Source: Paraprevotella xylaniphila YIT 11841 | GTDB lineage: Bacteria; Bacteroidota; Bacteroidia; Bacteroidales; Bacteroidaceae | Assembly (NCBI RefSeq): GCF_000205165.1 | Contig: NZ_GL883825.1 | Span: 1-64,000 of the forward strand | DNA: 64,000 nt | Reading direction: 5' to 3' | Program-made: the position numbers and the translations under genes | Shown here: positions 1 through 64,000 of the stretch, piece after piece | Numbering within the stretch: position 1 is the stretch's first letter | How the letters are laid out: the number at the start of each line of letters is the position of its first letter | The notes under the pieces: generated by a model | What the model was told of the DNA's origin: nothing | Seen by the model: only the letters and a program-made list of their open reading frames with translations | The model's database searches: none

Positions 1-424
1 GAACGCGAACAGCACGTTTATATCCCGTATACCACGCAGCCTCTCCCAACCGAACAGAAAAGCACACCCGGCTGAAAGCGGTTTCACAACCGGCGCACAA
101 AATGGAGACCGACGGAAAAGGCAAAAGACAAGCACGCAGGGAAAGGGCCAACACACTCGGAACCGCAGCCAGGAATTATCCGGAAGAAAAACGGGGCACA
201 TCCCGAAAGGCAACAAATATGCTGAAAATAATGTTTAACTCGTCCAATTTTTGGAGGCACTTCATTCTGACAAATGGGATAGGATAAAAGGCCACCGGTC
301 CCAACGAGAGAAACAACACAACATAAAGCGAAAAACACAAAATGCCCCCGCAACATTCATTAAAAACAGAATACGAAAGCTCAAACTGCCCTCTACTCAC
401 CATACAAAAAGCACCGACATATAC
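1..424. other. Non-coding stretch, no supported gene
   Basis: No reading frame here has recognisable protein similarity, a promoter and a sensible start together; the short frames on both strands look like chance. The stretch is A-rich on the plus strand. Around 69-112 there is a weak resemblance (GGCTGAAAGCG, GGCGCA) to the intergenic repeat seen at 17.9, 29.7, 40.7 and 57.5 kb. It ends at the inferred 3' boundary of the decayed group II intron, so its right side should be the downstream exon of that insertion. Confidence 0.5.
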
Positions 425-1420
425 ATCGGGTAGGAGGAACGGGATTAATTCCCACTACGACCTCTCACACCACCGACGTGCCGTCCGAAATACGGTGGTT
501 CCTTAATTAACCTTTAAACCCAGATGGCAGTACATCTTAAAAGTAGGATAACCGGCTCGGAGCAAACGTTCATCCGACAAAACCTTATGTACAGTGAGAT
601 GACTTGCCAACTTAAAATAGTGGATACCAAATCAAACGTTGTTTACGATATTCGTAGCCCCAACCGTTATTACGGCTAGTGAGCCCACGTATCTTACTTT
701 TCATCTTCTTGATACTATCGCCATGAATGTAGAATTGGCATTTGCCATTACTACGACCAAAGATATAGGAAAGGAATTTGATGTCACGTATATAAGCTAC
801 ATGGGGCTTCTCCTTATTCACCTTTAAAAAAAGCTTCGTTTCAATAAAGGGAAGCAGATTATCCAATGTACGCTGCGCGGAACGACGGCTTTTACAAAAG
901 ATGACCAAGTCATCAGCATACCGAACGAACAAATGCCCGCGTTTTTCCGGTTCCTTGCCTAACTCATTAAGAATTATATTGCTTAACAAGGGACTCAATG
1001 GACCACCCTGAGGGTCCCCGACTGAACTCTACTCTTTCTTGCATCCTATAAATACACCGGAGTTCAGATATTTATGAATAAGAGATATAGCACGACCGTC
1101 TTTGATAGTACGCGACAAAATTTCTATCAATTTACTATGACAGACTGTATCAAAGAATTTCTCCAAATCCATATCGACCGTGAACACATAACTAGCAGAG
1201 ACATATTCGCCACACTTTAATAGCGCATCATGAGCACTACGATGAGAACGAAAACCATAGTTGGTTGGTGAAAATTGGGGGTCATAAAGAGGTTGGAGCA
1301 CTGATTCCCACTATCAGGACTCATTCGGGACTTCGCCCTATAGCGTACGCCCATGCTAAGTATACCAATAAGAGGACGTGTCATCGCGACACATCCTCTT
1401 TCCATAATCTCATATAGGTA
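425..1420 (-). mobile_element. Decayed, 5'-truncated group II intron
   Basis: Reading the minus strand, reverse-transcriptase (RT) fragments are followed by a hairpin with arms ACCACCG/CGGTGGT, the sequence GTGTGAGAGG, and an end CCTCCTACCCGAT at about 437-425. This is the layout of domains V and VI at the 3' end of bacterial group II introns. The 5' ribozyme domains and the N-terminal part of the RT are not recognisable upstream of about 1405, so the element is truncated. The open frame is broken several times, so it cannot move on its own. The 3' boundary is fairly clear; the 5' boundary is a guess. Confidence 0.75.
503..1405 (-). pseudogene. ltrA: Group II intron reverse transcriptase/maturase, broken
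   Basis: Pieces in order on the minus strand are: a short fragment with a RPLIGI-like fingers motif (1405-1300); NYGFRSHRSAHDAL followed by the polymerase motif FTVDMDLEKFFD (1301-1029); PQGGPLSPLLSNI followed by the catalytic YADD box (about 1010-612); and a C-terminal tail ending LLRAGYPTFKMY with stop at 503-505. An in-frame TAG at 1029-1031 separates the second and third pieces. The first piece is out of frame with the second. Between the third piece and the tail most of the thumb (X) domain is deleted and the frame changes. The active-site residues survive, so decay may be fairly recent, but no functional protein can be made. Confidence 0.85.
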
Positions 1421-1611
1421 TTAGTTTTTTTTAAGGTAAAAAGATTGTTTTCAGAATAACTTTTGCAAATATCGGGTTTTCTAGCCAACTACACAAATAA
1501 AAAAGGATGTTTCTTAGCATAAAAAAGAACATTCACTTTATTCTCTTTAAAAAACTCTTCTTATACCTTATTATTATAGGAAATACGAAAGTGATTTCCA
1601 TTTTTTAATAG
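1421..1611. other. AT-rich gap between intron remnant and glnS promoter
   Basis: About 190 bases, strongly AT-rich, without a supported gene. It presumably contains degenerate 5' intron sequence and the upstream part of the glnS promoter. No further structure was recognised. Confidence 0.4.
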
Positions 1612-1619
1612 TATCTTTG
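1612..1619 (+). promoter_or_regulatory. glnS promoter -7 box
   Basis: TATCTTTG fits the Bacteroidota -7 consensus TAnnTTTG. It overlaps an upstream in-frame ATG at 1617, so that ATG cannot be transcribed as part of the message. This supports translation starting at 1656. Confidence 0.7.
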
Positions 1620-1655
1620 CAAGCATTATTGATAATTACGCAAAACAGATTGGTT

Positions 1656-3359
1656 ATGACTGAAACAACTCATGCTGAATCATCAGAAAAGAAAGGACTT
1701 AATTTCGTAGAAGAAATAGTGGTGGAAGACCTGAAGGCAGGCAAGAACAACGGACGACTGCAAACCCGCTTTCCACCGGAACCTAACGGGTATCTACATA
1801 TCGGACATGCAAAAGCGATTTGTATGGACTTCGGCATCGCGGAAAAATACGGCGGTGTGTGTAACCTAAGATTGGATGACACAAACCCTATCAAGGAAGA
1901 CACGGAATACGTAGAGGCCATCAAGGAAGACATACAGTGGTTGGGATTCAAATGGGGAAAAATCTATCATGCTTCAGACTATTTCCAACAACTGTGGGAC
2001 TTTGCCGTCAGATTGATTAAAGAAGGCAAAGCCTACATCGACGAACAAAGCAGCGAACAGATTGCCGAACAAAAGGGGACACCGACGCAACCCGGTACGC
2101 CGAGTCCCTATCGTGACCGTCCCATAGAAGAAAATCTAGAGCTGTTTAACAAGATGAACAGCGGCGAGGCTGAAGAAGGTTCCATGGTGCTGCGTGCCAA
2201 GTTGGACATGGCCAACCCGAACATGCACTTCCGCGATCCCATCATTTACCGTATCATCAACAAAGAGCACCATCGCACGGGCAGCAAGTGGAAAGCCTAC
2301 CCGATGTATGACTTCGCGCACGGGCAAAGCGATTATTTCGAAGGAGTGACCCACTCCATCTGTACGTTGGAGTTTGTCCCCCACCGTCCGCTCTATGACC
2401 ACTTCATCGACGAATTGAAAGAAGGAAACGACTTGGCAGACCACCGTCCCCGTCAGATAGAATTCAACCGCCTGAACCTGACCTATACCGTCATGAGCAA
2501 ACGCAAATTGCTTGCGTTGGTAAAAGAAGGCCTGGTAAACGGATGGGACGACCCACGAATGCCGACCCTCTGTGGGTTCCGCCGCCGTGGCTACTCTCCT
2601 GAAGCCATCCGCAAATTTATCGATATGATCGGCTACACCAAGTTCGATGCCCTGAACGACTTTGCCATGTTGGAAGCAGCCCTACGTGAGGACCTGAATG
2701 CGAGGGCAACCCGTGTCTCGGCCGTACTTAATCCTGTAAAGCTCGTGATTACCAACTATCCGGAAGGGCAAGTGGAAGAACTTGAAACCGTAAATAATCC
2801 AGAAAATGAAGCTGACGGAAGCCATATCATCGAGTTTAGCCGAGAACTGTGGATAGAACGCGAAGACTTCATGGAAGATGCTCCCAAGAAATACTTCCGC
2901 CTGACTCCCGGCAATGAAGTCCGTCTGAAAAGCGCTTACATCGTAAAGTGTACGGGATGCAAGAAAGACGAAAACGGCAACGTGACGGAGGTCTACTGTG
3001 AATACGACCCCATGTCAAAAAGCGGCATGCCCGGTTCGGACAGGAAAGTGAAAGGCACGCTCCATTGGGTGAGTTGCGGACATTGCCAACCGGCCGAAGT
3101 GCGCTTATACGACCGACTTTTCAGCATAGAGAACCCAGGAGCCGAAGAACGCGACTTCCGTGAGTTGTTGAACCCAGAGTCACTGAAAGTCCTGCCCCAA
3201 TGTTATGTGGAAAAATATGCAGCGACCAAAAAGCCGCTTGAATATCTGCAGTTCCAACGCATCGGTTACTTCATGATGGACAAGGACAGTACTGCCGAAC
3301 ATTTGGTATTCAATCGTACCGTAGGCCTGAAAGACACATGGAGTAAGAAAAACAAATAA
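1656..3359 (+). CDS. glnS: Glutamine--tRNA ligase
   Basis: Class I aminoacyl-tRNA synthetase that charges tRNA-Gln with glutamine in the cytosol. The protein (567 residues from the chosen start) shows the RFPPEPNGYLHIGHAKAI signature, with the HIGH box near residue 46, and the KMSKS-equivalent VMSKRKLL. The C-terminal half matches the anticodon-binding beta-barrels of GlnRS/GluRS, and the length is normal for GlnRS. The start at 1656 (MTETTHAESS) is chosen because the longer frame from 1617 would begin inside the promoter box. The next gene begins one base after the stop, so the two are probably co-transcribed. GluRS is the only close alternative, and the eukaryote-like GlnRS signature argues against it. 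Confidence 0.95.
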   Translation: MTETTHAESSEKKGLNFVEEIVVEDLKAGKNNGRLQTRFPPEPNGYLHIGHAKAICMDFGIAEKYGGVCNLRLDDTNPIKEDTEYVEAIKEDIQWLGFKWGKIYHASDYFQQLWDFAVRLIKEGKAYIDEQSSEQIAEQKGTPTQPGTPSPYRDRPIEENLELFNKMNSGEAEEGSMVLRAKLDMANPNMHFRDPIIYRIINKEHHRTGSKWKAYPMYDFAHGQSDYFEGVTHSICTLEFVPHRPLYDHFIDELKEGNDLADHRPRQIEFNRLNLTYTVMSKRKLLALVKEGLVNGWDDPRMPTLCGFRRRGYSPEAIRKFIDMIGYTKFDALNDFAMLEAALREDLNARATRVSAVLNPVKLVITNYPEGQVEELETVNNPENEADGSHIIEFSRELWIEREDFMEDAPKKYFRLTPGNEVRLKSAYIVKCTGCKKDENGNVTEVYCEYDPMSKSGMPGSDRKVKGTLHWVSCGHCQPAEVRLYDRLFSIENPGAEERDFRELLNPESLKVLPQCYVEKYAATKKPLEYLQFQRIGYFMMDKDSTAEHLVFNRTVGLKDTWSKKNK

Positions 3360-3360
3360 C

Positions 3361-4836
3361 ATGTCGACAGAAGACCTCTCGTATTTTCAAGAAGAAGAAT
3401 TCAAAAAGAATCTGGCTCTTTACGAGCAGATGTTACAAGGCGGTCAGTCGGTTTATCTGGAAGCAGACGAACTGACTGACATCGCCGAGTATTATCTCGT
3501 GCAGAACGACACGGACAAAGCTATGGCGTGTATCCAATACGCCCTGAACATCCACCCCGGTAGCATCGACCCTTTGATTTTTCTGGCCCGGCAAAAGATG
3601 TTCAACGGTGACATCGAAGGTGCCAAAACCATACGCGACTGTATTACGGATCCCAATGACCGCGAAGTCATATTCCTTAACGCAGAATTGCTGTTACGCG
3701 AAGGAAAAGAACAGGAAGCCACCACATACCTGTCCGAAAAAGCCGAAACAGAAGAAGAAGATGCCGCTTTGTTTGCATACGACACGGCCACACTGTTTTT
3801 GGATTACGGCTATTTGGAACAAGCAGCTCAATGGGGACAACGGGCACTCGATATGGAACCGGACAACGAGAAGTTTTTGAAGTTCAAGGCAGACCACCTC
3901 ATCTCTTCCAACCGTCCGAAAGAAGCCATCGAGATATTAAACAGTTTGTTGGACATCAACCCATACAACCTCAATGCATGGCACTCATTGGGCGAAGCCT
4001 ATTTCGTATGCGAAGACTTTTCCAAGACCATGGAAACGGCTGATTTTGCATTGGCCATAGACGAGCACGACGCCCAAGCTCTTTTGCTGAAGGCCAACAG
4101 CCTGCTTCAACAACAGAATCTCGATGAAGCCCACCAACTTTATCTCCGATATTTCAAGGAACATCCGTCCAATGAAATTCCCTATCTTTTCGACGGGGTG
4201 TGCCTCTCCGCACTTGAACGCTACGACGAAGCTTTAAGCCAATTACTTAAAGCAGAAGAATTATCCCAAGGTTACTCTCCGGAGCAGCAACATATATATG
4301 CCAACCTTTCGGATGTGTACAGCAAGCTGTATGATACAGACAAAGCCTTTGAATATATCGACAAGATAAAAGAAATAAATCCGGATTACGACACAGACTT
4401 ATACAAAGGGCATATCCTGATGCAAAATGCGAGAGAAAACGAAGCCCTCGAATGCTACAACACGTTTATCCAAAGCCACGAAGACCCCTCGGAGGCTCAT
4501 TTCCTCGTCGGCTTGTCTTTAGTGGAAAACAAACTGTACGAAAAGGCAAGGGAACATTTCTTGTATATGCTGAATCGCGATGCTTCACAAGACGAGGAAA
4601 GCCAAAAAGCATACGCTTATTTGGCCTATTGCGCGCTGATGCAAAACCGTTATCAGGAATTCATTGCTTTCCTGAAAATTGCTTGTGAAAAAGCCCCCGA
4701 AGCATTGGAATACACCGTGGGACGATTCATCCCGGAAGAAGTGGAAGCCAAGGATTTCTATCAGTACGTCTTAACTCACAGCGACGTATTTACACACTTC
4801 AACCCGGATTCATCTGCCCCTGTAAAACCCATGTGA
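3361..4836 (+). CDS. Tetratricopeptide repeat protein
   Basis: A 491-residue protein made almost entirely of TPR-type helical repeats, for example NPYNLNAWHSLGEAYF and HIYANLSDVYSKLYDTDKAF. It has no signal peptide, membrane segment or enzymatic domain, so a cytosolic scaffold or interaction role is likely. It follows glnS by one base and probably shares its transcript. The family is common in Bacteroidales next to glnS-type genes, but I know no defined function. An inverted repeat (ACCCATGTG/CACATGGGT, about 4827-4869) overlaps the stop codon and may serve as terminator between this gene and the convergent manC. Confidence 0.85.
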   Translation: MSTEDLSYFQEEEFKKNLALYEQMLQGGQSVYLEADELTDIAEYYLVQNDTDKAMACIQYALNIHPGSIDPLIFLARQKMFNGDIEGAKTIRDCITDPNDREVIFLNAELLLREGKEQEATTYLSEKAETEEEDAALFAYDTATLFLDYGYLEQAAQWGQRALDMEPDNEKFLKFKADHLISSNRPKEAIEILNSLLDINPYNLNAWHSLGEAYFVCEDFSKTMETADFALAIDEHDAQALLLKANSLLQQQNLDEAHQLYLRYFKEHPSNEIPYLFDGVCLSALERYDEALSQLLKAEELSQGYSPEQQHIYANLSDVYSKLYDTDKAFEYIDKIKEINPDYDTDLYKGHILMQNARENEALECYNTFIQSHEDPSEAHFLVGLSLVENKLYEKAREHFLYMLNRDASQDEESQKAYAYLAYCALMQNRYQEFIAFLKIACEKAPEALEYTVGRFIPEEVEAKDFYQYVLTHSDVFTHFNPDSSAPVKPM

Positions 4837-4869
4837 AAAGAAGCTTTTGCACCGTCTCTCCACATGGGT
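4827..4869. terminator. Inverted repeat between convergent genes
   Basis: ACCCATGTG and CACATGGGT form a 9-bp dyad with a loop of about 24 bases, spanning the end of the TPR gene and the gap before manC. The T-tract is weak, so terminator function is plausible but not certain. Confidence 0.4.
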
Positions 4870-4879
4870 ATATTTCCTC

Positions 4880-5941
4880 TCATTCGCTGAACTGCTTGAT
4901 GCGTTGCTCTTCCGATAATTTGCAGATGAGCAAAGTATCGTTCTTTTCTGCCACAATGAAACCATCCAGACCTTGTATTACGACTTTTTTCTCCTGAGTG
5001 GTATGAATCATACAGTTATGCGTGTCATACACCGAAATGTTCTTTCCGATACAGGCATTACCATAAGCATCTTGCGGCGTATGCTCATGCAAAGAGCCCC
5101 ACGTGCCTAAATCACTCCATCCGAAGTTGGCCGGAAGCACGAATATCTCTTCCACTTTCTCCATGATGGCATAATCCACCGATATATTCTCACATTTCGG
5201 GAAATCACGGTTGATGGCTTCCTGTTCCTGCTCGCTGCCATATATGGGCATAAGCTGCTCGAAAACCTGCGCGATAGCGGGCTGATACACACGGAAAGCA
5301 TTGACAATCGTGCTGACGTTCCACACGAATATTCCGGCATTCCAGAAATAATTATTCTTTTGGATATATCGGCTTGCCGTGGCAAAATCAGGCTTTTCCT
5401 TAAAAGAATCCACCCGATAAATTTCCTTGTTACGTGCCGATGCAAAGCCCAAGTCAGCCTGAATATATCCGTATCCGGTTTCCGGACGGTTCGGCTTCAT
5501 TCCCAAAGTCAAAATAGAGTCCGTCTCCGAGGTAAAGACCAAACCGGAAGTTATCACACGTTCAAATTCAGCCACATCCATGACGATATGATCGCTCGGT
5601 GTGACCACCACATTGGCTTTCGGATTCAACTTTTTGATACGCCAACTCACGTAAGCAATGCAAGGCGCCGTATTCCTTCGGCAAGGTTCCTTCAATATGT
5701 TAGATTCCGGAATTTCCGGTAACTGTTCACGTACAATATCCGCATAAGCTTCGGACGTCACCACCCAAATGTTTTCCGGAAAACAAATCCTTTTAAAACG
5801 ATCAGCAGTCAATTGCAACAACGTACGTCCGCATCCCAATACATCGATAAACTGTTTCGGGCACTCCGGAGTACTCATCGGCCAAAAGCGGCTACCTATG
5901 CCACCAGCCATAATTACCAAATGATTATTACTTCTTTCCAT
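4880..5941 (-). CDS. manC: Mannose-1-phosphate guanylyltransferase
   Basis: Makes GDP-mannose from mannose-1-phosphate and GTP, the precursor for mannosylated and fucosylated glycans. The 353-residue protein begins with the nucleotidyltransferase signature MAGGIGSRFWPMS and contains PSDHIV, PETGYGYI, FKEKPDF and NYFWNAGIFVW, all typical of the GMP/ManC family. It lacks the fused isomerase domain found in about 470-residue enzymes, so it is the short monofunctional form. A promoter (TAATTTTG on the minus strand, 5980-5973) lies in the divergent gap with thiD. No mannose genes are adjacent, so it probably feeds several glycan pathways. Confidence 0.9.
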   Translation of the reverse strand: MERSNNHLVIMAGGIGSRFWPMSTPECPKQFIDVLGCGRTLLQLTADRFKRICFPENIWVVTSEAYADIVREQLPEIPESNILKEPCRRNTAPCIAYVSWRIKKLNPKANVVVTPSDHIVMDVAEFERVITSGLVFTSETDSILTLGMKPNRPETGYGYIQADLGFASARNKEIYRVDSFKEKPDFATASRYIQKNNYFWNAGIFVWNVSTIVNAFRVYQPAIAQVFEQLMPIYGSEQEQEAINRDFPKCENISVDYAIMEKVEEIFVLPANFGWSDLGTWGSLHEHTPQDAYGNACIGKNISVYDTHNCMIHTTQEKKVVIQGLDGFIVAEKNDTLLICKLSEEQRIKQFSE

Positions 5942-5972
5942 GGTTCTATATTCACGAGAATAAGTTAAGTCA

Positions 5973-5980
5973 CAAAATTA
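5973..5980 (-). promoter_or_regulatory. manC promoter -7 box
   Basis: The minus strand reads TAATTTTG, matching TAnnTTTG, 32 bases before the manC start. It is divergent from the thiD promoter. Confidence 0.6.
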
Positions 5981-6045
5981 CAACTATTTTTCTAAATCCA
6001 TGCATAAATATACACGATATTTTCATCTTCTTTTTCTTTGTTTTA

Positions 6046-6077
6046 TTTGCACGCAGCCAAACATTCGCGTACTTTTG
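6046..6077 (+). promoter_or_regulatory. thiD promoter with very short leader
   Basis: TTTG (6046-6049), a 20-base spacer and TACTTTTG (6070-6077) give a near-perfect Bacteroidota promoter. The ATG at 6087 begins only nine bases after the -7 box, so the expected message has only a few bases of leader. Confidence 0.75.
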
Positions 6078-6086
6078 CACATACAA

Positions 6087-6905
6087 ATGAAATATACCAC
6101 CATTTTAAGCATCGCCGGTTCCGATTGTAGCGGAGGAGCCGGCATTCAGGCAGACATCAAGACGATTTCCGCTTTGGGATGCTATGCTGCCAGCATCGTC
6201 ACAGCCGTTACCGTACAAAATACATGCGGAGTGAAAAACGTATATCCTATTCCGGCTCAAATTGTCAAGGAACAAATACAGGCCATAACCGAGGATATGC
6301 AAATAGATGCCTTGAAAATAGGAATGGTGACGGACGAAAGCATCATAGCGGTCATTGCGGATTTCTTATCAGCCAACTGCTTCCCGGTCGTCTTCGATCC
6401 AGTCTTAGTCTCAAGTAGCGGCTACTCTTTGGTAGCCCCCGAAGCGTTGCATGCCATGTGTGACCGTTTAATCCCCCATTGCACTTTAATGACCCCCAAC
6501 CTGCCGGAAGCCGAAATACTGTCCGGTATCCCTATCCGGGACATAGAAGATATGGCAAACGCCGGACGGCATATCCTTACTTACGGTTGTCGGTCCGTAT
6601 TAATTAAAGGAGGACATTTGGACGGGGGCGATATGACGGATATTCTGGTCTGCGGCAATACTCCGGAAGACATTCACCGCTACCACTCCGCCAAAATAAA
6701 CTCCGCTAATACCCACGGAACCGGATGCACGCTTTCTTCTGCTATTGCGGCTTACATCGGCCAAGGCGTCTCCTTACCGGAAGCTGTCGGTTTAGGGAAA
6801 AAATACCTCACGGATGCCCTGTTTTACGGAAAAGATGTCACCATCGGAAAAGGACACGGCCCGTTAAATCACTTTTTTAATCCCAAAAAGCTGATGATTA
6901 AGTAA
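6087..6905 (+). CDS. thiD: Hydroxymethylpyrimidine/phosphomethylpyrimidine kinase
   Basis: Phosphorylates hydroxymethylpyrimidine twice to give the pyrimidine half of thiamine. The protein (272 residues) opens with SIAGSDCSGGAGIQADIKT and carries DPVLVSSSG, TPNLPEAEIL and the ribokinase-family closing motif HGTGCTLSSAIAAY (anion hole and catalytic Asp region). The start at 6087 (MKYTTILSIAGSD) is preferred over the frame opening at 6000, because the latter lies upstream of the promoter and the extra residues match nothing. No other thiamine genes or TPP riboswitch are visible nearby, so it stands alone here. Confidence 0.92.
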   Translation: MKYTTILSIAGSDCSGGAGIQADIKTISALGCYAASIVTAVTVQNTCGVKNVYPIPAQIVKEQIQAITEDMQIDALKIGMVTDESIIAVIADFLSANCFPVVFDPVLVSSSGYSLVAPEALHAMCDRLIPHCTLMTPNLPEAEILSGIPIRDIEDMANAGRHILTYGCRSVLIKGGHLDGGDMTDILVCGNTPEDIHRYHSAKINSANTHGTGCTLSSAIAAYIGQGVSLPEAVGLGKKYLTDALFYGKDVTIGKGHGPLNHFFNPKKLMIK

Positions 6906-6913
6906 GTTTTTAT

Positions 6914-6921
6914 TAAATTTG
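6914..6921 (+). promoter_or_regulatory. fabD promoter -7 box
   Basis: TAAATTTG matches TAnnTTTG, 47 bases before the fabD start and just after the thiD stop. Confidence 0.55.
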
Positions 6922-6968
6922 CAACCAGATTGATGAACAAACATACATTTAGATAAGATTTAAATTAT

Positions 6969-7868
6969 ATGAAAGCATTTGTATTTCCCGGACAGGGAGC
7001 ACAATTTGTAGGTATGGGCAAAGACCTGTACGACAACAATCCGTTGGCAAAAGAACTATTTGAAAAGGCAAACGATATTTTAGGATTCCGCATTACGGAT
7101 ATCATGTTCAGCGGCACGGACGAGGAGTTGAAACAGACAAAAGTGACGCAACCCGCCGTATTCCTCCATTCTGTCATTTCAGCTTTGTGTATGGGAGAAA
7201 ACTTCACTCCGGACATGGTGGCCGGTCATTCATTAGGAGAATTTTCTGCGTTGGTAGCAGCCGGTGCCCTGAACTTTGAGGATGGTCTGAAATTGGTTTA
7301 CGCCCGTGCCATGGCCATGCAAAAGGCATGCGAGGCTGCCCCTTCTACGATGGCGGCCATTGTAGGCTTGGATGATGCCACGATTGAGAACGTCTGCGCG
7401 GAAATCAATACGGAAAACAATGTAGTGATTCCGGCCAATTATAATTGCCCCGGACAGTTGGTCATCAGCGGCAATGTGGAAGCTGTCAAGGCTGCATGCG
7501 AAAAACTGAAAGCAGCCGGTGCCAAGCGTGCACTCTTGTTGCCGGTGGGCGGTGCGTTCCACTCTCCTTTGATGCAACCGGCCAAAGACGAACTGCAAGC
7601 AGCCATAGAGGCAACTACGTTCAATACGCCTAAATGTGCCGTATACCAAAACGTAGATGCACAGGCTCATACGGATGCAGAAGAAATCAAAGCCAACTTG
7701 ATTGCCCAACTCACAGCTTCTGTTCGTTGGACGCAAGAGGTGCAGAACATGATTGCAGCCGGTGCCACGGATTTCACGGAGTGCGGTCCGGGCAAAGTCC
7801 TGCAAGGCATGATCGGAAAGATTGCTAAAGGAAATGATGCCGTGACAGCACATGGTATCCAAGCATAA
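6969..7868 (+). CDS. fabD: Malonyl-CoA:ACP transacylase
   Basis: Transfers malonyl groups from CoA to acyl carrier protein at the entry of fatty-acid synthesis. The protein (299 residues) has the FPGQGAQFVGMG start, the nucleophile motif GHSLGE with Ser at about residue 88, and the downstream GAFHSPLM containing the catalytic His. Length is normal. It stands alone, with its own promoter and a strong terminator directly after the stop, rather than within a fab cluster. Confidence 0.95.
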   Translation: MKAFVFPGQGAQFVGMGKDLYDNNPLAKELFEKANDILGFRITDIMFSGTDEELKQTKVTQPAVFLHSVISALCMGENFTPDMVAGHSLGEFSALVAAGALNFEDGLKLVYARAMAMQKACEAAPSTMAAIVGLDDATIENVCAEINTENNVVIPANYNCPGQLVISGNVEAVKAACEKLKAAGAKRALLLPVGGAFHSPLMQPAKDELQAAIEATTFNTPKCAVYQNVDAQAHTDAEEIKANLIAQLTASVRWTQEVQNMIAAGATDFTECGPGKVLQGMIGKIAKGNDAVTAHGIQA

Positions 7869-7884
7869 ACCAACTTGAACAGCT

Positions 7885-7921
7885 ATCCCCTTGCCTTGGA
7901 AAAAACGGCAAGGGGATTTTC
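7885..7921 (+). terminator. fabD intrinsic terminator
   Basis: ATCCCCTTGCC (7885-7895) pairs with GGCAAGGGGAT (7907-7917), followed by TTTTC. It starts 17 bases after the fabD stop. Confidence 0.8.
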
Positions 7922-7945
7922 ATTAACGACTAATCCATTTGATAT

Positions 7946-9637
7946 ATGAAAAACAAGATGATTATTTATCAGGTGTTCACCCGCCTTTTCGGAAACGACA
8001 AGACGGCATGCACCCCCCACGGCAGCAAGACAGAGAACGGATGCGGGCACTTCGCTGATTTTACCCAAAAAGCATTAACGGAAATCCAAAAGCTTGGAGC
8101 AACGCATATTTGGTATACAGGGGTCATTGCACATGCCACACAAACCGACTATACCTCATACGGAATTCCGTCCGATCATCCTGCCATTGTAAAAGGAAAA
8201 GCCGGTTCCCCATACGCCATTAAAGACTATTATGACGTAGACCCGGACTTGGCCATAAAACCCGAGAAACGGATGAAGGAGTTTCAAAACCTGATATACC
8301 GTACGCATGATGCCGGTTTGAAAGTCATCATCGACTTCGTGCCCAATCATGTGGCACGCCAATATCAATCCGCCAACAGACCTGAAGGCGTGAAAGATCT
8401 CGGGGAAGAGGATGACCAAACCCTATCCTTTTCTCCTCAAAACAACTTTTATTATATTCCCGGACACCCGTTTCAACCTGGCTTCGACCTGCAAGGCAGT
8501 GCACCGTCCCCATACGAAGAATGTCCGGCCAAAGCTACAGGCAATGATAATTTTTCCCCCTCTCCGGGACGCAACGACTGGTATGAAACGATAAAGCTGA
8601 ACTATGGAATAGATTATTGCAATGGAGGAGAACGGCACTTCGACCCGATACCTTCCACATGGTTTAAGATGCGTGACATCCTGCTGTTTTGGGCCGGAAA
8701 AGGCATAGACGGCTTCCGTTGCGATATGGCAGAGATGGTTCCTGTCGAATTTTGGGCATGGGCCATTCCGCAAGTCAAGTGCCACTACCCTTCTCTTGTA
8801 TTCATTGCCGAGGTATATAACCCGAACGAATACCGCAACTACATCTATAAAGGAGGATTTGACTATTTATATGACAAGGTCGGATTATACGACACGCTCC
8901 GCGGAGTCGTTTGCGGCTATGCCTCTGCGCGTCAGATTACAGGATGTTGGCAAAACGTAGACGACATCAAAGACCGCATGCTGAACTTCCTCGAAAACCA
9001 CGATGAGCAACGATTGGCCTCTGATTTCTTTGCAGGAAATGCAGAAAAAGGCCGTCCGGCCCTATTGGTCAGCGCATGTATGGGGAAAAATCCCATGATG
9101 ATTTACTTCGGACAAGAATTAGGCGAACGGGGTATGGACGCGGAAGGATTCAGCGGCAAAGACGGGCGTACCACGATTTTCGACTATTGGCATGTAGATA
9201 CCATCAGGCGGTGGCGTAACAAAGGTAAATTTGACACCGGTAAACTCACAGCCCAGGAACTTGCCTTGCAGGCATTCTATACCCAAGTGCTTAGATTATG
9301 CAACAGAGAAAGAGCTTTGAGGGAAGGGGATTTCTATGACCTGATGTACGCCAATAACGGCTCGGACCTGTTTAATGCCGACAAATGTTATGCTTTTGTC
9401 CGGCGTAAAGACAAAGACCTGCTGATTGTCCTTGCCAACTTCGAGGATTCCGAGAAACATACAGCTGCCAACCTTCCCCACCATTTATTCGAATTTTTCC
9501 AAATCCAAGAAAAAGGAGAGGTCATAGCAACTGAACTTCTAAGTGGAGATAAAGAATGTATCACGTTCAATGCTAATCAATGCGTACTAACGGACATACC
9601 TGCATATAGTGGCAAAATCTTAAAAATCAAGCTATAG
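7946..9637 (+). CDS. Cytosolic GH13 alpha-amylase family hydrolase
   Basis: A 563-residue glycoside hydrolase of family 13 acting on alpha-glucans or maltodextrins. The four conserved regions are visible: DFVPNH (residues 130-135), GFRCDMAEM with the nucleophile Asp 260, FIAEVYN with the acid/base Glu 289, and FLENHDEQR with the third carboxylate Asp 353. There is no signal peptide, so the enzyme is probably cytosolic and not a PUL surface amylase. A C-terminal beta domain follows. Substrate specificity (amylase, glucosidase, maltogenic) cannot be read from the sequence. The gene stands alone between two strong hairpins. Confidence 0.88.
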   Translation: MKNKMIIYQVFTRLFGNDKTACTPHGSKTENGCGHFADFTQKALTEIQKLGATHIWYTGVIAHATQTDYTSYGIPSDHPAIVKGKAGSPYAIKDYYDVDPDLAIKPEKRMKEFQNLIYRTHDAGLKVIIDFVPNHVARQYQSANRPEGVKDLGEEDDQTLSFSPQNNFYYIPGHPFQPGFDLQGSAPSPYEECPAKATGNDNFSPSPGRNDWYETIKLNYGIDYCNGGERHFDPIPSTWFKMRDILLFWAGKGIDGFRCDMAEMVPVEFWAWAIPQVKCHYPSLVFIAEVYNPNEYRNYIYKGGFDYLYDKVGLYDTLRGVVCGYASARQITGCWQNVDDIKDRMLNFLENHDEQRLASDFFAGNAEKGRPALLVSACMGKNPMMIYFGQELGERGMDAEGFSGKDGRTTIFDYWHVDTIRRWRNKGKFDTGKLTAQELALQAFYTQVLRLCNRERALREGDFYDLMYANNGSDLFNADKCYAFVRRKDKDLLIVLANFEDSEKHTAANLPHHLFEFFQIQEKGEVIATELLSGDKECITFNANQCVLTDIPAYSGKILKIKL

Positions 9638-9682
9638 TAGCTAAAAAGTAGCCGACGGGAAGTCCAAGGTCATTATTATAGA

Positions 9683-9738
9683 GTAAAGCGGGAACCTGCA
9701 AAATCACCAAATCCGGCGATTGCAGGTTCCCGCTTTAC
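9683..9738. terminator. Perfect 19-bp inverted repeat, probable terminator
   Basis: Arms at 9683-9701 and 9720-9738 (starting GTAAAGCGGG) are perfectly complementary over 19 bases with an 18-base loop. It lies 45 bases after the GH13 stop. The right arm ends five bases before the flavodoxin -7 box, so it could also affect that promoter. Confidence 0.7.
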
Positions 9739-9742
9739 GTTC

Positions 9743-9750
9743 TACCTTTG
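9743..9750 (+). promoter_or_regulatory. Flavodoxin promoter -7 box
   Basis: TACCTTTG matches TAnnTTTG. It sits directly behind the 19-bp inverted repeat, which therefore covers the -33 region. Confidence 0.65.
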
Positions 9751-9810
9751 CAGTGACAGAAGAAAACAATATGCCATTAATAAACGATTAAACAAAACTA
9801 CAACAACGAG

Positions 9811-10317
9811 ATGAAAAAAATGACTATTTATTATGGTTCCACCACAGGAACTTGCGAAACCTTGGCCTCCAGTATCGCACAAGCACTGGGCATGAGTAAC
9901 GACAACGTGCACAACGTAACAGAAATGACCAAGGAAGATCTGGAGAATAACGATGTGCTGATTCTCGGTTCGTCCACATGGGGATGCGGAGACCTGCAAG
10001 ATGATTGGTACGACGGAGTAGAGATTCTGAAGAAAGCCGACTTGACAGGTAAAAAGGTAGCCCTTTTCGCTTGCGGTGACGGAGAGTCATACGGCGACAC
10101 ATTCTGCGAAGCCATGACCCATATCCACGATGCCTTGGCTGATAGCGGCTGTACCTTCATTGGGAAAGTCCTGACTGCAGACTATACGTTTACTTCTTCT
10201 ACAGCCGTGGACGGCGATGATTTCATCGGTCTGGCACTTGACGACGTGAACGAGAGTGACAAGAGCGAAGCCCGAATTGCAAACTGGGCTAAGCAAATTG
10301 AAGCGGAAATGGCTTAA
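9811..10317 (+). CDS. fldA: Flavodoxin (FMN electron carrier)
   Basis: A 168-residue long-chain flavodoxin that shuttles low-potential electrons in the cytosol. The FMN phosphate loop GSTTGTCE lies at residues 9-16, with SSTWGCGDLQDDW (isoalloxazine loop) and the GDGESYGDTFCEA motif typical of bacterial FldA. It has its own promoter and leader of about 60 bases. In Bacteroidales flavodoxin may replace ferredoxin under iron limitation, but no Fur-like site was recognised here. Confidence 0.93.
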   Translation: MKKMTIYYGSTTGTCETLASSIAQALGMSNDNVHNVTEMTKEDLENNDVLILGSSTWGCGDLQDDWYDGVEILKKADLTGKKVALFACGDGESYGDTFCEAMTHIHDALADSGCTFIGKVLTADYTFTSSTAVDGDDFIGLALDDVNESDKSEARIANWAKQIEAEMA

Positions 10318-10404
10318 AGCATACTTAAAAACAAGTAAAGGGCTATAAGGTTGCGACCTGGATAATCATAGATTTTAGCTATTGCAAGACTTTAAATTAT
10401 CACT

Positions 10405-10558
10405 TAATTTTGCAACCACAAACGAAACATTCACCCATGGACGCATTATCCGAGAGAAACAGACATAAATGTATCATAATAACCACTTTTCATACAATTT
10501 CTTTATATCGTTTTGGATTTAAATTTGGGATTAGGCTCTCGTGAGAGAGCCTTTTTCT
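10405..10558 (+). ncRNA. Candidate small RNA (or 35-residue peptide mRNA)
   Basis: A promoter box TAATTTTG (10405-10412, with ATTG 20 bases upstream as a weak -33 box) is followed about 120 bases later by a textbook intrinsic terminator. No gene of normal size lies between them, so a transcript of roughly 140 bases is expected. It contains a 35-codon frame (10437-10544) whose stop lies in the terminator loop. The peptide is not recognisable and the frame may be chance. The identity of the RNA is unknown. Confidence 0.5.
10534..10558 (+). terminator. Intrinsic terminator with GTGA tetraloop
   Basis: GGCTCTC (10534-10540), loop GTGA, GAGAGCC (10545-10551), then TTTTTCT. The T-tract is on the plus strand only, so this does not terminate the minus-strand gene that ends at 10580. 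Confidence 0.85.
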
Positions 10559-10579
10559 ATACCTGTCCGTTTGCAGGAA

Positions 10580-11062
10580 CTATTCCCAAACCGCATCCAA
10601 CAGTTTGAACACAATCCGGAATTGTCCGTCCTTGTAGCTCGTGCTGTTGATATGGAACCGGCCAATCTGTGCCGTATGTTCCACATGGGCACCGATACAG
10701 GCGCAGACATCATAATCCCCAACCCTGACCAAGCGCAAGGTATCCTCCGCAGCATCGGGTAATTTGTCGAGCGGAACGTTGTCGGGAACAGCATCACGCG
10801 ATACGTAGGCGTATGTCACCGGTAAATCAGCCGCAATGACTTCATTCACTTTCCGGGCTATCTCTGCAACCTGCTCTTCCGTCGGCTCATCCGCCAAATC
10901 ATAGTTAATCTTACTTTTTTTCCGCTCAATATGTGCATTCCCCGACCGTTCGCAACCGAACATCCTGACCATCGTTTGGTTCAGGATATGCTCACAAGTG
11001 TGCATCGGAGGGTATTCCAACTTGTTATGGGCATTTAAAGCCACTTCCTTTTCTGTTGTCAT
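10580..11062 (-). CDS. AlaX-like alanyl-tRNA editing domain protein
   Basis: A 160-residue free-standing second-additional-domain (SAD) protein, related to the editing domains of alanyl- and threonyl-tRNA synthetases. Two zinc-ligand motifs are visible: HTCEHILNQ (HxxxH) near residue 22 and CACIGAHVEHT (CxxxH) near residue 126. The likely role is hydrolysis of mischarged aminoacyl-tRNA, typically Ser-tRNA-Ala. Its ATG overlaps the stop of the upstream gene by four bases (ATGA), so it is the last gene of the serB operon and probably translationally coupled. Substrate is inferred from family only. Confidence 0.8.
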   Translation of the reverse strand: MTTEKEVALNAHNKLEYPPMHTCEHILNQTMVRMFGCERSGNAHIERKKSKINYDLADEPTEEQVAEIARKVNEVIAADLPVTYAYVSRDAVPDNVPLDKLPDAAEDTLRLVRVGDYDVCACIGAHVEHTAQIGRFHINSTSYKDGQFRIVFKLLDAVWE

Positions 11063-11901
11063 TCGTTTCTTTTAATATATTTGTTGAATAAGTCCATACG
11101 CAGTCCACCACATTTCACCTTCACGACATGATGTTCGTCCGTCAAGAAACAAGTAGGCGTACCTTGCGCCCCGTATTTTATTTTCATGGGGCTGTCGTCC
11201 AACTTAAAATCTGACACAAAAACAAAATCAAAAGGATATGCTTTTTTAACCTCTTGCAAGTCTTTCAATGAGCTGCATGGCCAATAGACCACAATCTGCA
11301 AATCTTCCAAAGATGTCTGCCTCCGTAAAAGTTCCAATTCCTTACGACCGCCTTCTCCCATGCACTCCAATCCACCATAAAGCAGCAACACTTGTCGCCC
11401 CTTCAGTCCGCGCCAATCAAAGACATTCCCGTCATCCCGATAGCAAGGAAACTCCCATAGGCTATCCTTTTCCTCAATCTGCCGCATACGGATATGTTCC
11501 TGAATGTTCCTTCCATAAAAAGACTCGCGCATACCCGTGCCCAACGTATCCAAGATATGTACAAGCACTTTTTTAGGAATATCCAACCGGCACATGTACA
11601 GACGCTGCAAACCACTGGGCGTAGAAGCATATTCCATAGCCAACTCCCGGTTTCTTTTTAACGTAGCATCATAAAAGGAATTAAATGCAGCCTGCAAACT
11701 ATCCTGCATCTCGGGATATTTGTCCCATAATGCAGCCATCTCCTGATGACGCTGTTCGTACGCTCCCCACAGCATGCTATCCTTTCGCAGATACTCTTTC
11801 TCCCTCTCCATGTCCTGCGCAACCGAATTTCCAACCGAGAGACCCAAAAATCCCCAAAGGAACAACAAACTTTTTAACTTTATGATACCACGTTTCTCCA
11901 T
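11059..11901 (-). CDS. Secreted thioredoxin-fold protein lacking CxxC
   Basis: A 280-residue protein with a signal peptide (SLLFLWGFLGLSVGNSVAQ), so probably periplasmic. After a helical N-terminal part of about 130 residues rich in Lys, Arg and Glu comes a thioredoxin-like domain with VLLLYGGLECMGEGG, VFVSDF and the cis-Pro motif GTPTCFL. Where TlpA-type proteins have CxxC, only one Cys is present (CMGE), so normal disulfide exchange is unlikely. The region resembles Bacteroidetes DUF5106-type proteins, but I am not certain of the assignment. It lies five bases after serB and overlaps the AlaX-like gene. Confidence 0.75.
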   Translation of the reverse strand: MEKRGIIKLKSLLFLWGFLGLSVGNSVAQDMEREKEYLRKDSMLWGAYEQRHQEMAALWDKYPEMQDSLQAAFNSFYDATLKRNRELAMEYASTPSGLQRLYMCRLDIPKKVLVHILDTLGTGMRESFYGRNIQEHIRMRQIEEKDSLWEFPCYRDDGNVFDWRGLKGRQVLLLYGGLECMGEGGRKELELLRRQTSLEDLQIVVYWPCSSLKDLQEVKKAYPFDFVFVSDFKLDDSPMKIKYGAQGTPTCFLTDEHHVVKVKCGGLRMDLFNKYIKRNE

Positions 11902-11906
11902 CAGTA

Positions 11907-13142
11907 TTACAGTTTCCCCCGTTCTTCCAGATAAGAATCCTTGAATCCTAAGAAGTACAGCACCCCATCAAGCCCCATTGTGTTGATGGACTGCTTCGCA
12001 TTCGCCACCACACGAGGCTTGGCATGGAATGCAATTCCCAACCCGGCTTCAGAAAGCATGGGCAAGTCGTTGGCTCCGTCGCCCACGGCAATCGTCTGAG
12101 CCAGATGCACATGTTCCACTTGGGCAATAAGCTTCAACAATTCGGCTTTACGGCGACCGTCTACAATTTCGCCCACATAACGTCCCGTCAGTTTACCGTC
12201 CTCTATTTCCAACTCATTGGCATACACATAGTCTATGTCATATTTGTTCTTCAGGTAATTGCCGAAATAAGTGAACCCACCCGAGAGAATGGCTATTTTG
12301 TAACCATACTGTTTCAATACAAACATCAGACGGTCGACTCCCTCCGTAATGGGCAAATGCTGAGCGATATCTTCCATGACCGACACATCCAACCCTTTCA
12401 GCAAAGCCACCCGTTGGGTGAAACTTTCCTTAAAGTCTATCTCCCCACGCATGGCCCGCTCGGTAATGGCCCTTACTTGTTCACCTACTCCGGCACGGTC
12501 GGCCAGTTCGTCGATGACTTCCGTCTCAATCAAAGTGGAATCCATATCAAAACAAATCAGGCGGCGCATGCGGCGGTACATGTTGTCCAACTGGAATGAG
12601 AAATCCATCTCCAGTTCACTGGACAACTTCAACAGTTCCGATTGCATGGCCGCACGGTCTTTCGGTGTACCCCGTACGGAAAACTCGATGCAAGCCCGTA
12701 TGTTTTCCCGCTGTTCGTCCAATGGAATACGCCCGGTGAGACGCTTGATGGCATCGATGTTCAGCCCCTGTTCGGCCAACACCGAAGTGACGGCCTGTAT
12801 TTGCAAAGCCGACAGTTTGCGTCCCAACAGAGTCAGGATATAACGGTTCTTGCCCTGCATGTTCACCCAATCTGCGTATTCTTCTTTCTTCACCGGATAG
12901 AAACGGATGTTCACGCCCAATTCCGAAGCCTTGAACAGCAAATCCCGCATCACATGCCCGGAGTATTCCTCTGCCGCACGCACCAACAAGCCCAAAGTCA
13001 ACGTATTGTGTATGTCGGCCTGGCCGATGTCGAGTACCGTCACGTCATACCGGGCTAAAATCCCCATGATGGAAGAAGTCAGTCCGGGACGGTCTTCACC
13101 CGTTATTCTTATCAGTATCAATTCCGTATTCGAAGATTCCAT
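11907..13142 (-). CDS. serB: Phosphoserine phosphatase with N-terminal ACT domains
   Basis: Last step of serine synthesis: dephosphorylates phosphoserine in the cytosol. The protein (411 residues) carries two ACT-type regulatory domains (residues about 1-165, beginning ILIRITGEDRPGLTSSIMG) and a HAD phosphatase domain with DMDSTLIETEVIDELA (nucleophile DxD), a Ser motif in ILSGGFTYF and GDGANDLPML. ACT domains suggest amino-acid feedback. The start at 13142 is chosen because a perfect promoter ends 19 bases upstream, while the longer frame from 13241 would start before it. First gene of a three-gene operon. Confidence 0.93.
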   Translation of the reverse strand: MESSNTELILIRITGEDRPGLTSSIMGILARYDVTVLDIGQADIHNTLTLGLLVRAAEEYSGHVMRDLLFKASELGVNIRFYPVKKEEYADWVNMQGKNRYILTLLGRKLSALQIQAVTSVLAEQGLNIDAIKRLTGRIPLDEQRENIRACIEFSVRGTPKDRAAMQSELLKLSSELEMDFSFQLDNMYRRMRRLICFDMDSTLIETEVIDELADRAGVGEQVRAITERAMRGEIDFKESFTQRVALLKGLDVSVMEDIAQHLPITEGVDRLMFVLKQYGYKIAILSGGFTYFGNYLKNKYDIDYVYANELEIEDGKLTGRYVGEIVDGRRKAELLKLIAQVEHVHLAQTIAVGDGANDLPMLSEAGLGIAFHAKPRVVANAKQSINTMGLDGVLYFLGFKDSYLEERGKL

Positions 13143-13161
13143 AGCTTTATATCCATTTAAT

Positions 13162-13192
13162 ACCTGCAAAACTACACAAAAAAGGAGAAAAC
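13162..13192 (-). promoter_or_regulatory. serB operon promoter, consensus
   Basis: The minus strand reads TTTG, 19 bases, then TAGTTTTG, an exact fit to the Bacteroidota consensus. The -7 box occupies about 13169-13162. Confidence 0.75.
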
Positions 13193-13352
13193 ACAAAGGA
13201 TACGGACGGAATGCCGGAAAGATTCTGCCCCATTCACCCATCTAAAAGGTATAAGCCACTTTATCCGGCTACAAGTTGGCATTAAAGTAAAGGAAAACTC
13301 CCCACCGCTTCAAAAATCCAATTCTGCCCCTCGCGGTTCTTTATTTTTGGTG

Positions 13353-13360
13353 TAACTTTG
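13353..13360 (+). promoter_or_regulatory. rluA-type gene promoter -7 box
   Basis: TAACTTTG matches TAnnTTTG, 63 bases before the start at 13424. No clear -33 TTTG was found. Confidence 0.5.
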
Positions 13361-13423
13361 TAAACGAAAACAAGGTTCCGAAAATGACAAACAAAGCCTG
13401 ATCGGGACACGAACCAAGCCACA

Positions 13424-15058
13424 ATGAAAGAAACAGCCTCCATATTCCATCCCTTTACGCCCCAACCGGAAATATCGGACATTCCAGACATGTTTACCTG
13501 TCCGTTCCACTACGAACCGCACCCTTTATCCGTATGCGCGGCCGAAGAAGTGTGCCGCTATCTCACGCTCCGCACCGACTGGAAAACGGAACTGGACAAA
13601 GGAAAAATGTTTGGCGTATTAGTCGTGCAGAAAGATGGAAAGACAGGCTTCTTGGCGGCTTATTCCGGCATTCTTTGCGGTCGCAACGACCACGGCTTCT
13701 TCGTACCGCCCGTTTTTGATTTGTTGCAGCCGGACGGTTTTTTCAAGACAGAAGAAGCACAAATATCCCAAATAAACCACCGTATCGGAATGTTGGAACA
13801 TAGCGATATGCGTGTCGCACTGCTCCAACAGGCTGCCGACAGGAAAGCAGCCGGCGAACAGGCATTGAAAGAAGCTCGCGACGCATTGAAAGAAGCCAAA
13901 CGGCAAAGGGATTTGTTACGGGCATCAGACCGCAACGACTTCACGGAAGAACAGCTCACCCGTGAAAGCCAGTTCCTGAAAGCTGAATACAAACGGTTGG
14001 AAAAGCAATGGAAAGCCAAACTCGAAGAGGTTGAAACTGCCCTGAAACGGTCCGATGAAGAAATAGAGGCGCTGAAAACCGAACGGAAACACCGCTCCAT
14101 CCTGCTGCAAAATTGGCTTTTCGCCCAATTCCGCATGCTGAACGCACGGGGGGAGGAGAAAGACCTGTGGCAAATTTTCCGGGAACACGGGCGGACCGTA
14201 CCGCCATCGGGTGCCGGAGAGTGTGCCGCCCCCAAATTGCTGCAATATGCCTACCGTCACGGCTACCGTCCTTTGGCCATGGCCGAATTCTGGTGGGGGG
14301 CTTCGCCGGAAACGGAAATACGCAAACACGGTTACTACTATCCGGCATGCAAAAGCAAATGCGAGCCGATACTCGGCCACATGTTACAGGGGCTGGATGT
14401 GGAACCCAACGCCCATGAAAGCAGCAAGCACCTTGACCACGAACCGGAACTCGTCTACGAAGACGAATGGATGGTTGCAGTCAACAAACCGGCCGGCATG
14501 CTTTCTGTACCCGGCAAGGGCGATGCTCCTTCCGTATGGAGTTGGGCGCGTGCGCATTTTCCTGAGGCCACGGGGCCGCTCTTAGTACACCGTCTGGACA
14601 TGGACACCTCGGGAGTGCTCCTCATTGCCAAAGACCCGGAAACGCACCGGCAGTTGCAACAACTGTTTGAAACGCGGCACATCAAAAAAAGGTACGTCGC
14701 TTTGCTCGACGGTACGGTAACGGACGACGAAGGCTTTATCCGTCTTCCCCTCTGCCCCAACCCGGACGACCGCCCACGGCAAATGGTGAGCACGGCACAC
14801 GGCAAAGCCGCCGTCACGCGCTTCGAGGTCTTGTCGCGCAGCTGCGGCCAAACCCGCGTGGCTTTCTATCCCCTCACGGGGCGCACCCACCAATTGCGGG
14901 TGCATGCCGCCCATCCGGAAGGATTGGACACCCCTATCGTAGGCGACAACCTGTATGGCCGTCGGGCCTCCCGCCTCTTCCTGCATGCCGAGACCGTGGC
15001 CTTCCGCCATTTCAAGACCGGACGTTGGGTCAGCATTACGGCACCGGCCCCGTTCTGA
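13424..15058 (+). CDS. RluA-family pseudouridine synthase, long form
   Basis: Isomerises uridine to pseudouridine in structured RNA. The synthase domain is C-terminal (residues about 345-544), with HRLDMDTSGVLLIAKD containing the catalytic Asp 392, then RHIKKRYVALLDG and the closing GRTHQLRVHAAH. Ahead of it lie about 340 extra residues: an N-terminal globular part (FFVPPVFDL near 92-100), a long charged coiled coil (about 108-230), and a Cys-containing segment (Cys 267, 309, 313; YYPACKSKC). Ordinary RluA proteins are near 300 residues, so the extension is a distinct variant, with no S4 domain seen. The RNA target is unknown. Confidence 0.88.
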   Translation: MKETASIFHPFTPQPEISDIPDMFTCPFHYEPHPLSVCAAEEVCRYLTLRTDWKTELDKGKMFGVLVVQKDGKTGFLAAYSGILCGRNDHGFFVPPVFDLLQPDGFFKTEEAQISQINHRIGMLEHSDMRVALLQQAADRKAAGEQALKEARDALKEAKRQRDLLRASDRNDFTEEQLTRESQFLKAEYKRLEKQWKAKLEEVETALKRSDEEIEALKTERKHRSILLQNWLFAQFRMLNARGEEKDLWQIFREHGRTVPPSGAGECAAPKLLQYAYRHGYRPLAMAEFWWGASPETEIRKHGYYYPACKSKCEPILGHMLQGLDVEPNAHESSKHLDHEPELVYEDEWMVAVNKPAGMLSVPGKGDAPSVWSWARAHFPEATGPLLVHRLDMDTSGVLLIAKDPETHRQLQQLFETRHIKKRYVALLDGTVTDDEGFIRLPLCPNPDDRPRQMVSTAHGKAAVTRFEVLSRSCGQTRVAFYPLTGRTHQLRVHAAHPEGLDTPIVGDNLYGRRASRLFLHAETVAFRHFKTGRWVSITAPAPF

Positions 15059-15083
15059 CGGGAGGAAAGGCACCAACCGGTGC

Positions 15084-16103
15084 TCACTGCCCGCCGTCAG
15101 GCGTATGGCAAATGGCTTCAATCCGATCCAATTCCTCTTTCGAGAAATCTACTTTCCGCAAGGCCTTCAGGTTGTCTTCGAGTTGTGCCACGGAACTTGC
15201 CCCGATAATAACGGATGTAACCAGTTCGTCCTTCAAAACCCAAGCCAAGGACATTTCGGCCAACGTCTGCCCCCGCTCTGCGGCCACCCGGTCCAAGGCT
15301 TTGATTTTCCCCAAGACCGCCTCTGTCAGTACCTCGCGTTTCAAGAAACGCCCTTGTGCCATGCGCGAATCTTCGGGCACGCCTTGCAGATAGCGGGACG
15401 TGAGCAAACCTTGTGCCAACGGTGAAAAAGCAATAAACCCAACCCCGTACGCCCGGGCCTGTCCCAAAATGCCCTCCTCTTCCGGAGCGCGGTCGAACAG
15501 GTTGTAACGCCCTTGGTACAACAGGCAATGCACGTCGCGCGCTTCCAAATAACGGTAAGCCTCTTCGGCCTTGCCGGCCGGATATTTGGAAAGCCCCACA
15601 TAAAGCGCCTTGCCTTGTCGCACGATGTCAACCAAAGCCTGCATCGTTTCTTCCAACGGAGTCTCTGGGTCGTAACGATGGGAATAGAACACGTCCACAT
15701 AATCCAACCCCATACGCACGAGGCTCTGGTCGAGACTGGCCATGAGCGACTTGCGGCTTCCCCAGTTCCCGTAGGGGCCGGGCCACATGTCGTAACCGGC
15801 CTTGGTCGACACAAACAGCTCGTCGCGATAAGGCTTGAAGGATTTCTTCATGATGAATCCGAAGGTCTCTTCGGCACTGCCATACGAAGGGCCGTAATTG
15901 TTCGCCAAATCGAAATGCGTGATGCCATGGTCGAAAGCATAATGCGCCATCGCCAACGAATGGGACAAAGGATTGACGTCACCGAAATTATGCCACAACC
16001 CTAAAGAAACTTCAGGAAGGAGCACGCCGCTACGCCCGCTGCGACGGTAGCGCATACCGTTTTCATACCGGTCGGATGCCGGAGAATAAATGGGATTCAA
16101 CAT
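15084..16103 (-). CDS. Aldo/keto reductase, YghZ-like
   Basis: A 339-residue NADPH-dependent TIM-barrel reductase. The catalytic tetrad can be seen: Asp and Tyr in FDLANNYGPSYG, Lys in VSTKAGYD, and His in FYSHRYDPETP. The pattern YGNWGSRKSLMASLDQSL and the overall length fit the YghZ (glyceraldehyde-3-phosphate reductase) branch. The physiological substrate is not determined by sequence. It is a single gene whose promoter (TATTTTTG, minus strand 16143-16136) diverges from that of the GH30 gene, and it ends 26 bases from the convergent pseudouridine synthase gene. Confidence 0.88.
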   Translation of the reverse strand: MLNPIYSPASDRYENGMRYRRSGRSGVLLPEVSLGLWHNFGDVNPLSHSLAMAHYAFDHGITHFDLANNYGPSYGSAEETFGFIMKKSFKPYRDELFVSTKAGYDMWPGPYGNWGSRKSLMASLDQSLVRMGLDYVDVFYSHRYDPETPLEETMQALVDIVRQGKALYVGLSKYPAGKAEEAYRYLEARDVHCLLYQGRYNLFDRAPEEEGILGQARAYGVGFIAFSPLAQGLLTSRYLQGVPEDSRMAQGRFLKREVLTEAVLGKIKALDRVAAERGQTLAEMSLAWVLKDELVTSVIIGASSVAQLEDNLKALRKVDFSKEELDRIEAICHTPDGGQ

Positions 16104-16135
16104 AAACCTTATAACTGTTTTAGAAGTGTCTGGCG

Positions 16136-16143
16136 CAAAAATA
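16136..16143 (-). promoter_or_regulatory. Aldo/keto reductase promoter -7 box
   Basis: TATTTTTG on the minus strand, 33 bases before the start, back to back with the GH30 promoter. Confidence 0.6.
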
Positions 16144-16187
16144 ATGAAAAAACCATAAATCCGCCTGACTCTCCCGGTAAAACTTCC

Positions 16188-16195
16188 TATCTTTG
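16188..16195 (+). promoter_or_regulatory. GH30 gene promoter -7 box
   Basis: TATCTTTG, 33 bases before the start at 16228. Confidence 0.6.
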
Positions 16196-16227
16196 TCCAT
16201 TATTATCACATAATAGATTTATTTCAC

Positions 16228-17799
16228 ATGAAACACACTTTCAGCGCATGTTGTTGCGCCATCCTGATTTCAATTTCCGCACAAGCGCAAAAAGGCGCTT
16301 CCCATTTCGAAATAGATACTCGTACGCCACTACAGACGATGGACGGTTTCGGGGCTTCGGATGCCTGGAGCATGCAACACATCGGCCTGTGGCCCGACAG
16401 CGTGCGGTTGCAAACGGCCGACTGGCTATTCAGTACCGAGAATGACAGCAAGGGGCAACCCCTCGGCATCGGGCTTTCGATATGGCGTTTCAACATCGGG
16501 GCAGGCAGCCATGACCAAGGACGCGAAAGCGGCATCGGCTCACATAGGATGCGCACGGGATGCTTCCTCCGGCCAGACGGCACGTACGACTGGACACAGC
16601 AGCCCGGACAACGCAACTTCCTGCGCATGGCCCAAGAACGGGGCGTAAGGACTTTCATCGGATTTTTCAATTCGCCCCCAGTGTACTTTACCCAAAACGG
16701 ACTGGCTACCAACACCGGGCGGGGCGGGACGCTGAACCTGAAAACGGAACATTACGGCGATTTTGCCCTATTCGCAGCCAACGTGGTGAAAGGGTTGGAA
16801 CAGCATGACGGCATCAAGCTCTCCTACGTCTGCCCCGTCAATGAGCCGGACGGCCACTGGAATTGGGTAGGTCCGAAACAGGAAGGCACACCGGCCACCA
16901 ACCGTGAAATCGCCGGACTGGCACGGGCATTCAGCCAAGCGTTTACCCGGAAAGGGTTGGACACGAAAATCCTCATCAACGAATCGTCGGACTACCGTTG
17001 CATGTTCGCCACCCACATGACCGACTGGCAGAGAGGGTATGCCATCCAGTCGTTTTTCTGTCCGGACAGCACGGACACTTATCTGGGCGACACCCCGAAC
17101 GTGCCGCGCCTCATGGCCGGACACAGTTACTGGACCAACACTCCCTTGGAAGCCCTACGCAGCATCCGCATGCAACTGAAAGACACGTTGGACAAATACA
17201 ACGTGCAATTCTGGCAAACGGAAACCTGCATCATGGGCAATGATGAAGAAATAGGCGGCGGAGGCGGTTACGACCGTACGATGAAGACAGCCCTATACGT
17301 GGCACGTATCATACATCACGACATCGTCTATGCCGGAGCGCGAAGCTGGCAGTGGTGGCGTGCCGTGGGCGGGGACTACAAGGACGGGCTCTTGCGTGAG
17401 TTCAGCAACCGCGAGGGGACGGACGGGCACGTGGTGGACTCCAAACTGCTTTGGGCTTTAGGCAACTACAGCCGTTTTGTCCGTCCGGGCGCCACCCGTA
17501 TGGGCATTACCGCCACCGACAAGACGGGACGAGCCGTGACGGAAGGCGATACAGACCGCACGGGATTGATGTGCACCGCCTACCGGAACGCAGACGGCTC
17601 GTGGGTCATGGTCGTAGTGAATTATGCCACCGAAGAGAAAAGCATGACCTTCCACGTGGATGACCGGAAAGTAAAAAGTTGGCAACCCTACCTGACGGCC
17701 GAAGGAGCGGGAAAAAACTTGCAGCCTATCGGCAAGGTAGGCAACGGAAAACAAACCGTCATCCCTGCACGCTCGATTGTAACGTTTGTAAGCCGGTAA
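16228..17799 (+). CDS. Secreted glycoside hydrolase family 30 enzyme
   Basis: A 523-residue exported clan GH-A hydrolase. A signal peptide (ending ISAQAQ near residue 21) precedes the family start motif MDGFGASDAWSMQ. The acid/base Glu 206 is in CPVNEPDGHWNW and the nucleophile Glu 332 in FWQTETCIMG. A beta-sandwich side domain follows (about 430-523). GH30 includes glucosylceramidases, beta-1,6-glucanases, beta-1,6-galactanases and xylanases; the subfamily cannot be told here. There are no SusCD genes or other polysaccharide hydrolases beside it, so it is not part of a visible utilisation locus. Confidence 0.88.
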   Translation: MKHTFSACCCAILISISAQAQKGASHFEIDTRTPLQTMDGFGASDAWSMQHIGLWPDSVRLQTADWLFSTENDSKGQPLGIGLSIWRFNIGAGSHDQGRESGIGSHRMRTGCFLRPDGTYDWTQQPGQRNFLRMAQERGVRTFIGFFNSPPVYFTQNGLATNTGRGGTLNLKTEHYGDFALFAANVVKGLEQHDGIKLSYVCPVNEPDGHWNWVGPKQEGTPATNREIAGLARAFSQAFTRKGLDTKILINESSDYRCMFATHMTDWQRGYAIQSFFCPDSTDTYLGDTPNVPRLMAGHSYWTNTPLEALRSIRMQLKDTLDKYNVQFWQTETCIMGNDEEIGGGGGYDRTMKTALYVARIIHHDIVYAGARSWQWWRAVGGDYKDGLLREFSNREGTDGHVVDSKLLWALGNYSRFVRPGATRMGITATDKTGRAVTEGDTDRTGLMCTAYRNADGSWVMVVVNYATEEKSMTFHVDDRKVKSWQPYLTAEGAGKNLQPIGKVGNGKQTVIPARSIVTFVSR

Positions 17800-17895
17800 G
17801 ACGAACATTTTGTCAGTTTTTCAAGAATCGCCATCAGGCAAAATCCGGCATTTTAGACGGTAAAAGAACAATATGCCTGAATAAAAATGCACCTG

Positions 17896-17935
17896 AATCG
17901 CATATATGCGCTGCCAATCCGCATATATGCAATTC
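17896..17935. repeat. GCATATATGC inverted repeat
   Basis: GAATCGCATATATGC (17896-17910) and GCATATATGCAATTC (17921-17935) are inverted copies separated by ten bases. Each contains the self-palindromic GCATATATGC. This could be a protein-binding site or a weak terminator hairpin; there is no T-tract. Confidence 0.7.
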
Positions 17936-17936
17936 A

Positions 17937-18089
17937 TTTGGCTGAAAGCGATTTTTCATTCACAGCCAAACGGAAAAAAGTTCTCCGCAGATTGAAACGC
18001 CTATGGCTTCCACCTGCGCCAAAAACAAGAAGAAAACGGAAATAAAACATGCCGAAAACACTCCATTTTCGTCTGGCTGAAACTTTTTT
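17937..18089. repeat. Intergenic TTTGGC element, several copies
   Basis: TTTGGCTGAAAGCGATTTTT (17937-17956), the inverted GCCAAACGGAAAAA (17965-17978), the inverted CTGCGCCAAAAA (18014-18025) and TTTTCGTCTGGCTGAAAC (from 18066) all match parts of the element at 29.7, 40.7 and 57.5 kb. This looks like a decayed cluster of copies. Confidence 0.6.
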
Positions 18090-18305
18090 GCCTACAAAAA
18101 AGAAAAACAAAAGGACAAAGAAAAACACTTTCCGCTTACAGCCATCTGAAAACACGGGCGGCAAACATGCCGTTCCGCCCCTCTTTGTAAAGTGCCAAGC
18201 GGATTTTCCTGTCCATTTGCCCGAAAGCCGATGCACGAGATTCGCGTATTCCGGCGCGACTTCCCTGCCGGCTGTATATAACGGATTCTCACACGGACAG
18301 GTTTG

Positions 18306-19865
18306 TCATTTTGACAGCCGCCGCCTTTTCCCGAACCGTCCGCCGATTTTTCTTTTCAATTCGGAAAACAAAGTAATCTCCTTACGAATCGCCGAAGCCG
18401 AAAGCCACACGCTGACACCTAATACGCATCCGCCTGCTGCGACCTTGAGCCATATTTCGGGCTGCATGCCCAAATACAAAGCCGCCGCCACGCAAAGAAA
18501 CTGCGCCGCGATGAACGAACGTGCCGCCTTGTCAGACTTGAAGCCGTAGCGTCGCCCGTATACGGCATAAATCATCCACCAATCGAACACTCCGGCCAAA
18601 GCCAAGGCAATTCCCGTGCCCAAAATACCCGCGTACACAAAACCGACCATCACGCACACGGCCATAAAGATGTCGTAGGCCGCCTCCATGCACAAATACA
18701 TGACGGCATCGCCTTTGGCCAACGAAGTATAAGCCACGGGGAGCGTCATCGATTTGAAAAACATGTGCATGGAAGCACACACCGCCATGCCTGTCATCGG
18801 TAAAAAAGAAGAGGTATACAACAACCTGACAACCAACGGCATGGATATCATGAATAAAACAAGAAAAGGCGACATGAGCAACACGCAGACTTTTATCTGC
18901 CGGTTGATGGCCAGATTCATCCGCCCAGCATCGGCATGTACCGACGACAAACGCGGAAAGTAATCGGCCTCTACTGCCGTGAACACCACCCCGGCGTAGG
19001 CAAACACCAGATTATAGCCCATGCCGTACAACCCCACGTCGGACAACGAGCCCCAATTGGTAATGAAAAGCGAAATCCCCATCCCTACCGACATGTTCAC
19101 CACCATGGCCATGATATAAGGCACGCCAACGCGTACCATGCTCCATCCCTTGCGGAAATACTCCCGGCTCAGCAAGTCCACGCACCAAGGAAAAACAGGC
19201 AAGGAAAGGCACAGATGGACGACCATTATCCCGAACGTGCTGACAACCAATGCTGGTACAACTCCCGAAATTCCCCAAAAGCAATAAAAAGGAATCGTCA
19301 ACAACAAAGTGGCCGCAGCCCCTAACACGGAAATCACAGCCACGCGCTTCAACCGCCGGACGGCTTTCAAGATAGAGATTTCACCCACCGTAACGGCCAT
19401 AAACCCCATAACGGGAGAAAGCAAACAGAGAGAAAGGATATGGGATGCATCGCCAAAAGCCCAATAACTTATGGCAGGCGACAACAACAGGCACAACAGC
19501 ATGCCGGCCCCCCCCGTCCATACGCTCCACGTACGCACCACTTCTACCTGCCGGAGAACTTTTTCCGGATGGTTTCCTCCGTAAAATTCCGCAATCTCCT
19601 TAATGGAACTGAACGAAATGCCCAGATTCGACGTGTTGTGCAGGAAACCGATGACGCTCTGGTACAAAGCCGAAAGTCCCACTCCGGCTGTACCGAGCAG
19701 AACGGCCGCCAATTTGTTACGCACCACGTTGACCAATATCGTAAGCACCTGTATGCCTCCCAGAAAACCCGTGTATTTTACGATGTGGTCGTAAGTCGCG
19801 TCTTCCCGGGCTTCCGTTTCTTCCGAGGCCGTCAAACCGTCTTTTATTTCTTGTGTCTCACTCAT
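18306..19865 (-). CDS. Oligosaccharide flippase (Wzx-like, MOP superfamily)
   Basis: A 519-residue polytopic membrane protein with about 12-14 hydrophobic segments. It probably flips a lipid-linked oligosaccharide across the inner membrane. The N-terminal cytosolic tail is acidic, followed by KYTGFLGGIQVLTILVNVV and NKLAAVLLGTAGVG, typical of Bacteroidetes O-antigen translocases. The start at 19865 (MSETQEI) is chosen because its promoter (TATCTTTG, minus strand 19884-19877) excludes the longer frame from 20009. It diverges from a three-gene glycosyltransferase run, which supports a role in exporting the glycan they build. Confidence 0.88.
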   Translation of the reverse strand: MSETQEIKDGLTASEETEAREDATYDHIVKYTGFLGGIQVLTILVNVVRNKLAAVLLGTAGVGLSALYQSVIGFLHNTSNLGISFSSIKEIAEFYGGNHPEKVLRQVEVVRTWSVWTGGAGMLLCLLLSPAISYWAFGDASHILSLCLLSPVMGFMAVTVGEISILKAVRRLKRVAVISVLGAAATLLLTIPFYCFWGISGVVPALVVSTFGIMVVHLCLSLPVFPWCVDLLSREYFRKGWSMVRVGVPYIMAMVVNMSVGMGISLFITNWGSLSDVGLYGMGYNLVFAYAGVVFTAVEADYFPRLSSVHADAGRMNLAINRQIKVCVLLMSPFLVLFMISMPLVVRLLYTSSFLPMTGMAVCASMHMFFKSMTLPVAYTSLAKGDAVMYLCMEAAYDIFMAVCVMVGFVYAGILGTGIALALAGVFDWWMIYAVYGRRYGFKSDKAARSFIAAQFLCVAAALYLGMQPEIWLKVAAGGCVLGVSVWLSASAIRKEITLFSELKRKIGGRFGKRRRLSK

Positions 19866-19876
19866 AATATAGGAGA

Positions 19877-19884
19877 CAAAGATA
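19877..19884 (-). promoter_or_regulatory. Flippase promoter -7 box
   Basis: TATCTTTG on the minus strand, 11 bases before the flippase ATG. It is only 22 bases from the oppositely oriented -7 box of the glycosyltransferase operon. Confidence 0.65.
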
Positions 19885-19906
19885 CGGCATTTCCATTTAT
19901 TTTCCG

Positions 19907-19914
19907 TACCTTTG
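19907..19914 (+). promoter_or_regulatory. Glycosyltransferase operon promoter -7 box
   Basis: TACCTTTG, 12 bases before the ATG at 19927. The expected leader is only a few bases long. Confidence 0.65.
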
Positions 19915-19926
19915 TCTAAAAATATC

Positions 19927-21030
19927 ATGAAAGTCCTATTACTTGGCGAATATAGTAACGTGCATTGGACCTTGGCACAGGGTCTACGTGCCTTGGGGCA
20001 TTCCGTCACAGTAGTGTCGGACGGTGACGGTTGGAAAAACTATCCTCGCGACATCGACTTGCATCGGAAGTCTACAGGAAAAATGGACACGATGGATTTC
20101 CTTTTCCGTGTGGCCCGGGCTCTCCCTTTCATGAGAGGATATGATGTGGTGCAACTCATCAATCCTGTTTTTCTCGAACTACGCGCGGAACGCCTGTTAC
20201 CCATTTACCGTTTCCTGCGCCGGCACAACCGGAAAGTATTTCTCGGGGCATTCGGCATGGACTATTACTGGGTAAAAACAGGGTTGGACCGCCAAGTATT
20301 CCGTTACTCCGACTTCAACATCGGAACGGAAATCCGAATGAACCCCGACAACGACCGGTTCATCGCCGAATGGCTGAACGGCCCCAAAGGCAAACTGAAC
20401 CGTTTCATAGCCGACGATTGCAACGGCATAGTCTGCGGCCTCTATGAATACGACGCTTGTTATCGGCAGCACTTTCCGGAAAAGACGCAATTCATCCCCT
20501 TCCCCATCAACTTGTCGGAAACCACGCCACACATCCCCCATCCCGAAACGGAACGGACGCGTTTTTTCATCGGCATACAACGCAAACGGAATGCTTACAA
20601 GGGGACAGACATCATGTACAAAGCATTGGTGGAATTAGCCGCACGTTATCCTGACCGGATAGAAATCGTGAAAGCGGAATCCGTACCGTTTGCACAATAT
20701 AGCCGGATGATGGACCACAGCGACGTGTTGTTGGACCAACTTTATTCCTACACGCCGGCCATGAACGCCCTGTGCGCCATGGCCAAGGGTCTGGTTGTCG
20801 TAGGAGGGGGTGAAGAGGAGAATTATGACATACTGAGGGAAAAAGAACTGCGCCCTATCGTCAACGTACTCCCTTCTTTTGATGACGTGTACGCTAAACT
20901 GGAAAGACTTATACAGCATCCTGAGGATATCGCCCGACTGTCTGCGGAAAGCACGCAATACGTCCGTCGCCATCACGACCACCTGAAAGTAGCGGAACAA
21001 TATGTCGAATTCTGGAAGAGTAGAACTTAA
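19927..21030 (+). CDS. Glycosyltransferase, GT-B type
   Basis: A 367-residue protein with the two Rossmann-like halves of GT-B enzymes: KVLLLGEYSNVHWTLAQGL at the N-terminus and a C-terminal nucleotide-sugar side (RNAYKGTDIMYKAL, DVLLDQLYSYTPAMNALCAMAKG, GGGEEENYDIL). It is GT4/GT1-like, but sugar and acceptor are unknown. The start at 19927 is preferred over the upstream TTG at 19912, which lies inside the promoter box. First gene of a three-gene operon that diverges from the flippase. Confidence 0.82.
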   Translation: MKVLLLGEYSNVHWTLAQGLRALGHSVTVVSDGDGWKNYPRDIDLHRKSTGKMDTMDFLFRVARALPFMRGYDVVQLINPVFLELRAERLLPIYRFLRRHNRKVFLGAFGMDYYWVKTGLDRQVFRYSDFNIGTEIRMNPDNDRFIAEWLNGPKGKLNRFIADDCNGIVCGLYEYDACYRQHFPEKTQFIPFPINLSETTPHIPHPETERTRFFIGIQRKRNAYKGTDIMYKALVELAARYPDRIEIVKAESVPFAQYSRMMDHSDVLLDQLYSYTPAMNALCAMAKGLVVVGGGEEENYDILREKELRPIVNVLPSFDDVYAKLERLIQHPEDIARLSAESTQYVRRHHDHLKVAEQYVEFWKSRT

Positions 21031-21055
21031 AACATTGAAGCCTTAAAAGCGAAGC

Positions 21056-21994
21056 ATGAAACTCACCATCATAATTCCTGTATACAAGGTGGAAGCCTAC
21101 CTTGACTTCTGCCTGAAAAGCATCGTCCGGCAAAACGTGGAAGACTATGAAGTCATCCTCGTGGACGATGGTTCGCCGGACGGAAGCGGAGCACTTTGTG
21201 ACGCATGGTTACGGAAAGACAGACGGTTCCGTGTCATCCATTGCCTTGAAAACCGTGGCCTGAGCGCGGCGCGCAACAAGGGACTGGATGAGGCACAGGG
21301 AGAATATGTCACATTCATTGACTCTGACGATTATATCTCCCCGAATACACTGCAAGCCAATATGGAATTGTTGGCCTTACACCCCGAAGCGGATGTCCTG
21401 GAATATCCCGTATGCGTTTACCACGGTACGGCAAAAGCCTACCGCTACATGCCCGGAGCATGCGAAATCACGGACTACACCGGATGGGCACGCCGCAAAG
21501 GTTACATACATAGTTATGCTTGGAACAAAATTTATAAACGCTCGTTGTGGAAGTCTCTCCGCTTTCCGGAAGGCAAATGGTATGAAGATGTCTTCACCAT
21601 CCCGGCCGTATTGCGCCAAGCACGATACATCCTGCGTTCGGACAAAGGGTTATATTATTATTGCAGTCGCCAAGGTTCTATCTCCAACACCTTCTGTGAC
21701 AAGGGTATCAACGACCTTCTTCAGGCCAACCTCATGTTATATCACACTTTGTCGGACAACACTGACCTGAGCGAACAGGATTTGGACGAGGCTTACTTAC
21801 ACTTGTGCGACCACCAAATCATGCGGATACAATTCGGAGGATACCTGTGTATCCCCGAACGCAAGATACCATTACACCGCGCCTTGTTTACCCCTCGTCC
21901 GCTGAACTACCGTATCAAAGCTATACTGAAAGCACTCAGCGGCAACCATTATTGCGGTATTGTGGCACGAACCCGTAAAGTACTAAAGCGATGA
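21056..21994 (+). CDS. Family 2 glycosyltransferase
   Basis: A 312-residue GT-A enzyme with the standard GT2 start LTIIIPVYKVEAYLDFCLKS, the nucleotide-binding VDDGSPDGSGALCD, the GLSAARNKGLD loop and the metal-binding FIDSDDY. Probably adds a sugar to a lipid-linked glycan on the cytosolic face of the inner membrane. It lies 25 bases after the first glycosyltransferase gene, and its stop overlaps the next start by four bases, so translation is probably coupled. The donor sugar is unknown. Confidence 0.9.
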   Translation: MKLTIIIPVYKVEAYLDFCLKSIVRQNVEDYEVILVDDGSPDGSGALCDAWLRKDRRFRVIHCLENRGLSAARNKGLDEAQGEYVTFIDSDDYISPNTLQANMELLALHPEADVLEYPVCVYHGTAKAYRYMPGACEITDYTGWARRKGYIHSYAWNKIYKRSLWKSLRFPEGKWYEDVFTIPAVLRQARYILRSDKGLYYYCSRQGSISNTFCDKGINDLLQANLMLYHTLSDNTDLSEQDLDEAYLHLCDHQIMRIQFGGYLCIPERKIPLHRALFTPRPLNYRIKAILKALSGNHYCGIVARTRKVLKR

Positions 21995-22986
21995 ACAAAC
22001 CGTCAATCAGTTTCATTATCCCTTATTACAAGGTAGAGCTTCCGCTGCTTGCCCGCGCCATAACAAGTATCTTGCGCTTGGAACAAAAGGCCGATTGGGA
22101 AGTTTGGGTCATAAACGACGGTACGCCCGGACACGAAGCGGAAGACTACCTCGGTTCACTGGACGACCCGCGTATCCATTACTATGCCCAACCCAACTCA
22201 GGATTAGGAGGGGCAAGGAATACGGGCATTGAAATGGCTCAAAAGGAATATATTCAATTTTTAGATGCGGATGATTTTCTATTCCAAAAAGCTTTTTCCA
22301 AAATCTTGGATGTTTTAGGAGAAAAACATCCGGATCTTTTGTCATTCGAGTTTAAAAAAGTCTATCATACGGGATTATGGGATACGAATGTCCCGGCTTG
22401 GCAAACAGTCTTTCAAGGAAGTGGAACTGATTTCATGCTCAAACACAATTTGCACGGTAGCGCTTGTGGCTATATATTCAAAAAGTCTGCACTCGGTGAC
22501 CTGAGGTTCACATCCGGAATTTACCATGAAGACGAAGAGTTCACCCCACTCCTATTCCTAAAGGCACGGCATGTCATCATAACCAACCTGCCGGCTTATG
22601 CCTACTTTCAGCGACAATACTCGATTGTACACCATCCTGACCGAAAAATCATAAAAAAACGTTATTCCGATTTGCAGCATATCATTCTTTGCCTCACAGA
22701 CAAAGGCCGACAAATGGAAGGCAATGCCGCCATAGCCTTGAACAGACGAATTGACATGTTGCGCATGTCCATGGTGTACATGCTGTTAGGCGACAGTCCA
22801 GACACGGCTTTCCTGCTCGAAACACTGGAAAACATGAAACGGGCGGGACTGTACCCCCTTACCCCACGTTTCTACTCTTTCCCTTACACCATCGTACGTT
22901 GGTGTACTTTTAAACCATTATGTGCCGTCGTCCTCAGTAAAATGTTTCGTCTTCTTCAATTGCGCCATGCAGGACATGCCTCATAG
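21991..22986 (+). CDS. Family 2 glycosyltransferase
   Basis: A 331-residue GT2 enzyme (SFIIPYYKVELPLLARAI, INDGTPG, GLGGARNTGIE, FLDADDF). It overlaps the previous gene by four bases. The stretch 22236-22400 is much richer in A and T than the rest of the gene and its neighbours, suggesting a mosaic origin of the middle part. It is the last gene of the glycan operon; a candidate small RNA and tRNAs follow. Sugar specificity unknown. Confidence 0.9.
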   Translation: MNKPSISFIIPYYKVELPLLARAITSILRLEQKADWEVWVINDGTPGHEAEDYLGSLDDPRIHYYAQPNSGLGGARNTGIEMAQKEYIQFLDADDFLFQKAFSKILDVLGEKHPDLLSFEFKKVYHTGLWDTNVPAWQTVFQGSGTDFMLKHNLHGSACGYIFKKSALGDLRFTSGIYHEDEEFTPLLFLKARHVIITNLPAYAYFQRQYSIVHHPDRKIIKKRYSDLQHIILCLTDKGRQMEGNAAIALNRRIDMLRMSMVYMLLGDSPDTAFLLETLENMKRAGLYPLTPRFYSFPYTIVRWCTFKPLCAVVLSKMFRLLQLRHAGHAS

Positions 22987-23061
22987 CTGACCGATTGTTT
23001 GCACAACAACAAAATAACATAAAAAGAGTTTATGAAAGAAGTATATCACAAAGTATTTGAC

Positions 23062-23161
23062 TATCTTTGTACTGTTCTAATTATAGAACTTTAGTTTAAA
23101 GGTATTAGAAAGGTATTTGGCAAGTCCTCGTACGTGAGTATAGGGACTTGTTTTCTTTTTT
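23062..23161 (+). ncRNA. Candidate small RNA with terminator
   Basis: TATCTTTG (23062-23069) can serve as a -7 box; no good -33 box is visible. The expected RNA starts near 23074 with a perfect hairpin GTTCTA-ATTA-TAGAAC (23074-23089), followed by about 30 unpaired A-rich bases and a strong terminator hairpin. There is no coding frame. It may instead be the 3' end of the glycosyltransferase transcript. Confidence 0.45.
23121..23161 (+). terminator. Intrinsic terminator, two-step hairpin
   Basis: CAAGTCC (23121-23127) pairs with GGACTTG (23144-23150). Inside, GTAC/GTAT pair around a GTGA tetraloop. A T-rich tract follows (TTTTCTTTTTT). Confidence 0.8.
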
Positions 23162-23210
23162 ATAAATCATACAACCCACACTCATATTCTTAGTTCAGCA
23201 GAATAAACAA

Positions 23211-23244
23211 ACAGAAAAGCGGTTACATTGAAATGTAACCGCTT
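23211..23244 (-). terminator. Terminator of the tRNA operon
   Basis: A perfect inverted repeat, GCGGTTACATT paired with AATGTAACCGC, at 23219-23242 is followed on the minus strand by TTTTCTG. It lies 16 bases after the tRNA-Glu gene. Confidence 0.85.
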
Positions 23245-23257
23245 GATTCACATTTTG

Positions 23258-23329
23258 TAGCGTCTACGGGAATCGAACCCGTGTTGCATGCGTGAGAGGC
23301 ATGTGTCCTAGCCGCTAGACGAAGACGCC
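23258..23329 (-). tRNA. tRNA-Glu (anticodon CTC)
   Basis: 72 bases that fold into a cloverleaf on the minus strand. The acceptor stem GGCGTCT pairs with AGACGCT (one G-U), the anticodon stem CATGC/GCATG flanks the loop CTCTCAC with anticodon CTC, and the T arm reads ACGGGTTCGATTCCCGT. No CCA is encoded. CTC reads GAG codons, the rarer Glu codon in this kind of genome. Confidence 0.93.
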
Positions 23330-23335
23330 TTGGAG

Positions 23336-23422
23336 CGGAAGCTGGGGGATTCGAACCCCCGGTACGGTAACCCGCACGTCAGTTTAGCAAACTGGTGGTT
23401 TCAGCCACTCACCCAAACTTCC
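23336..23422 (-). tRNA. tRNA-Ser (anticodon GCT)
   Basis: 87 bases with a long variable arm typical of class II tRNAs. The acceptor GGAAGTT pairs with AGCTTCC, discriminator base G as in tRNA-Ser, and the anticodon loop TTGCTAA gives GCT, reading AGC and AGT. It lies six bases upstream of tRNA-Glu on the same strand, so they are co-transcribed. Confidence 0.93.
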
Positions 23423-23476
23423 TTGCTTCCTTGGATTGCCCCTGCCTTTCAGCAGGTGTTTTCCTGAATTGCGATG

Positions 23477-23484
23477 CAAAGGTA
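23477..23484 (-). promoter_or_regulatory. tRNA operon promoter -7 box
   Basis: TACCTTTG on the minus strand with a TTGC about 20 bases upstream as -33 box. It lies 55 bases before tRNA-Ser. Confidence 0.7.
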
Positions 23485-23557
23485 GCTCCTTTTATTTAAA
23501 CTTGCAAGCCTTTGGAGCACTTTTTTCCAATAAAACTCAAAAAGTTTTCTCTTTCCT

Positions 23558-24526
23558 CTATGCCTGATGAATCAGATAAGCCAAATAAACCAAATAAACT
23601 GCCACCATGACTCCACCTTCCCAACGCTCAATCGTCCGTTTTGTATAAGAGAAACACCAGAGAATCAGGATACTTAAAAGCATAAGCCCTAAATCGAAAT
23701 ATGAAATACTCCCCACGGGCATCGGGGATACGGTCGCACAAAAGCCCATCACAAAGAAAATATTGAAGATATTGCTTCCTACCACATTCCCTATTGCAAT
23801 GGCAGAACTTCCCTTCTTGGCTGCCACAATAGAAGTGGCAAGTTCCGGAAGCGACGTCCCGGCGGCCACCAAAGTCAACCCCACTACCGTTTCGCTTACT
23901 CCCATACTGAGCGCAATCTCTGTAGCCGCATCCACAAATAAGTTTCCCCCGAACACAAGACCGGCCAATCCCAATATGACATAAAGGAATATACGCCCGT
24001 AAGACATCGGAGCTATTTGCAAGGCCTGCGGCTGTTCGCTCGCCCCGTCTTTGTTACGGGCGATGGAAAACGTATAGAACATGAATACGGCAAAGAACCC
24101 CAACAGCATCAATCCGTCGGTACGCGAAATCAGGTTCTCAAATTGTCCGCCGTCCAACACCACATCCAATGATACGACGATGAGGGAAGACGTAGCCAAA
24201 ATAGCAAAGGGAATATCTTTGTGAATAGTAGACTTGCTGATGATAATGGGACTGGCTAAAGCCGAACACCCCACAATCATTAACACATTAAACGTATTGC
24301 TTCCCACTATATTACCGATAGAAATCTCACTGCTTCCTTTCAATGCCGACATAAAACTGGTCACAAACTCCGGCAACGACGTCCCAAAGGCCACTACCGT
24401 CAAGCCTATCACCATTTCGGTCACGTTGAACCGCCGAGCCAAACCGGTCGCCCCGTCTGTCAACTTGTCGGCACCGAGCAATACAAGCGCGATGCCGACT
24501 AAAAGTAATACTACTGTTAAAAACAT
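23558..24526 (-). CDS. Calcium/sodium antiporter (CaCA family)
   Basis: A 322-residue inner-membrane exchanger of the YrbG type that extrudes Ca2+ in exchange for Na+ or H+. The two inverted alpha-repeats are clear: FGTSLPEFVTSFM with GNIVGSNTFNVLMI in the first half, and AGTSLPELATSIV with GNVVGSNIFNIFFV in the second. Ten or so transmembrane segments are expected. It starts 12 bases after the upstream peptidase gene, so both are probably on one transcript. The ion actually carried is inferred from the family. Confidence 0.92.
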   Translation of the reverse strand: MFLTVVLLLVGIALVLLGADKLTDGATGLARRFNVTEMVIGLTVVAFGTSLPEFVTSFMSALKGSSEISIGNIVGSNTFNVLMIVGCSALASPIIISKSTIHKDIPFAILATSSLIVVSLDVVLDGGQFENLISRTDGLMLLGFFAVFMFYTFSIARNKDGASEQPQALQIAPMSYGRIFLYVILGLAGLVFGGNLFVDAATEIALSMGVSETVVGLTLVAAGTSLPELATSIVAAKKGSSAIAIGNVVGSNIFNIFFVMGFCATVSPMPVGSISYFDLGLMLLSILILWCFSYTKRTIERWEGGVMVAVYLVYLAYLIHQA

Positions 24527-24538
24527 ACCCCCGGCTTT

Positions 24539-25213
24539 TTAGTCCCGACGACCGAGGAAGATCATGACATAATATAATAAGGTGGCCAAAGAACCTAAAG
24601 CCGCTACGACATAAGTATACGCGGCAGAACGAAGAGCCGATACGGCAGCCCCATAATTCCGGTTATTCGTCACGCCGGCCTCACTCAACCATTTGACGGC
24701 ACGACGGCTTGCATCGATTTCTACCGGCAAGGTTATAAAGCTGAACAAGGTCGTGGCAGCAAACAAAATGATTCCGAACAACATGATTTGAGGGAACACA
24801 TTCAGCGTAAACATCCCGATGAGCAATACCCACATCATCCAATTGGAAGCAAAAGAAATGACCGGCACCAGACTGCTCCTCATCTTCAACGGGGCATAAG
24901 CATGGGCGTGCTGCACGGCGTGGCCGCATTCGTGTGCCGCCACAGCTGCCGCTGCCACACTGCACGTGCCATATACATCTTCACTCAAATTGACCGTTTT
25001 GTTAGCCGGATTGTAGTGGTCGGTCAGCGAGCCCGACGTACTTACCACTTCCACGTCATATATCCCGTTGTCATGCAACATCTTCACTGCGATGTCACGT
25101 CCGGTCAATCCTCCGTCGATAGGAATTTTCGAATACTTTTCGAACTTGTTCTTCAAATTAGCCTGTACCAACCAACTGGCCAAGGCAATACCGATAAAAA
25201 GAATCCAATACAT
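24539..25213 (-). CDS. Membrane zinc metallopeptidase, YugP family
   Basis: A 224-residue membrane protein with an N-terminal membrane anchor (MYWILFIGIALASWLVQ), the zinc site AAHECGHAVQHAHAY (HExxH) near residue 108, and three C-terminal hydrophobic segments. It matches the neutral zinc metallopeptidase family of YugP. The substrate is unknown. The start at 25213 is chosen over 25252 because the hydrophobic anchor then sits at the N-terminus as in relatives. First gene of a pair with the CaCA antiporter. Confidence 0.88.
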   Translation of the reverse strand: MYWILFIGIALASWLVQANLKNKFEKYSKIPIDGGLTGRDIAVKMLHDNGIYDVEVVSTSGSLTDHYNPANKTVNLSEDVYGTCSVAAAAVAAHECGHAVQHAHAYAPLKMRSSLVPVISFASNWMMWVLLIGMFTLNVFPQIMLFGIILFAATTLFSFITLPVEIDASRRAVKWLSEAGVTNNRNYGAAVSALRSAAYTYVVAALGSLATLLYYVMIFLGRRD

Positions 25214-25341
25214 ATTATATTTATTAAATGGTTTTATAAAGTAATACTTCAAACATCATGCCAACGCACGCAAAAATAGCGAAGAAATGTTGAATACGAT
25301 AAATAAAACAAGAATAAGACCGGTCTTTTTTGAATAATTAG

Positions 25342-25349
25342 TATATTTG
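25342..25349 (+). promoter_or_regulatory. Lipoprotein gene promoter -7 box
   Basis: TATATTTG, 33 bases before the start at 25382. Confidence 0.5.
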
Positions 25350-25381
25350 TAAGTCAGTATTCACAAATAAGCATAAAACAC

Positions 25382-25999
25382 ATGAGAAAAGGTCTGATAT
25401 ACCCCTTGCTTTCAATGGCGGCCGCAACAAGCCTCTTGACGGGATGTACCGGTGGGCAACAAAGCAAAGACTATATGGAGGAGAATGATTCTGTGACGGT
25501 TTATCCGCCCGACACGGCTTTCTACGGTCATTTGGGAGAAGGCACGGGGATGAGCAGCCTTGAGCTTATTACCCACGACGGCGACACATTGGCGTTAAAC
25601 AAGACCAACGAAAAAACGGGGGAACCGGGACGTATATTGGGCGAAATAGCGAACTACACAGACCAATATGCCATTACGACGTGCGATGACAACCAAAGTG
25701 TAAACGTGGCCTTGAACATCAACCAACTCACACAAAGAAACTGGCAATCGGACACTGACAAACAACACGGATTCCAATTGGAAATGAACGGTAAAGCCCG
25801 GTCTTTATCTGCCGGCACATACCACTACAACCAATGGAGCCTGTACAACTGCAAATTAATTCTGTTACAGGAAAGCGAAGGCGTACACGGAACAGCAACG
25901 AGAAACGACACGTTGGATATTTTAAAACTGACACCGGACTCCTTAATACTACAAAGTAGCCGCAAGAAGATTCCCGAGAAGTTTCATCGCATATCATAA
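25382..25999 (+). CDS. Lipoprotein of unknown function
   Basis: A 205-residue protein with a prelipoprotein signal (LLTGC lipobox, Cys near residue 22). The mature part begins with an acidic, disordered stretch and continues as a beta-rich domain (MSSLELITHDGDTLAL, then YHYNQWSLYNCKLILLQE). I do not recognise the family with certainty. It resembles short Bacteroidales lipoproteins of the META/DUF4738 kind, but that is only an impression. A gene for a tiny Cys-rich protein follows ten bases after its stop and is probably co-transcribed. Confidence 0.75.
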   Translation: MRKGLIYPLLSMAAATSLLTGCTGGQQSKDYMEENDSVTVYPPDTAFYGHLGEGTGMSSLELITHDGDTLALNKTNEKTGEPGRILGEIANYTDQYAITTCDDNQSVNVALNINQLTQRNWQSDTDKQHGFQLEMNGKARSLSAGTYHYNQWSLYNCKLILLQESEGVHGTATRNDTLDILKLTPDSLILQSSRKKIPEKFHRIS

Positions 26000-26009
26000 A
26001 AGAAATATT

Positions 26010-26210
26010 ATGGCTGGCAATAAAGACAAAATGGTAAAGTGCTACGACTGTAAGCACGGCAAATACATGCAATGGATGAAAAACCCCATTATCTGTGAAT
26101 GCAACTGGACCGGCGAACGCTACGTGGCCGAAGCCAAACGGCTGTGCAGCCGCTTCGAAGAAAATACAAGCCGGGAAACTCCCGAGGTCACACATTATGA
26201 CCACTATTAG
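26010..26210 (+). CDS. Small Cys-rich protein, possible zinc ribbon
   Basis: A 66-residue protein with the pattern KCYDCKHGK, then CECNWTG, then RLCSRFEE. The CxxC and CxC pairs could bind one metal ion. There is no signal peptide, so it is probably cytosolic. An ATG ten bases after the lipoprotein stop and conserved-looking Cys spacing support a real gene. Function unknown. An inverted repeat (CCGGGAAACT/AGTTTCCCGG) spans its last codons and 3' flank. Confidence 0.65.
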   Translation: MAGNKDKMVKCYDCKHGKYMQWMKNPIICECNWTGERYVAEAKRLCSRFEENTSRETPEVTHYDHY

Positions 26211-26222
26211 AAAGTTTCCCGG
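26168..26222. terminator. Inverted repeat over the 3' end of the small gene
   Basis: CCGGGAAACT inside the coding end pairs with AGTTTCCCGG just after the stop. It lies between convergent genes and may work as a terminator although no long T-tract follows. Confidence 0.4.
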
Positions 26223-26241
26223 TTGTAATGAGCAGTCAGGC

Positions 26242-26616
26242 TTATTTGGCGCCCACGCATTCCACTTCCACCAACGCACCTTTAGGCAATGCCTTCACGG
26301 CAACTGCCGAACGTGCGGGAAAAGGTTCCTTAAAGAATGTGGAATATACCTCGTTCATAGCGGCAAAATCTGCCATATCTGCCAAAAAGACCGTAGTCTT
26401 GACCACGTGCGACAAGTCGATGCCGGCTTCCGCCATGATATGGGCGGCATTTGTCAATGCCTGACGGGTTTGTTCTTTGATACCGCCTTCGACAAATTCC
26501 CCGGTAGCCGGATCAATAGGTATCTGGCCGGAAGCAAAAACAAATCCATTCACTTCAATGGCCTGACTGTAAGGGCCGATGGCAGCTGGTGCCGATTTCG
26601 TGTGTAAAGCTTTCAT
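26242..26616 (-). CDS. ridA: RidA enamine/imine deaminase
   Basis: A 124-residue Rid/YjgF/UK114 protein that hydrolyses reactive enamine and imine intermediates, especially 2-aminoacrylate and 2-aminocrotonate. Motifs seen: GPYSQAIEVNGFVFASGQIP, the conserved Arg in PFPARSAVAV, and VEVECVG at the end. It lies 15 bases after ilvA on the same strand. Since threonine dehydratase releases 2-aminocrotonate, the pairing is functionally direct: RidA clears the intermediate made by its operon partner. Confidence 0.95.
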   Translation of the reverse strand: MKALHTKSAPAAIGPYSQAIEVNGFVFASGQIPIDPATGEFVEGGIKEQTRQALTNAAHIMAEAGIDLSHVVKTTVFLADMADFAAMNEVYSTFFKEPFPARSAVAVKALPKGALVEVECVGAK

Positions 26617-26631
26617 AAAATCCTTTTTTAT

Positions 26632-27825
26632 TTATATTAGTTTTAAACCTGCATTTTTCAATGCAAGCTGGAGTTCCTGTACATGTTCCGCATTGCGGGT
26701 TTCCACCTGGACCCGCAACCAACAGGCCGTGACGTTAGACGTGTCATCATTCCGCTCGTGATACACGCTTATGATATTCGCTCCCACCGACGCGGCAATC
26801 TGGCTGACCACGAATAACTGCCCCGGCTTATCGTCCAGTTCCACGCAAAAGGTGTATATCCGCCCGCTTTTGGAAAGCCCGCGGTTAATCACGCGGCTCA
26901 ATATCGTCACGTCGATATTGCCGCCGCTCACGACACAAACGGTCTTGCGCCCTTTTACGGGCACCTTGTTGAACATGGCGGCAGCCACACTGACGGCTCC
27001 GGCTCCTTCCGCAATCAGTTTATGCTGTTCTATCAATGCCAGAATCGCGGCACATATCTCATCTTCCGTCACCGTCACGACCCCGTCGAGATACTGTTTG
27101 CATGTCCGGTAAGTAAGTTCCCCCGGCTCTTTCACCGCTATCCCGTCTGCAATCGTAGACACTGCGTCCAAGCATTCTATTTTCTGGTGTTCGAGGCTCC
27201 GCAACATGCCTGGTGCCCCACAGGCCTGTACGCCATACACCTTTATCTTCGGGTTCAAAGTCTTGATGGCAAAGGCGATTCCACTGGCCAATCCTCCGCC
27301 TCCTATCGGCACAATCACCGTATCCACGTCCGGCAACTGTTCAATCAGCTCCAAACCAATCGTTCCTTGTCCGGCTATCACCTTCTCGTCGTCGAAAGGA
27401 TGTATGAAGGTGTACCCGAATTCATCACGCAGTTCCAAAGCCTTGCGGTAGGCGTCATCGTACACGCCGGGTACCAAACAAATGTCGGCCCCCAACCGAC
27501 GTGTAGCCTCCACCTTACTGATTGGTGCCCCCTCTGGCAAGCATATCAGAGATTTAATGCCATATTTGGCAGCCCCGAGTGCCACCCCCTGGGCGTGATT
27601 CCCGGCCGAGCAGGCAATCACGCCCTTAGCCTTCTCCTCATCGCCCAACTGAGATATCTTATAACAAGCTCCCCTCAGCTTGAAAGAGCCGGTCACCTGC
27701 AAATTCTCAGGCTTCAGGTAAATCTCACTTTCCTGATTGATTTTGGGCGCATAGATCAAATCCGTCCGACGCACCACATTACCTAAGACGTATCTTGCCC
27801 TGTAAAAGTCATCCAAATTCAACAT
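26632..27825 (-). CDS. ilvA: Threonine ammonia-lyase
   Basis: PLP enzyme that deaminates threonine to 2-oxobutyrate, feeding isoleucine synthesis or threonine catabolism. The 397-residue protein has the PLP lysine in VTGSFKLRGA (Lys 49), the phosphate-binding loop VPIGGGGLASG and the motif CSAGNHAQGVALGA. A single ACT-like domain is at the C-terminus (about 325-397). Its length fits the ~400-residue form, not the ~510-residue E. coli IlvA with two ACT-like regions, so regulation may differ. It is followed by ridA. Serine dehydratase activity is possible. Confidence 0.92.
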   Translation of the reverse strand: MLNLDDFYRARYVLGNVVRRTDLIYAPKINQESEIYLKPENLQVTGSFKLRGACYKISQLGDEEKAKGVIACSAGNHAQGVALGAAKYGIKSLICLPEGAPISKVEATRRLGADICLVPGVYDDAYRKALELRDEFGYTFIHPFDDEKVIAGQGTIGLELIEQLPDVDTVIVPIGGGGLASGIAFAIKTLNPKIKVYGVQACGAPGMLRSLEHQKIECLDAVSTIADGIAVKEPGELTYRTCKQYLDGVVTVTEDEICAAILALIEQHKLIAEGAGAVSVAAAMFNKVPVKGRKTVCVVSGGNIDVTILSRVINRGLSKSGRIYTFCVELDDKPGQLFVVSQIAASVGANIISVYHERNDDTSNVTACWLRVQVETRNAEHVQELQLALKNAGLKLI

Positions 27826-27999
27826 AGTCGTATTTTTATATGCAAAAATGCAAAAAAGAATTCAAACAACCTCCTTCATACGTGTTTTTATGTACCTTCC
27901 CGACAAGTATTCTTCCCGAAAACCCGTAATTAATCAGAAAATCCATTTTCAATCATTGTTTTTTTTCTTTCAAAGCGTTTTCCATGGCACATTTTTTTG

Positions 28000-28007
28000 T
28001 ATTTTTG
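28000..28007 (+). promoter_or_regulatory. TPR gene promoter -7 box
   Basis: TATTTTTG, 66 bases before the start at 28073. It lies inside the longer upstream frame and so supports the later start. Confidence 0.55.
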
Positions 28008-28072
28008 CGCAGGATTATTTTACCCGAATCAAAAGAACGGAATTTGTTGAATCAACTAAAGAAAGGATAAAA

Positions 28073-29467
28073 ATGAAATTTACAAAAATTGCTACCGTCC
28101 TGGGAATGGCTGCCGTTTGCACACCTGCACTGGCCCAATACGAGGGGACAAGAGTATACGACCGTATCGGTCACGGGCAAGACAGTATCACGACCTTAGG
28201 CAATATCGTAGCCTACAAGGATAGCTACAAAGCTCAAGATTATGCCGGTGCATACGAACCATGGAAAGCCGTGCTCACCAAAGCCCCTTGCGCGGAAGTC
28301 AGCACGTATGCCTATGGCGCCATGATTTTGGCCAACGTATTAGTCAAAGAACCGGATTTGACCAAGAAAAAGGCTTACTTCCAAGAACTGATGGACATGT
28401 ACGATACGCGCCTGAAGAACCTTGACGCACTGAACTCCTTTACCAAACCGGACAAGCGCGCCACTAAAGGCGACATTCTGGCCCGTAAGGCTTTCGACTA
28501 TGCTTATTATGGCGCGGGCGTGGCCGACGGTTATTCGTTGGACAAAGCCTACACCATGTTCCGCGAGGGCATAGACCTTATTAATAAGGATGGCGCAAAA
28601 GAGGTTCCCGGTTTCGTATTGGATAAATTCTTTGAAATCTCATATCAAAGATACATGGCCGACTCCACCGCTTTCCGCGAACAGTTCCTGAAAGATTATA
28701 TGGAAAGTCGCGAGGCCTGCCAAGGCATGTTGAGCTTGGCCAACGAAGCGACAGATTCCGTGGCAGCCAAAAAGATTGTGGCACAGTACGACCCGACGCT
28801 GAACCGCATCGAAACCTTGTTCGCCCAATCCAAAGCAGCCGACCGCGAACAGCTCATTGCCATCTTCGGTCCGAAAATCGAAGAGAACAAAACGAATCTG
28901 GCTTATCTGAAGTCTGCGCTTACCTTGCTTTCGGCCAACAACTGCGATGACACCGACATTTATTTCAAGGCAGCCGAATATGCCTATAATATTGAGCCGA
29001 GCTACGAATCGGCCATCGGTACGGCACAAAAGTATTACAAGGACGGAAAAGTGGCCGAATCAGTGCAATATTATGATAAAGCTCTTGAATTATGCCCTAC
29101 CGACCAGACCAAAGCGGCCATTGCATTGAAGATTGCCAATGCCGTGTCTAAAACGGGAGACTCAGCCAAGGCATTTTCATATTTGGACAAAGCCGTGCAA
29201 TACAATGCCAAAATTGCCGGAAAGGCTCATTTGGTACGCGCACAGATTCTGGCCTCATCCAAAAACTTCTCAGAGGCTATCTCCTATTGTACGAAAGCAG
29301 CCCAGGAAGACGTCAGCATCTCCGGATCGGCCAACCGTCTGAAAGAGAAGATTCAGGAAGTACAGCGCAAGAATGCAGAGTACGAAAAGGCCAATGCCGA
29401 ATATAAGGCCCAGAAAGCAAAAATCGAGAAAGAAGAAAACTTCTGGAAAGCCGGAGGCAAACAATAA
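28073..29467 (+). CDS. Secreted TPR protein
   Basis: A 464-residue protein with a signal peptide (ATVLGMAAVCTPALAQ, cleavage near residue 20), so periplasmic or outer-membrane associated. The body contains TPR units (for example EPSYESAIGTAQKYYKDGK and VQYYDKALELCPTDQTKAAI), and a charged C-terminal helix rich in Lys, Glu and Ala (about 425-464). The start at 28073 is chosen because only this one gives an N-terminal signal peptide and lies after the promoter. No function can be assigned. Confidence 0.82.
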   Translation: MKFTKIATVLGMAAVCTPALAQYEGTRVYDRIGHGQDSITTLGNIVAYKDSYKAQDYAGAYEPWKAVLTKAPCAEVSTYAYGAMILANVLVKEPDLTKKKAYFQELMDMYDTRLKNLDALNSFTKPDKRATKGDILARKAFDYAYYGAGVADGYSLDKAYTMFREGIDLINKDGAKEVPGFVLDKFFEISYQRYMADSTAFREQFLKDYMESREACQGMLSLANEATDSVAAKKIVAQYDPTLNRIETLFAQSKAADREQLIAIFGPKIEENKTNLAYLKSALTLLSANNCDDTDIYFKAAEYAYNIEPSYESAIGTAQKYYKDGKVAESVQYYDKALELCPTDQTKAAIALKIANAVSKTGDSAKAFSYLDKAVQYNAKIAGKAHLVRAQILASSKNFSEAISYCTKAAQEDVSISGSANRLKEKIQEVQRKNAEYEKANAEYKAQKAKIEKEENFWKAGGKQ

Positions 29468-29509
29468 TCTACGGAACATCCATCAAAAAACTCCGTAAGA
29501 AAGGATATG

Positions 29510-29556
29510 GCAGGCAGAGGGGGCAGCAAGACCTTTCTGCCTGCTTTCGTTTTCGC
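29510..29556 (+). terminator. Terminator after the TPR gene
   Basis: GCAGGCAGA (29510-29518) pairs with TCTGCCTGC (29536-29544), followed by TTTCGTTTT. Confidence 0.7.
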
Positions 29557-29695
29557 CCTTAAAGGAAACAAGTACACAGCCGGACATACACTTCGCAAGG
29601 GATACGGGACGTAAATATTTCAGACAAAAGAAGTGTATTCCGCATAGTACTGGTTTTCAACGGTTTGAGATTGGAGAAAAAATCTCCTGAGAATG

Positions 29696-29761
29696 AAAAA
29701 TCAATCTCAGCCAAACGAAAAATCATTCGGCTGAGATTGATTTTTCGTTTGGCGCAGAAAA
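29696..29761. repeat. Intergenic element with 17-bp inverted repeat
   Basis: AAAAATCAATCTCAGCC (29696-29712) and its exact inverse (29729-29745) flank a 16-base loop, followed directly by CGTTTGGCGCAGAAAA. The same tail, with a shorter stem, occurs at 57471-57530. Confidence 0.75.
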
Positions 29762-30121
29762 GGGAACCATTCTTCGTTGTAAAATAAAACGTATTCCACT
29801 ACCCTATTATTCCCCTCACCGTCTACTGCCCACCAAAGAAAACAGCCCCAAGCCTCCTTGTCTTAACTTTTTTTAAAAGACAGGCTTATTGTAATTCCCT
29901 TCCCGATGGAAATACATGTTGTGTTTCTACCAGAGGAAACTCTGCCCCACGTTCCAAAAGCAAAATGACGAACGATAAAAAACTGATTTCCTGTATACAA
30001 GAAAAAAACTCCCGAATCAAACCGTACGACAGACATACCCCGTATATTTCTCCAAAATAAGGCGAAACCCCGCACCTTATCATACTTAATATGAAAAGTA
30101 TTCCCGAACAGCCCTGATTAC

Positions 30122-30135
30122 ATGTTATATAACAT
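30122..30135. promoter_or_regulatory. Candidate operator palindrome for the NUDIX regulator
   Basis: ATGTTATATAACAT is a perfect 14-base palindrome centred about 45 bases upstream of the -7 box of the regulator gene. It could be the regulator's own binding site. Confidence 0.5.
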
Positions 30136-30169
30136 AAAACAGGAAGCTCCCATTCCCCTCCCGCCATAC

Positions 30170-30177
30170 TATCTTTG
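30170..30177 (+). promoter_or_regulatory. NUDIX regulator promoter -7 box
   Basis: TATCTTTG, 21 bases before the chosen ATG at 30199. Confidence 0.65.
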
Positions 30178-30198
30178 TATGCAAAATACGACAATACG

Positions 30199-30978
30199 AT
30201 GAAAAATCCCCTACGCGTCGACGAAATGATCAATCCTCACGTCTCTGTTGACTGTGTCGTATTAGGTTTTGACGGCGAACATCTTAAAGTGCTTCTCGTA
30301 AAGCAAACCGGCCACGAAGAAAACGGCTACTATAATAACATGAAATTGCCGGGCAGTCTGATTTACAATGACGAAGACTTGGACGAGGCGGCACAGCGGG
30401 TCCTCTATGAACTGACAGGGCTGAATGAGCTTCACCTCATACAGTTCAGGGCGTTCGGTTCCAAGAACCGGACCAAAAACCCGAAGGACATCAAATGGTT
30501 GGAACGCTTTCACCAATTAAACCAGAAAGTGGAACGCATCGTCACCATCACCTACCTGACGATGGTAAAAATCGACAAGAAACTTACCCGTTTGTCCGAC
30601 CGATACGAAGCTTGTTGGATGGACATTGATGCGCTCTGCCCCTTGGCTTTCGACCACAACCTGATTATCGGCGAAGCACTGTGGTTCGTGCGGCAATACG
30701 TGCAGACGCAACCCGCAGCCTTGTTCGACCTTCTCCCTAAAAGATTCACAGCAGCCGAGCTCCGCAGACTTTATGAGACGATATATGACCGGAAATTCGA
30801 CGTTCGCAATTTCCACAAACGGATTGCCCAAATGAAATATGTGCTTCCTCTGGAGGAATTCCAGACCGGCGTAGCCCACCGGGCCGCGCGGTACTACAAA
30901 TTCGACCGTAAGCTGTACAACAAGCTGCACGGCATGGGCAAGTCGTTCAACCCGGACGAGCATAATGAAATTTATTAA
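30199..30978 (+). CDS. NUDIX-derived transcriptional regulator (NrtR/AraR type)
   Basis: A 259-residue protein with a NUDIX domain (about 12-150) and a C-terminal winged-helix domain (RFTAAELRRLYETIYDRKFD, then FHKRIAQMKYV). The NUDIX box is degenerate: RVLYELTGL stands where hydrolases have RExxEExGx, so it is likely a sensor and not an enzyme. In Bacteroidetes such proteins (AraR of B. thetaiotaomicron is the known case) control pentose genes. The neighbour 21 bases downstream is a XylE-type sugar transporter, so control of xylose or arabinose uptake is inferred. The start at 30199 follows the promoter. Confidence 0.85.
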   Translation: MKNPLRVDEMINPHVSVDCVVLGFDGEHLKVLLVKQTGHEENGYYNNMKLPGSLIYNDEDLDEAAQRVLYELTGLNELHLIQFRAFGSKNRTKNPKDIKWLERFHQLNQKVERIVTITYLTMVKIDKKLTRLSDRYEACWMDIDALCPLAFDHNLIIGEALWFVRQYVQTQPAALFDLLPKRFTAAELRRLYETIYDRKFDVRNFHKRIAQMKYVLPLEEFQTGVAHRAARYYKFDRKLYNKLHGMGKSFNPDEHNEIY

Positions 30979-30999
30979 TTTAACATCAAACGAATCATC

Positions 31000-32466
31000 A
31001 TGAACTTGACACAAGAAGGAGACAGACTGTATTTGTACTCCATTACCACCGTAGCCATCTTGGGTGGACTGTTGTTCGGCTACGACACGGCAGTGATTTC
31101 CGGTGCCGAAAAAGGGCTTGAAGCCTTTTTCCTCACCGCGACGGATTTCCAGTATGACAAGGTGATGCACGGCATCACCTCGTCCAGTGCATTGATCGGT
31201 TGCGTCATCGGCGGCGCCATATCCGGTTACCTGGCCTCCCGCCTGGGGCGGCGCGATTCCCTCCGTCTGGCTTCCGTCATGTTTTTCCTCTCCGCATTGG
31301 GTTCCTACTATCCGGAGTTTCTTTTCTTCGAATACGGAAAGGCCAACTGGGACTTGCTGATTGCCTTCAACCTCTATCGTGTGTTGGGCGGAATCGGTGT
31401 CGGGTTGGCTTCTGCCGTCTGTCCGATGTATATCGCCGAGATTGCCCCTTCCCACATCCGCGGCACACTGGTGTCGTGCAACCAGTTTGCCATTATCTTC
31501 GGCATGCTCGTAGTCTATTTCGTCAACTATATGATTATGGGCGACCATCAGAATCCTGTCATCCTGAAAGACACCGTAAGCGGTGTGATGTCTGTCAGCC
31601 CCGAATCCGACATGTGGAGCGTGTACGAGGGTTGGCGTTACATGTTCGGGTCCGAAGCTTTCCCGGCTGCCTTGTTCGGCCTGTTGCTGTTCTGCGTCCC
31701 CAAGACTCCCCGCTATTTAGTGATGTGCGGTGAAGACGACCGTGCGTTTGCCATTTTGGAGAAAATCAATGGCCGCAATGTGGCCGGAAAGGTACTGGAA
31801 GAAATCAAACAGACGTCCAAGGAAAAGACTGAAAAGCTGTTCACTTACGGCGTGGCAGTCATCGTCATCGGCATTCTGCTCTCCGTCTTCCAACAAGCCA
31901 TCGGCATCAATGCGGTGCTTTACTATGCCCCCCGCATATTTGAAAGTGCCGGTGCCGAAGGAGGCGGCATGATGCAGACCGTCATCATGGGTGTGGTCAA
32001 CATCCTTTTCACTCTGGTAGCCATTTTCACCGTCGACCGTTTCGGACGCAAACCGTTGCTCATCATCGGTTCCATCGGTATGGCTGTCGGTGCTTTTGCC
32101 GTAGCCCTTTGCGACCAGATGGGCATCAAAGGCATCGTTCCGGTTCTGTCCGTCATCGTGTACGCTGCATTCTTCATGATGTCATGGGGGCCGATTTGTT
32201 GGGTCCTCATTGCCGAGATCTTCCCCAACACCATCCGTGGAAAAGCCGTAGCCATCGCCGTAGCGTTCCAATGGGTGTTCAACTACTTGGTGTCTTCCAC
32301 CTTTCCGGCTTTGTACGATTTCAGCCCTATGTTCGCTTACAGCCTGTATGGCATCATCTGCCTGCTTGCAGCCCTGTTCGTCTGGAAGAGCGTGCCCGAA
32401 ACCAAAGGCAAGACATTGGAGGACATGACGGCACTCTGGAAGAACCGCCTGAAAAAGAAAGCATGA
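31000..32466 (+). CDS. xylE: Sugar:proton symporter, XylE type (MFS)
   Basis: A 488-residue major-facilitator transporter with 12 transmembrane segments. Sugar-porter signatures: GGLLFGYDTAVISGAEKGL in TM1, ASRLGRRDSLRLA after TM2, QQAIGINAVLYYAPRIF in TM7, DRFGRKPLLIIG, and VPETKGKTLEDM at the end. This is very close to the D-xylose/H+ symporter pattern, but glucose or arabinose transport cannot be excluded. It forms a two-gene operon with the NUDIX regulator. The catabolic genes xylA and xylB are not in the window. Confidence 0.88.
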   Translation: MNLTQEGDRLYLYSITTVAILGGLLFGYDTAVISGAEKGLEAFFLTATDFQYDKVMHGITSSSALIGCVIGGAISGYLASRLGRRDSLRLASVMFFLSALGSYYPEFLFFEYGKANWDLLIAFNLYRVLGGIGVGLASAVCPMYIAEIAPSHIRGTLVSCNQFAIIFGMLVVYFVNYMIMGDHQNPVILKDTVSGVMSVSPESDMWSVYEGWRYMFGSEAFPAALFGLLLFCVPKTPRYLVMCGEDDRAFAILEKINGRNVAGKVLEEIKQTSKEKTEKLFTYGVAVIVIGILLSVFQQAIGINAVLYYAPRIFESAGAEGGGMMQTVIMGVVNILFTLVAIFTVDRFGRKPLLIIGSIGMAVGAFAVALCDQMGIKGIVPVLSVIVYAAFFMMSWGPICWVLIAEIFPNTIRGKAVAIAVAFQWVFNYLVSSTFPALYDFSPMFAYSLYGIICLLAALFVWKSVPETKGKTLEDMTALWKNRLKKKA

Positions 32467-32504
32467 ACCTAACGGCGGCTTCTGCCGCAAGGTCCATCCC
32501 GTAA

Positions 32505-32560
32505 TAGGAAACTCCTCCGGCCGACTACCGCAAAGCGATGTCAGCCGGAGGAGTTTCCTA
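32505..32560. terminator. Perfect 17-bp bidirectional terminator hairpin
   Basis: The arms TAGGAAACTCCTCCGGC (32505-32521) and its exact complement (32544-32560) sit between the convergent xylE and panE-like genes. Confidence 0.75.
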
Positions 32561-32588
32561 TTTCAGTTTCTGCTCGGGCTGTCCTCGT

Positions 32589-33539
32589 TCAGGAGTTCCT
32601 GAATTTCGCTACCACCCGTTCGTATGTCGGAGCCTCTATCCCCTGCTTCCGGCAGGCATCCAACATGTCGAACAACTGCCCTTGTATTTCAGACTCCCGT
32701 CCTTTCTTCAAGTCTTTCTGCAAAGAAGAAGTCGTCTGTGGGTCTAAGGCATCTATGACTCGCAGGTTAGCCGCCACAGGGTCTTCCCGGAAACGGATGC
32801 CCAGGCTCTCTCCCAACGCCTTGCTCTCTTTCATCAGGCCGATGAACACTTCCCGTTCCTCACCATCTCTCTGTACGGCTCCCATCGGTACGTCAAAGAA
32901 AGCCCCTGTTCCGGCCATCGCGCTGATAAATCCCCATTTGGCAAAAGTATCCCGGTCTATGTCATCCGAAAGAATCGCTTTCACTCCCGCGTCCGCCAAC
33001 ACGCGGCGGACTGTTTCGAGCTCTTCCGGAGAAACACCGTCCCCGGGACGTGCCCCGAACACAAGTTTGCACACCTGGCCGCTCTGTGTCACCTCGCCCG
33101 GAGCCTGGATATATCCTACGATATAAATGCAACCGTCGATGACCCGTGAACCGGGACAAGCACGGGCAATTCGCGGCCCCGAACCGTACACATTCAGGAT
33201 GGGCAGCACCACGGTATGCCCATCCGAGGCACGGATGATGCAATCCGCCACGGAATCGACGGAATACCCTTTCACGCAGACCAATATCAGCTCGGCCTTC
33301 CCCCGATAAGTTTCGGTCGTAGCCACACCTATCTCTCCCGGACGTTCCTCTGCCCCGTCGTAAACATAACACGGGACAACCTGCTCTCCTTTGATTCCCG
33401 AATGGAAACGCAACCCATGCGCCAACATTTTTTCCTTGTGCTCCCCGCGAGCCACACACGTTACTTCATTCCCGGCCAAGGCCAACAGAGCTGCCAAAGA
33501 GCCGCCCACGCCTCCGGCGCCTATCACTAAACATTTCAT
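32589..33539 (-). CDS. panE: 2-dehydropantoate 2-reductase family protein
   Basis: A 316-residue NADPH-dependent reductase. The N-terminal Rossmann motif MKCLVIGAGGVGGSLAALLA, the mid-protein VKGYSVDSV and the C-terminal helical domain with DTFAKWGFISAMAGTGAF and LQKDLKKGRESEIQ fit the ApbA/PanE family. This would reduce ketopantoate to pantoate for coenzyme A, but the family includes relatives with other substrates and no pan genes are nearby. It starts ten bases after a thioredoxin lipoprotein gene on the same strand. Confidence 0.82.
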   Translation of the reverse strand: MKCLVIGAGGVGGSLAALLALAGNEVTCVARGEHKEKMLAHGLRFHSGIKGEQVVPCYVYDGAEERPGEIGVATTETYRGKAELILVCVKGYSVDSVADCIIRASDGHTVVLPILNVYGSGPRIARACPGSRVIDGCIYIVGYIQAPGEVTQSGQVCKLVFGARPGDGVSPEELETVRRVLADAGVKAILSDDIDRDTFAKWGFISAMAGTGAFFDVPMGAVQRDGEEREVFIGLMKESKALGESLGIRFREDPVAANLRVIDALDPQTTSSLQKDLKKGRESEIQGQLFDMLDACRKQGIEAPTYERVVAKFRNS

Positions 33540-33549
33540 AATCTCAAAC

Positions 33550-34095
33550 TTACTTTTCCGTATCTTTTATTTCCGTCAATACACGTTCTATCTCGTACGT
33601 CAAGTCCTCCGACGTTGCCAAAGGAGAGTCCGTAAAAACCGCCCGGACGACCCGCGACGCATCCACGACGTAGATGCGGGGTATGGACGAATAAGCAAAC
33701 AAATGGTAAACCGTGCGGTCGGTCTGTGCGGAAAAAGGTATCGTAAGTCCGTTGTCCGCCCAATACTCTCCGACAACTACCGCGTCCTGATCCCGGCTGA
33801 TGGCCATAAAAACCATACGGCCGTCCGCTCCGTACCTTTCGTACATTTGTTGTACGAGCGGAAATTCACGGCGACAATCCCCGCACTCCGTATTGAAGAA
33901 CAATATGAACGAAGGTTGCCCTTGCAAACTTCCGCTCTCCACCACCCGTCCGTCATTCATCACTACGGTAAATTCCGGTAACACGTCTCCCACTTCCACC
34001 GCATCCGGCTGCATGCCGGCATCTTCCTTTTCATTGACGCAAGAAGAAACCAGGGACAGTAATCCTATAATAAAATAACGTACGTCTATTTTCAT
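33550..34095 (-). CDS. Thioredoxin-like lipoprotein (TlpA family)
   Basis: A 181-residue exported protein with a lipobox (LLSLVSSC, Cys near residue 18) and a TlpA/ResA-type domain: VGDVLPEFTV, the redox site FFNTECGDCRREFP (CGDC) and the cis-Pro motif SSIPRIYVVD. It probably acts as an envelope disulfide reductase. The start at 34095 is chosen because it gives a normal lipoprotein signal and lies behind a TATATTTG box (34130-34123); the frame from 34206 begins upstream of that box. It shares a transcript with panE. Confidence 0.85.
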   Translation of the reverse strand: MKIDVRYFIIGLLSLVSSCVNEKEDAGMQPDAVEVGDVLPEFTVVMNDGRVVESGSLQGQPSFILFFNTECGDCRREFPLVQQMYERYGADGRMVFMAISRDQDAVVVGEYWADNGLTIPFSAQTDRTVYHLFAYSSIPRIYVVDASRVVRAVFTDSPLATSEDLTYEIERVLTEIKDTEK

Positions 34096-34122
34096 GTCAC
34101 ACATCCTCACAAAACCTATCGG

Positions 34123-34130
34123 CAAATATA
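34123..34130 (-). promoter_or_regulatory. Thioredoxin lipoprotein promoter -7 box
   Basis: TATATTTG on the minus strand, 27 bases before the ATG at 34095. Confidence 0.55.
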
Positions 34131-34231
34131 CTATTTTCCGAAAGAAGAAAAAAGCTTTGCATGCAGATATTGAAGAAGCCCGCCCGACAATACCGGGCGG
34201 GCTCACCTGCTCTTGATGTGTCCATTCCGTC

Positions 34232-37021
34232 CTACCGGACGAATTTCACACTCCTTACCGTATTTCCGTCCGTCACGCGGACGATGTAAATGCCCGGAGC
34301 CAACGGAACGGTATTTATCGTATGCGTACCGGCTCCTAACCGGGTACGCATTACCGGACTACCGGCCATCGTGCAAACCGTCATACCGACCTCACTCCCG
34401 GACGTAACAGCAATGCCTGAACGCGTCACGTCTACCGTGAATGCCGCATCGCGCACCACAGTCTCGGAAATGTCTGTTTCGCCTCCGTCCCCAGCCACCT
34501 TTTCCAATACGAACGGGAAGTCGGAAGGCATCTTGTCAGCCTGGTCGCAAACCAACGTCTCGCCGTCGGTTTCCCAATAATAAGAACCGTAACGCTCCGG
34601 TGTACGCACGAAGCATTCCAAATCTTCTCCTCCTACTAACGTATATAAATAGAAGCTACTACGCGCTTTGCTGTAAACGCGGTCGGTCAGCGCCCCTTCG
34701 TTGTTCAGATAAGCCGAATCATTGTGATTCTGTATTTTATATCGTTCCATGTCGTCCAGCCAAGTGTAATGCCAAATGAAAGCAGTAGAATCCCCTTCTC
34801 CTTCCAATGTCTCGAACTTCATCGTACGGCTGTTCAGGTATTTCCCCGTAGAACGTTCTTTCATACGATAATAACCGTCGTCCAAAGAACGGCCTTCTTT
34901 ATACACCTTGACTTCAAAATCAAAATGAGCCTCGTATGTCTTTATGGAAGATGAAGTGTCTATCCAGTCCAAATGGCGGTAGATGGAAGATTGTACGTTC
35001 TCAAAAGAAACGGATTCCGTATGCTCGCCGGAACTCCAAGTATAGACCCCGTCCCGATAACGGACGGAAGTTATCTTACCTTTCATTACCACATCATGCC
35101 CTTGTGTGACGATAGCCCGCAAAGTTTCCTGCTCTTCCCCGTCCACCGTTAACGTGGGTATTACCACCGAATTCTTAATCGTGAATTCCCGGCTTATCTC
35201 TACGCCGGATTCGTTGGTCAGCACGACCTTGAATGTCTGGTCGGAATTCCCTTGCCGGAATGTATAAGACCCACCGGATCCCAACAGCTTGCCCTGACTG
35301 TCATACCATCTGGTGGAAACCACATAGTTCCAATTGGCATAATCAGCCCCAAGGGTCACGTCCCTTCCGTTTACGGCACTGAACTCGCTCGTCTGGTTCA
35401 TGCGCACCCCGTCGTACTCCACCCATGGAGTCAACGTGGCACGAATGCCCTCTCCATATACGGAAATGCAAAACATCTGCACACTCTTCACCCCCTGCGT
35501 ATTGGTGTAAAACAAACGATAAACACCCGAAGCATCGGCCGTGATGTCGCGGCTCGCTCCTTTCATGCCGTCTTCCCATTCCCAGTTTCCCGTATCGGTT
35601 TCGCCGTCAGGTAAAACAGCCCGCAAGGTTAACGGCGTACCCTTCTTCACTTCTTTCATCTCGGCGTATGGGCGTACAGCGCCGTCTTGTACTATTTCCG
35701 GAGAAAGCACGGTGGGCTTCGTCTCCTCCGTCACCGTCTCGTCCGAATGCATCAGCGTCCCGAATCCCGTATGGTCGAAACCGCCGCTATTCGTTCCGTA
35801 GGAACCACCTCCGGCCTCTACCCCTACAATCTTGGACATCCGCGTGCAGTACTCCATCGGCATTCCCATACGGTTCTGATAGTGATTGATGAACAACTGC
35901 CATATCGGCCGCCATTGTCCACGCCCCGTACCGTTCAGCCCCCCCATCCACCAATTCTGCGTGTAAGGAATATCGGCGGGGTCTACTTGATTACTGTTGT
36001 ACATAGCCACATATTCTGCCGCACCGGCCACCATGGTCCGCCCCGCCTCACCCGGAATCAAAGGGTTATATAAGTTACAAAAGGCATTGTCTCCCTGATT
36101 ATAGGCCGACTGAAGGGCGTATGACAACAAGCCCAACGCCGCCATGGCATGTCCCTGGTCGCGACCGCTCTCTTGCATCTGATTCAAGTATCCGAACGGA
36201 CCACGGGCATCTTCGTGAAACCAAGGAATAAGCCCCCAACCGTAACCGCACATGCCCTGGTCTTGCTTTACAGGATGACTGTCGCCCACATAAAGCGATT
36301 CATTGCCCGGACCTTCTTTTATCCAATACATTCCATAATTATAAATGTCCGGCAAATCGGCGAAGATGCCCAACGACACACAGAAAAGGGCATTTCCCAA
36401 TCCCCAATTACTGTGATAGTGATACCAGTTACCTTCGCGCACTACGGTATCGTGCCGACGTTCCAGAAAGTCTTGTGCCGTAGTGAACCACACGTCGATC
36501 ATCCACTGCTTGAAGCGTTCGAAATCCTCTTTCTCCCACTTTTCGTAATCACGCATCAACTCGGCCGCATTGAGAAATTGGTAACCGATAAAGCCGGGCA
36601 CCAAGGACTGGTTTGTATTCCCACCGATTCCTTTGGTAATCGCTACATACTGGTTCAACACATAGACAGCCCGTTCTGCCCACTGTGTCTCGCCTGTTAT
36701 TTTCCAAAGCAAGGCACACTGGTAAGCCTTGGCCGCATTACGATAGGCGTTCATGTAGTTTTCGTCACCGGCAATTCCGCGCTTGATATATTCCGTCACT
36801 CCCCAAATGTCATTCACGCCCTTGTTGGCCACCCAACTGTTCTTCAACACCTCGAAAGCTTTTAGCGTCTCAGTGTCGTTTGCCGCCAGACGTTCTTTGA
36901 TTTGGTCAATGTCGTTTTGGCTATGCAAAAGTCCGGGATGGACGAATGTCCCTTGGGCGTATACCCCACCACCTCCGGTGCTGAAAAGCAAAGCCACCGT
37001 AAAAAAAGATAGTTTCTTCAT
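34232..37021 (-). CDS. Secreted alginate-lyase-like multidomain protein
   Basis: A 929-residue exported protein. After a signal peptide (ending VYAQ near residue 23) comes an alpha/alpha-barrel domain of the alginate lyase superfamily (about 25-430), with FVHPGLLHSQNDIDQIKERL, GNWYHYHSNWGLGNALFC and DQGHAMAALGLLSYAL. Ig-like segments follow (about 430-690), then a ricin/fascin-like beta-trefoil region (about 700-840, YYRMKERSTGKYLNSRTM). The last ~70 residues resemble a T9SS sorting domain (LAPGIYIVRVTDGNTVRSVK). A uronic-acid polysaccharide is the likely substrate. No PUL genes are adjacent. The trefoil and T9SS calls are less certain than the lyase call. Confidence 0.78.
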   Translation of the reverse strand: MKKLSFFTVALLFSTGGGGVYAQGTFVHPGLLHSQNDIDQIKERLAANDTETLKAFEVLKNSWVANKGVNDIWGVTEYIKRGIAGDENYMNAYRNAAKAYQCALLWKITGETQWAERAVYVLNQYVAITKGIGGNTNQSLVPGFIGYQFLNAAELMRDYEKWEKEDFERFKQWMIDVWFTTAQDFLERRHDTVVREGNWYHYHSNWGLGNALFCVSLGIFADLPDIYNYGMYWIKEGPGNESLYVGDSHPVKQDQGMCGYGWGLIPWFHEDARGPFGYLNQMQESGRDQGHAMAALGLLSYALQSAYNQGDNAFCNLYNPLIPGEAGRTMVAGAAEYVAMYNSNQVDPADIPYTQNWWMGGLNGTGRGQWRPIWQLFINHYQNRMGMPMEYCTRMSKIVGVEAGGGSYGTNSGGFDHTGFGTLMHSDETVTEETKPTVLSPEIVQDGAVRPYAEMKEVKKGTPLTLRAVLPDGETDTGNWEWEDGMKGASRDITADASGVYRLFYTNTQGVKSVQMFCISVYGEGIRATLTPWVEYDGVRMNQTSEFSAVNGRDVTLGADYANWNYVVSTRWYDSQGKLLGSGGSYTFRQGNSDQTFKVVLTNESGVEISREFTIKNSVVIPTLTVDGEEQETLRAIVTQGHDVVMKGKITSVRYRDGVYTWSSGEHTESVSFENVQSSIYRHLDWIDTSSSIKTYEAHFDFEVKVYKEGRSLDDGYYRMKERSTGKYLNSRTMKFETLEGEGDSTAFIWHYTWLDDMERYKIQNHNDSAYLNNEGALTDRVYSKARSSFYLYTLVGGEDLECFVRTPERYGSYYWETDGETLVCDQADKMPSDFPFVLEKVAGDGGETDISETVVRDAAFTVDVTRSGIAVTSGSEVGMTVCTMAGSPVMRTRLGAGTHTINTVPLAPGIYIVRVTDGNTVRSVKFVR

Positions 37022-37096
37022 AAATGATAAATATTGGTTTCCGTTCTTATTTCTAATGCTTTCTGTACGGTTTACGAACGACGGCTAAGAAATCCG

Positions 37097-37104
37097 CAAA
37101 AGTA
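37097..37104 (-). promoter_or_regulatory. Lyase gene promoter -7 box
   Basis: TACTTTTG on the minus strand, 75 bases before the start at 37021. Confidence 0.55.
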
Positions 37105-37155
37105 CACATTATTTAACTATTCAGGATGCCAATCCCCCCAACGGAAAACGAAGAT

Positions 37156-37198
37156 AACAAAAAGCCACCCGGCGGAATAAACTTTCCGGCAGGTGGCT
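37156..37198 (-). terminator. dapA terminator
   Basis: On the minus strand AGCCACC pairs with GGTGGCT, with an inner CCGGAA/TTCCG(C)CGG extension, followed by TTTTTG. It starts about 25 bases after the dapA stop. Confidence 0.75.
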
Positions 37199-37223
37199 GA
37201 ATACGAATCAGTCTGGTATCTGC

Positions 37224-38117
37224 TTAATAACGGATATCCAACTCTTTCAAAATAGACGAGATTTTCTCCATCGTGGTCAACCGTGTAGGCACCAAAGGCA
37301 GACGAAGTTGGTTTTCAATCATTCCCATGGCATGGAGCATGGCTTTCACTCCAGCCGGATTGCCGTCCACAAACAACAATTTGAACAATTCGGCAAACTT
37401 ATGATGAATGATACGGGCATGCTCGTAATCCCCGTTCAGCGTCATGCGGACCATACGGCTGAATTCAGCCGGCAGAGCATTACCTATCACGGATATCACC
37501 CCTACAGCCCCCAAAGTAATCAACGGGAATGTGATGCCGTCATCTCCGGAAATCACATCGAAATTATCCGGTTTGTTCTTGATGATGTCGTCCATCTGCG
37601 TGATGTCCCCACTGGCCTCCTTGATGGCCACTATATTCTCGAAATCTCGAGCCAGGCGCAATGTAGTCTCCGCACTCATATTGACTCCCGTGCGCCCCGG
37701 TACGTTATACAACACGACCGGCACGGGCGAAGCCTCCGCTATGGCTTTGAAATGCTGGTACAGCCCCTCCTGCGAAGGCTTGTTATAATAAGGACAAACC
37801 GACAAGATACCGTCGATGCCACTCCAATCCCCTTCCTTCAGGTCTTTAACTACTGCTGCCGTGTTATTCCCGCCACATCCCATCAACAAAGGAACACGGC
37901 CGGCTACACGCTCCACAAGCATCTTTTTCAATATCTTCTTCTCGTCAGCCGAGAGGCAAGGTGTTTCGGCCGTCGTTCCCATAATACACAGGAAATCCAC
38001 GCCATTCCGTATCTGATATTCTACCAGACGGGTCAACGCCTCATAGTCCACTTCACCATCCGATTTAAAAGGAGTTATCAAAGCAATTCCCAACCCCTTG
38101 AACTTATTTTGTGCCAT
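37224..38117 (-). CDS. dapA: 4-hydroxy-tetrahydrodipicolinate synthase
   Basis: Condenses pyruvate with aspartate semialdehyde at the start of the lysine/diaminopimelate branch. The 297-residue TIM-barrel protein has GIALITPF at the start, the substrate loop GTTAETP, the catalytic Tyr in VVLYNVPGRTGVNM, and the Schiff-base Lys in IVAIKEASGD. Length is normal. Promoter TATTTTTG (minus strand 38153-38146) lies 28 bases upstream. It is a single gene between ligA and the lyase gene. Confidence 0.95.
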   Translation of the reverse strand: MAQNKFKGLGIALITPFKSDGEVDYEALTRLVEYQIRNGVDFLCIMGTTAETPCLSADEKKILKKMLVERVAGRVPLLMGCGGNNTAAVVKDLKEGDWSGIDGILSVCPYYNKPSQEGLYQHFKAIAEASPVPVVLYNVPGRTGVNMSAETTLRLARDFENIVAIKEASGDITQMDDIIKNKPDNFDVISGDDGITFPLITLGAVGVISVIGNALPAEFSRMVRMTLNGDYEHARIIHHKFAELFKLLFVDGNPAGVKAMLHAMGMIENQLRLPLVPTRLTTMEKISSILKELDIRY

Positions 38118-38145
38118 AGTTTAAGTAGTTCTATCTATTTCGCGA

Positions 38146-38153
38146 CAAAAATA
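38146..38153 (-). promoter_or_regulatory. dapA promoter -7 box
   Basis: TATTTTTG on the minus strand, 28 bases before the dapA start. Confidence 0.6.
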
Positions 38154-38183
38154 CAAATAAAATCCCATAATGCAAACAATCTT

Positions 38184-40193
<2,010 letters not shown>

Positions 40194-40266
40194 TCAATGA
40201 TAAACCCTGACGGGGAGACATCGCGACCCTGTTCCCGCGAACGGCTCCCCCCGTCATTCGCATAAG

Positions 40267-40274
40267 CAAAGATA
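40267..40274 (-). promoter_or_regulatory. ligA promoter -7 box
   Basis: TATCTTTG on the minus strand, 73 bases before the ligA start. Confidence 0.55.
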
Positions 40275-40690
40275 GTCAATTCGCAGAAAACGCCCAAGGG
40301 CGCAAAGAAAAAAGAAAAGCATCCTTTTCCGGCACAACCTGTCAAAACGTCAATCCCATACCTTCGAGAATCGTCCATTCGCTCCTCCCTTCGGCCTTGA
40401 TGGCAAATAAGCGACGCACCGCGCCTCCCGAAAAAATCAAAAAGACAGCCTGACAGCTTTTTCACAAAACAAAAGCAAACGGAAACCACTTGTCCTCCGC
40501 TTCTTTCTTCTTCCGGTGAAACCTGCGGAGCGGAACCGCAAACATTCTGTCCGTAAATTCTTGTCGGCGAAAAACAGGGAAATAGAACGAAAAAGCCGCA
40601 AAAAAGCAGTTTTTCTCTTCTTCGTGCGGCGAAAAATTTCCATTTCGGACGGATTTTTTCCACGACATGCGGAGTACCCGGATTTTATAT

Positions 40691-40738
40691 GAGGAAAGAA
40701 ATTTTTCGTTTGGCTGCAAACGATTTTTTTCTTTCCTC
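40691..40738. repeat. Intergenic element, palindromic form
   Basis: The outer arms GAGGAAAGAA and TTCTTTCCTC pair, as do the inner CGTTTG and CAAACG around GCTG. The centre TTTTTCGTTTGGCTGCAAAC matches the copies at 17.9 and 29.7 kb. Confidence 0.7.
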
Positions 40739-40908
40739 AAAGTAAATGAATATATACTGCATAAAACAGTAAAAACGACACGAAAATTGCATACTTATAC
40801 ATTCCTGTCTTTTTAAATTCTCCTAACCGCTGTCTTTTGAAACTACTGATTTGGAGCAGAAAGTAGCAAAATGTCAGAATCATCATTTCAAATCCGCCCG
40901 ATTATACT

Positions 40909-40916
40909 TACCTTTG
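40909..40916 (+). promoter_or_regulatory. Flavoprotein gene promoter -7 box
   Basis: TACCTTTG, 25 bases before the start at 40942. Confidence 0.6.
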
Positions 40917-40941
40917 CCCATTAAAAAGAATCGAGGGAACA

Positions 40942-42177
40942 ATGGAGATAGCAATCATTGGCGGAGGAGCGGCCGGCTTCTTTTTGGCCGTCAACCTGAA
41001 AACATTCGCGCCGCAGGTGGAGGTCACGGTATTCGAAAGACAGGCGGATGTATTGAAAAAAGTACTGGTTTCGGGCGGCGGACGCTGCAACCTGACCAAT
41101 ACTTTTGAAGGTGTGACAGACCTGAAACAGGTCTACCCCCGTGGACATAAGCTCTTGAAAGGGCTTTTCAAACAGTTCGGACATCGGGATGCCTACCGAT
41201 GGTTCGAAGCGCACGGCGTGCCGCTCGTCGCGCAAGATGACCATTGTGTGTTTCCGACCGCACAGGATGCCCGTGCCGTAACCGGTTGCCTGAAAAGCCT
41301 TGCTGCGGAACTGGAGGTCACAGTGAAAACCTCCCACCGCGTGGAAACCCTCACGCCTAGCGGCGGGAAGTATGAAATTACTTTCCAGGATGTGCGCCAA
41401 GGCCGTCTGCTATTCGACTGCGTGGCCGTCACCACCGGTGGTTCACCGCGTGGCGAAAGCTTCGCTTATCTGGAACGGTTGGGGCATCGCATCGAAACGC
41501 CCGCCCCTTCTCTCTTTACGTTCAACATCGCCTCCCCGGCACTGCGCGGGCTGATGGGCTCCGTGGTGAACCCGGTATCGGTCGGCATCCCCTGCACCAA
41601 ATTCAGGCACTCTGGCGCGTTGCTCGTCACCCATTGGGGCATGAGCGGGCCGGCCATCCTGAAATTGTCTTCCCATGCCGCCCGTCTTATACAAGAGAAA
41701 GCTTACCGCTTCCCCATTTTCGTCAACTGGACAAACGAGACTAACAGCGAAACCGTAACCGGCATCCTGCAAGACATGGCGCAACGCCACCCCCAAAAGA
41801 AAATCTCCGGCTTGCGCCCGTACGACTTGCCTGCGCGGTTATGGCATTACCTCATCGGTAAATCCGGCATCGCCCCCGACCGGAAGTGGAACGAACTGGG
41901 ACACAAAGGGATTTGCAAGTTGGCCGACACGTTATGCAACGACCGCTACGACGTGGACGGCAGGAGCACGTTCCGCGAAGAGTTCGTCACGTGTGGAGGA
42001 GTAAGCCTCGAATCGGTACACCGACAGACGTTGGAAAGCAAGACCTGTCCCGGGCTTTACTTTGCAGGCGAGGTGCTCGACATTGATGGCGTGACGGGGG
42101 GATTCAACTTCCAAGCTGCCTGGACCACAGCCTACACTGTGGCACGGGCCATTGCCAGCCATATACCAACGGCATAA
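40942..42177 (+). CDS. HI0933/BaiN-family flavoprotein oxidoreductase
   Basis: A 411-residue FAD-binding protein with the dinucleotide motif IAIIGGGAAGFFLAVNL, the family signature VSGGGRCNLTN near residue 50, TTGGSPRGES and the closing GEVLDIDGVTGGFNFQAAW. These mark the HI0933/YhiN family, which includes the bile-acid-related BaiN flavoproteins. The reaction of this member is not known; only FAD binding and an oxidoreductase role are safe. A single gene with its own promoter, facing the M56 sensor genes. Confidence 0.88.
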   Translation: MEIAIIGGGAAGFFLAVNLKTFAPQVEVTVFERQADVLKKVLVSGGGRCNLTNTFEGVTDLKQVYPRGHKLLKGLFKQFGHRDAYRWFEAHGVPLVAQDDHCVFPTAQDARAVTGCLKSLAAELEVTVKTSHRVETLTPSGGKYEITFQDVRQGRLLFDCVAVTTGGSPRGESFAYLERLGHRIETPAPSLFTFNIASPALRGLMGSVVNPVSVGIPCTKFRHSGALLVTHWGMSGPAILKLSSHAARLIQEKAYRFPIFVNWTNETNSETVTGILQDMAQRHPQKKISGLRPYDLPARLWHYLIGKSGIAPDRKWNELGHKGICKLADTLCNDRYDVDGRSTFREEFVTCGGVSLESVHRQTLESKTCPGLYFAGEVLDIDGVTGGFNFQAAWTTAYTVARAIASHIPTA

Positions 42178-42182
42178 AAAGC

Positions 42183-42220
42183 GTCCTGCAAAGCCGGCCG
42201 TAAAAACCGCTTTGCAGGAC
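42183..42220. terminator. Bidirectional terminator hairpin
   Basis: GTCCTGCAAAG (42183-42193) pairs with CTTTGCAGGAC (42210-42220), between convergent genes. Confidence 0.7.
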
Positions 42221-42247
42221 AGAAAAATGAAAAACAGTGACCTTTAC

Positions 42248-43897
42248 TTATTGAAGACGGAACTCCACGGGAATGGTGTAAGAAGCGTCTACCGGCTCTC
42301 CGTTTACTTTTCCGGGAGTCCATCTCGGCATTTTCTTCACGATGCGTGCCGCTTCTGCCTCCAACTGCTTCGCCAGATTCATCCGAACGGGTTTTGTCAC
42401 GTCTATGACTTCCGTCGTGAACGTCCGGATATGGTCTGCATCAATCCGACCATCCGCCCTGACCATGAACTCACAATAAACCGTACCTTGCAGCAAAGCC
42501 TCTTGGCATGCCTTGGGATAACGGATATTCCGGGCGATGAAATCCCTCATGGCCGCCGCGCCACCGGGATAGCAAGGCATTGTCTCTGTACGGTAATACA
42601 CGCCTTGATGCTTCATCTTGGCTCCCTCCAATTGCAGATAATAGGAAGCTGAATCTTTGGCAGCCTGAAGTTCAGACTTGTCCTTGTCGGTCATAAGGAC
42701 CGCCTCCTTGAATTCCACCGCCTCGGGATTCAGACGGGAACGGTAAGAAGTAGTCACCACGACTTTTTCCATCGCCCCAGACTGTATGGCCACATTGGCC
42801 GAGCCGTTCTCCTTCTTGGCCGGAACGGATTTCTGTTTGGCCGGGATTGTTTTGGAAACCTTGGTTCCCTTTACTTCGCCTTGCACCACCGGACGCAAGC
42901 TTTCAGAAGACACGTTTTTCACTGTAGCCGACAAATCGGCCACCGTAACGGCAGAAATCCGATCCAGGCCTCCGTCTATCCGGCTTGTCATTTCAGGACG
43001 GGCAAATGCCACTGTGGCAAATGCGCCTACGGGCAGCAAATACATGTACTTCAATACCGCCCACTTGTTTGTTTTTTTGTTTGTCATCATCATGATACGT
43101 TTTTTAAGTGTACTTTGGGTCAAGCCGTTGGCAAAAGATTGCAGTCGGGAGCCGACGGCCTTTTTTATTAAATAAAGTTGATAATTCTTCGCGTTGATGC
43201 CTTGATTCAGCACGTACTCGTCGGCCTGATATTCATGGATGCATCGCATGTCCATCTCCATCATCCAGACCACTGGATTGAACCATTGCACGGCTTCCAC
43301 GGCAAGCATCCACAACGTGTCGTAGGAATGTCCGTAAAGCACGTGGGCTTTCTCGTGGACGTATATCGCATGGCCGGCCTCGCCCTCCAAGTCCTCTTCC
43401 GACATGACAATACAGTGCATCCAACTGAACGGTGACACGGGACGGGCATGGCAATACAATGTGATGCCGCCCTCACGGCCTTCTTTCCACAAACATCCCC
43501 GGGAAACGAACCGGCGCATGCACACCCACTGCCACAACCGTATGACCAACGACATTGTCACACCGGCAAGATACAGGCCGACCAAAAACATAGGCCAGAC
43601 GGGTACGGCTTCTTCGCGACTCCCGCTATCCGGCATAGCAAGCACATCTGCCTGCTCCAACCGTTCCACCAGCACGGCGTATGTACCTTCGGGCATTGCC
43701 GTCTGCCATGAACGGACCGTGCCCCCGAACCACTCTTCCTGCACCAACGGCAACAAGAATGCAGCTACCGACAGGACATGCAATGCCATACGGCTCAAAC
43801 GGTGGTGCTTCTCCCCACGCAACAACAACGTGTAAGGCAAGTAAAGCAACGTCAGGCAAAACGCCGACTTGATGATGTAGACTAAAAATGTTCCCAT
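42248..43897 (-). CDS. BlaR1-like M56 peptidase/TonB_C membrane protein (copy 2)
   Basis: A 549-residue membrane protein. N-terminal transmembrane helices (MGTFLVYIIKSAFCLTLLYL and others, to about residue 130) lead to an M56 peptidase domain with the zinc motif HEKAH near residue 190 and the second ligand in HEYQADEYVL. One more membrane helix (YMYLLPVGAFATVAFA near 300) is followed by a periplasmic linker and a TonB C-terminal-like domain (ARNIRYPKACQEALLQGTV). It is probably a sensor that cleaves or inactivates the BlaI-type repressor. It is a tandem paralogue of the next gene upstream, 85 bases away. Confidence 0.85.
   Translation of the reverse strand: MGTFLVYIIKSAFCLTLLYLPYTLLLRGEKHHRLSRMALHVLSVAAFLLPLVQEEWFGGTVRSWQTAMPEGTYAVLVERLEQADVLAMPDSGSREEAVPVWPMFLVGLYLAGVTMSLVIRLWQWVCMRRFVSRGCLWKEGREGGITLYCHARPVSPFSWMHCIVMSEEDLEGEAGHAIYVHEKAHVLYGHSYDTLWMLAVEAVQWFNPVVWMMEMDMRCIHEYQADEYVLNQGINAKNYQLYLIKKAVGSRLQSFANGLTQSTLKKRIMMMTNKKTNKWAVLKYMYLLPVGAFATVAFARPEMTSRIDGGLDRISAVTVADLSATVKNVSSESLRPVVQGEVKGTKVSKTIPAKQKSVPAKKENGSANVAIQSGAMEKVVVTTSYRSRLNPEAVEFKEAVLMTDKDKSELQAAKDSASYYLQLEGAKMKHQGVYYRTETMPCYPGGAAAMRDFIARNIRYPKACQEALLQGTVYCEFMVRADGRIDADHIRTFTTEVIDVTKPVRMNLAKQLEAEAARIVKKMPRWTPGKVNGEPVDASYTIPVEFRLQ
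43124..43243. repeat. 120-bp direct repeat, copy in second M56 gene
   Basis: Identical over 120 bases to 44859-44978 in the first M56 gene. It encodes the IHEYQADEYVL and KKAVGSRLQSFANGL region. The flanking sequence is clearly more diverged. Confidence 0.85.
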
Positions 43898-43982
43898 GTC
43901 ATTTATATCGAAGAGGTTTCAAATCGTTTTCAAATTCTAACACGTTTGGAATGCATGCGGGCATCCACTCGTACGCACAGCA

Positions 43983-45632
43983 TCATTGCAAGCGGAAAGT
44001 CACCGGTAAAGAAAAACGGGTAGCCACCGCCTTGCCGTCTTTTTGGCCGGGTATCCATTTCGGCATCTTTTCTATCACCCTCACGGCTTCCTGTGCCAAA
44101 AGGTCGAACATCTCCTTGGATGCAGGCAGCCCGGCTTCGGTCACGCCACCTTCCATCGCACTCGCCTCGACATTACTGATGCTTCCGTCTATGCTTACTA
44201 CGAAACGGCACACGACTTTCCCCGTAACCCCATTTTCCACACACTTCTTCGGATACCTTATATTATAGGCAACGAACTTCATGCACTCGGCTTCTCCTCC
44301 GGCGAATTGCGGGTTCACGTCGACTTTTTCATAGACTTTCTGCCCTTTGGCCTTATAAGCTTTTTTCTTGACATAGAAGTATGTCGCACGAGATTCAGGC
44401 TTGCCTGACCGGACAACCGTCCCTTCCCCTTCCACGACCGTGGTGCCAGTTATCTTCATCCGTGCGGAATCAGATTTAAGGGCCGGTGCCGTCACGGTAA
44501 CCTTACCCACCGTTCCGTCCAACGCATCATAAAGCGAATCTTTCCGCCCCGGCAGAACAGTAAAGCTCATCTTTCCTTTAACTTTTTCCGTGTTTTCTGC
44601 GACTTTTTCTGTTTTTAAAAGTTCCGGCTGTACATTTTCAGCCGCGACGGTTTTCACAGTTGCAGATAAATCCGTAACTTTGACGGCAGAAATCTGCTCG
44701 AATTGTCCGTCTACTCGGTTCGCCATCTCGGGACGGGCAAATGCCATTGTGGCAAATGTGCCCACCGGCAGCAAATACATATACTTCAATGCTGCCCATC
44801 TGTTTGATTTTCTGTTACACATCATAGCAATACGTTTTTTAAGTGTGCTTTGATTCAGGCCGTTGGCAAAAGATTGCAGTCGGGAGCCGACGGCCTTTTT
44901 TATTAAATAAAGTTGATAATTCTTCGCGTTGATGCCTTGATTCAGCACGTACTCGTCGGCCTGATATTCATGGATGCAGCGCATGTCCATCTCCATCATC
45001 CAAATCACGGGATTGAACCATTGTATGGCTTCGGCCGCCAACATCAGCATCGTGTCATAGGAATGCCGGTGGAGCACATGGGCTTTCTCATGGGCAAAGA
45101 TAGCCTCACCCGCCGCGCCCTCCAAATCTTCTTCGGACATGACCACGCAACACATCCAACTGAACGGGGCCACAGGACGGGCATGGCAATAGAGCGTGAT
45201 GCCGTCCTCACGGCACTCTTTCCACAAACATCCCCGGGGAATAAACCATCGCATGCGGCCGAACTGCCATAGGCGTACCGCTAACGACACGGCCACCCCG
45301 ACCCAATACATTCCCACCAAGACCATGGGCCATACCGGAACAGGCGTCCCTGCCGTAACCACTACCGTAGGTAGAAAATGGCCGGTGCTGTCAAGCTGCC
45401 CAATCAGCGATGCATATACACCATCGGGTACAGCCGTCTGCCAAGAATGCCACCCTTGCCCGAACCACTCCTCCTGCGCCAACGGAAGCAAAAAAGAAGC
45501 CACCAAAATGGCAAACAATGCCATGCGGTTCAGACGATGCAACTTCTCCTTACGTAATAACAAGGTATAAGGCAGATAAAGCAACGTCAGGCAAAACGCC
45601 GACTTGATGATATAGACTAAAAAAGTTCCCAT
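43983..45632 (-). CDS. BlaR1-like M56 peptidase/TonB_C membrane protein (copy 1)
   Basis: A 549-residue paralogue of the downstream gene, with the same order: membrane helices, M56 domain (HEKAH; HEYQADEYVL), a further membrane helix, linker and TonB_C-like domain (AYNIRYPKKCVENGVTGKV). Its linker (about 325-430) differs strongly from copy 2 and the M56 core is nearly identical. It lies 55 bases after the repressor gene, the order expected of blaI-blaR modules. The signal sensed is unknown; no beta-lactamase gene is nearby. Confidence 0.85.
   Translation of the reverse strand: MGTFLVYIIKSAFCLTLLYLPYTLLLRKEKLHRLNRMALFAILVASFLLPLAQEEWFGQGWHSWQTAVPDGVYASLIGQLDSTGHFLPTVVVTAGTPVPVWPMVLVGMYWVGVAVSLAVRLWQFGRMRWFIPRGCLWKECREDGITLYCHARPVAPFSWMCCVVMSEEDLEGAAGEAIFAHEKAHVLHRHSYDTMLMLAAEAIQWFNPVIWMMEMDMRCIHEYQADEYVLNQGINAKNYQLYLIKKAVGSRLQSFANGLNQSTLKKRIAMMCNRKSNRWAALKYMYLLPVGTFATMAFARPEMANRVDGQFEQISAVKVTDLSATVKTVAAENVQPELLKTEKVAENTEKVKGKMSFTVLPGRKDSLYDALDGTVGKVTVTAPALKSDSARMKITGTTVVEGEGTVVRSGKPESRATYFYVKKKAYKAKGQKVYEKVDVNPQFAGGEAECMKFVAYNIRYPKKCVENGVTGKVVCRFVVSIDGSISNVEASAMEGGVTEAGLPASKEMFDLLAQEAVRVIEKMPKWIPGQKDGKAVATRFSLPVTFRLQ
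44859..44978. repeat. 120-bp direct repeat, copy in first M56 gene
   Basis: Partner of 43124-43243, same orientation, 1735 bases apart. Confidence 0.85.
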
Positions 45633-45687
45633 GGCCGATAAATTAAGAGACTGTTACCTTCTATTTTTGTTTCCCCAGACATTGTGT

Positions 45688-46077
45688 TTACGAAAATGAA
45701 TCTTGCCGTTCCACCATGTCGAGCATTTCTTTCAGTTCCTTTTCTGAAATACGCTCCTCCTTGACAAAGAAACGCACCAAAGAGGAAAACGAACCTCCGA
45801 ACAGGTCATCCTTCACGCCATCAAGCACTTGTCGCGTGTAATCCTTCTTCGTGATTAAAGGATAATAACACAGCGTTTTCGTACCTTTCATCTTTTCAAA
45901 CCCCACATATCCTTTGTTGAGCAGGATTTTCATGAACGTGGCCACCGTGGTATAAGCCGGTTTCTTCTCACCGTACCCCTCAAGCACATCCGCTATCGTC
46001 CCTTTCATGGAAGGCAAACTCCAAAGGATATTCATGATTTGCATCTCCGCTTTCGTCAAAGTTCCTTGCTTCCCCAT
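45688..46077 (-). CDS. BlaI/MecI-family transcriptional repressor
   Basis: A 129-residue winged-helix repressor: LTKAEMQIMNILWS (helix 1), AYTTVATFMKILLNKGYV (recognition helix region) and the C-terminal dimerisation half KDYTRQVLDGVKDDLFGGS. In the family the protein binds a dyad as a dimer and is removed when the partner M56 protein signals. Here two BlaR1-like genes follow on the same strand, and inverted copies of CTAAACCTTTAG flank and overlap its promoter, so autoregulation is very likely. The regulated stress or antibiotic is unknown. Confidence 0.92.
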   Translation of the reverse strand: MGKQGTLTKAEMQIMNILWSLPSMKGTIADVLEGYGEKKPAYTTVATFMKILLNKGYVGFEKMKGTKTLCYYPLITKKDYTRQVLDGVKDDLFGGSFSSLVRFFVKEERISEKELKEMLDMVERQDSFS

Positions 46078-46079
46078 AA

Positions 46080-46138
46080 TTTCTAAACCTTTAGTTATTG
46101 ATACGGCAAATGTATATCTAAAGGTTTAGAAAAGCAAA
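46080..46138 (-). promoter_or_regulatory. BlaI operon promoter with operator dyad
   Basis: On the minus strand TTTG (46138-46135), a 20-base spacer and TACATTTG (46114-46107) form the promoter. A 15-base arm TTTCTAAACCTTTAG lies inside the spacer (46132-46118), and its exact inverted copy sits at 46094-46080, just before the ATG at 46077. Repressor bound to the first arm would block RNA polymerase. Confidence 0.82.
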
Positions 46139-46231
46139 TCCGAATCTGTTTTTCTACACATCAGCTTACGTTTTTAACATCCATTTTTAGTAATAAGCCG
46201 CTAAGCCTTCCAGAATATGCCGCAAAATCAC

Positions 46232-46239
46232 TACTTTTG
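46232..46239 (+). promoter_or_regulatory. trmD promoter -7 box
   Basis: TACTTTTG, 27 bases before the trmD start. Confidence 0.6.
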
Positions 46240-46266
46240 CAATAAAAATCAAGATTACGATACCCC

Positions 46267-46950
46267 ATGAGAATAGACATCATTACCGTTTTACCGGAAT
46301 TGCTCGAAGGCTTCGTGCGTGAAAGCATATTGGGGCGCGCCCAAAAGAAAGGCTTGGTGGAAATCCATTTGCACAACTTGCGCGACTATGCCACGAATAA
46401 GTACCGCCGGGTGGACGACTACCCTTTCGGTGGCTTTGCGGGCATGGTGATGCAATGTGAACCTATAGACCGCTGCATCTCGGCCTTGAAAGCGGAACGC
46501 GACTACGACGAAGTGATTTTCACCACACCGGATGGCGAACAGTTCAACCAACCGATGGCCAACACGCTCTCCCTTTGCGAAAACCTCATCATCCTGTGCG
46601 GACATTATAAAGGAATAGACTACCGCATCCGCGAACACCTCATCACAAAAGAAGTCAGCATAGGAGATTATGTGCTGACGGGCGGAGAACTGGCTGCCGC
46701 AGTCATGACGGATGCCATCGTACGTATAGTACCCGGCGTTATCGGCGACGAACAAAGCGCCCTCTCCGATTCGTTCCAAGACAACCTGTTGGCAGCTCCT
46801 GTATATACCCGTCCTGCCGATTATAAAGGTTGGACCGTACCGGAAATCTTGCTTTCCGGGCACGAAGCCAAGATTAAGGAATGGGAACTGCAACAATCTT
46901 TCGAACGCACAAAGGCTTTGCGTCCCGATTTGCTGAAAAAGAAAGACTGA
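46267..46950 (+). CDS. trmD: tRNA (guanine-37-N1)-methyltransferase
   Basis: Methylates G37 next to the anticodon and prevents frameshifting. The 227-residue SPOUT protein has [16 protein letters not shown] at the start, [14 protein letters not shown], the knotted S-adenosylmethionine site [11 protein letters not shown] and [13 protein letters not shown], all TrmD hallmarks. Length is normal for the Bacteroidetes form. It stands alone and not in the usual rpsP-rimM-trmD-rplS cluster. Confidence 0.95.
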
Positions 46951-47017
46951 CCGTCTGTTTTTCATTCAGCCCTGTCAAAAAGGAACCGGAAATATTGCCG
47001 GATTCGCCGTCAAATCG

Positions 47018-47025
47018 TATCTTTG
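47018..47025 (+). promoter_or_regulatory. Zeta-like operon promoter -7 box
   Basis: TATCTTTG, 27 bases before the start at 47053. Confidence 0.6.
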
Positions 47026-47052
47026 CCATTAAGTATTTAAATAAATAATGTA

Positions 47053-47661
47053 ATGGGAGAACAAAAACACAACTTGTACATCATTGCAGGTTGTAACGGA
47101 GCCGGAAAAACGACTGCCAGCTTTACCGTACTTCCGGAAATGTTGGATTGCCGTGAATTCGTCAACGCCGATGAAATCGCAGCGGGACTGTCTCCGTTCA
47201 ATCCCGAAGGCGTAGCCATCCAGGCGGGACGCTTGATGATAGAACGCATCATCCACCTGCTGAAAGAAGGCGAAACCTTTGCTTTTGAAACGACATTGGC
47301 CACGCGGTCTTACGTGAAACTTATCAAACAGGCACAGAAAAGAGGCTATTTCGTCACGTTGCTCTTCTTCTCGCTAAGCAGCCCGGAACAGGCCGTAAAA
47401 CGGGTGGCCAAACGCGTAAGCGAAGGTGGGCACAACATCCCGCTTGACGTGATTTACCGCCGTTACGACAACGGCCTGAGCAACCTGTTCAACCTCTATA
47501 TGCCCGTATGCGACTATTGGGCATTGTATGACAACAGCACCTGTCCGGCCAACAAAATAGCCTACGGATGCAAAAACGAGAGTATAACTATTATTGAACC
47601 AGCCGTATATGAAAAATTCAAAGACCAATACACCGAAGAAAACGATAATGAGCGAGGATGA
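47053..47661 (+). CDS. Zeta-toxin-like P-loop kinase
   Basis: A 202-residue P-loop NTPase with Walker A GCNGAGKTT (about 13-21), the zeta-type substrate/acid motif FVNADEIAAGLSPFNPE and FAFETTLATRSYVKLIK. Zeta toxins phosphorylate UDP-N-acetyl sugars, but shorter chromosomal relatives like this one have no proven target. A small gene overlaps its 3' end by 14 bases, which suggests a two-gene unit, possibly toxin-antitoxin. The partner is downstream, whereas epsilon antitoxins are usually upstream. It has its own promoter, and a terminator follows the pair. Confidence 0.8.
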   Translation: MGEQKHNLYIIAGCNGAGKTTASFTVLPEMLDCREFVNADEIAAGLSPFNPEGVAIQAGRLMIERIIHLLKEGETFAFETTLATRSYVKLIKQAQKRGYFVTLLFFSLSSPEQAVKRVAKRVSEGGHNIPLDVIYRRYDNGLSNLFNLYMPVCDYWALYDNSTCPANKIAYGCKNESITIIEPAVYEKFKDQYTEENDNERG

Positions 47662-47839
47662 GGTTTATGAAATGCAGCGCAAAATCGACGAAGGCATATA
47701 CCTGGCTCAGAAACGCCTCGTAGAGCGTGCAAAACATAACCACACCACTTTGGTTATCGCCCGTGAAGGACAAGTTGTCGAAGTAAAGGCCGAGGAACTT
47801 TATCCTATCCGCAAGAATTACCGTCCCCAAATCAGGTAA
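47648..47839 (+). CDS. Small partner of the zeta-like kinase
   Basis: A 63-residue charged protein (MSEDEVYEMQRKIDEGIYLA...), mostly helical, ending in a short beta-like segment HTTLVIAREGQVVEVKAEEL. The start at 47648 overlaps the kinase stop by 14 bases and is chosen because the longer upstream frame from 47594 runs inside the kinase gene. No family recognised. The arrangement suggests an antidote or modulator for the kinase; this is inference only. Confidence 0.7.
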   Translation: MSEDEVYEMQRKIDEGIYLAQKRLVERAKHNHTTLVIAREGQVVEVKAEELYPIRKNYRPQIR

Positions 47840-47888
47840 CGGAATCCATTCATCCGCCCCCCCTTTGCCAGACGAATGGAAAATAGAA

Positions 47889-47923
47889 AAAGCCGACCCA
47901 AAAGTGATTTTGAGGTCGGCTTT
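47889..47923. terminator. Bidirectional terminator hairpin
   Basis: AAAGCCGACC (47889-47898) pairs with GGTCGGCTTT (47914-47923), with A- and T-tracts on both sides, between convergent genes. Confidence 0.8.
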
Positions 47924-47987
47924 ATACATATAGACTTGAAAAATTTACTTGTTGAACATTATCTTCCCATTTGGAACAGTATACGTT

Positions 47988-49085
47988 TTACTCTCCAAAA
48001 GTCTTTTTTAGAGTATATAATACCAACATTGGATTTCCTGATTGCCTTAAACTATCATTCATTACAGGGTGATTTACCTTAACTCCCTTATATAAACGAT
48101 CGTCACTATAACTCTCCGGATCATATTCCGAGATATATTTCCAACTTATTAGTTGATTTCCTGTCTTCATAGTCGATCTTCCGCAATCAATTTTTAGTAC
48201 GGAATTGATATAATGATTCTCATAAGGCATATTAATATAATATAGCATCCTACTATATATAAAAGAAAGGCACGTGTCATTGCCTATCACACAATTTACA
48301 GTAGGCCTTACATACTTCATTCGTTCTTGTACATTCAAATCACCATAATACCTTTTATGCAAAATTTGCTCTGTTTCCTTCTTTAATGGATAATCTAAAG
48401 ATACAACCGGGACAAATTCAAAATCCTTAATTTCATACAAGGCATCCGACTGTTCCGTATGGAAGTACAGATTGTCACCATCCCTAATAAAAACAGGTTC
48501 CGTACCCGCAACATTATACATATCGCTTTCAGCTTGAAATATTTTTCTTGCCTTACCTTGTTCCAAGGTAATATAATCCACTGTTGCATTATTAGCCGAA
48601 TACAATAAAAAACCTGCATCATACCAACATATTCTCCAATAATAGTCGGATAGTTTTATTTCTTGTTTGAACTTTAGGTCCTTATCTAATATTATAATTT
48701 TAGGTGGACCACATAATACACAAATACCTCCCGTTTTTGGGGACACGTCAAAATCTGTGATTTCTGCATATTCCCCTTTTCCATTTCCGGTCTTATCGTA
48801 TAGAGAAACAGGTTGACCTACCGAGTCAAAAGCAACAATCGCTGCTTTCTGCTTATTATCCAAAATATACCATTTACCGTCGTACTTACGTATAGCATTG
48901 ATTTCCCCCAATAAAAATGAATCTTTTTCATGAAGAGGAATAAAATCAACTTGCTCTATAAAAGAGCAAGTTGATATAGTATTATTTACTTCCGACAAAT
49001 CACGTATATTAGCTTCTTCTTTTCTATCACCGCAAGAGTTACACAAGACTAAAATAGAAAGAGAGAACAATGTATGCTTCATCAT
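47988..49085 (-). CDS. BF3164-like six-bladed beta-propeller lipoprotein
   Basis: A 365-residue exported lipoprotein (LVLCNSC lipobox near residue 18) with repeated beta-propeller strands such as KWYILDNKQKAAIVAFDSVG and GGICVLCGPPKIIILDKDL. It matches the BF3164-like/6-bladed propeller family of Bacteroidales. The function is unknown. The gene is visibly richer in A and T than all neighbours, with many ATA, AAT and TTA codons, suggesting acquisition. Its ATG overlaps a TGA that ends an open stretch upstream (ATGA), so it was once coupled to another gene. Confidence 0.82.
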   Translation of the reverse strand: MMKHTLFSLSILVLCNSCGDRKEEANIRDLSEVNNTISTCSFIEQVDFIPLHEKDSFLLGEINAIRKYDGKWYILDNKQKAAIVAFDSVGQPVSLYDKTGNGKGEYAEITDFDVSPKTGGICVLCGPPKIIILDKDLKFKQEIKLSDYYWRICWYDAGFLLYSANNATVDYITLEQGKARKIFQAESDMYNVAGTEPVFIRDGDNLYFHTEQSDALYEIKDFEFVPVVSLDYPLKKETEQILHKRYYGDLNVQERMKYVRPTVNCVIGNDTCLSFIYSRMLYYINMPYENHYINSVLKIDCGRSTMKTGNQLISWKYISEYDPESYSDDRLYKGVKVNHPVMNDSLRQSGNPMLVLYTLKKTFGE

Positions 49086-49168
49086 AAGCCGAGGTCTTTT
49101 AAGAAATCATTACAGGTAATATCATTCCCGCATCTAACCCCATTCTGCCACCAACTTTTTTGCTGCAG
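49082..49168 (-). pseudogene. Remnant of a small upstream gene, NVEALA-like
   Basis: An open stretch of 28 codons without a start reads (in part) KSWWQNGVRCGNDITCNDFL and stops with a four-base overlap into the propeller gene. Two Cys near the end and the position before a BF3164-like gene recall the NVEALA peptides of Bacteroidales. In-frame stops directly upstream show that the 5' part is lost or shifted. Confidence 0.45.
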
Positions 49169-49232
49169 CTAGGACTTAGGCTACAAATACAAAACATACT
49201 CTTTCGTCACAACCTCATATCTATAGCTGTCA

Positions 49233-50201
49233 CTAAATTTTCCAAGCCAATGCCGCAGCACCTACCACAGCCGCTTGTGCATCATCCATTTGGGAAATCA
49301 ACATCTTGGCCTTTCCTTTGAAAATGTTCTGCACATTGGCATCGTATGCCTCTTTTATAGGGTCCATAATCAGATTACCGGCTTTTGTCAGCCCACCGAA
49401 AAACACGTATGCCTCCGGGCTACAGAAGGCGGTAAAATTGGCACAAGAGCGTCCCAACAATTCACCGGTAAACTTATATACATCGCGTGCAAGTTGGTCG
49501 CCGTGCTCGGCTGCGATGGATACATCTTTCGACGTAATCTCCTCCAACGGGATTTTACGCAACTCCGTGTCGTCCGTACGCTTGGCGAGAAACTCACGAG
49601 CCGTCCGAGCCACGCCCGTGGCCGAACAATAAGTCTCCAAACACCCTTTACGACCGCAACCGCATAAGCGGGCTTCCGGAGTGGTATCCACGATCACATG
49701 CCCCAACTCTCCGGCAAACCCGTCGCAACCGTAGACCAACTCACTGTTGACCACAATACCGCTGCCCACGCCGGTACCCAAGGTAATCATGATGAAGTTC
49801 TTCATCCCTTGAGCTACCCCGTAAGTCATCTCGCCGATAGCCGCAGCATTGGCATCGTTTGTCAATACCACGGGAATCCCCAACCGGTCACTGAATTTCT
49901 TCGCAAACGGGACGATTCCTTTCCACGGCAAGTTGGGCGCCAGTTCGATATTACCGGTGTAATAGTTACCATTAGGCGCACCGATTCCCATCCCCTTGAT
50001 GTTCTGGATACCGCCCACCTGTTCTATCATCGGAGCCAAAGCCGCACAAGCACTGTCCATATAAACATCCAAATCGTTCTGTCCTTTCGTCCGGATAGAC
50101 GTTGAAGTCACCACGCTTCCTTCCGCATTCACAATGCCGAAAACCGAATTAGTTCCCCCTAAATCAAGCCCTATTACATAAGGTTTATTTTCCATAGCCA
50201 T
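49233..50201 (-). CDS. ROK-family sugar kinase (glucokinase)
   Basis: A 322-residue ATP-dependent hexose kinase with the N-terminal phosphate motif IGLDLGGTNSVFGIV, the substrate region LTNDANAAAIGE, GTGVGSGIV, ELGHVIV and the ROK zinc motif CGCGRKGCLETYCS. Glucose is the likely substrate (glucokinase GlcK type), but N-acetylmannosamine or fructose kinases share these motifs. The start at 50201 (MAMENK) is chosen because the frame from 50237 begins inside the TAACTTTG box (50242-50235); 50195 is also possible. Confidence 0.88.
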   Translation of the reverse strand: MAMENKPYVIGLDLGGTNSVFGIVNAEGSVVTSTSIRTKGQNDLDVYMDSACAALAPMIEQVGGIQNIKGMGIGAPNGNYYTGNIELAPNLPWKGIVPFAKKFSDRLGIPVVLTNDANAAAIGEMTYGVAQGMKNFIMITLGTGVGSGIVVNSELVYGCDGFAGELGHVIVDTTPEARLCGCGRKGCLETYCSATGVARTAREFLAKRTDDTELRKIPLEEITSKDVSIAAEHGDQLARDVYKFTGELLGRSCANFTAFCSPEAYVFFGGLTKAGNLIMDPIKEAYDANVQNIFKGKAKMLISQMDDAQAAVVGAAALAWKI

Positions 50202-50234
50202 ATAAAATACATAAAAGTTAATTATAACAGTTTT

Positions 50235-50242
50235 CAAAGTTA
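50235..50242 (-). promoter_or_regulatory. ROK kinase promoter -7 box
   Basis: TAACTTTG on the minus strand, 33 bases before the chosen start. Confidence 0.55.
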
Positions 50243-50352
50243 AGAAAAACAGATGTAACCGCGAAAAGAAAAAAACTCTTTTTCACGAAAAATAAAAAAA
50301 GAACGGACTTTTCTTTATAGTCTCATGAAAAAATGCCAATTTTGCACCTATT

Positions 50353-51009
50353 ATGTGGTTTGAACCGGTTAGTACATTAGATTTAATCATAAAGGGATTG
50401 CTCATCGGCGTGGTGGCATCCGCTCCCATGGGACCTGTCGGAGTGCTTTGCATCCAACGTACACTGAACAAGGGGCGTTGGTATGGTTTCGTCACAGGAA
50501 TCGGAGCAGCTTTCAGCGACATCATATATGCTTTGATAACGGGATTCGGAATGAGTTTCGTGGTAGACTTCATTGAAAACAAAGACAACATGTTCTACCT
50601 GCAGATGGCGGGCAGCATCATGCTCTTCTTTTTCGGATGGTACACTTACCGTTGCAATCCGGCGAAATCCATCCGCCCGACTTCTCCCCGTAAAGGCACG
50701 CTTATACACAATATGGTGACCGGTTTTCTGGTCACGTTTTCCAACCCACTCATCATCTTTCTGTTCGTGGCGTTGTTCGCCCGTTTCACCTTTGTCGTCC
50801 CTGACCACGTGGTACAGCAATCCTTAGGTTACTTGTCCGTGTTCGTCGGAGCCATGATATGGTGGTTCGTCTTGACTTATTTCATAGACAAAGTGCGCAG
50901 CCGTTTCGATGTCAAAGGCATCTATTTGCTGAACAGGCTCATAGGAGTGGTTGTCATTGTGGCCTCTATCGTGGGGCTTGCCGTCACGCTGACCGGTTTA
51001 TCGTTATAA
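50353..51009 (+). CDS. LysE-family amino-acid exporter
   Basis: A 218-residue inner-membrane protein with about six transmembrane helices and the LysE/RhtB opening GVVASAPMGPVGVLCIQRTLNKGRW. The middle hydrophilic loop (YRCNPAKSIRPTSPRKG) and NPLIIFLF also fit. It is expected to export an amino acid or similar small solute; the substrate is unknown. It starts a plus-strand run and lies four bases before the DUF4924 gene. Confidence 0.85.
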   Translation: MWFEPVSTLDLIIKGLLIGVVASAPMGPVGVLCIQRTLNKGRWYGFVTGIGAAFSDIIYALITGFGMSFVVDFIENKDNMFYLQMAGSIMLFFFGWYTYRCNPAKSIRPTSPRKGTLIHNMVTGFLVTFSNPLIIFLFVALFARFTFVVPDHVVQQSLGYLSVFVGAMIWWFVLTYFIDKVRSRFDVKGIYLLNRLIGVVVIVASIVGLAVTLTGLSL

Positions 51010-51013
51010 ATAT

Positions 51014-51559
51014 ATGTATATAGCCCAACAACTGAAAGAAAAAAACATTGCCGAATACCTGCTTTATATGTGGCAGGTGGAAGATATTCTCCGTGCCCAC
51101 CACTTGGATCCGGATGAACTCAAACAGAACTATCTGGCACAGTTCAGAGCCACGGAGGAAACGGAAAAAGAAATGGAAGAATGGTACAGCCATCTCATCC
51201 GCATGATGAAGGAAGAAGGCATACAGGAGGGTGGCCACCTGCAAATCAACCGGAACATCATCCTGTGGCTCACCGATTTGCACAACCAACTTTTGCAATC
51301 TTCCAAGTTCCCGTTCTATACGTCTGCTTATTACAAGGCACTCCCTTACATTGTGGAACTTCGCAATAAGGGCGACAAAAAGGACATACCGGAATTGGAA
51401 AACTGTTTCGATGCCCTCTACGGCGTGATGTTGCTCCGCCTGCAACACAAACCGATAAGCGACGAGACCGCCAAGGCCGTGGCCGACATCACCAAACTTT
51501 TGGCCATGCTGTCCGACTATTATAAACAAGATAAAGCAGGCGAATTGAAATTTGAATGA
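51014..51559 (+). CDS. DUF4924 family protein
   Basis: A 181-residue, all-helical, highly charged protein (MYIAQQLKEKNIAEYLLYMW, YKALPYIVELRNKGDKKDI, EDxxRxHHLDPDELK-like). No signal peptide or membrane segment. It fits DUF4924, a family of unknown function restricted to Bacteroidetes. It is packed between the LysE gene (four bases) and the rfbD gene (19 bases), so it belongs to one operon. Confidence 0.8.
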   Translation: MYIAQQLKEKNIAEYLLYMWQVEDILRAHHLDPDELKQNYLAQFRATEETEKEMEEWYSHLIRMMKEEGIQEGGHLQINRNIILWLTDLHNQLLQSSKFPFYTSAYYKALPYIVELRNKGDKKDIPELENCFDALYGVMLLRLQHKPISDETAKAVADITKLLAMLSDYYKQDKAGELKFE

Positions 51560-51578
51560 ACAAAAGGAAACAAATGAT

Positions 51579-52439
51579 ATGAAAAATATTTTAGTAACAG
51601 GTTGCAACGGCCAATTGGGCAATGAAATGCAGCTTTTGGCTACCGGGTATCCGGAGTTCAATTATTTTTTCACAGACGTGAAAGAGTTGGACATCACCGA
51701 CGAAAATGCCGTAAAGTCATTCGTCAAGACGAACGGCATTGACTGCGTCGTGAATTGTGCGGCTTATACGGCTGTGGACAAAGCCGAAGCAGACGAAGCT
51801 TTCTGTAACATACTGAACCACATTGCTCCGGGATATTTGGCTAAAGCAGTACATGAACAAGGCGGCTGCATGATACAGGTTTCTACGGACTACGTGTTCG
51901 ACGGAACTACACACATCCCCTACCGCGAGGAAGAACCGACATGCCCGGCTACGGTATACGGCCGCACCAAGCTGGCAGGAGAAGAAGCCGTCATGCGGAA
52001 CTGCCCTGAATCGGTCATCATCCGCACGGCATGGCTCTACTCCACTTTCGGCAACAACTTCGTCAAGACCATGTTGCGGTTAGGCCGGGAAAAAGAGAGT
52101 CTCGGGGTCATCTTCGACCAAATCGGCACGCCGACTTACGCACGCGACCTGGCGGTGGCCATCTTTGCCGTACTGACACAAGATTTCGTTCCCGGAATTT
52201 ACCATTTCAGCAACGAGGGAGCTATCTCATGGTACGACTTTACCAAAGCCATCCACCGCATAGCCGGCATCACCACCTGCAAGGTGCGCCCGCTCCATAC
52301 GGAAGAATATCCCGCACCGGCGGCACGGCCCCACTATTCCGTACTCGACAAAACCAAAATCAAAGAGACTTACCACATCGACATTCCCTATTGGGAAGAC
52401 TCGCTGGCCGAGTGTATACAGAAATTAGAACAGAATTAA
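51579..52439 (+). CDS. rfbD: dTDP-4-dehydrorhamnose reductase
   Basis: Final step of dTDP-L-rhamnose synthesis: reduces the 4-keto sugar with NADPH. The 286-residue SDR protein has the Rossmann motif ILVTGCNGQLGNEMQ, CVVNCAAYTAVDKAE, the STDYVFDGTTH active-site segment and the catalytic YGRTKLAGEE (YxxxK). The start at 51579 is chosen because the frame from 51552 begins inside the previous gene and lacks homology. rfbA, rfbB and rfbC are not in the window. Confidence 0.93.
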   Translation: MKNILVTGCNGQLGNEMQLLATGYPEFNYFFTDVKELDITDENAVKSFVKTNGIDCVVNCAAYTAVDKAEADEAFCNILNHIAPGYLAKAVHEQGGCMIQVSTDYVFDGTTHIPYREEEPTCPATVYGRTKLAGEEAVMRNCPESVIIRTAWLYSTFGNNFVKTMLRLGREKESLGVIFDQIGTPTYARDLAVAIFAVLTQDFVPGIYHFSNEGAISWYDFTKAIHRIAGITTCKVRPLHTEEYPAPAARPHYSVLDKTKIKETYHIDIPYWEDSLAECIQKLEQN

Positions 52440-52457
52440 ACCGACGCATCGAGACGT

Positions 52458-54023
52458 ATGAATGAAATAGAAAGAAGAAGGACTTTTGCCATTATTTCCC
52501 ATCCGGACGCCGGAAAGACCACACTCACCGAAAAATTATTGCTCTTCGGCGGGCAAATCCAAGTGGCCGGAGCAGTCAAGAACAACAAAATCAAGAAAAC
52601 AGCCACCAGCGACTGGATGGAAATCGAAAAACAACGCGGTATCTCGGTCACGACCTCTGTCATGGAGTTCGATTACGGGGATTATAAGGTGAACATCTTG
52701 GACACCCCGGGACACCAAGACTTTGCAGAAGATACATTCCGAACGCTGACAGCGGTAGACAGCGCCATCATTGTCGTAGACAGTGCAAAAGGCGTGGAGG
52801 CGCAGACCCGGAAACTGATGACGGTATGCCGTATGCGCAAAACGCCGGTCATCATCTTCATCAACAAGATGGACCGTGAGGGAAAAGACCCCTTCGACCT
52901 CTTGGACGAGTTGGAACAGGAATTACAGATTAAAGTACGCCCGCTCTCATGGCCCATCAACCAAGGACAGCGCTTCAAAGGAGTGTACAACATCTACGAG
53001 CAACGCCTCGACCTGTTCACGCCCGACAAGCAAAAGGTAACGGAAAAGGTGGAAGTGGACATCCACAGCGATGCACTCGAAAACCACGTAGGCGATGCCG
53101 ATGCAGAAAAGTTACGCATGGACCTGGAACTGGTAGACGGGGTTTATCCGTCATTCGATGTAAACACTTACCTGAATGGCGAAGTGGCACCTGTTTTTTT
53201 CGGGTCGGCCTTGAATAACTTCGGTGTGAAAGAGTTGTTGGACTGCTTCGTAAAGATAGCTCCCAGCCCACACCCCATACAGGCGGAAGAACGCATGGTG
53301 CGCCCGGAAGAGCCGAAGTTCAGCGGCTTCATCTTCAAAATCACAGCCAACATCGACCCGAACCACCGTTCGTGTATCGCCTTCTGCAAGGTATGTTCCG
53401 GCAAGTTCGTGCGCAACGCGCCTTACCTGCATGTACGCCAAAACAAGACGCTGCGCTTTTCTTCGCCCACACAGTTCATGGCTCAAAAGAAGAGCACCAT
53501 CGACGAGGCTTGGCCCGGCGACATCGTGGGACTGCCGGACAACGGCATATTCAAGATCGGCGACACGCTGACCGAAGGAGAGATGATACATTTCCGCGGA
53601 CTGCCGAGTTTCTCTCCCGAAATGTTCAAATACATCGAGAATGCCGATCCCATGAAGACCAAGCAACTGAACAAGGGTATCGAACAGTTGATGGACGAGG
53701 GCGTGGCACAGCTCTTCGTCAACCAGTTCAACGGACGGAAAATCATCGGTACGGTAGGACAGTTGCAGTTTGAAGTGATACAATACCGCCTGGAGAACGA
53801 GTACAATGCCCAATGCCGTTGGGAACCCGTCAGCCTGTACAAGGCGTGCTGGATAGAAAGCGATGACGAAGCACAGCTGGAAGCCTTCAAAAAGCGCAAG
53901 TACCAGTTCATGGCCAAGGACCGCGAAGGCCGCGACGTTTTTTTGGCCGACAGCAACTACGTTCTCCAGATGGCACAGAGCGACTTCGAGCACATCAAAT
54001 TCCATTTCACTAGCGAATTTTAA
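52458..54023 (+). CDS. prfC: Peptide chain release factor 3
   Basis: GTPase that recycles release factors 1 and 2 from the ribosome. The 521-residue protein has G1 [15 protein letters not shown], the switch region [12 protein letters not shown]3 DTPGHQDF and G4 INKMDRE, followed by the RF3-specific domains ([20 protein letters not shown], and [15 protein letters not shown] near the C-terminus). Length is normal. It lies 18 bases after rfbD in the same run of genes. Confidence 0.95.
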
Positions 54024-54045
54024 AGTTTAAACCAAACCAACGGAC

Positions 54046-54615
54046 ATGAATAGAGAAGAAGACATCAGACAGGCAGTAGAAGTCATGCGCCGGGGTGGCG
54101 TCATCCTCTACCCTACGGACACGATATGGGGCATCGGTTGCGATGCCACTAACGAAGAGGCGGTACGCCGTGTGTACGACATCAAGAAGCGCGACGACAG
54201 CAAGGCACTCATTTGCTTGGTAGACTCCGACCATCGGTTGCAGCGTTACGTAAGCGACGTGCCCAACGTGGCTTGGGACTTGATAGAATATGCCACCCGT
54301 CCGCTCACCATCATTTTCGACAAGGCCAAGAACTTGGCCCCCAACCTGTTGGCCGAAGACGGCAGCGTGGGAATACGCGTCACCCGTGAAGAATTCAGCC
54401 GAGAGTTGTGTTACCGTTTCCAGAAAGCCGTCGTGTCCACCTCAGCCAACGTGAGCGGCGAGCCTTCGCCGGCTTGTTTCGATGACATCAGCGACGAGAT
54501 AAAAAACGCGGTAGACTACATTGTGCAAAGCCGCAGGAAAGAAAAGACAAAAGCAGCTCCCAGTAGCATCATCAAATTGCGTCCGGACGGCGAAGTGACC
54601 ATCATCAGGAAATAA
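54046..54615 (+). CDS. Sua5/YciO/YrdC protein (threonylcarbamoyl-AMP synthase)
   Basis: A 189-residue YrdC-fold protein, expected to make threonylcarbamoyl-adenylate for the t6A37 tRNA modification. Motifs: GGVILYPTDTIWGIGCDA, KKRDDSKAL, RPLTIIFDKA, SVGIRVTREEF and STSANVSGEPSP. It is the short TsaC form without the Sua5 C-terminal domain. YciO-like proteins of unknown role look similar, so the assignment to TsaC is probable and not certain. Cotranscription with prfC is likely (22-base gap). Confidence 0.88.
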   Translation: MNREEDIRQAVEVMRRGGVILYPTDTIWGIGCDATNEEAVRRVYDIKKRDDSKALICLVDSDHRLQRYVSDVPNVAWDLIEYATRPLTIIFDKAKNLAPNLLAEDGSVGIRVTREEFSRELCYRFQKAVVSTSANVSGEPSPACFDDISDEIKNAVDYIVQSRRKEKTKAAPSSIIKLRPDGEVTIIRK

Positions 54616-54627
54616 GCGGAAGGAGCT

Positions 54628-56427
54628 ATGAACGCGGTAAAAAGGAATTTCACATTTTTCGAACGCCTGTTCATCTGGCGGCGGATGAATTTCAGCGAAC
54701 AGAAATTCATCCTGATAATTAGTTTGGTGGTCGGTGTACTGACCGCTTTCGCCGGACTCTTCCTGAAATGGCTCATCCATCAGATACAATACCTCCTGAC
54801 CTACCGTTTCGATGCCACTGGTTCCAACGCCCTTTACCTGGTGTATCCCGTCATCGGCATTTTCCTGACGGGACTGTTCGTCCGCTATGTCGTAAAGGAC
54901 GACATCAGCCATGGTGTCACCAAGATTCTCTTCGCCATCGCACGCAAACAAAGTAAAATCAAGGTCCACAACACCTGGTCAAGCGTCATAGCCAGTGCCA
55001 TTACCATCGGGTTCGGAGGTTCCGTAGGGGCAGAAGCCCCCATCGTGCTCACCGGTTCGGCCATCGGCTCCAATCTCGGACGCCTGTTCCGCATCAACAG
55101 CAAGACCCTGATGCTTTTGGTGGGTTGCGGAGCGGCAGGTGCCGTGGCAGGCATCTTCAAAGCCCCGATTGCCGGGCTTGTATTCACCCTCGAAGTCCTC
55201 ATGATAGACCTCACGATGGGAGCTTTGCTGCCTTTGCTGATTTCATGCGTGACGGCGGCCGGAGTGACATTCGCCGTATCGGGTACGAACACTATCTTTG
55301 AGTTCCATCTGCAAAACGGATTCGCCGTAGACAAAATACCGGCCTACATCCTTTTGGGCATCTTCTGCGGACTGGTATCGCTTTATTTCACCCGCACGAT
55401 GAACTCGCTGGAAGACATCTTCCGCAAATATTCCAACCCTTACGTCAAGCTCCTCATCGGCGGAGCCACGCTGAGCGTCCTTATTTACCTTTTCCCTTCG
55501 TTGTACGGAGAAGGCTACGACCTTATCAACCTGCTGCTGAACGGGAACGGCGCGAAAGACTGGGACACGGCGATGGACAGTTCGCTGTTCTACGGACACG
55601 GCAACCTGTTGTTGCTTTACCTGGCGTTGGTACTTATCTTCAAAGTCTTCGCCTCCACGGCCACCAACGGTGGCGGAGGTTGTGGCGGTATTTTCGCCCC
55701 CAGCCTGTTTTTGGGTTGTATCTCTGGCTTTATTTTCGCCCGCCTTTGGAACTTCTACCGTTGTCTGGGCATTTACTTGCCCGAACGGAATTTTGCCATG
55801 ATCGGCATGGCGGGACTGATGAGCGGTGTCATGCACGCCCCACTGACAGGCATATTCCTTATCGCGGAACTCACCGGAGGCTATCAGCTATTCATGCCCC
55901 TGATGATCGTATCCGTCTGTGCCTACCTGACCATCATTTCTTTCGAGCCCCACAGCATCTATTCCATGCGTTTGGCCAAGAAAGGCCAGTTGCTCACGCA
56001 CCATAAAGACCGCGCCATACTCACGCTGATGAGTCTCGACTCGGTTATCGAGAAATACGACGAATACCTGTATCCGGACATGGATTTGAGCGAATTGGTA
56101 AAAACCATCTCGGCTTCGCGCCGCGACGTGTTCCCGGTGGTGGACCGCCAGCACCGTCTGGTGGGTATCATTTATCTGGACGATGTCCGCCCCATCATGT
56201 TCCGGCAGGAATTGTACCACCGTTTCCAAATCGGCCAACTGATGAAAGAGCCGGTGGCTCGCCTGAACATTGACGACTCCATGGACGTAGTGCTGCTCAC
56301 GTTAGACAAGACTCAGGCTTGGACGCTCCCGGTAGTAGACACGGAAGGCACGTTCATGGGCTTCATCCGCAAGTCGCACGTGCTGACCCTTTACCGTAAG
56401 ACCCTGGCCGACTTATCCGACGACTAA
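54628..56427 (+). CDS. ClC-family chloride channel/transporter with CBS domains
   Basis: A 599-residue membrane protein. The ClC core (about 25-430) shows GFGGSVGAEAPIVLTGSAIGS (selectivity filter with the gating Glu), GAAGAVAGIFKAPIAGLVF and GGGCGGIFAPSLFLGCISG. Two CBS domains follow in the cytosol (about 455-599; for example RRDVFPVVDRQHRLVGIIYL). Channel or H+/Cl- exchanger activity cannot be told from this. It lies 12 bases after the TsaC gene and 11 before fmt. Confidence 0.9.
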   Translation: MNAVKRNFTFFERLFIWRRMNFSEQKFILIISLVVGVLTAFAGLFLKWLIHQIQYLLTYRFDATGSNALYLVYPVIGIFLTGLFVRYVVKDDISHGVTKILFAIARKQSKIKVHNTWSSVIASAITIGFGGSVGAEAPIVLTGSAIGSNLGRLFRINSKTLMLLVGCGAAGAVAGIFKAPIAGLVFTLEVLMIDLTMGALLPLLISCVTAAGVTFAVSGTNTIFEFHLQNGFAVDKIPAYILLGIFCGLVSLYFTRTMNSLEDIFRKYSNPYVKLLIGGATLSVLIYLFPSLYGEGYDLINLLLNGNGAKDWDTAMDSSLFYGHGNLLLLYLALVLIFKVFASTATNGGGGCGGIFAPSLFLGCISGFIFARLWNFYRCLGIYLPERNFAMIGMAGLMSGVMHAPLTGIFLIAELTGGYQLFMPLMIVSVCAYLTIISFEPHSIYSMRLAKKGQLLTHHKDRAILTLMSLDSVIEKYDEYLYPDMDLSELVKTISASRRDVFPVVDRQHRLVGIIYLDDVRPIMFRQELYHRFQIGQLMKEPVARLNIDDSMDVVLLTLDKTQAWTLPVVDTEGTFMGFIRKSHVLTLYRKTLADLSDD

Positions 56428-56438
56428 AAACTAAAGAC

Positions 56439-57419
56439 ATGAAAAAGAAAGAAGATTTGAGAATTGTATATATGGGCACACCGGAGTTCGCGGTGGAGAG
56501 CCTGAAATGCTTGGTAGAAGGAGGTTACAACGTGGTCGGTGTCGTCACCATGCCGGACAAACCGATGGGCCGCCACCAGGACGTACTGCAAGCCAGCCCC
56601 GTGAAACAGTACGCTGTGGAACACGGCCTGCGTATCTTGCAACCGGTCAAGCTGAAAGACGAAACCTTTGTGGAAGAACTCCGCTCCCTACGTGCCGACC
56701 TACAAATCGTGGTAGCTTTCCGCATGTTGCCCGAAGTAGTGTGGAACATGCCTCCCATGGGTACATTCAACCTGCATGCGTCGTTGTTGCCGCAATACCG
56801 TGGGGCCGCCCCCATCAACTGGGCCGTCATCAACGGCGAAACGGAAACGGGCATCACCACGTTCTTCCTCAAACATGAAATCGACACCGGCGAGGTCATC
56901 CAACAAGTGCGCATCCCGATTGCGGACACCGACAATGTGGGCGTGGTGCACGACAAACTGATGGAACTCGGCGGCCGGTTGGTAGTGGAGACGGTAGACC
57001 ACATCTTGGCCGATGCCGTCCGCCCCATACCGCAAGAAACGATGGCAGTGGAAGGCCCGTTGCACCCGGCACCGAAAATCTTCAAGGAGACGTGCCGGAT
57101 GGATTGGCAGGGCAAGACGCTCAAGCAACTGTATGATTTCGTACGCGGCTTGTCGCCCTACCCTGCCGCGTGGAGCGAGATGAAGGACGAAGCCACAGGC
57201 AAGGTTTATACCCTTAAAATATACGAAACGGAGAAAGAGCCGTGTGCGTGCCACGAACCGGCGGGCAAAGTGGTCAGCGACGGAAAGACCTACCTGAAAG
57301 TGGCCGTAGACGGAGGTTACCTCCGCCTGAAGGAAATCCAACTGACGGGCAAGAAAAGGATGCGCACAGAAGACTTCCTGCGGGGTTTCCGTATGCCGGA
57401 AAATCTCCTCATGCTATAG
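56439..57419 (+). CDS. fmt: Methionyl-tRNA formyltransferase
   Basis: Formylates Met-tRNA-fMet using 10-formyl-tetrahydrofolate. The 326-residue protein shows RIVYMGTPEFAVESLK at the start, the catalytic set NLHASLLPQYRGAAPINWAV (Asn, His and following loop), GITTFFLKHEIDTGEV and a C-terminal OB-fold domain (about 210-326). Length is normal. It is the last gene of the plus-strand run; def is not adjacent. Confidence 0.95.
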   Translation: MKKKEDLRIVYMGTPEFAVESLKCLVEGGYNVVGVVTMPDKPMGRHQDVLQASPVKQYAVEHGLRILQPVKLKDETFVEELRSLRADLQIVVAFRMLPEVVWNMPPMGTFNLHASLLPQYRGAAPINWAVINGETETGITTFFLKHEIDTGEVIQQVRIPIADTDNVGVVHDKLMELGGRLVVETVDHILADAVRPIPQETMAVEGPLHPAPKIFKETCRMDWQGKTLKQLYDFVRGLSPYPAAWSEMKDEATGKVYTLKIYETEKEPCACHEPAGKVVSDGKTYLKVAVDGGYLRLKEIQLTGKKRMRTEDFLRGFRMPENLLML

Positions 57420-57470
57420 AATCCGTAAAGGAAATTCAACGCCCGAATCGTTCGCCGCAGAACGGAAAAT

Positions 57471-57530
57471 CAATCTCAGGAGATTGAAAAATCGTTCGCC
57501 TGAGATTGAAAAATCGTTTGGCGCAGAAAA
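57471..57530. repeat. Intergenic element with CAATCTCAGG stem
   Basis: CAATCTCAGG (57471-57480) and CCTGAGATTG (57499-57508) form the stem; AAAAATCGTTTGGCGCAGAAAA-type tail follows (57509-57530). Closely related to 29696-29761. A weaker TCGTTCGCCGCAGAA unit lies just upstream (about 57449). Confidence 0.75.
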
Positions 57531-57534
57531 AAAC

Positions 57535-57580
57535 AACGCCTTGCATAGATTGACACATTTCCTGCAAGGCGTTTTTATTT
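57535..57580 (+). terminator. Terminator after fmt
   Basis: AACGCCTTGCA (57535-57545) pairs with TGCAAGGCGTT (57563-57573), then TTTATTT. It closes the plus-strand gene run. Confidence 0.75.
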
Positions 57581-57688
57581 CACTGTATTACAATGATTTA
57601 CCAAATTAAAACCCACAAGTTTCCCACGACTCGTTTTTGTAAATCATTCGGCATGTCATCTATCGCCGTAGATGACCGGCACGGGCTA

Positions 57689-58780
57689 TCAGGCATTTGT
57701 CTTCCGATAACTCCACACGGCTACTCCGGCAAACACCGACATGAAACACAGCATCTTGCCGAACTGCGGCCACAAGTCGGTCAGCCCGCATCCCTTCAGG
57801 AAAATCATACGCATGACCTGAATAAAATAGGTCAACGGATTGAAAGCCGCTATCCACTGCGCCCAGTCCGGCATGCTGCGCACGGGGGTGAACAAGCCAC
57901 TCATCAGGATGAATACCATCAGGAAGAAAAACATGACGAACATGGCCTGCTGCATCGTGGCAGAATAATTGGAAATAACCAACCCGAAACCCGACATCGT
58001 AAGAATGTAAATGCACGAGAAGAAATATATCAGCCACAAACTGCCTGACGGCACAATGCCGTAGAGCACGGCGGACAACACCAAGCCGATAGACAGGACC
58101 ACCAGCCCCACAATCCAGTAAGGCACCAATTTAGCCAGGATGAACACGAACTTGTTGAGCGGCGTGACGTTCAACTGTTCAATCGTGCCCACCTCTTTTT
58201 CGCTCACGATATTCAATGCAGGAAGAAAGCCGCAAAGCAACGTCAGCATCATGATGAGCAAAGCCGGTACCATGAACACTTTATAATTCAGATGCGGATT
58301 ATACAAGTTAAGTACGGACAAACGGGTCATACCCGTGCCTCCCAATTCCTGATTCACGAAATCGTTTACCACCGTAGAAAGGTAAGAACTGCCCAGTCCA
58401 CCTTTGGTTCCGTTGATGGCATTGGCCGAAATCTGAAGTTCCACGGGGCGCCCCGTGCCTAAAGATTTGGCAAAGTCACGCGGAATCTCCAGAATGACAT
58501 CCGCCTCTCCGCGCTCCACGCTCTCCAATGCACGGCCGTAATCCGGCGCGTTCTCCACCAAATTGAAATAATCCGTGGAAGCCACTTTCTCCACCAGACG
58601 GCGCGACAAGGCAGAATGGTCCAAGTCTACCACAGCTAGGTTGTTGTACTTGATTTCAAGATTGGCTGCCCACGGCATCAGAATCATCATCATGCAGGGA
58701 AACACCAAAATGAGCCGGGGGATGATGGGATTCCTCCGCATTTGCTTGAACTCCTTTTCTATTAAATATTTCAGTACCAT
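57689..58780 (-). CDS. ABC-2 type permease (second)
   Basis: A 363-residue inner-membrane permease of the YbhR/YhhJ type. One N-terminal helix is followed by a large periplasmic domain (about 45-170), five C-terminal helices, and the conserved segment LNVTPLNKFVFILAKLVPYW. It probably forms a heterodimer with the other permease and is driven by the double ATPase to expel drugs or other hydrophobic compounds. It starts 24 bases after the first permease gene. Confidence 0.9.
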   Translation of the reverse strand: MVLKYLIEKEFKQMRRNPIIPRLILVFPCMMMILMPWAANLEIKYNNLAVVDLDHSALSRRLVEKVASTDYFNLVENAPDYGRALESVERGEADVILEIPRDFAKSLGTGRPVELQISANAINGTKGGLGSSYLSTVVNDFVNQELGGTGMTRLSVLNLYNPHLNYKVFMVPALLIMMLTLLCGFLPALNIVSEKEVGTIEQLNVTPLNKFVFILAKLVPYWIVGLVVLSIGLVLSAVLYGIVPSGSLWLIYFFSCIYILTMSGFGLVISNYSATMQQAMFVMFFFLMVFILMSGLFTPVRSMPDWAQWIAAFNPLTYFIQVMRMIFLKGCGLTDLWPQFGKMLCFMSVFAGVAVWSYRKTNA

Positions 58781-58804
58781 AAGTTTTCCTCTTTTACGTC
58801 TGTA

Positions 58805-59899
58805 TTATTCCAGCCTTTCCTTGAATTTCTTCAAGCTCAGCCCGATGAGCAAAGCCGCCATACCGGACAGTATCAACGCCTCATGCCATACGGCGGCCAT
58901 GCCCAAGCCTTCTATCATCACCTTCTTCACGGCCTGAATGTACCACCTTGCCGGAATGATATTGGAAATCCACTGCAGGACAGCCGGCATGCTCTCTATG
59001 GGAAAAATCATGCCTGAAAGCAACATGACAGGCATCATCAGTCCCATACCCGACACGATCATGGCCGCCACTTGGTTTTGTACCACACATGAAATGAGCA
59101 ATCCCAACGACAGAGCCACCGCAATCAGAAGGAGGCTCAGGAAAGACAGCGTCCAGAGGCTGCCCTCCACCGGCACATGCAGCACGTAGACCGACAGCAG
59201 CAATATCGTGGCCAGATTGACGCAAGAAAGTACCAAGTAGGGTACGGCCTTGGCCAGAATGATAAAAATAGGCCGGATGGGCGACACCAACAGGACTTCC
59301 ATCGTACCGGTCTCTTTCTCTCGTACAATGGAAATGGAAGTCATCATCGCGCAAATCAGCATCAGTATCAGCCCCATCACGCCGGGTACGAAATTATAGG
59401 CACTCTTCATCTGAGGATTGAACAAGAGGTGCGTCTGCACCTCCAATCCGGCTTGCTGTCCTTCCTGCAGGGCTTGCCCAATGATGCCCTGCACATAACC
59501 GGACATCATATTCCCCGTATTCGGATCCGTAGCATCCACCACCAGTTGTATACCGGATTCACCCGTACGCAAGTTTTCATCAAAGTCAGGCGTGAAAGCC
59601 ACCACGATGTCCGCTTCGTCATGCCGGAACACGGACTCTATCTCAGAAGCCGATGATAAATATCTTACGACTGAGAAATAACGGTTTTCATCTATCCGCT
59701 CCGTAATACGCGTTGTGACGGCATCTTTCGACGGGTCGAGCACAGCCACACGACTGTGGTTGATTTCCGTAGTAATGGCAAAACCGAACAAAATGATTTG
59801 CAACACCGGCATGCCCAACAATATCAGCATCGTCCGCCTGTCGCGGAAAATGTGGAAAAACTCTATCTTGATAAAAGCCCAAAACTGTTTCATCTTCAT
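58805..59899 (-). CDS. ABC-2 type permease (first)
   Basis: A 364-residue permease of the YbhS type: N-terminal helix (MLILLGMPVLQIILFGFA), periplasmic domain (about 45-175), then five helices with KETGTMEVLLVSPIRPIFII, the characteristic ABC-2 cytoplasmic motif. It acts with the second permease and the ATPase upstream. A 53-base gap with a hairpin separates it from the ATPase gene. Confidence 0.9.
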   Translation of the reverse strand: MKMKQFWAFIKIEFFHIFRDRRTMLILLGMPVLQIILFGFAITTEINHSRVAVLDPSKDAVTTRITERIDENRYFSVVRYLSSASEIESVFRHDEADIVVAFTPDFDENLRTGESGIQLVVDATDPNTGNMMSGYVQGIIGQALQEGQQAGLEVQTHLLFNPQMKSAYNFVPGVMGLILMLICAMMTSISIVREKETGTMEVLLVSPIRPIFIILAKAVPYLVLSCVNLATILLLSVYVLHVPVEGSLWTLSFLSLLLIAVALSLGLLISCVVQNQVAAMIVSGMGLMMPVMLLSGMIFPIESMPAVLQWISNIIPARWYIQAVKKVMIEGLGMAAVWHEALILSGMAALLIGLSLKKFKERLE

Positions 59900-59920
59900 T
59901 GAATAATTTACTCACGCTCG

Positions 59921-59946
59921 GCAGACACCGAACAAGTTCGGTCTGC
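59921..59946 (-). other. Intercistronic hairpin in the efflux operon
   Basis: GCAGACACCGAAC pairs with GTTCGGTCTGC (two-base bulge, two-base loop) in the only sizeable gap of the operon, between the ATPase and first permease genes. There is no T-tract after it on the minus strand. It may protect or process the mRNA or tune expression. Confidence 0.5.
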
Positions 59947-59952
59947 ACTCTC

Positions 59953-61422
59953 TTACCCGCAAATTTCTGCATTACGTGTGGCCTCACGGGCCAAACGGTG
60001 AAACACTCCATCCATGTCTTTTTCTCCGAAAGTACGTTTCAAGCCTTCGGGCGTATCCAATGCCCGTATCTTTCCGTCCACCATGATGGACACTCGACCG
60101 CAAAATTCGGCCTCGTCCATATAGTGCGTTGTGACGAAGATGGTGATACCCTGATCGGCTGCCTGATAAATCAATTCCCAGAACTGGCGCCGTGTCCTTG
60201 GGTCTACCCCTCCGGTCGGTTCGTCGAGAAACACGATGTCCGGACGATGGAAAGTAGCCACAGAAAAAGCCAACTTTTGTTTCCATCCCAAGGGCAACGA
60301 CTTGACCATCGTGTTCCGCTCTGCTTCCAGTCCCAACGTATGCAGCACTTCGTCCGTGCGACGGGCTATCACCTCGTCCGAGAGTCCATAAATACCGGCA
60401 AACAGGCGAATGTTTTCCCACACCTTCAGGTCGTCGTACAACGAGAACTTCTGGCTCATGTAACCGATATGTTTCTTGATTTCTTCCTGTTGGGTGTTGA
60501 TGTCGAAACCGGCCACGCGCCCCGTGCCCGACGTGGGATAAGACAAGCCGCACAGCATGCGCATGGCTGTGGTCTTGCCTGCCCCGTTCGCCCCGAGGAA
60601 ACCGAAGATTTCGCCTTTCCCCACACGGAAGGAGATGTGGTCTACAGCCGTGAACGTCCCGAACCGTTTCACCAAATCGTGCACCTCGATGGCACATTCC
60701 GACTGGGCTCCGGCCGGTTCGCGTTGCAAGCCCGGCGGACACAGGATACCGGCAAACCGTTCCAACATGACGGTGGGGGTATCTATCCCCTTGACCGCAC
60801 CGCCGTAGAGGAATGCCATACGGTCGCAACTCCGTATCTCGTCGAGATAAGGTGTAGAGACGATGATGGTGATGCCTTCCCGCTTCAGCCGCCGCAACAT
60901 TTCCCAAAATTCCTTGCGCGAGACAGGGTCTACCCCTGTGGTCGGCTCATCCAATAACAAAACCACCGGTTTATGAATCAACGCACAGCTCAAAGCCAGT
61001 TTCTGTTTCATTCCGCCGGAGAGTTTCCCTGCGCGGCGGGTCTTGAACGGCTCGATCTGCTTGTATATGTCTTCCACCAGATGGTAATTCTCACGTACAG
61101 ACGTACCGAACAACGTGGCAAAAAAGTCCAGGTTCTCCTCCACCGTCAGGTCGGGATACAGGGAAAACCGGCCCGGCATATAACCGACGCAAGCACGCAA
61201 CTTGCGGTAGTCCCCCACAACGTCCTGCCCGTCCACCGTAATCCGCCCGCTCTCCGGACACAGCAAAGTGGCCAACATGCGGAACAGCGTGCTTTTCCCG
61301 GCTCCGTCCGGTCCTATCAGTCCGAAGATTTCTCCGGGTCTGACCTCGAAAGAAACGTCGTCCAAAGCCCGTACGCTGCCGTAATGTTTGGACACGCCCT
61401 CTACCTTCACAATGGATTCCAT
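59953..61422 (-). CDS. Fused double ABC ATPase (YbhF-like)
   Basis: A 489-residue protein with two nucleotide-binding domains in one chain. The first has Walker A GPDGAGKSTLF, signature LSGGMKQKLAL and Walker B VVLLLDEPTTGVDP. The second has GANGAGKTTAM, a degenerate signature LPLGWKQKLAF and IVFLDEPTGGVDP. This arrangement is typical of YbhF-type drug exporters. It energises the two ABC-2 permeases downstream, and six bases separate it from the membrane fusion gene. Confidence 0.93.
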   Translation of the reverse strand: MESIVKVEGVSKHYGSVRALDDVSFEVRPGEIFGLIGPDGAGKSTLFRMLATLLCPESGRITVDGQDVVGDYRKLRACVGYMPGRFSLYPDLTVEENLDFFATLFGTSVRENYHLVEDIYKQIEPFKTRRAGKLSGGMKQKLALSCALIHKPVVLLLDEPTTGVDPVSRKEFWEMLRRLKREGITIIVSTPYLDEIRSCDRMAFLYGGAVKGIDTPTVMLERFAGILCPPGLQREPAGAQSECAIEVHDLVKRFGTFTAVDHISFRVGKGEIFGFLGANGAGKTTAMRMLCGLSYPTSGTGRVAGFDINTQQEEIKKHIGYMSQKFSLYDDLKVWENIRLFAGIYGLSDEVIARRTDEVLHTLGLEAERNTMVKSLPLGWKQKLAFSVATFHRPDIVFLDEPTGGVDPRTRRQFWELIYQAADQGITIFVTTHYMDEAEFCGRVSIMVDGKIRALDTPEGLKRTFGEKDMDGVFHRLAREATRNAEICG

Positions 61423-61428
61423 GACACC

Positions 61429-62409
61429 TTAGTTGAATTTGACTTCGCCATACATGCCCAACTTCAGAAAGCCGTCGTTTTCCACGGCTATTTTCACGGC
61501 GTACACCAGATTCGCCCGTTCGTCACGCGTCTGTATGGTTTTAGGCGTAAATTCGGCCTGTCCGGATATCCACGTGATTTTTCCCTTGTATTCCTTACGG
61601 TCTTCCGCTCCATAATCAGCGTAGACTTTCACCGCCTGCCCCAATTTTACCGCAGAGAGTTGGTCGCCACCCACATACGCCCGCAAAAAGACATGCTTCA
61701 TGTCCGCCACTTTAAACAAGGGTTTGCCTTGAGCCGTCACTTCGCCCCGTTCCGCATACTTCGTCAGCACCGTACCGGAAATAGGACTGACGATACGGCA
61801 TTTCTCCAGTTGGTCTTCTGTCTGCCGTATCTGTATCTCTGCGGCATCCCCTTCTTCCGTCACGCCTTGGTTGCCGAGATTCAAAGTAGACAGCTGGGCT
61901 TCCAACTGCTTTTTCAGCACGGCCAGTTGCGACTCCACGTCGTCCACCTGCTTTTGCGTACCGGCATTCTGCGCCAACAGGTTCAGGCTGCGCTTTCTTT
62001 CCAGTTCGGCCTTTGCAATCTGTTCCCGAGTGGCAGCTACCTGCTTGGCCACATCCGCCCTACGGCTACCGATGGAACGCATTTGGGCTTCCAGTTGGCA
62101 CTTTTTCAGGTGAAGTTGCACGGAATCCACATATCCCACCTGTTGCCCCAACTCCAACACATCGCCTTCTTCCAGATTCAATGCCATGATTTTGCCGTTG
62201 GCTTCGGAAGACACGATGACTTCCGTGGATTCGAAGATTCCTGTGGCGTCGAAATCCGTGTCTGCCCCGCTGCACGCCGCAAACAATCCCAACAAGGCCG
62301 CGCCGCAAATGTCCCGGGCTCCCCGTTTGAATCCATACTCCGTCTTTCCTACGGCGACCGGACTGTCCAACCCGCCCCGCCATAACTTATTCCAAATGTC
62401 CATATTCAT
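61429..62409 (-). CDS. HlyD-family periplasmic adaptor
   Basis: A 326-residue membrane fusion protein linking the ABC pump to TolC. It contains a lipoyl-like half (ANGKIMALNLEEGDVLELGQQVGYV), a coiled-coil hairpin (about 95-190), the second half GTVLTKYAERGEVTAQGKPLFKVADM and a beta-barrel. The hydrophobic segment ending LFAAC (about 34-47) looks like a lipobox, but it is preceded by about 33 residues, unusually many for a prelipoprotein. A downstream non-ATG start may be the real one. Confidence 0.88.
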   Translation of the reverse strand: MNMDIWNKLWRGGLDSPVAVGKTEYGFKRGARDICGAALLGLFAACSGADTDFDATGIFESTEVIVSSEANGKIMALNLEEGDVLELGQQVGYVDSVQLHLKKCQLEAQMRSIGSRRADVAKQVAATREQIAKAELERKRSLNLLAQNAGTQKQVDDVESQLAVLKKQLEAQLSTLNLGNQGVTEEGDAAEIQIRQTEDQLEKCRIVSPISGTVLTKYAERGEVTAQGKPLFKVADMKHVFLRAYVGGDQLSAVKLGQAVKVYADYGAEDRKEYKGKITWISGQAEFTPKTIQTRDERANLVYAVKIAVENDGFLKLGMYGEVKFN

Positions 62410-62416
62410 TCTACTT

Positions 62417-63682
62417 TTAATGATTCATCGTATATTTGATATCATATAAGGCTTGCAAGCGTTGTATCTCATGCAGGGCCTTGGCCTGCTTGGCCTGATC
62501 TTCGGCCGTCACTTCACGCAACATTTCCGTCACGGTGAGCGTGCCGTTCGCGACCTTGGCTTCGGCCGACTTCCGGATGTTGGTGCGTAACCTTATCAAC
62601 TCGTCGTCATTCTTCATCAAGGTATCTATCTTCTCCACCGTACGCCAATGCTGCGCCGCCTCCATCCGGTTGTTCAAGCGGAATACAGCCTCCTGCACGT
62701 CGATGTCATCGCGACTTGCAGCCAACAGCCTTTTGTCGTTCTTCCGCGTGTACAAGTCGCTGATATTCCAACTCAACCGTAGTCCGGCAATGTAATAAGG
62801 TTCAAACCCTCCTTTCAGCATGTTCAGCCCGGGGTCGCCGTAGGCTCCTTGGGCGAATACTCCCAACTTGGGCATATAACGGGCTGTCAAACCTTTCTCC
62901 TGTACGGACAACTGCCGCCTTTGCGATTCATAAAGCGACAATTCCGGCCTGCGGTTTTCCTCCAACGGCTCCACAGTGACAGACGGCTTGACCAACCGTT
63001 CCGCATCAATCCCTTTCCGGCCGGTCAGCAATCCCAACACCTCGGCATACGCTTTACGATTGACACGTAGCTCACTCTCTGTCTGTCGGGCATTCAGTTG
63101 CTCTACAGCTACGGCATCCAGGTCGGCCTGATTGGCCACTCCTTGCTGTATACAAGCCTGTACCTGCTTGTAATTACGTACCAACTGAGCTTGCAACAAA
63201 GTATTTTGTACCAACTGTGCATCTATGAGCAACATGCCGAAGAATAATTGGTTCACCCGGTCGTCCAAGGCATAAAGGTTTACTTCTAGCTGTCCCTTCT
63301 GCACCTCGGATTTGGCCCGGGCCTCCTCTTTACGGTTACGTACGACTCCCCCGTCCCAAATCGTCTGGTTCAGCTCCAATACCAGTTGATACTGGTCCTT
63401 GTCCAAACCGAACTCTACCCCCGGAATACTAAAGGGCATCTTCGTCACGTCCGACTGATATGAAGCCTTTCCCGAAAAGCTCAGTTGGGGAAAATAACTT
63501 TTCGTGGCATTCTCCACGGTGAAATCCTTTGTACGCTCAATCAAATCGAACTGCCGTACCAAAGGATAGTTCTCCCGCGCTGCACGATAACACGCCTCCA
63601 ACGTCAACTGGGCACTCAGCGTCCCCTGCAAGGCACACATTCCCATGGCCCATACCCAAAAACGTTTCATAGTCTTTATCAT
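62417..63682 (-). CDS. TolC-family outer membrane efflux protein
   Basis: A 421-residue exported protein (signal peptide ending GTLSAQ near residue 25) with the duplicated alpha-helical hairpins of the OEP family (LTLEACYRAARENYPLVRQFDL; GLRLSWNISDLYTRKNDKRLL). It forms the outer-membrane channel of the tripartite pump. It starts with a four-base overlap to the TetR gene upstream and ends seven bases before the adaptor gene. Confidence 0.92.
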   Translation of the reverse strand: MIKTMKRFWVWAMGMCALQGTLSAQLTLEACYRAARENYPLVRQFDLIERTKDFTVENATKSYFPQLSFSGKASYQSDVTKMPFSIPGVEFGLDKDQYQLVLELNQTIWDGGVVRNRKEEARAKSEVQKGQLEVNLYALDDRVNQLFFGMLLIDAQLVQNTLLQAQLVRNYKQVQACIQQGVANQADLDAVAVEQLNARQTESELRVNRKAYAEVLGLLTGRKGIDAERLVKPSVTVEPLEENRRPELSLYESQRRQLSVQEKGLTARYMPKLGVFAQGAYGDPGLNMLKGGFEPYYIAGLRLSWNISDLYTRKNDKRLLAASRDDIDVQEAVFRLNNRMEAAQHWRTVEKIDTLMKNDDELIRLRTNIRKSAEAKVANGTLTVTEMLREVTAEDQAKQAKALHEIQRLQALYDIKYTMNH

Positions 63683-64000
63683 TTTCTTAACCTGCTTAAT
63701 ATCATCTCCACGTTCTCTTCCCGGCGACGCGCCACGAACAAGCGCACGTCCTCTTCGCTCATGCCGAATGCCTCGCGAGCTACCGGCAGACCTACAAACG
63801 ACATGATATTCAACGAAACTATGGAAAACAACAAATCTGCCGTCCCCATAGCCCGTATCTCCCCACGCTTCAAAGCACGCTCCATTTCGTAAGATAATTT
63901 CTGCCGTGTCTCAGCGACAGCCTCCAACAGGATAGGCAAATACATACGGCGACGCTCCTCGTTCAGGTGGATTTCATTCAGTAGAAAAAGTGGAAGCCTC
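63679..64000 (-). CDS. TetR-family regulator, C-terminal part (cut by window edge)
   Basis: The minus-strand frame is open to the window end, giving about 106 residues: ...LPLFLLNEIHLNEERRR, then the C-terminal ligand domain ending ENVEMILSRLRK. It fits the C-terminal half of a TetR repressor as found at the head of YbhGFSR-type operons. The DNA-binding domain lies outside the window. Its stop overlaps the tolC-like ATG (ATGA), so it is the first gene of the efflux operon and probably represses it. Confidence 0.8.
   Translation of the reverse strand, partial: RLPLFLLNEIHLNEERRRMYLPILLEAVAETRQKLSYEMERALKRGEIRAMGTADLLFSIVSLNIMSFVGLPVAREAFGMSEEDVRLFVARRREENVEMILSRLRK

Follow-up and report, generated by a model that had tools for sequence, protein, structure and literature searches.

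What is the short repeat that recurs between genes in the first part of a Paraprevotella xylaniphila YIT 11841 contig (NZ_GL883825.1, positions 1 to 64,000; this whole 64,000-nt stretch is referred to here as the window)? An initial annotation of the sequence saw a shared core in four gaps and proposed that short palindromic repeats of one family, either REP-like or a non-autonomous MITE, lie between genes throughout the genome. The four gaps do carry one repeat family, at 17.94, 29.68, 40.69 and 57.45 kb: TTTTTCGTTTGGC (≤2 mismatches) matched the window 12 times against 3.85 expected, a count reached by 0/100 shuffles. Genome-wide, the 13-bp core (≤1 mismatch) was found above control, 90 matches versus 22, and AATCGTTTGGC was found 59 times, versus 0 in a reversed control. 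The core is merely the most frequent word of a stricter 22-bp lattice, the pattern of which matched 167 times in the source genome and 0 times in the control. Chance composition, an A/T-rich core simply being frequent in the genome, fits the 22 control matches of the 13-bp core and the fact that A/T-rich genomes of the order reach as many as 24 lattice-pattern matches, but is refuted by the empty controls for AATCGTTTGGC and for the lattice, and by the finding of 0/29 matches in genes where genes form 82% of the sequence.

The 22-bp lattice and its copies in the window

The lattice has a period of 22 bp, in which A/T tracts alternate with asymmetric 14-mers, each in either orientation. The hinge between 14-mers is an A/T tract, GA-W4-TC, and each 14-mer comprises two words, RWTYNNN and its mirror, that seldom form a perfect palindrome: at the centre, an end of class I (GGC, GCC, TCC) mostly meets one of class II (TCA, TGC, TAA, ACA, GCA). 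Such class I × class II pairing was seen in 156/171 inner 14-mers of the source genome, against ~80 expected from independent word draws, with 0 I|I centres (39 expected), 6 II|II centres (43 expected) and 1 exact palindrome (13.6 expected); the two orientations of the paired 14-mers occurred in the ratio 71:85. The same pairing was present in 80/95 14-mers from P. clara and 34/36 from a third species. Elements mostly have 2–4 units each, and the family is on the order of at least 100 arrays, roughly 140 elements by extrapolation. The elements of the source genome were gathered via the core (105 of 110 core clusters were taken in), so the element samples are not random. Units were scored with a 22-column profile trained on the source genome; its threshold of 11.4 bits was reached by 5 positions of shuffled source sequence, and about five profile matches may be due to chance.

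The proposal of a short palindromic family spread through the genome between genes is borne out by the 167 lattice matches and by the position of 96/97 elements outside called genes. Several other identities were considered and set aside. An Rfam search of the window at gathering scores returned two tRNAs only, with no match to the elements; the 29.7 kb element, the one queried, had no match in a plasmid collection, which argues against plasmid spread; and a coding origin conflicts with the period of 22 and with 0/29 matches inside genes. The lattice family was not found in the literature searched, as represented by titles and the openings of abstracts.

All four window elements are listed without a strand. 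Element 1 (17936–17993, profile span 17943–17986) has two units, scoring 15.3 and 14.8, with the layout TGAAAGC-GATTTTTC-ATTCACA|GCCAAAC-GGAAAAAA-GTTCTCC|GCAGATT, and lies in a convergent gap between a GH30-family gene (16228–17799, +) and a polysaccharide-biosynthesis gene (18306–20009, −). P. clara carries it at the same site, with a few changes. Element 2 (29681–29760, profile span 29666–29753), downstream of a TPR-protein gene (27848–29467, +), has four units, the first of them weak (scores 5.2, 23.2, 28.6 and 24.9); P. clara has the three strong units unchanged. The perfect stem of element 2, GCCAAACGAAAAATCA/TGATTTTTCGTTTGGC, is present as had been described, at a length of 16 bp in the fold rather than 17. 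Element 3 (40686–40743, profile span 40693–40736) has two units and is borderline, since these score 12.8 and 10.6 bits against the threshold of 11.4. It consists of a single 14-mer, GTTTGGC|TGCAAAC, flanked by T tracts within a GAGGAAAGAAA/TTTCTTTCCTC stem, in a divergent gap between ligA (38184–40193, −) with a short ORF (40178–40663, −) and an FAD-enzyme gene (40942–42177, +). Element 4 (57450–57529, profile span 57457–57522) has three units in one direction with A tracts (scores 23.7, 26.7 and 24.9), in a convergent gap between fmt (56439–57419, +) and an ABC-2 permease gene (57689–58780, −). A stem spotted there by eye, AACGCCTTGCA/TGCAAGGCGTTTTT, has a long loop, and no terminator was predicted near 57.5 kb. 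Elements 3 and 4 are both identical in P. clara.

As folded DNA, each of the four elements was more stable than its shuffles were on average (z = −2.1, −6.5, −7.4 and −3.9 for elements 1–4), 8/200 shuffles of element 1 being equally stable. Two further pieces that had been assigned to the family did not score as members: 18065–18077, where the best score of the stretch was −6.2, and a supposed weak fifth copy at 69–112, which scored 2.7 bits against the 11.4-bit threshold. The latter ranks within the window's 30 best-scoring positions and may be a copy that has decayed; the P. clara contig has no alignment to window positions 1–262, which span it.

Location, spread and conservation

Elements are intergenic, with an excess in convergent gaps and close to stop codons. 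Of the 97 elements of the source genome, the 96 outside called genes comprised 35 in convergent, 38 in tandem and 14 in divergent gaps and 9 at stretch edges, with 31/38 tandem-gap elements closer to the upstream stop; the skew in location relative to element-free gaps of ≥100 bp had p ~3e-9. The 29 matches noted above were counted in the window together with 519 kb of whole contigs, where the convergent share was 8/16 lattice gaps versus 43/256 (p 0.0035). Among 60 profile matches in P. clara, four fell inside called genes, every one a single unit.

The family has a limited phylogenetic spread in the genomes searched. Lattice-pattern matches numbered 167 in the source genome, 196 in P. clara and 38 in one further genome, with at most 2 in each of the other 15 of 18 genus genomes. 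Presence throughout the order was rejected on the other 197 genomes of an order-wide draw: no count exceeded 24, and the matches listed for the top three genomes (24, 20 and 19) were scattered singles without 22-nt neighbours.

All four window elements have counterparts in P. clara; absence of the core from close relatives had been named as evidence against the family. More widely, 15/15 testable elements occupied the same site, a result that covers 15 of 97 elements in one close species pair; single-unit elements below 16 bits were omitted, 7 loci at which one flank aligned were left unclassed, and most remaining loci had no counterpart in the P. clara contigs compared. Overall, the rate of change in elements is about half that in intergenic flanks: changed sites were 55/924 in elements, 690/6251 in intergenic flank and 296/5043 in coding sequence (p 6e-7), and 43/858 versus 624/5664 in element and flank when one locus, on a stretch chosen for its core match, was removed. 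At 4/15 loci the element had diverged as fast as its flank or faster. In the third species, where 7 of 19 elements had no comparable sequence, a lattice stood next to the orthologous flank, within the stretch where it was expected, at 9/12 comparable elements (3/4 when only whole contigs were used), although with different words. The orthologous flanks there align at ~69–87%, and the lattice is still recognisable.

Turnover and arrangement within elements

Between the sister species, some units had been turned over or recopied in place. One 14-mer (L087) was exactly inverted relative to P. clara, exact reverse complements making up 0.0005 of random pairs; L051/L174 showed an exact 22-nt inversion, tract included, and L116 an exact inversion of a tract. 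At L076/L181 it was only in P. clara that one arm repeated its neighbour perfectly in inverted form, and at L139/L177 P. clara had one extra unit. In the 23 of 30 aligned loci that were sufficiently gap-free to be counted, exact inversion affected 1/89 orthologous 14-mers. Where 14-mers differed at three or more positions, 5/23 were nearer the reverse complement, below the 43% of random pairs, and 2/23 came within one difference of it, where ~0.5 would be expected at random; local substitution is therefore commoner than inversion, and the near-inversions at L064, L131 and L135 carry little weight. Template switching is described, in the available part of PMC8604942, as producing arm homogenisation and spacer inversion. 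The exact inversions, arm copy and unit gain fit replication template switching in quasi-palindromes, with point change the commoner process.

Compared with random flips (mean percentile 0.44, 13/61 below 0.1, KS p 0.03) or random swaps (mean percentile 0.42, 14/61 below 0.1, p 0.001), the actual arrangement of units gave slightly more stable folds. Where neighbouring tracts differed, the left one was mostly A and the right one T (49 versus 11, with 105 pairs alike). The slight bias in fold stability and this tract order make a hairpin-level constraint on the arrangement possible. Long hairpins as the main constraint were rejected, as flips of orientation make only a slight difference.

Origin and possible role

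Selection might act on RNA, the elements being bidirectional transcription terminators or stabilising 3′-end hairpins. This would account for their strong folds and slightly fold-stable arrangement and for their placement at 3′ ends and in convergent gaps, and terminator-like sites, called by a home-made rule, overlapped an element at 29/88 gene ends in the source genome and 23/50 in P. clara (on either strand, with margins of 20–25 nt, 34/97 source elements contain such a site, a figure without a null). However, separate terminator-like sites were as frequent or more so at element-bearing 3′ ends (34/88 with an element versus 36/143 without in the source genome, 12/50 versus 40/160 in P. clara), so that simple terminators are not the full explanation, and these sites mostly preceded the element (25/34 and 10/12). 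Nor did the elements clearly favour one strand with respect to tandem genes: 14-mers lay with and against them at 39:26 in the source genome and 12:15 in P. clara, and T and A tracts on the coding strand numbered 61:48 and 37:24. We regard the RNA explanation as doubtful. A REP, REPIN or BIME family proper, moved by a RAYT tyrosine transposase, is far less probable still, despite palindromic, intergenic, mosaic elements in mixed orientation and an estimated copy number of ~140. REP and BIME repeats are often attributed to RAYT mobility, and REPINs depend on RAYT. The RAYT-type transposase that such a family led one to look for was not detected: the RAYT/Y1_Tnp domain (PF01797) had 0 matches in either the source genome or P. 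clara, each of which is rated 100% complete, and G087, the only genus genome in which the domain was matched, lacks lattice matches. The available text of PMC3733652 describes two REP super-families, with GTAG and CGTC tags, and says that CGTC-type REPs have no dedicated transposase, for which reason RAYT absence alone leaves a CGTC-type REP possible; neither tag was enriched near element ends (GTAG/CTAC 7/190 versus 5/190 in the control, CGTC/GACG 12/190 versus 10). As far as BIMEs and REPs are described in the accessible portions of PMC3733652 and PMC2817692, the elements resemble them in being intergenic, palindromic and high in copy number, with evenly spaced units in mixed orientation mainly in unidirectional and convergent gaps, but differ in the missing RAYT domain, the word-mosaic grammar, the in-place inversions and the 22-bp units without GTAG or CGTC tag, REPs being 20–40 bp with a tag. 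They also recall REPINs, as partly set out in PMC3116915, in their hairpin-forming inverted pairs of short repeats, unlike them having no RAYT found in either genome. 'REP-like' is thus apt for layout and location, and not for RAYT domain or tags.

A MITE in the sense of a moving element is not supported, given the 15/15 sites shared with P. clara and the want of clear target duplications (8-mers at 0/96 elements, 2.0 in shuffled sequence; 6-mers at 28/96 versus 20.8 shuffled, sd 3.9). The elements might instead be relics of a non-autonomous transposon that spread before the species split through a lost or unrecognised transposase and is now passively inherited, a reading that likewise predicts shared sites and that draws on the high copy number and on the short forms, several of which were seen, carrying TCTGCGCCAAACGAAAAATC at both ends; several copies had inverted ends. 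Since three longer composite families (10, 10 and 8 loci, with flanks linked by blast) take in about 28/97 elements, an ancient origin by transposition is possible. Against a relic stand the lack of clear target duplications, element divergence about half that of flanks, and a lattice recognisable in the third species beside orthologous flanks; we consider it unlikely, if worth keeping in view. The nearest described MITE, BrickBuilt of Porphyromonas gingivalis, is, in the available text of PMC4596501, also an intergenic Bacteroidales repeat of short period (23 nt) whose unit number varies at fixed loci (there between strains), but its 19 copies are direct repeats arranged head to tail, with leader and tail segments, whereas the 22-nt lattice units lie in both orientations, mostly 2–4 to an element, in an estimated ~140 elements.

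The interpretation that we favour, with modest confidence, is a BIME-like mosaic quasi-palindrome family of Paraprevotella, vertically inherited and constrained as a DNA-level array of dyads at gene ends. Quasi-palindromes would fold back during replication, allowing the polymerase to switch template, evening out arms and flipping spacers; words would turn over by such switching and by ordinary substitution while the lattice persists, and its present-day evolution would need no mobilising enzyme. The few exact inversions, the one arm identical to its neighbour and the unit gained or lost from one species to the other point to template switching. Arm homogenisation and spacer inversion at a few loci are as seen in quasipalindrome template-switch mutation in the available text of PMC8604942, PMC7202029 and PMC8794818, which concern mutation at inverted repeats taken singly; in the present case this may be, in part, how an entire repeat family evolves. 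The property kept would be one of duplex or extrudable DNA, dyads and A tracts recurring regularly at every second helical turn, as is suggested, less strongly, by the tolerance of tract and 14-mer flips and the lack of a clear direction relative to transcription. Binding of gyrase, IHF or Pol I is a feature of REP and BIME repeats, and in enterobacteria BIMEs are platforms for gyrase and IHF. By analogy, our guess is that the elements most likely serve, where transcription units end, as a platform to which a dimeric nucleoid or topology protein binds. A further-reaching proposal, advanced only tentatively and more likely wrong than right, is that a grammar (the 22-bp dyad lattice with class I × class II centres), rather than a sequence, is inherited long-term at fixed gene-end sites as a putative array of sites for a DNA-binding or topology protein, renewing itself by template switching without a transposase.

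The elements are a possible source of assembly breaks in the genus Paraprevotella, and the family would offer a natural record of bacterial template switching. With a large palindromic family that has no detectable RAYT domain, is fixed in site where testable, and has had some units flipped or recopied between sister species, the persistence of palindromic repeats and their retention at gene ends become directly testable in a human gut commensal.

Composition of the lattice

Matches to the 13-bp core from which the initial annotation started numbered 12 in the window at up to 2 mismatches (3.85 expected). Genome-wide in P. xylaniphila (3.79 Mb in 87 contigs, the window lying in contig 21), the core gave 90 matches with 1 mismatch against 22 in the control, and AATCGTTTGGC gave 59 against 0 for its reversed control, bearing out the proposal of a genome-wide family. 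Core matches grouped into 110 clusters, and comparison of 105 of these, four inside the window, led to recognition of the core as one word of a larger pattern: a lattice, of 22-bp period, in which A/T tracts alternate with asymmetric 14-mers in either orientation. A 22-column profile, with its threshold at the score reached by five positions of shuffled sequence, found 97 elements comprising 268 units (single periods) in the own-genome sequence examined, 10/97 being single units. Since this sequence covers 116 of the 167 lattice-pattern matches in the genome, the whole may, by extrapolation, carry ~140 elements. The profile places elements at all four window gaps in which a repeat had been reported (17.94, 29.68, 40.69 and 57.45 kb, the third being borderline); a piece at 18.06 kb and the supposed fifth copy at 69–112 scored below threshold and were dropped.

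Each tract (GA-W4-TC) is followed by a word of seven bases (RWTYNNN), then by a second word in mirrored form and by the next tract. The exact tract GATTTTTC or GAAAAATC occurred in 122/268 units, and the commonest words were GTTTGGC (116), AATCTCA (51), AATCTGC (30), ATTTGGC (29) and GTTCTGC (28). Words fall into two classes told apart by their final three bases (class I GGC, GCC or TCC; class II TCA, TGC, TAA, ACA or GCA). Class I was joined to class II at 156/171 own 14-mer centres (~80 expected), a count made on the same 14-mers from which the classes were derived; class I never met class I (0 against 39 expected), and perfect palindromes were rare (1 against 13.6 expected). The classes drawn from the own genome were borne out in P. 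clara (80/95 centres), and 34/36 centres conformed in a third Paraprevotella species, G204, where the commonest was TCCGCA. Orientation of the 14-mers was mixed in the own genome (71:85). Adjacent tracts were alike in 105 cases, A-left/T-right in 49 and oppositely arranged in 11 (53, 31 and 9 in P. clara), and random flips or swaps of modules changed fold energy slightly but above chance (KS p 0.03 and 0.001). Because of these biases in fold energy and tract direction, weak as they are, the elements may also function as hairpins.

Location and conservation

Genes were called with a simple home-made codon-usage caller, by which 96/97 own elements lay outside genes: 35 in convergent, 38 in tandem and 14 in divergent gaps, with 9 at stretch edges. 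Element-free gaps of at least 100 bp numbered 21, 127 and 76, respectively (p ~3 × 10−9), and other gap-length limits gave p from 6 × 10−10 to 1 × 10−8. For 31/38 tandem-gap elements the nearer end was the upstream stop codon. In P. clara stretches 4/60 profile hits fell within genes, each a single unit. Across 519 kb, made up of the window and three complete contigs of P. clara, 0/29 lattice matches were genic and 8/16 lattice gaps were convergent, compared with 43/256 (p 0.0035), although these samples are not independent, two contigs having been picked for several core hits and the third as the window's counterpart.

Several lattice copies adjoin GCATATATGC-type palindromes (window 17900–17930; loci L083, L097, L120 and L136). 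Elsewhere in the window, an inverted repeat at 32503–32562 (23-bp arms, 96% complementary, 14 nt spacer), just 3′ of a xylE-like gene, looks like a bidirectional terminator, and neighbouring 549-aa ORFs (42248–43897 and 43983–45632), parts of which share 74–83% DNA identity, are apparently a tandem gene duplication.

Comparison with P. clara used the whole of contigs C19, C41 and C48, together with two stretches of C84 that surround core hits. Lattice occupied the same gap for 15/15 own elements with both flanks aligned (14 on whole contigs, one on C84); seven more, with one aligned flank, were left unclassed. Substitutions affected 55/924 element sites, 690/6251 intergenic flank sites and 296/5043 coding sites; removal of the C84 locus left 43/858 in elements against 624/5664 in flanks. 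Taken singly, elements were slower than their own flank at 11/15 loci. In a broader sample of 23 loci, subject to more bias, the figures were 183/1774 against 159/1051. The 40.7 kb and 57.5 kb window elements showed no difference between the species. Of 19 G204 elements examined, 12 had a flank alignable (~69–87%) to own or P. clara sequence, and at 9/12, placed by flank alignment, lattice of differing words lay where expected, from 120 nt before the predicted place to 400 nt past it, a comparison biased by most other targets being stretches cut around elements; limited to whole P. clara contigs it gave 3/4. Lattice copies lie close to the ends of G204 contigs C21, C31, C54, C90, C107 and C146, so the family may break assemblies.

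Lattice-pattern matches numbered 167 in P. xylaniphila, 196 in P. clara and 38 in G204, with at most 2 in the other 15 genus genomes (controls 0–1). Among 198 genomes across the order the next-highest counts were 24, 20 and 19 (controls 3, 3 and 1); the matches listed for these were dispersed, mostly A/T-rich at the centre, and none at 22-nt spacing. GATTTTTCGTTTGGC was present in 2/201 family genomes. Among named genomes, 20 stretches were retrieved with GATTTTTCGTTTGGCGCAG (15 from P. clara YIT 11840, one from another Paraprevotella, four from other organisms); ten P. clara stretches aligned to loci of the own genome at 86–95%, plus one additional segment at 67%, which places the window in a Paraprevotella closely related to P. 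clara. The genome counted here as P. clara is G188, a genus member whose match counts and listed match positions equal those of the genome carrying the P. clara locus L039. A one-gene (ligA) tree grouped G204 with P. xylaniphila and P. clara, but its weak support (36) makes a single origin of the lattice in the three no more than possible. No Paraprevotella repeat of lattice type was found in the titles and abstract openings of the papers listed from one collection.

Block changes, origin and function

Some differences between P. xylaniphila and P. clara involve whole blocks: a 14-mer, ATTCTCAGCCGAAC, replaced by its exact reverse complement (L087), an exact 22-nt inversion, tract included (L051), an exact tract inversion (L116), a perfect inverted copy of the adjacent unit present in P. 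clara and absent from the own genome (L076), and one extra 22-nt unit in P. clara (L139). Near inversions at L064, L131 and L135 are weaker cases. Arm homogenisation and spacer inversion are the two outcomes stated for template switching between inverted repeats (PMC8604942). Two 14-mers paired at random are exact reverse complements with a frequency of 0.0005. Among 14-mers with at least three differences, 2/23 were within one difference of the reverse complement (~0.5 expected from random pairs) and 5/23 were nearer to it than to the original, under the 43% of random pairs; the main mode of change is therefore ordinary change in place, exact flips being a minority that carries the template-switch signal.

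The proposal that the repeat is a non-autonomous MITE was not supported as regards a moving element, given site sharing at 15/15 testable elements and no clear target duplication at element ends. The elements may nevertheless be the relic of a MITE, for which the best argument is that ~28/97 lie inside three longer composite intergenic families with common flanks (L054, L066, L074, L091, L115, L118, L124, L129, L130 and L137; L062, L081, L086, L101, L108, L110, L111, L125, L142 and L149; L060, L072, L073, L080, L087, L089, L104 and L123), possibly the older mobile context of lattice spread. The REP-like reading survives in part: the elements have the layout of BIMEs, but GTAG/CGTC tags were not enriched at their ends and PF01797 (the RAYT/Y1_Tnp domain) had no match in P. 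xylaniphila or P. clara, in a search positive in 5/14 control genomes. The sole Y1_Tnp match among 18 genus genomes, L151, is in G087, which has no lattice match. That the elements are transcription terminators is an explanation kept alive by terminator-like sites, scored by a home-made rule, that overlap the element itself at 29/88 own and 23/50 P. clara gene ends, although separate sites of this kind are equally common or commoner at element-bearing 3′ ends (own 34/88 with against 36/143 without an element; P. clara 12/50 against 40/160).

The word grammar, the location, the sharing of sites and the block changes are observed, whereas a selective cause and a binding partner for the lattice elements are inferred. 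Tolerance of flips fits, and would be expected of, function as duplex DNA, since an A tract gives an identical duplex on either strand. On the reading we favour, the lattice would be a DNA-level dyad array located at the ends of transcription units, which selection on the lattice preserves and template switching partly regenerates.
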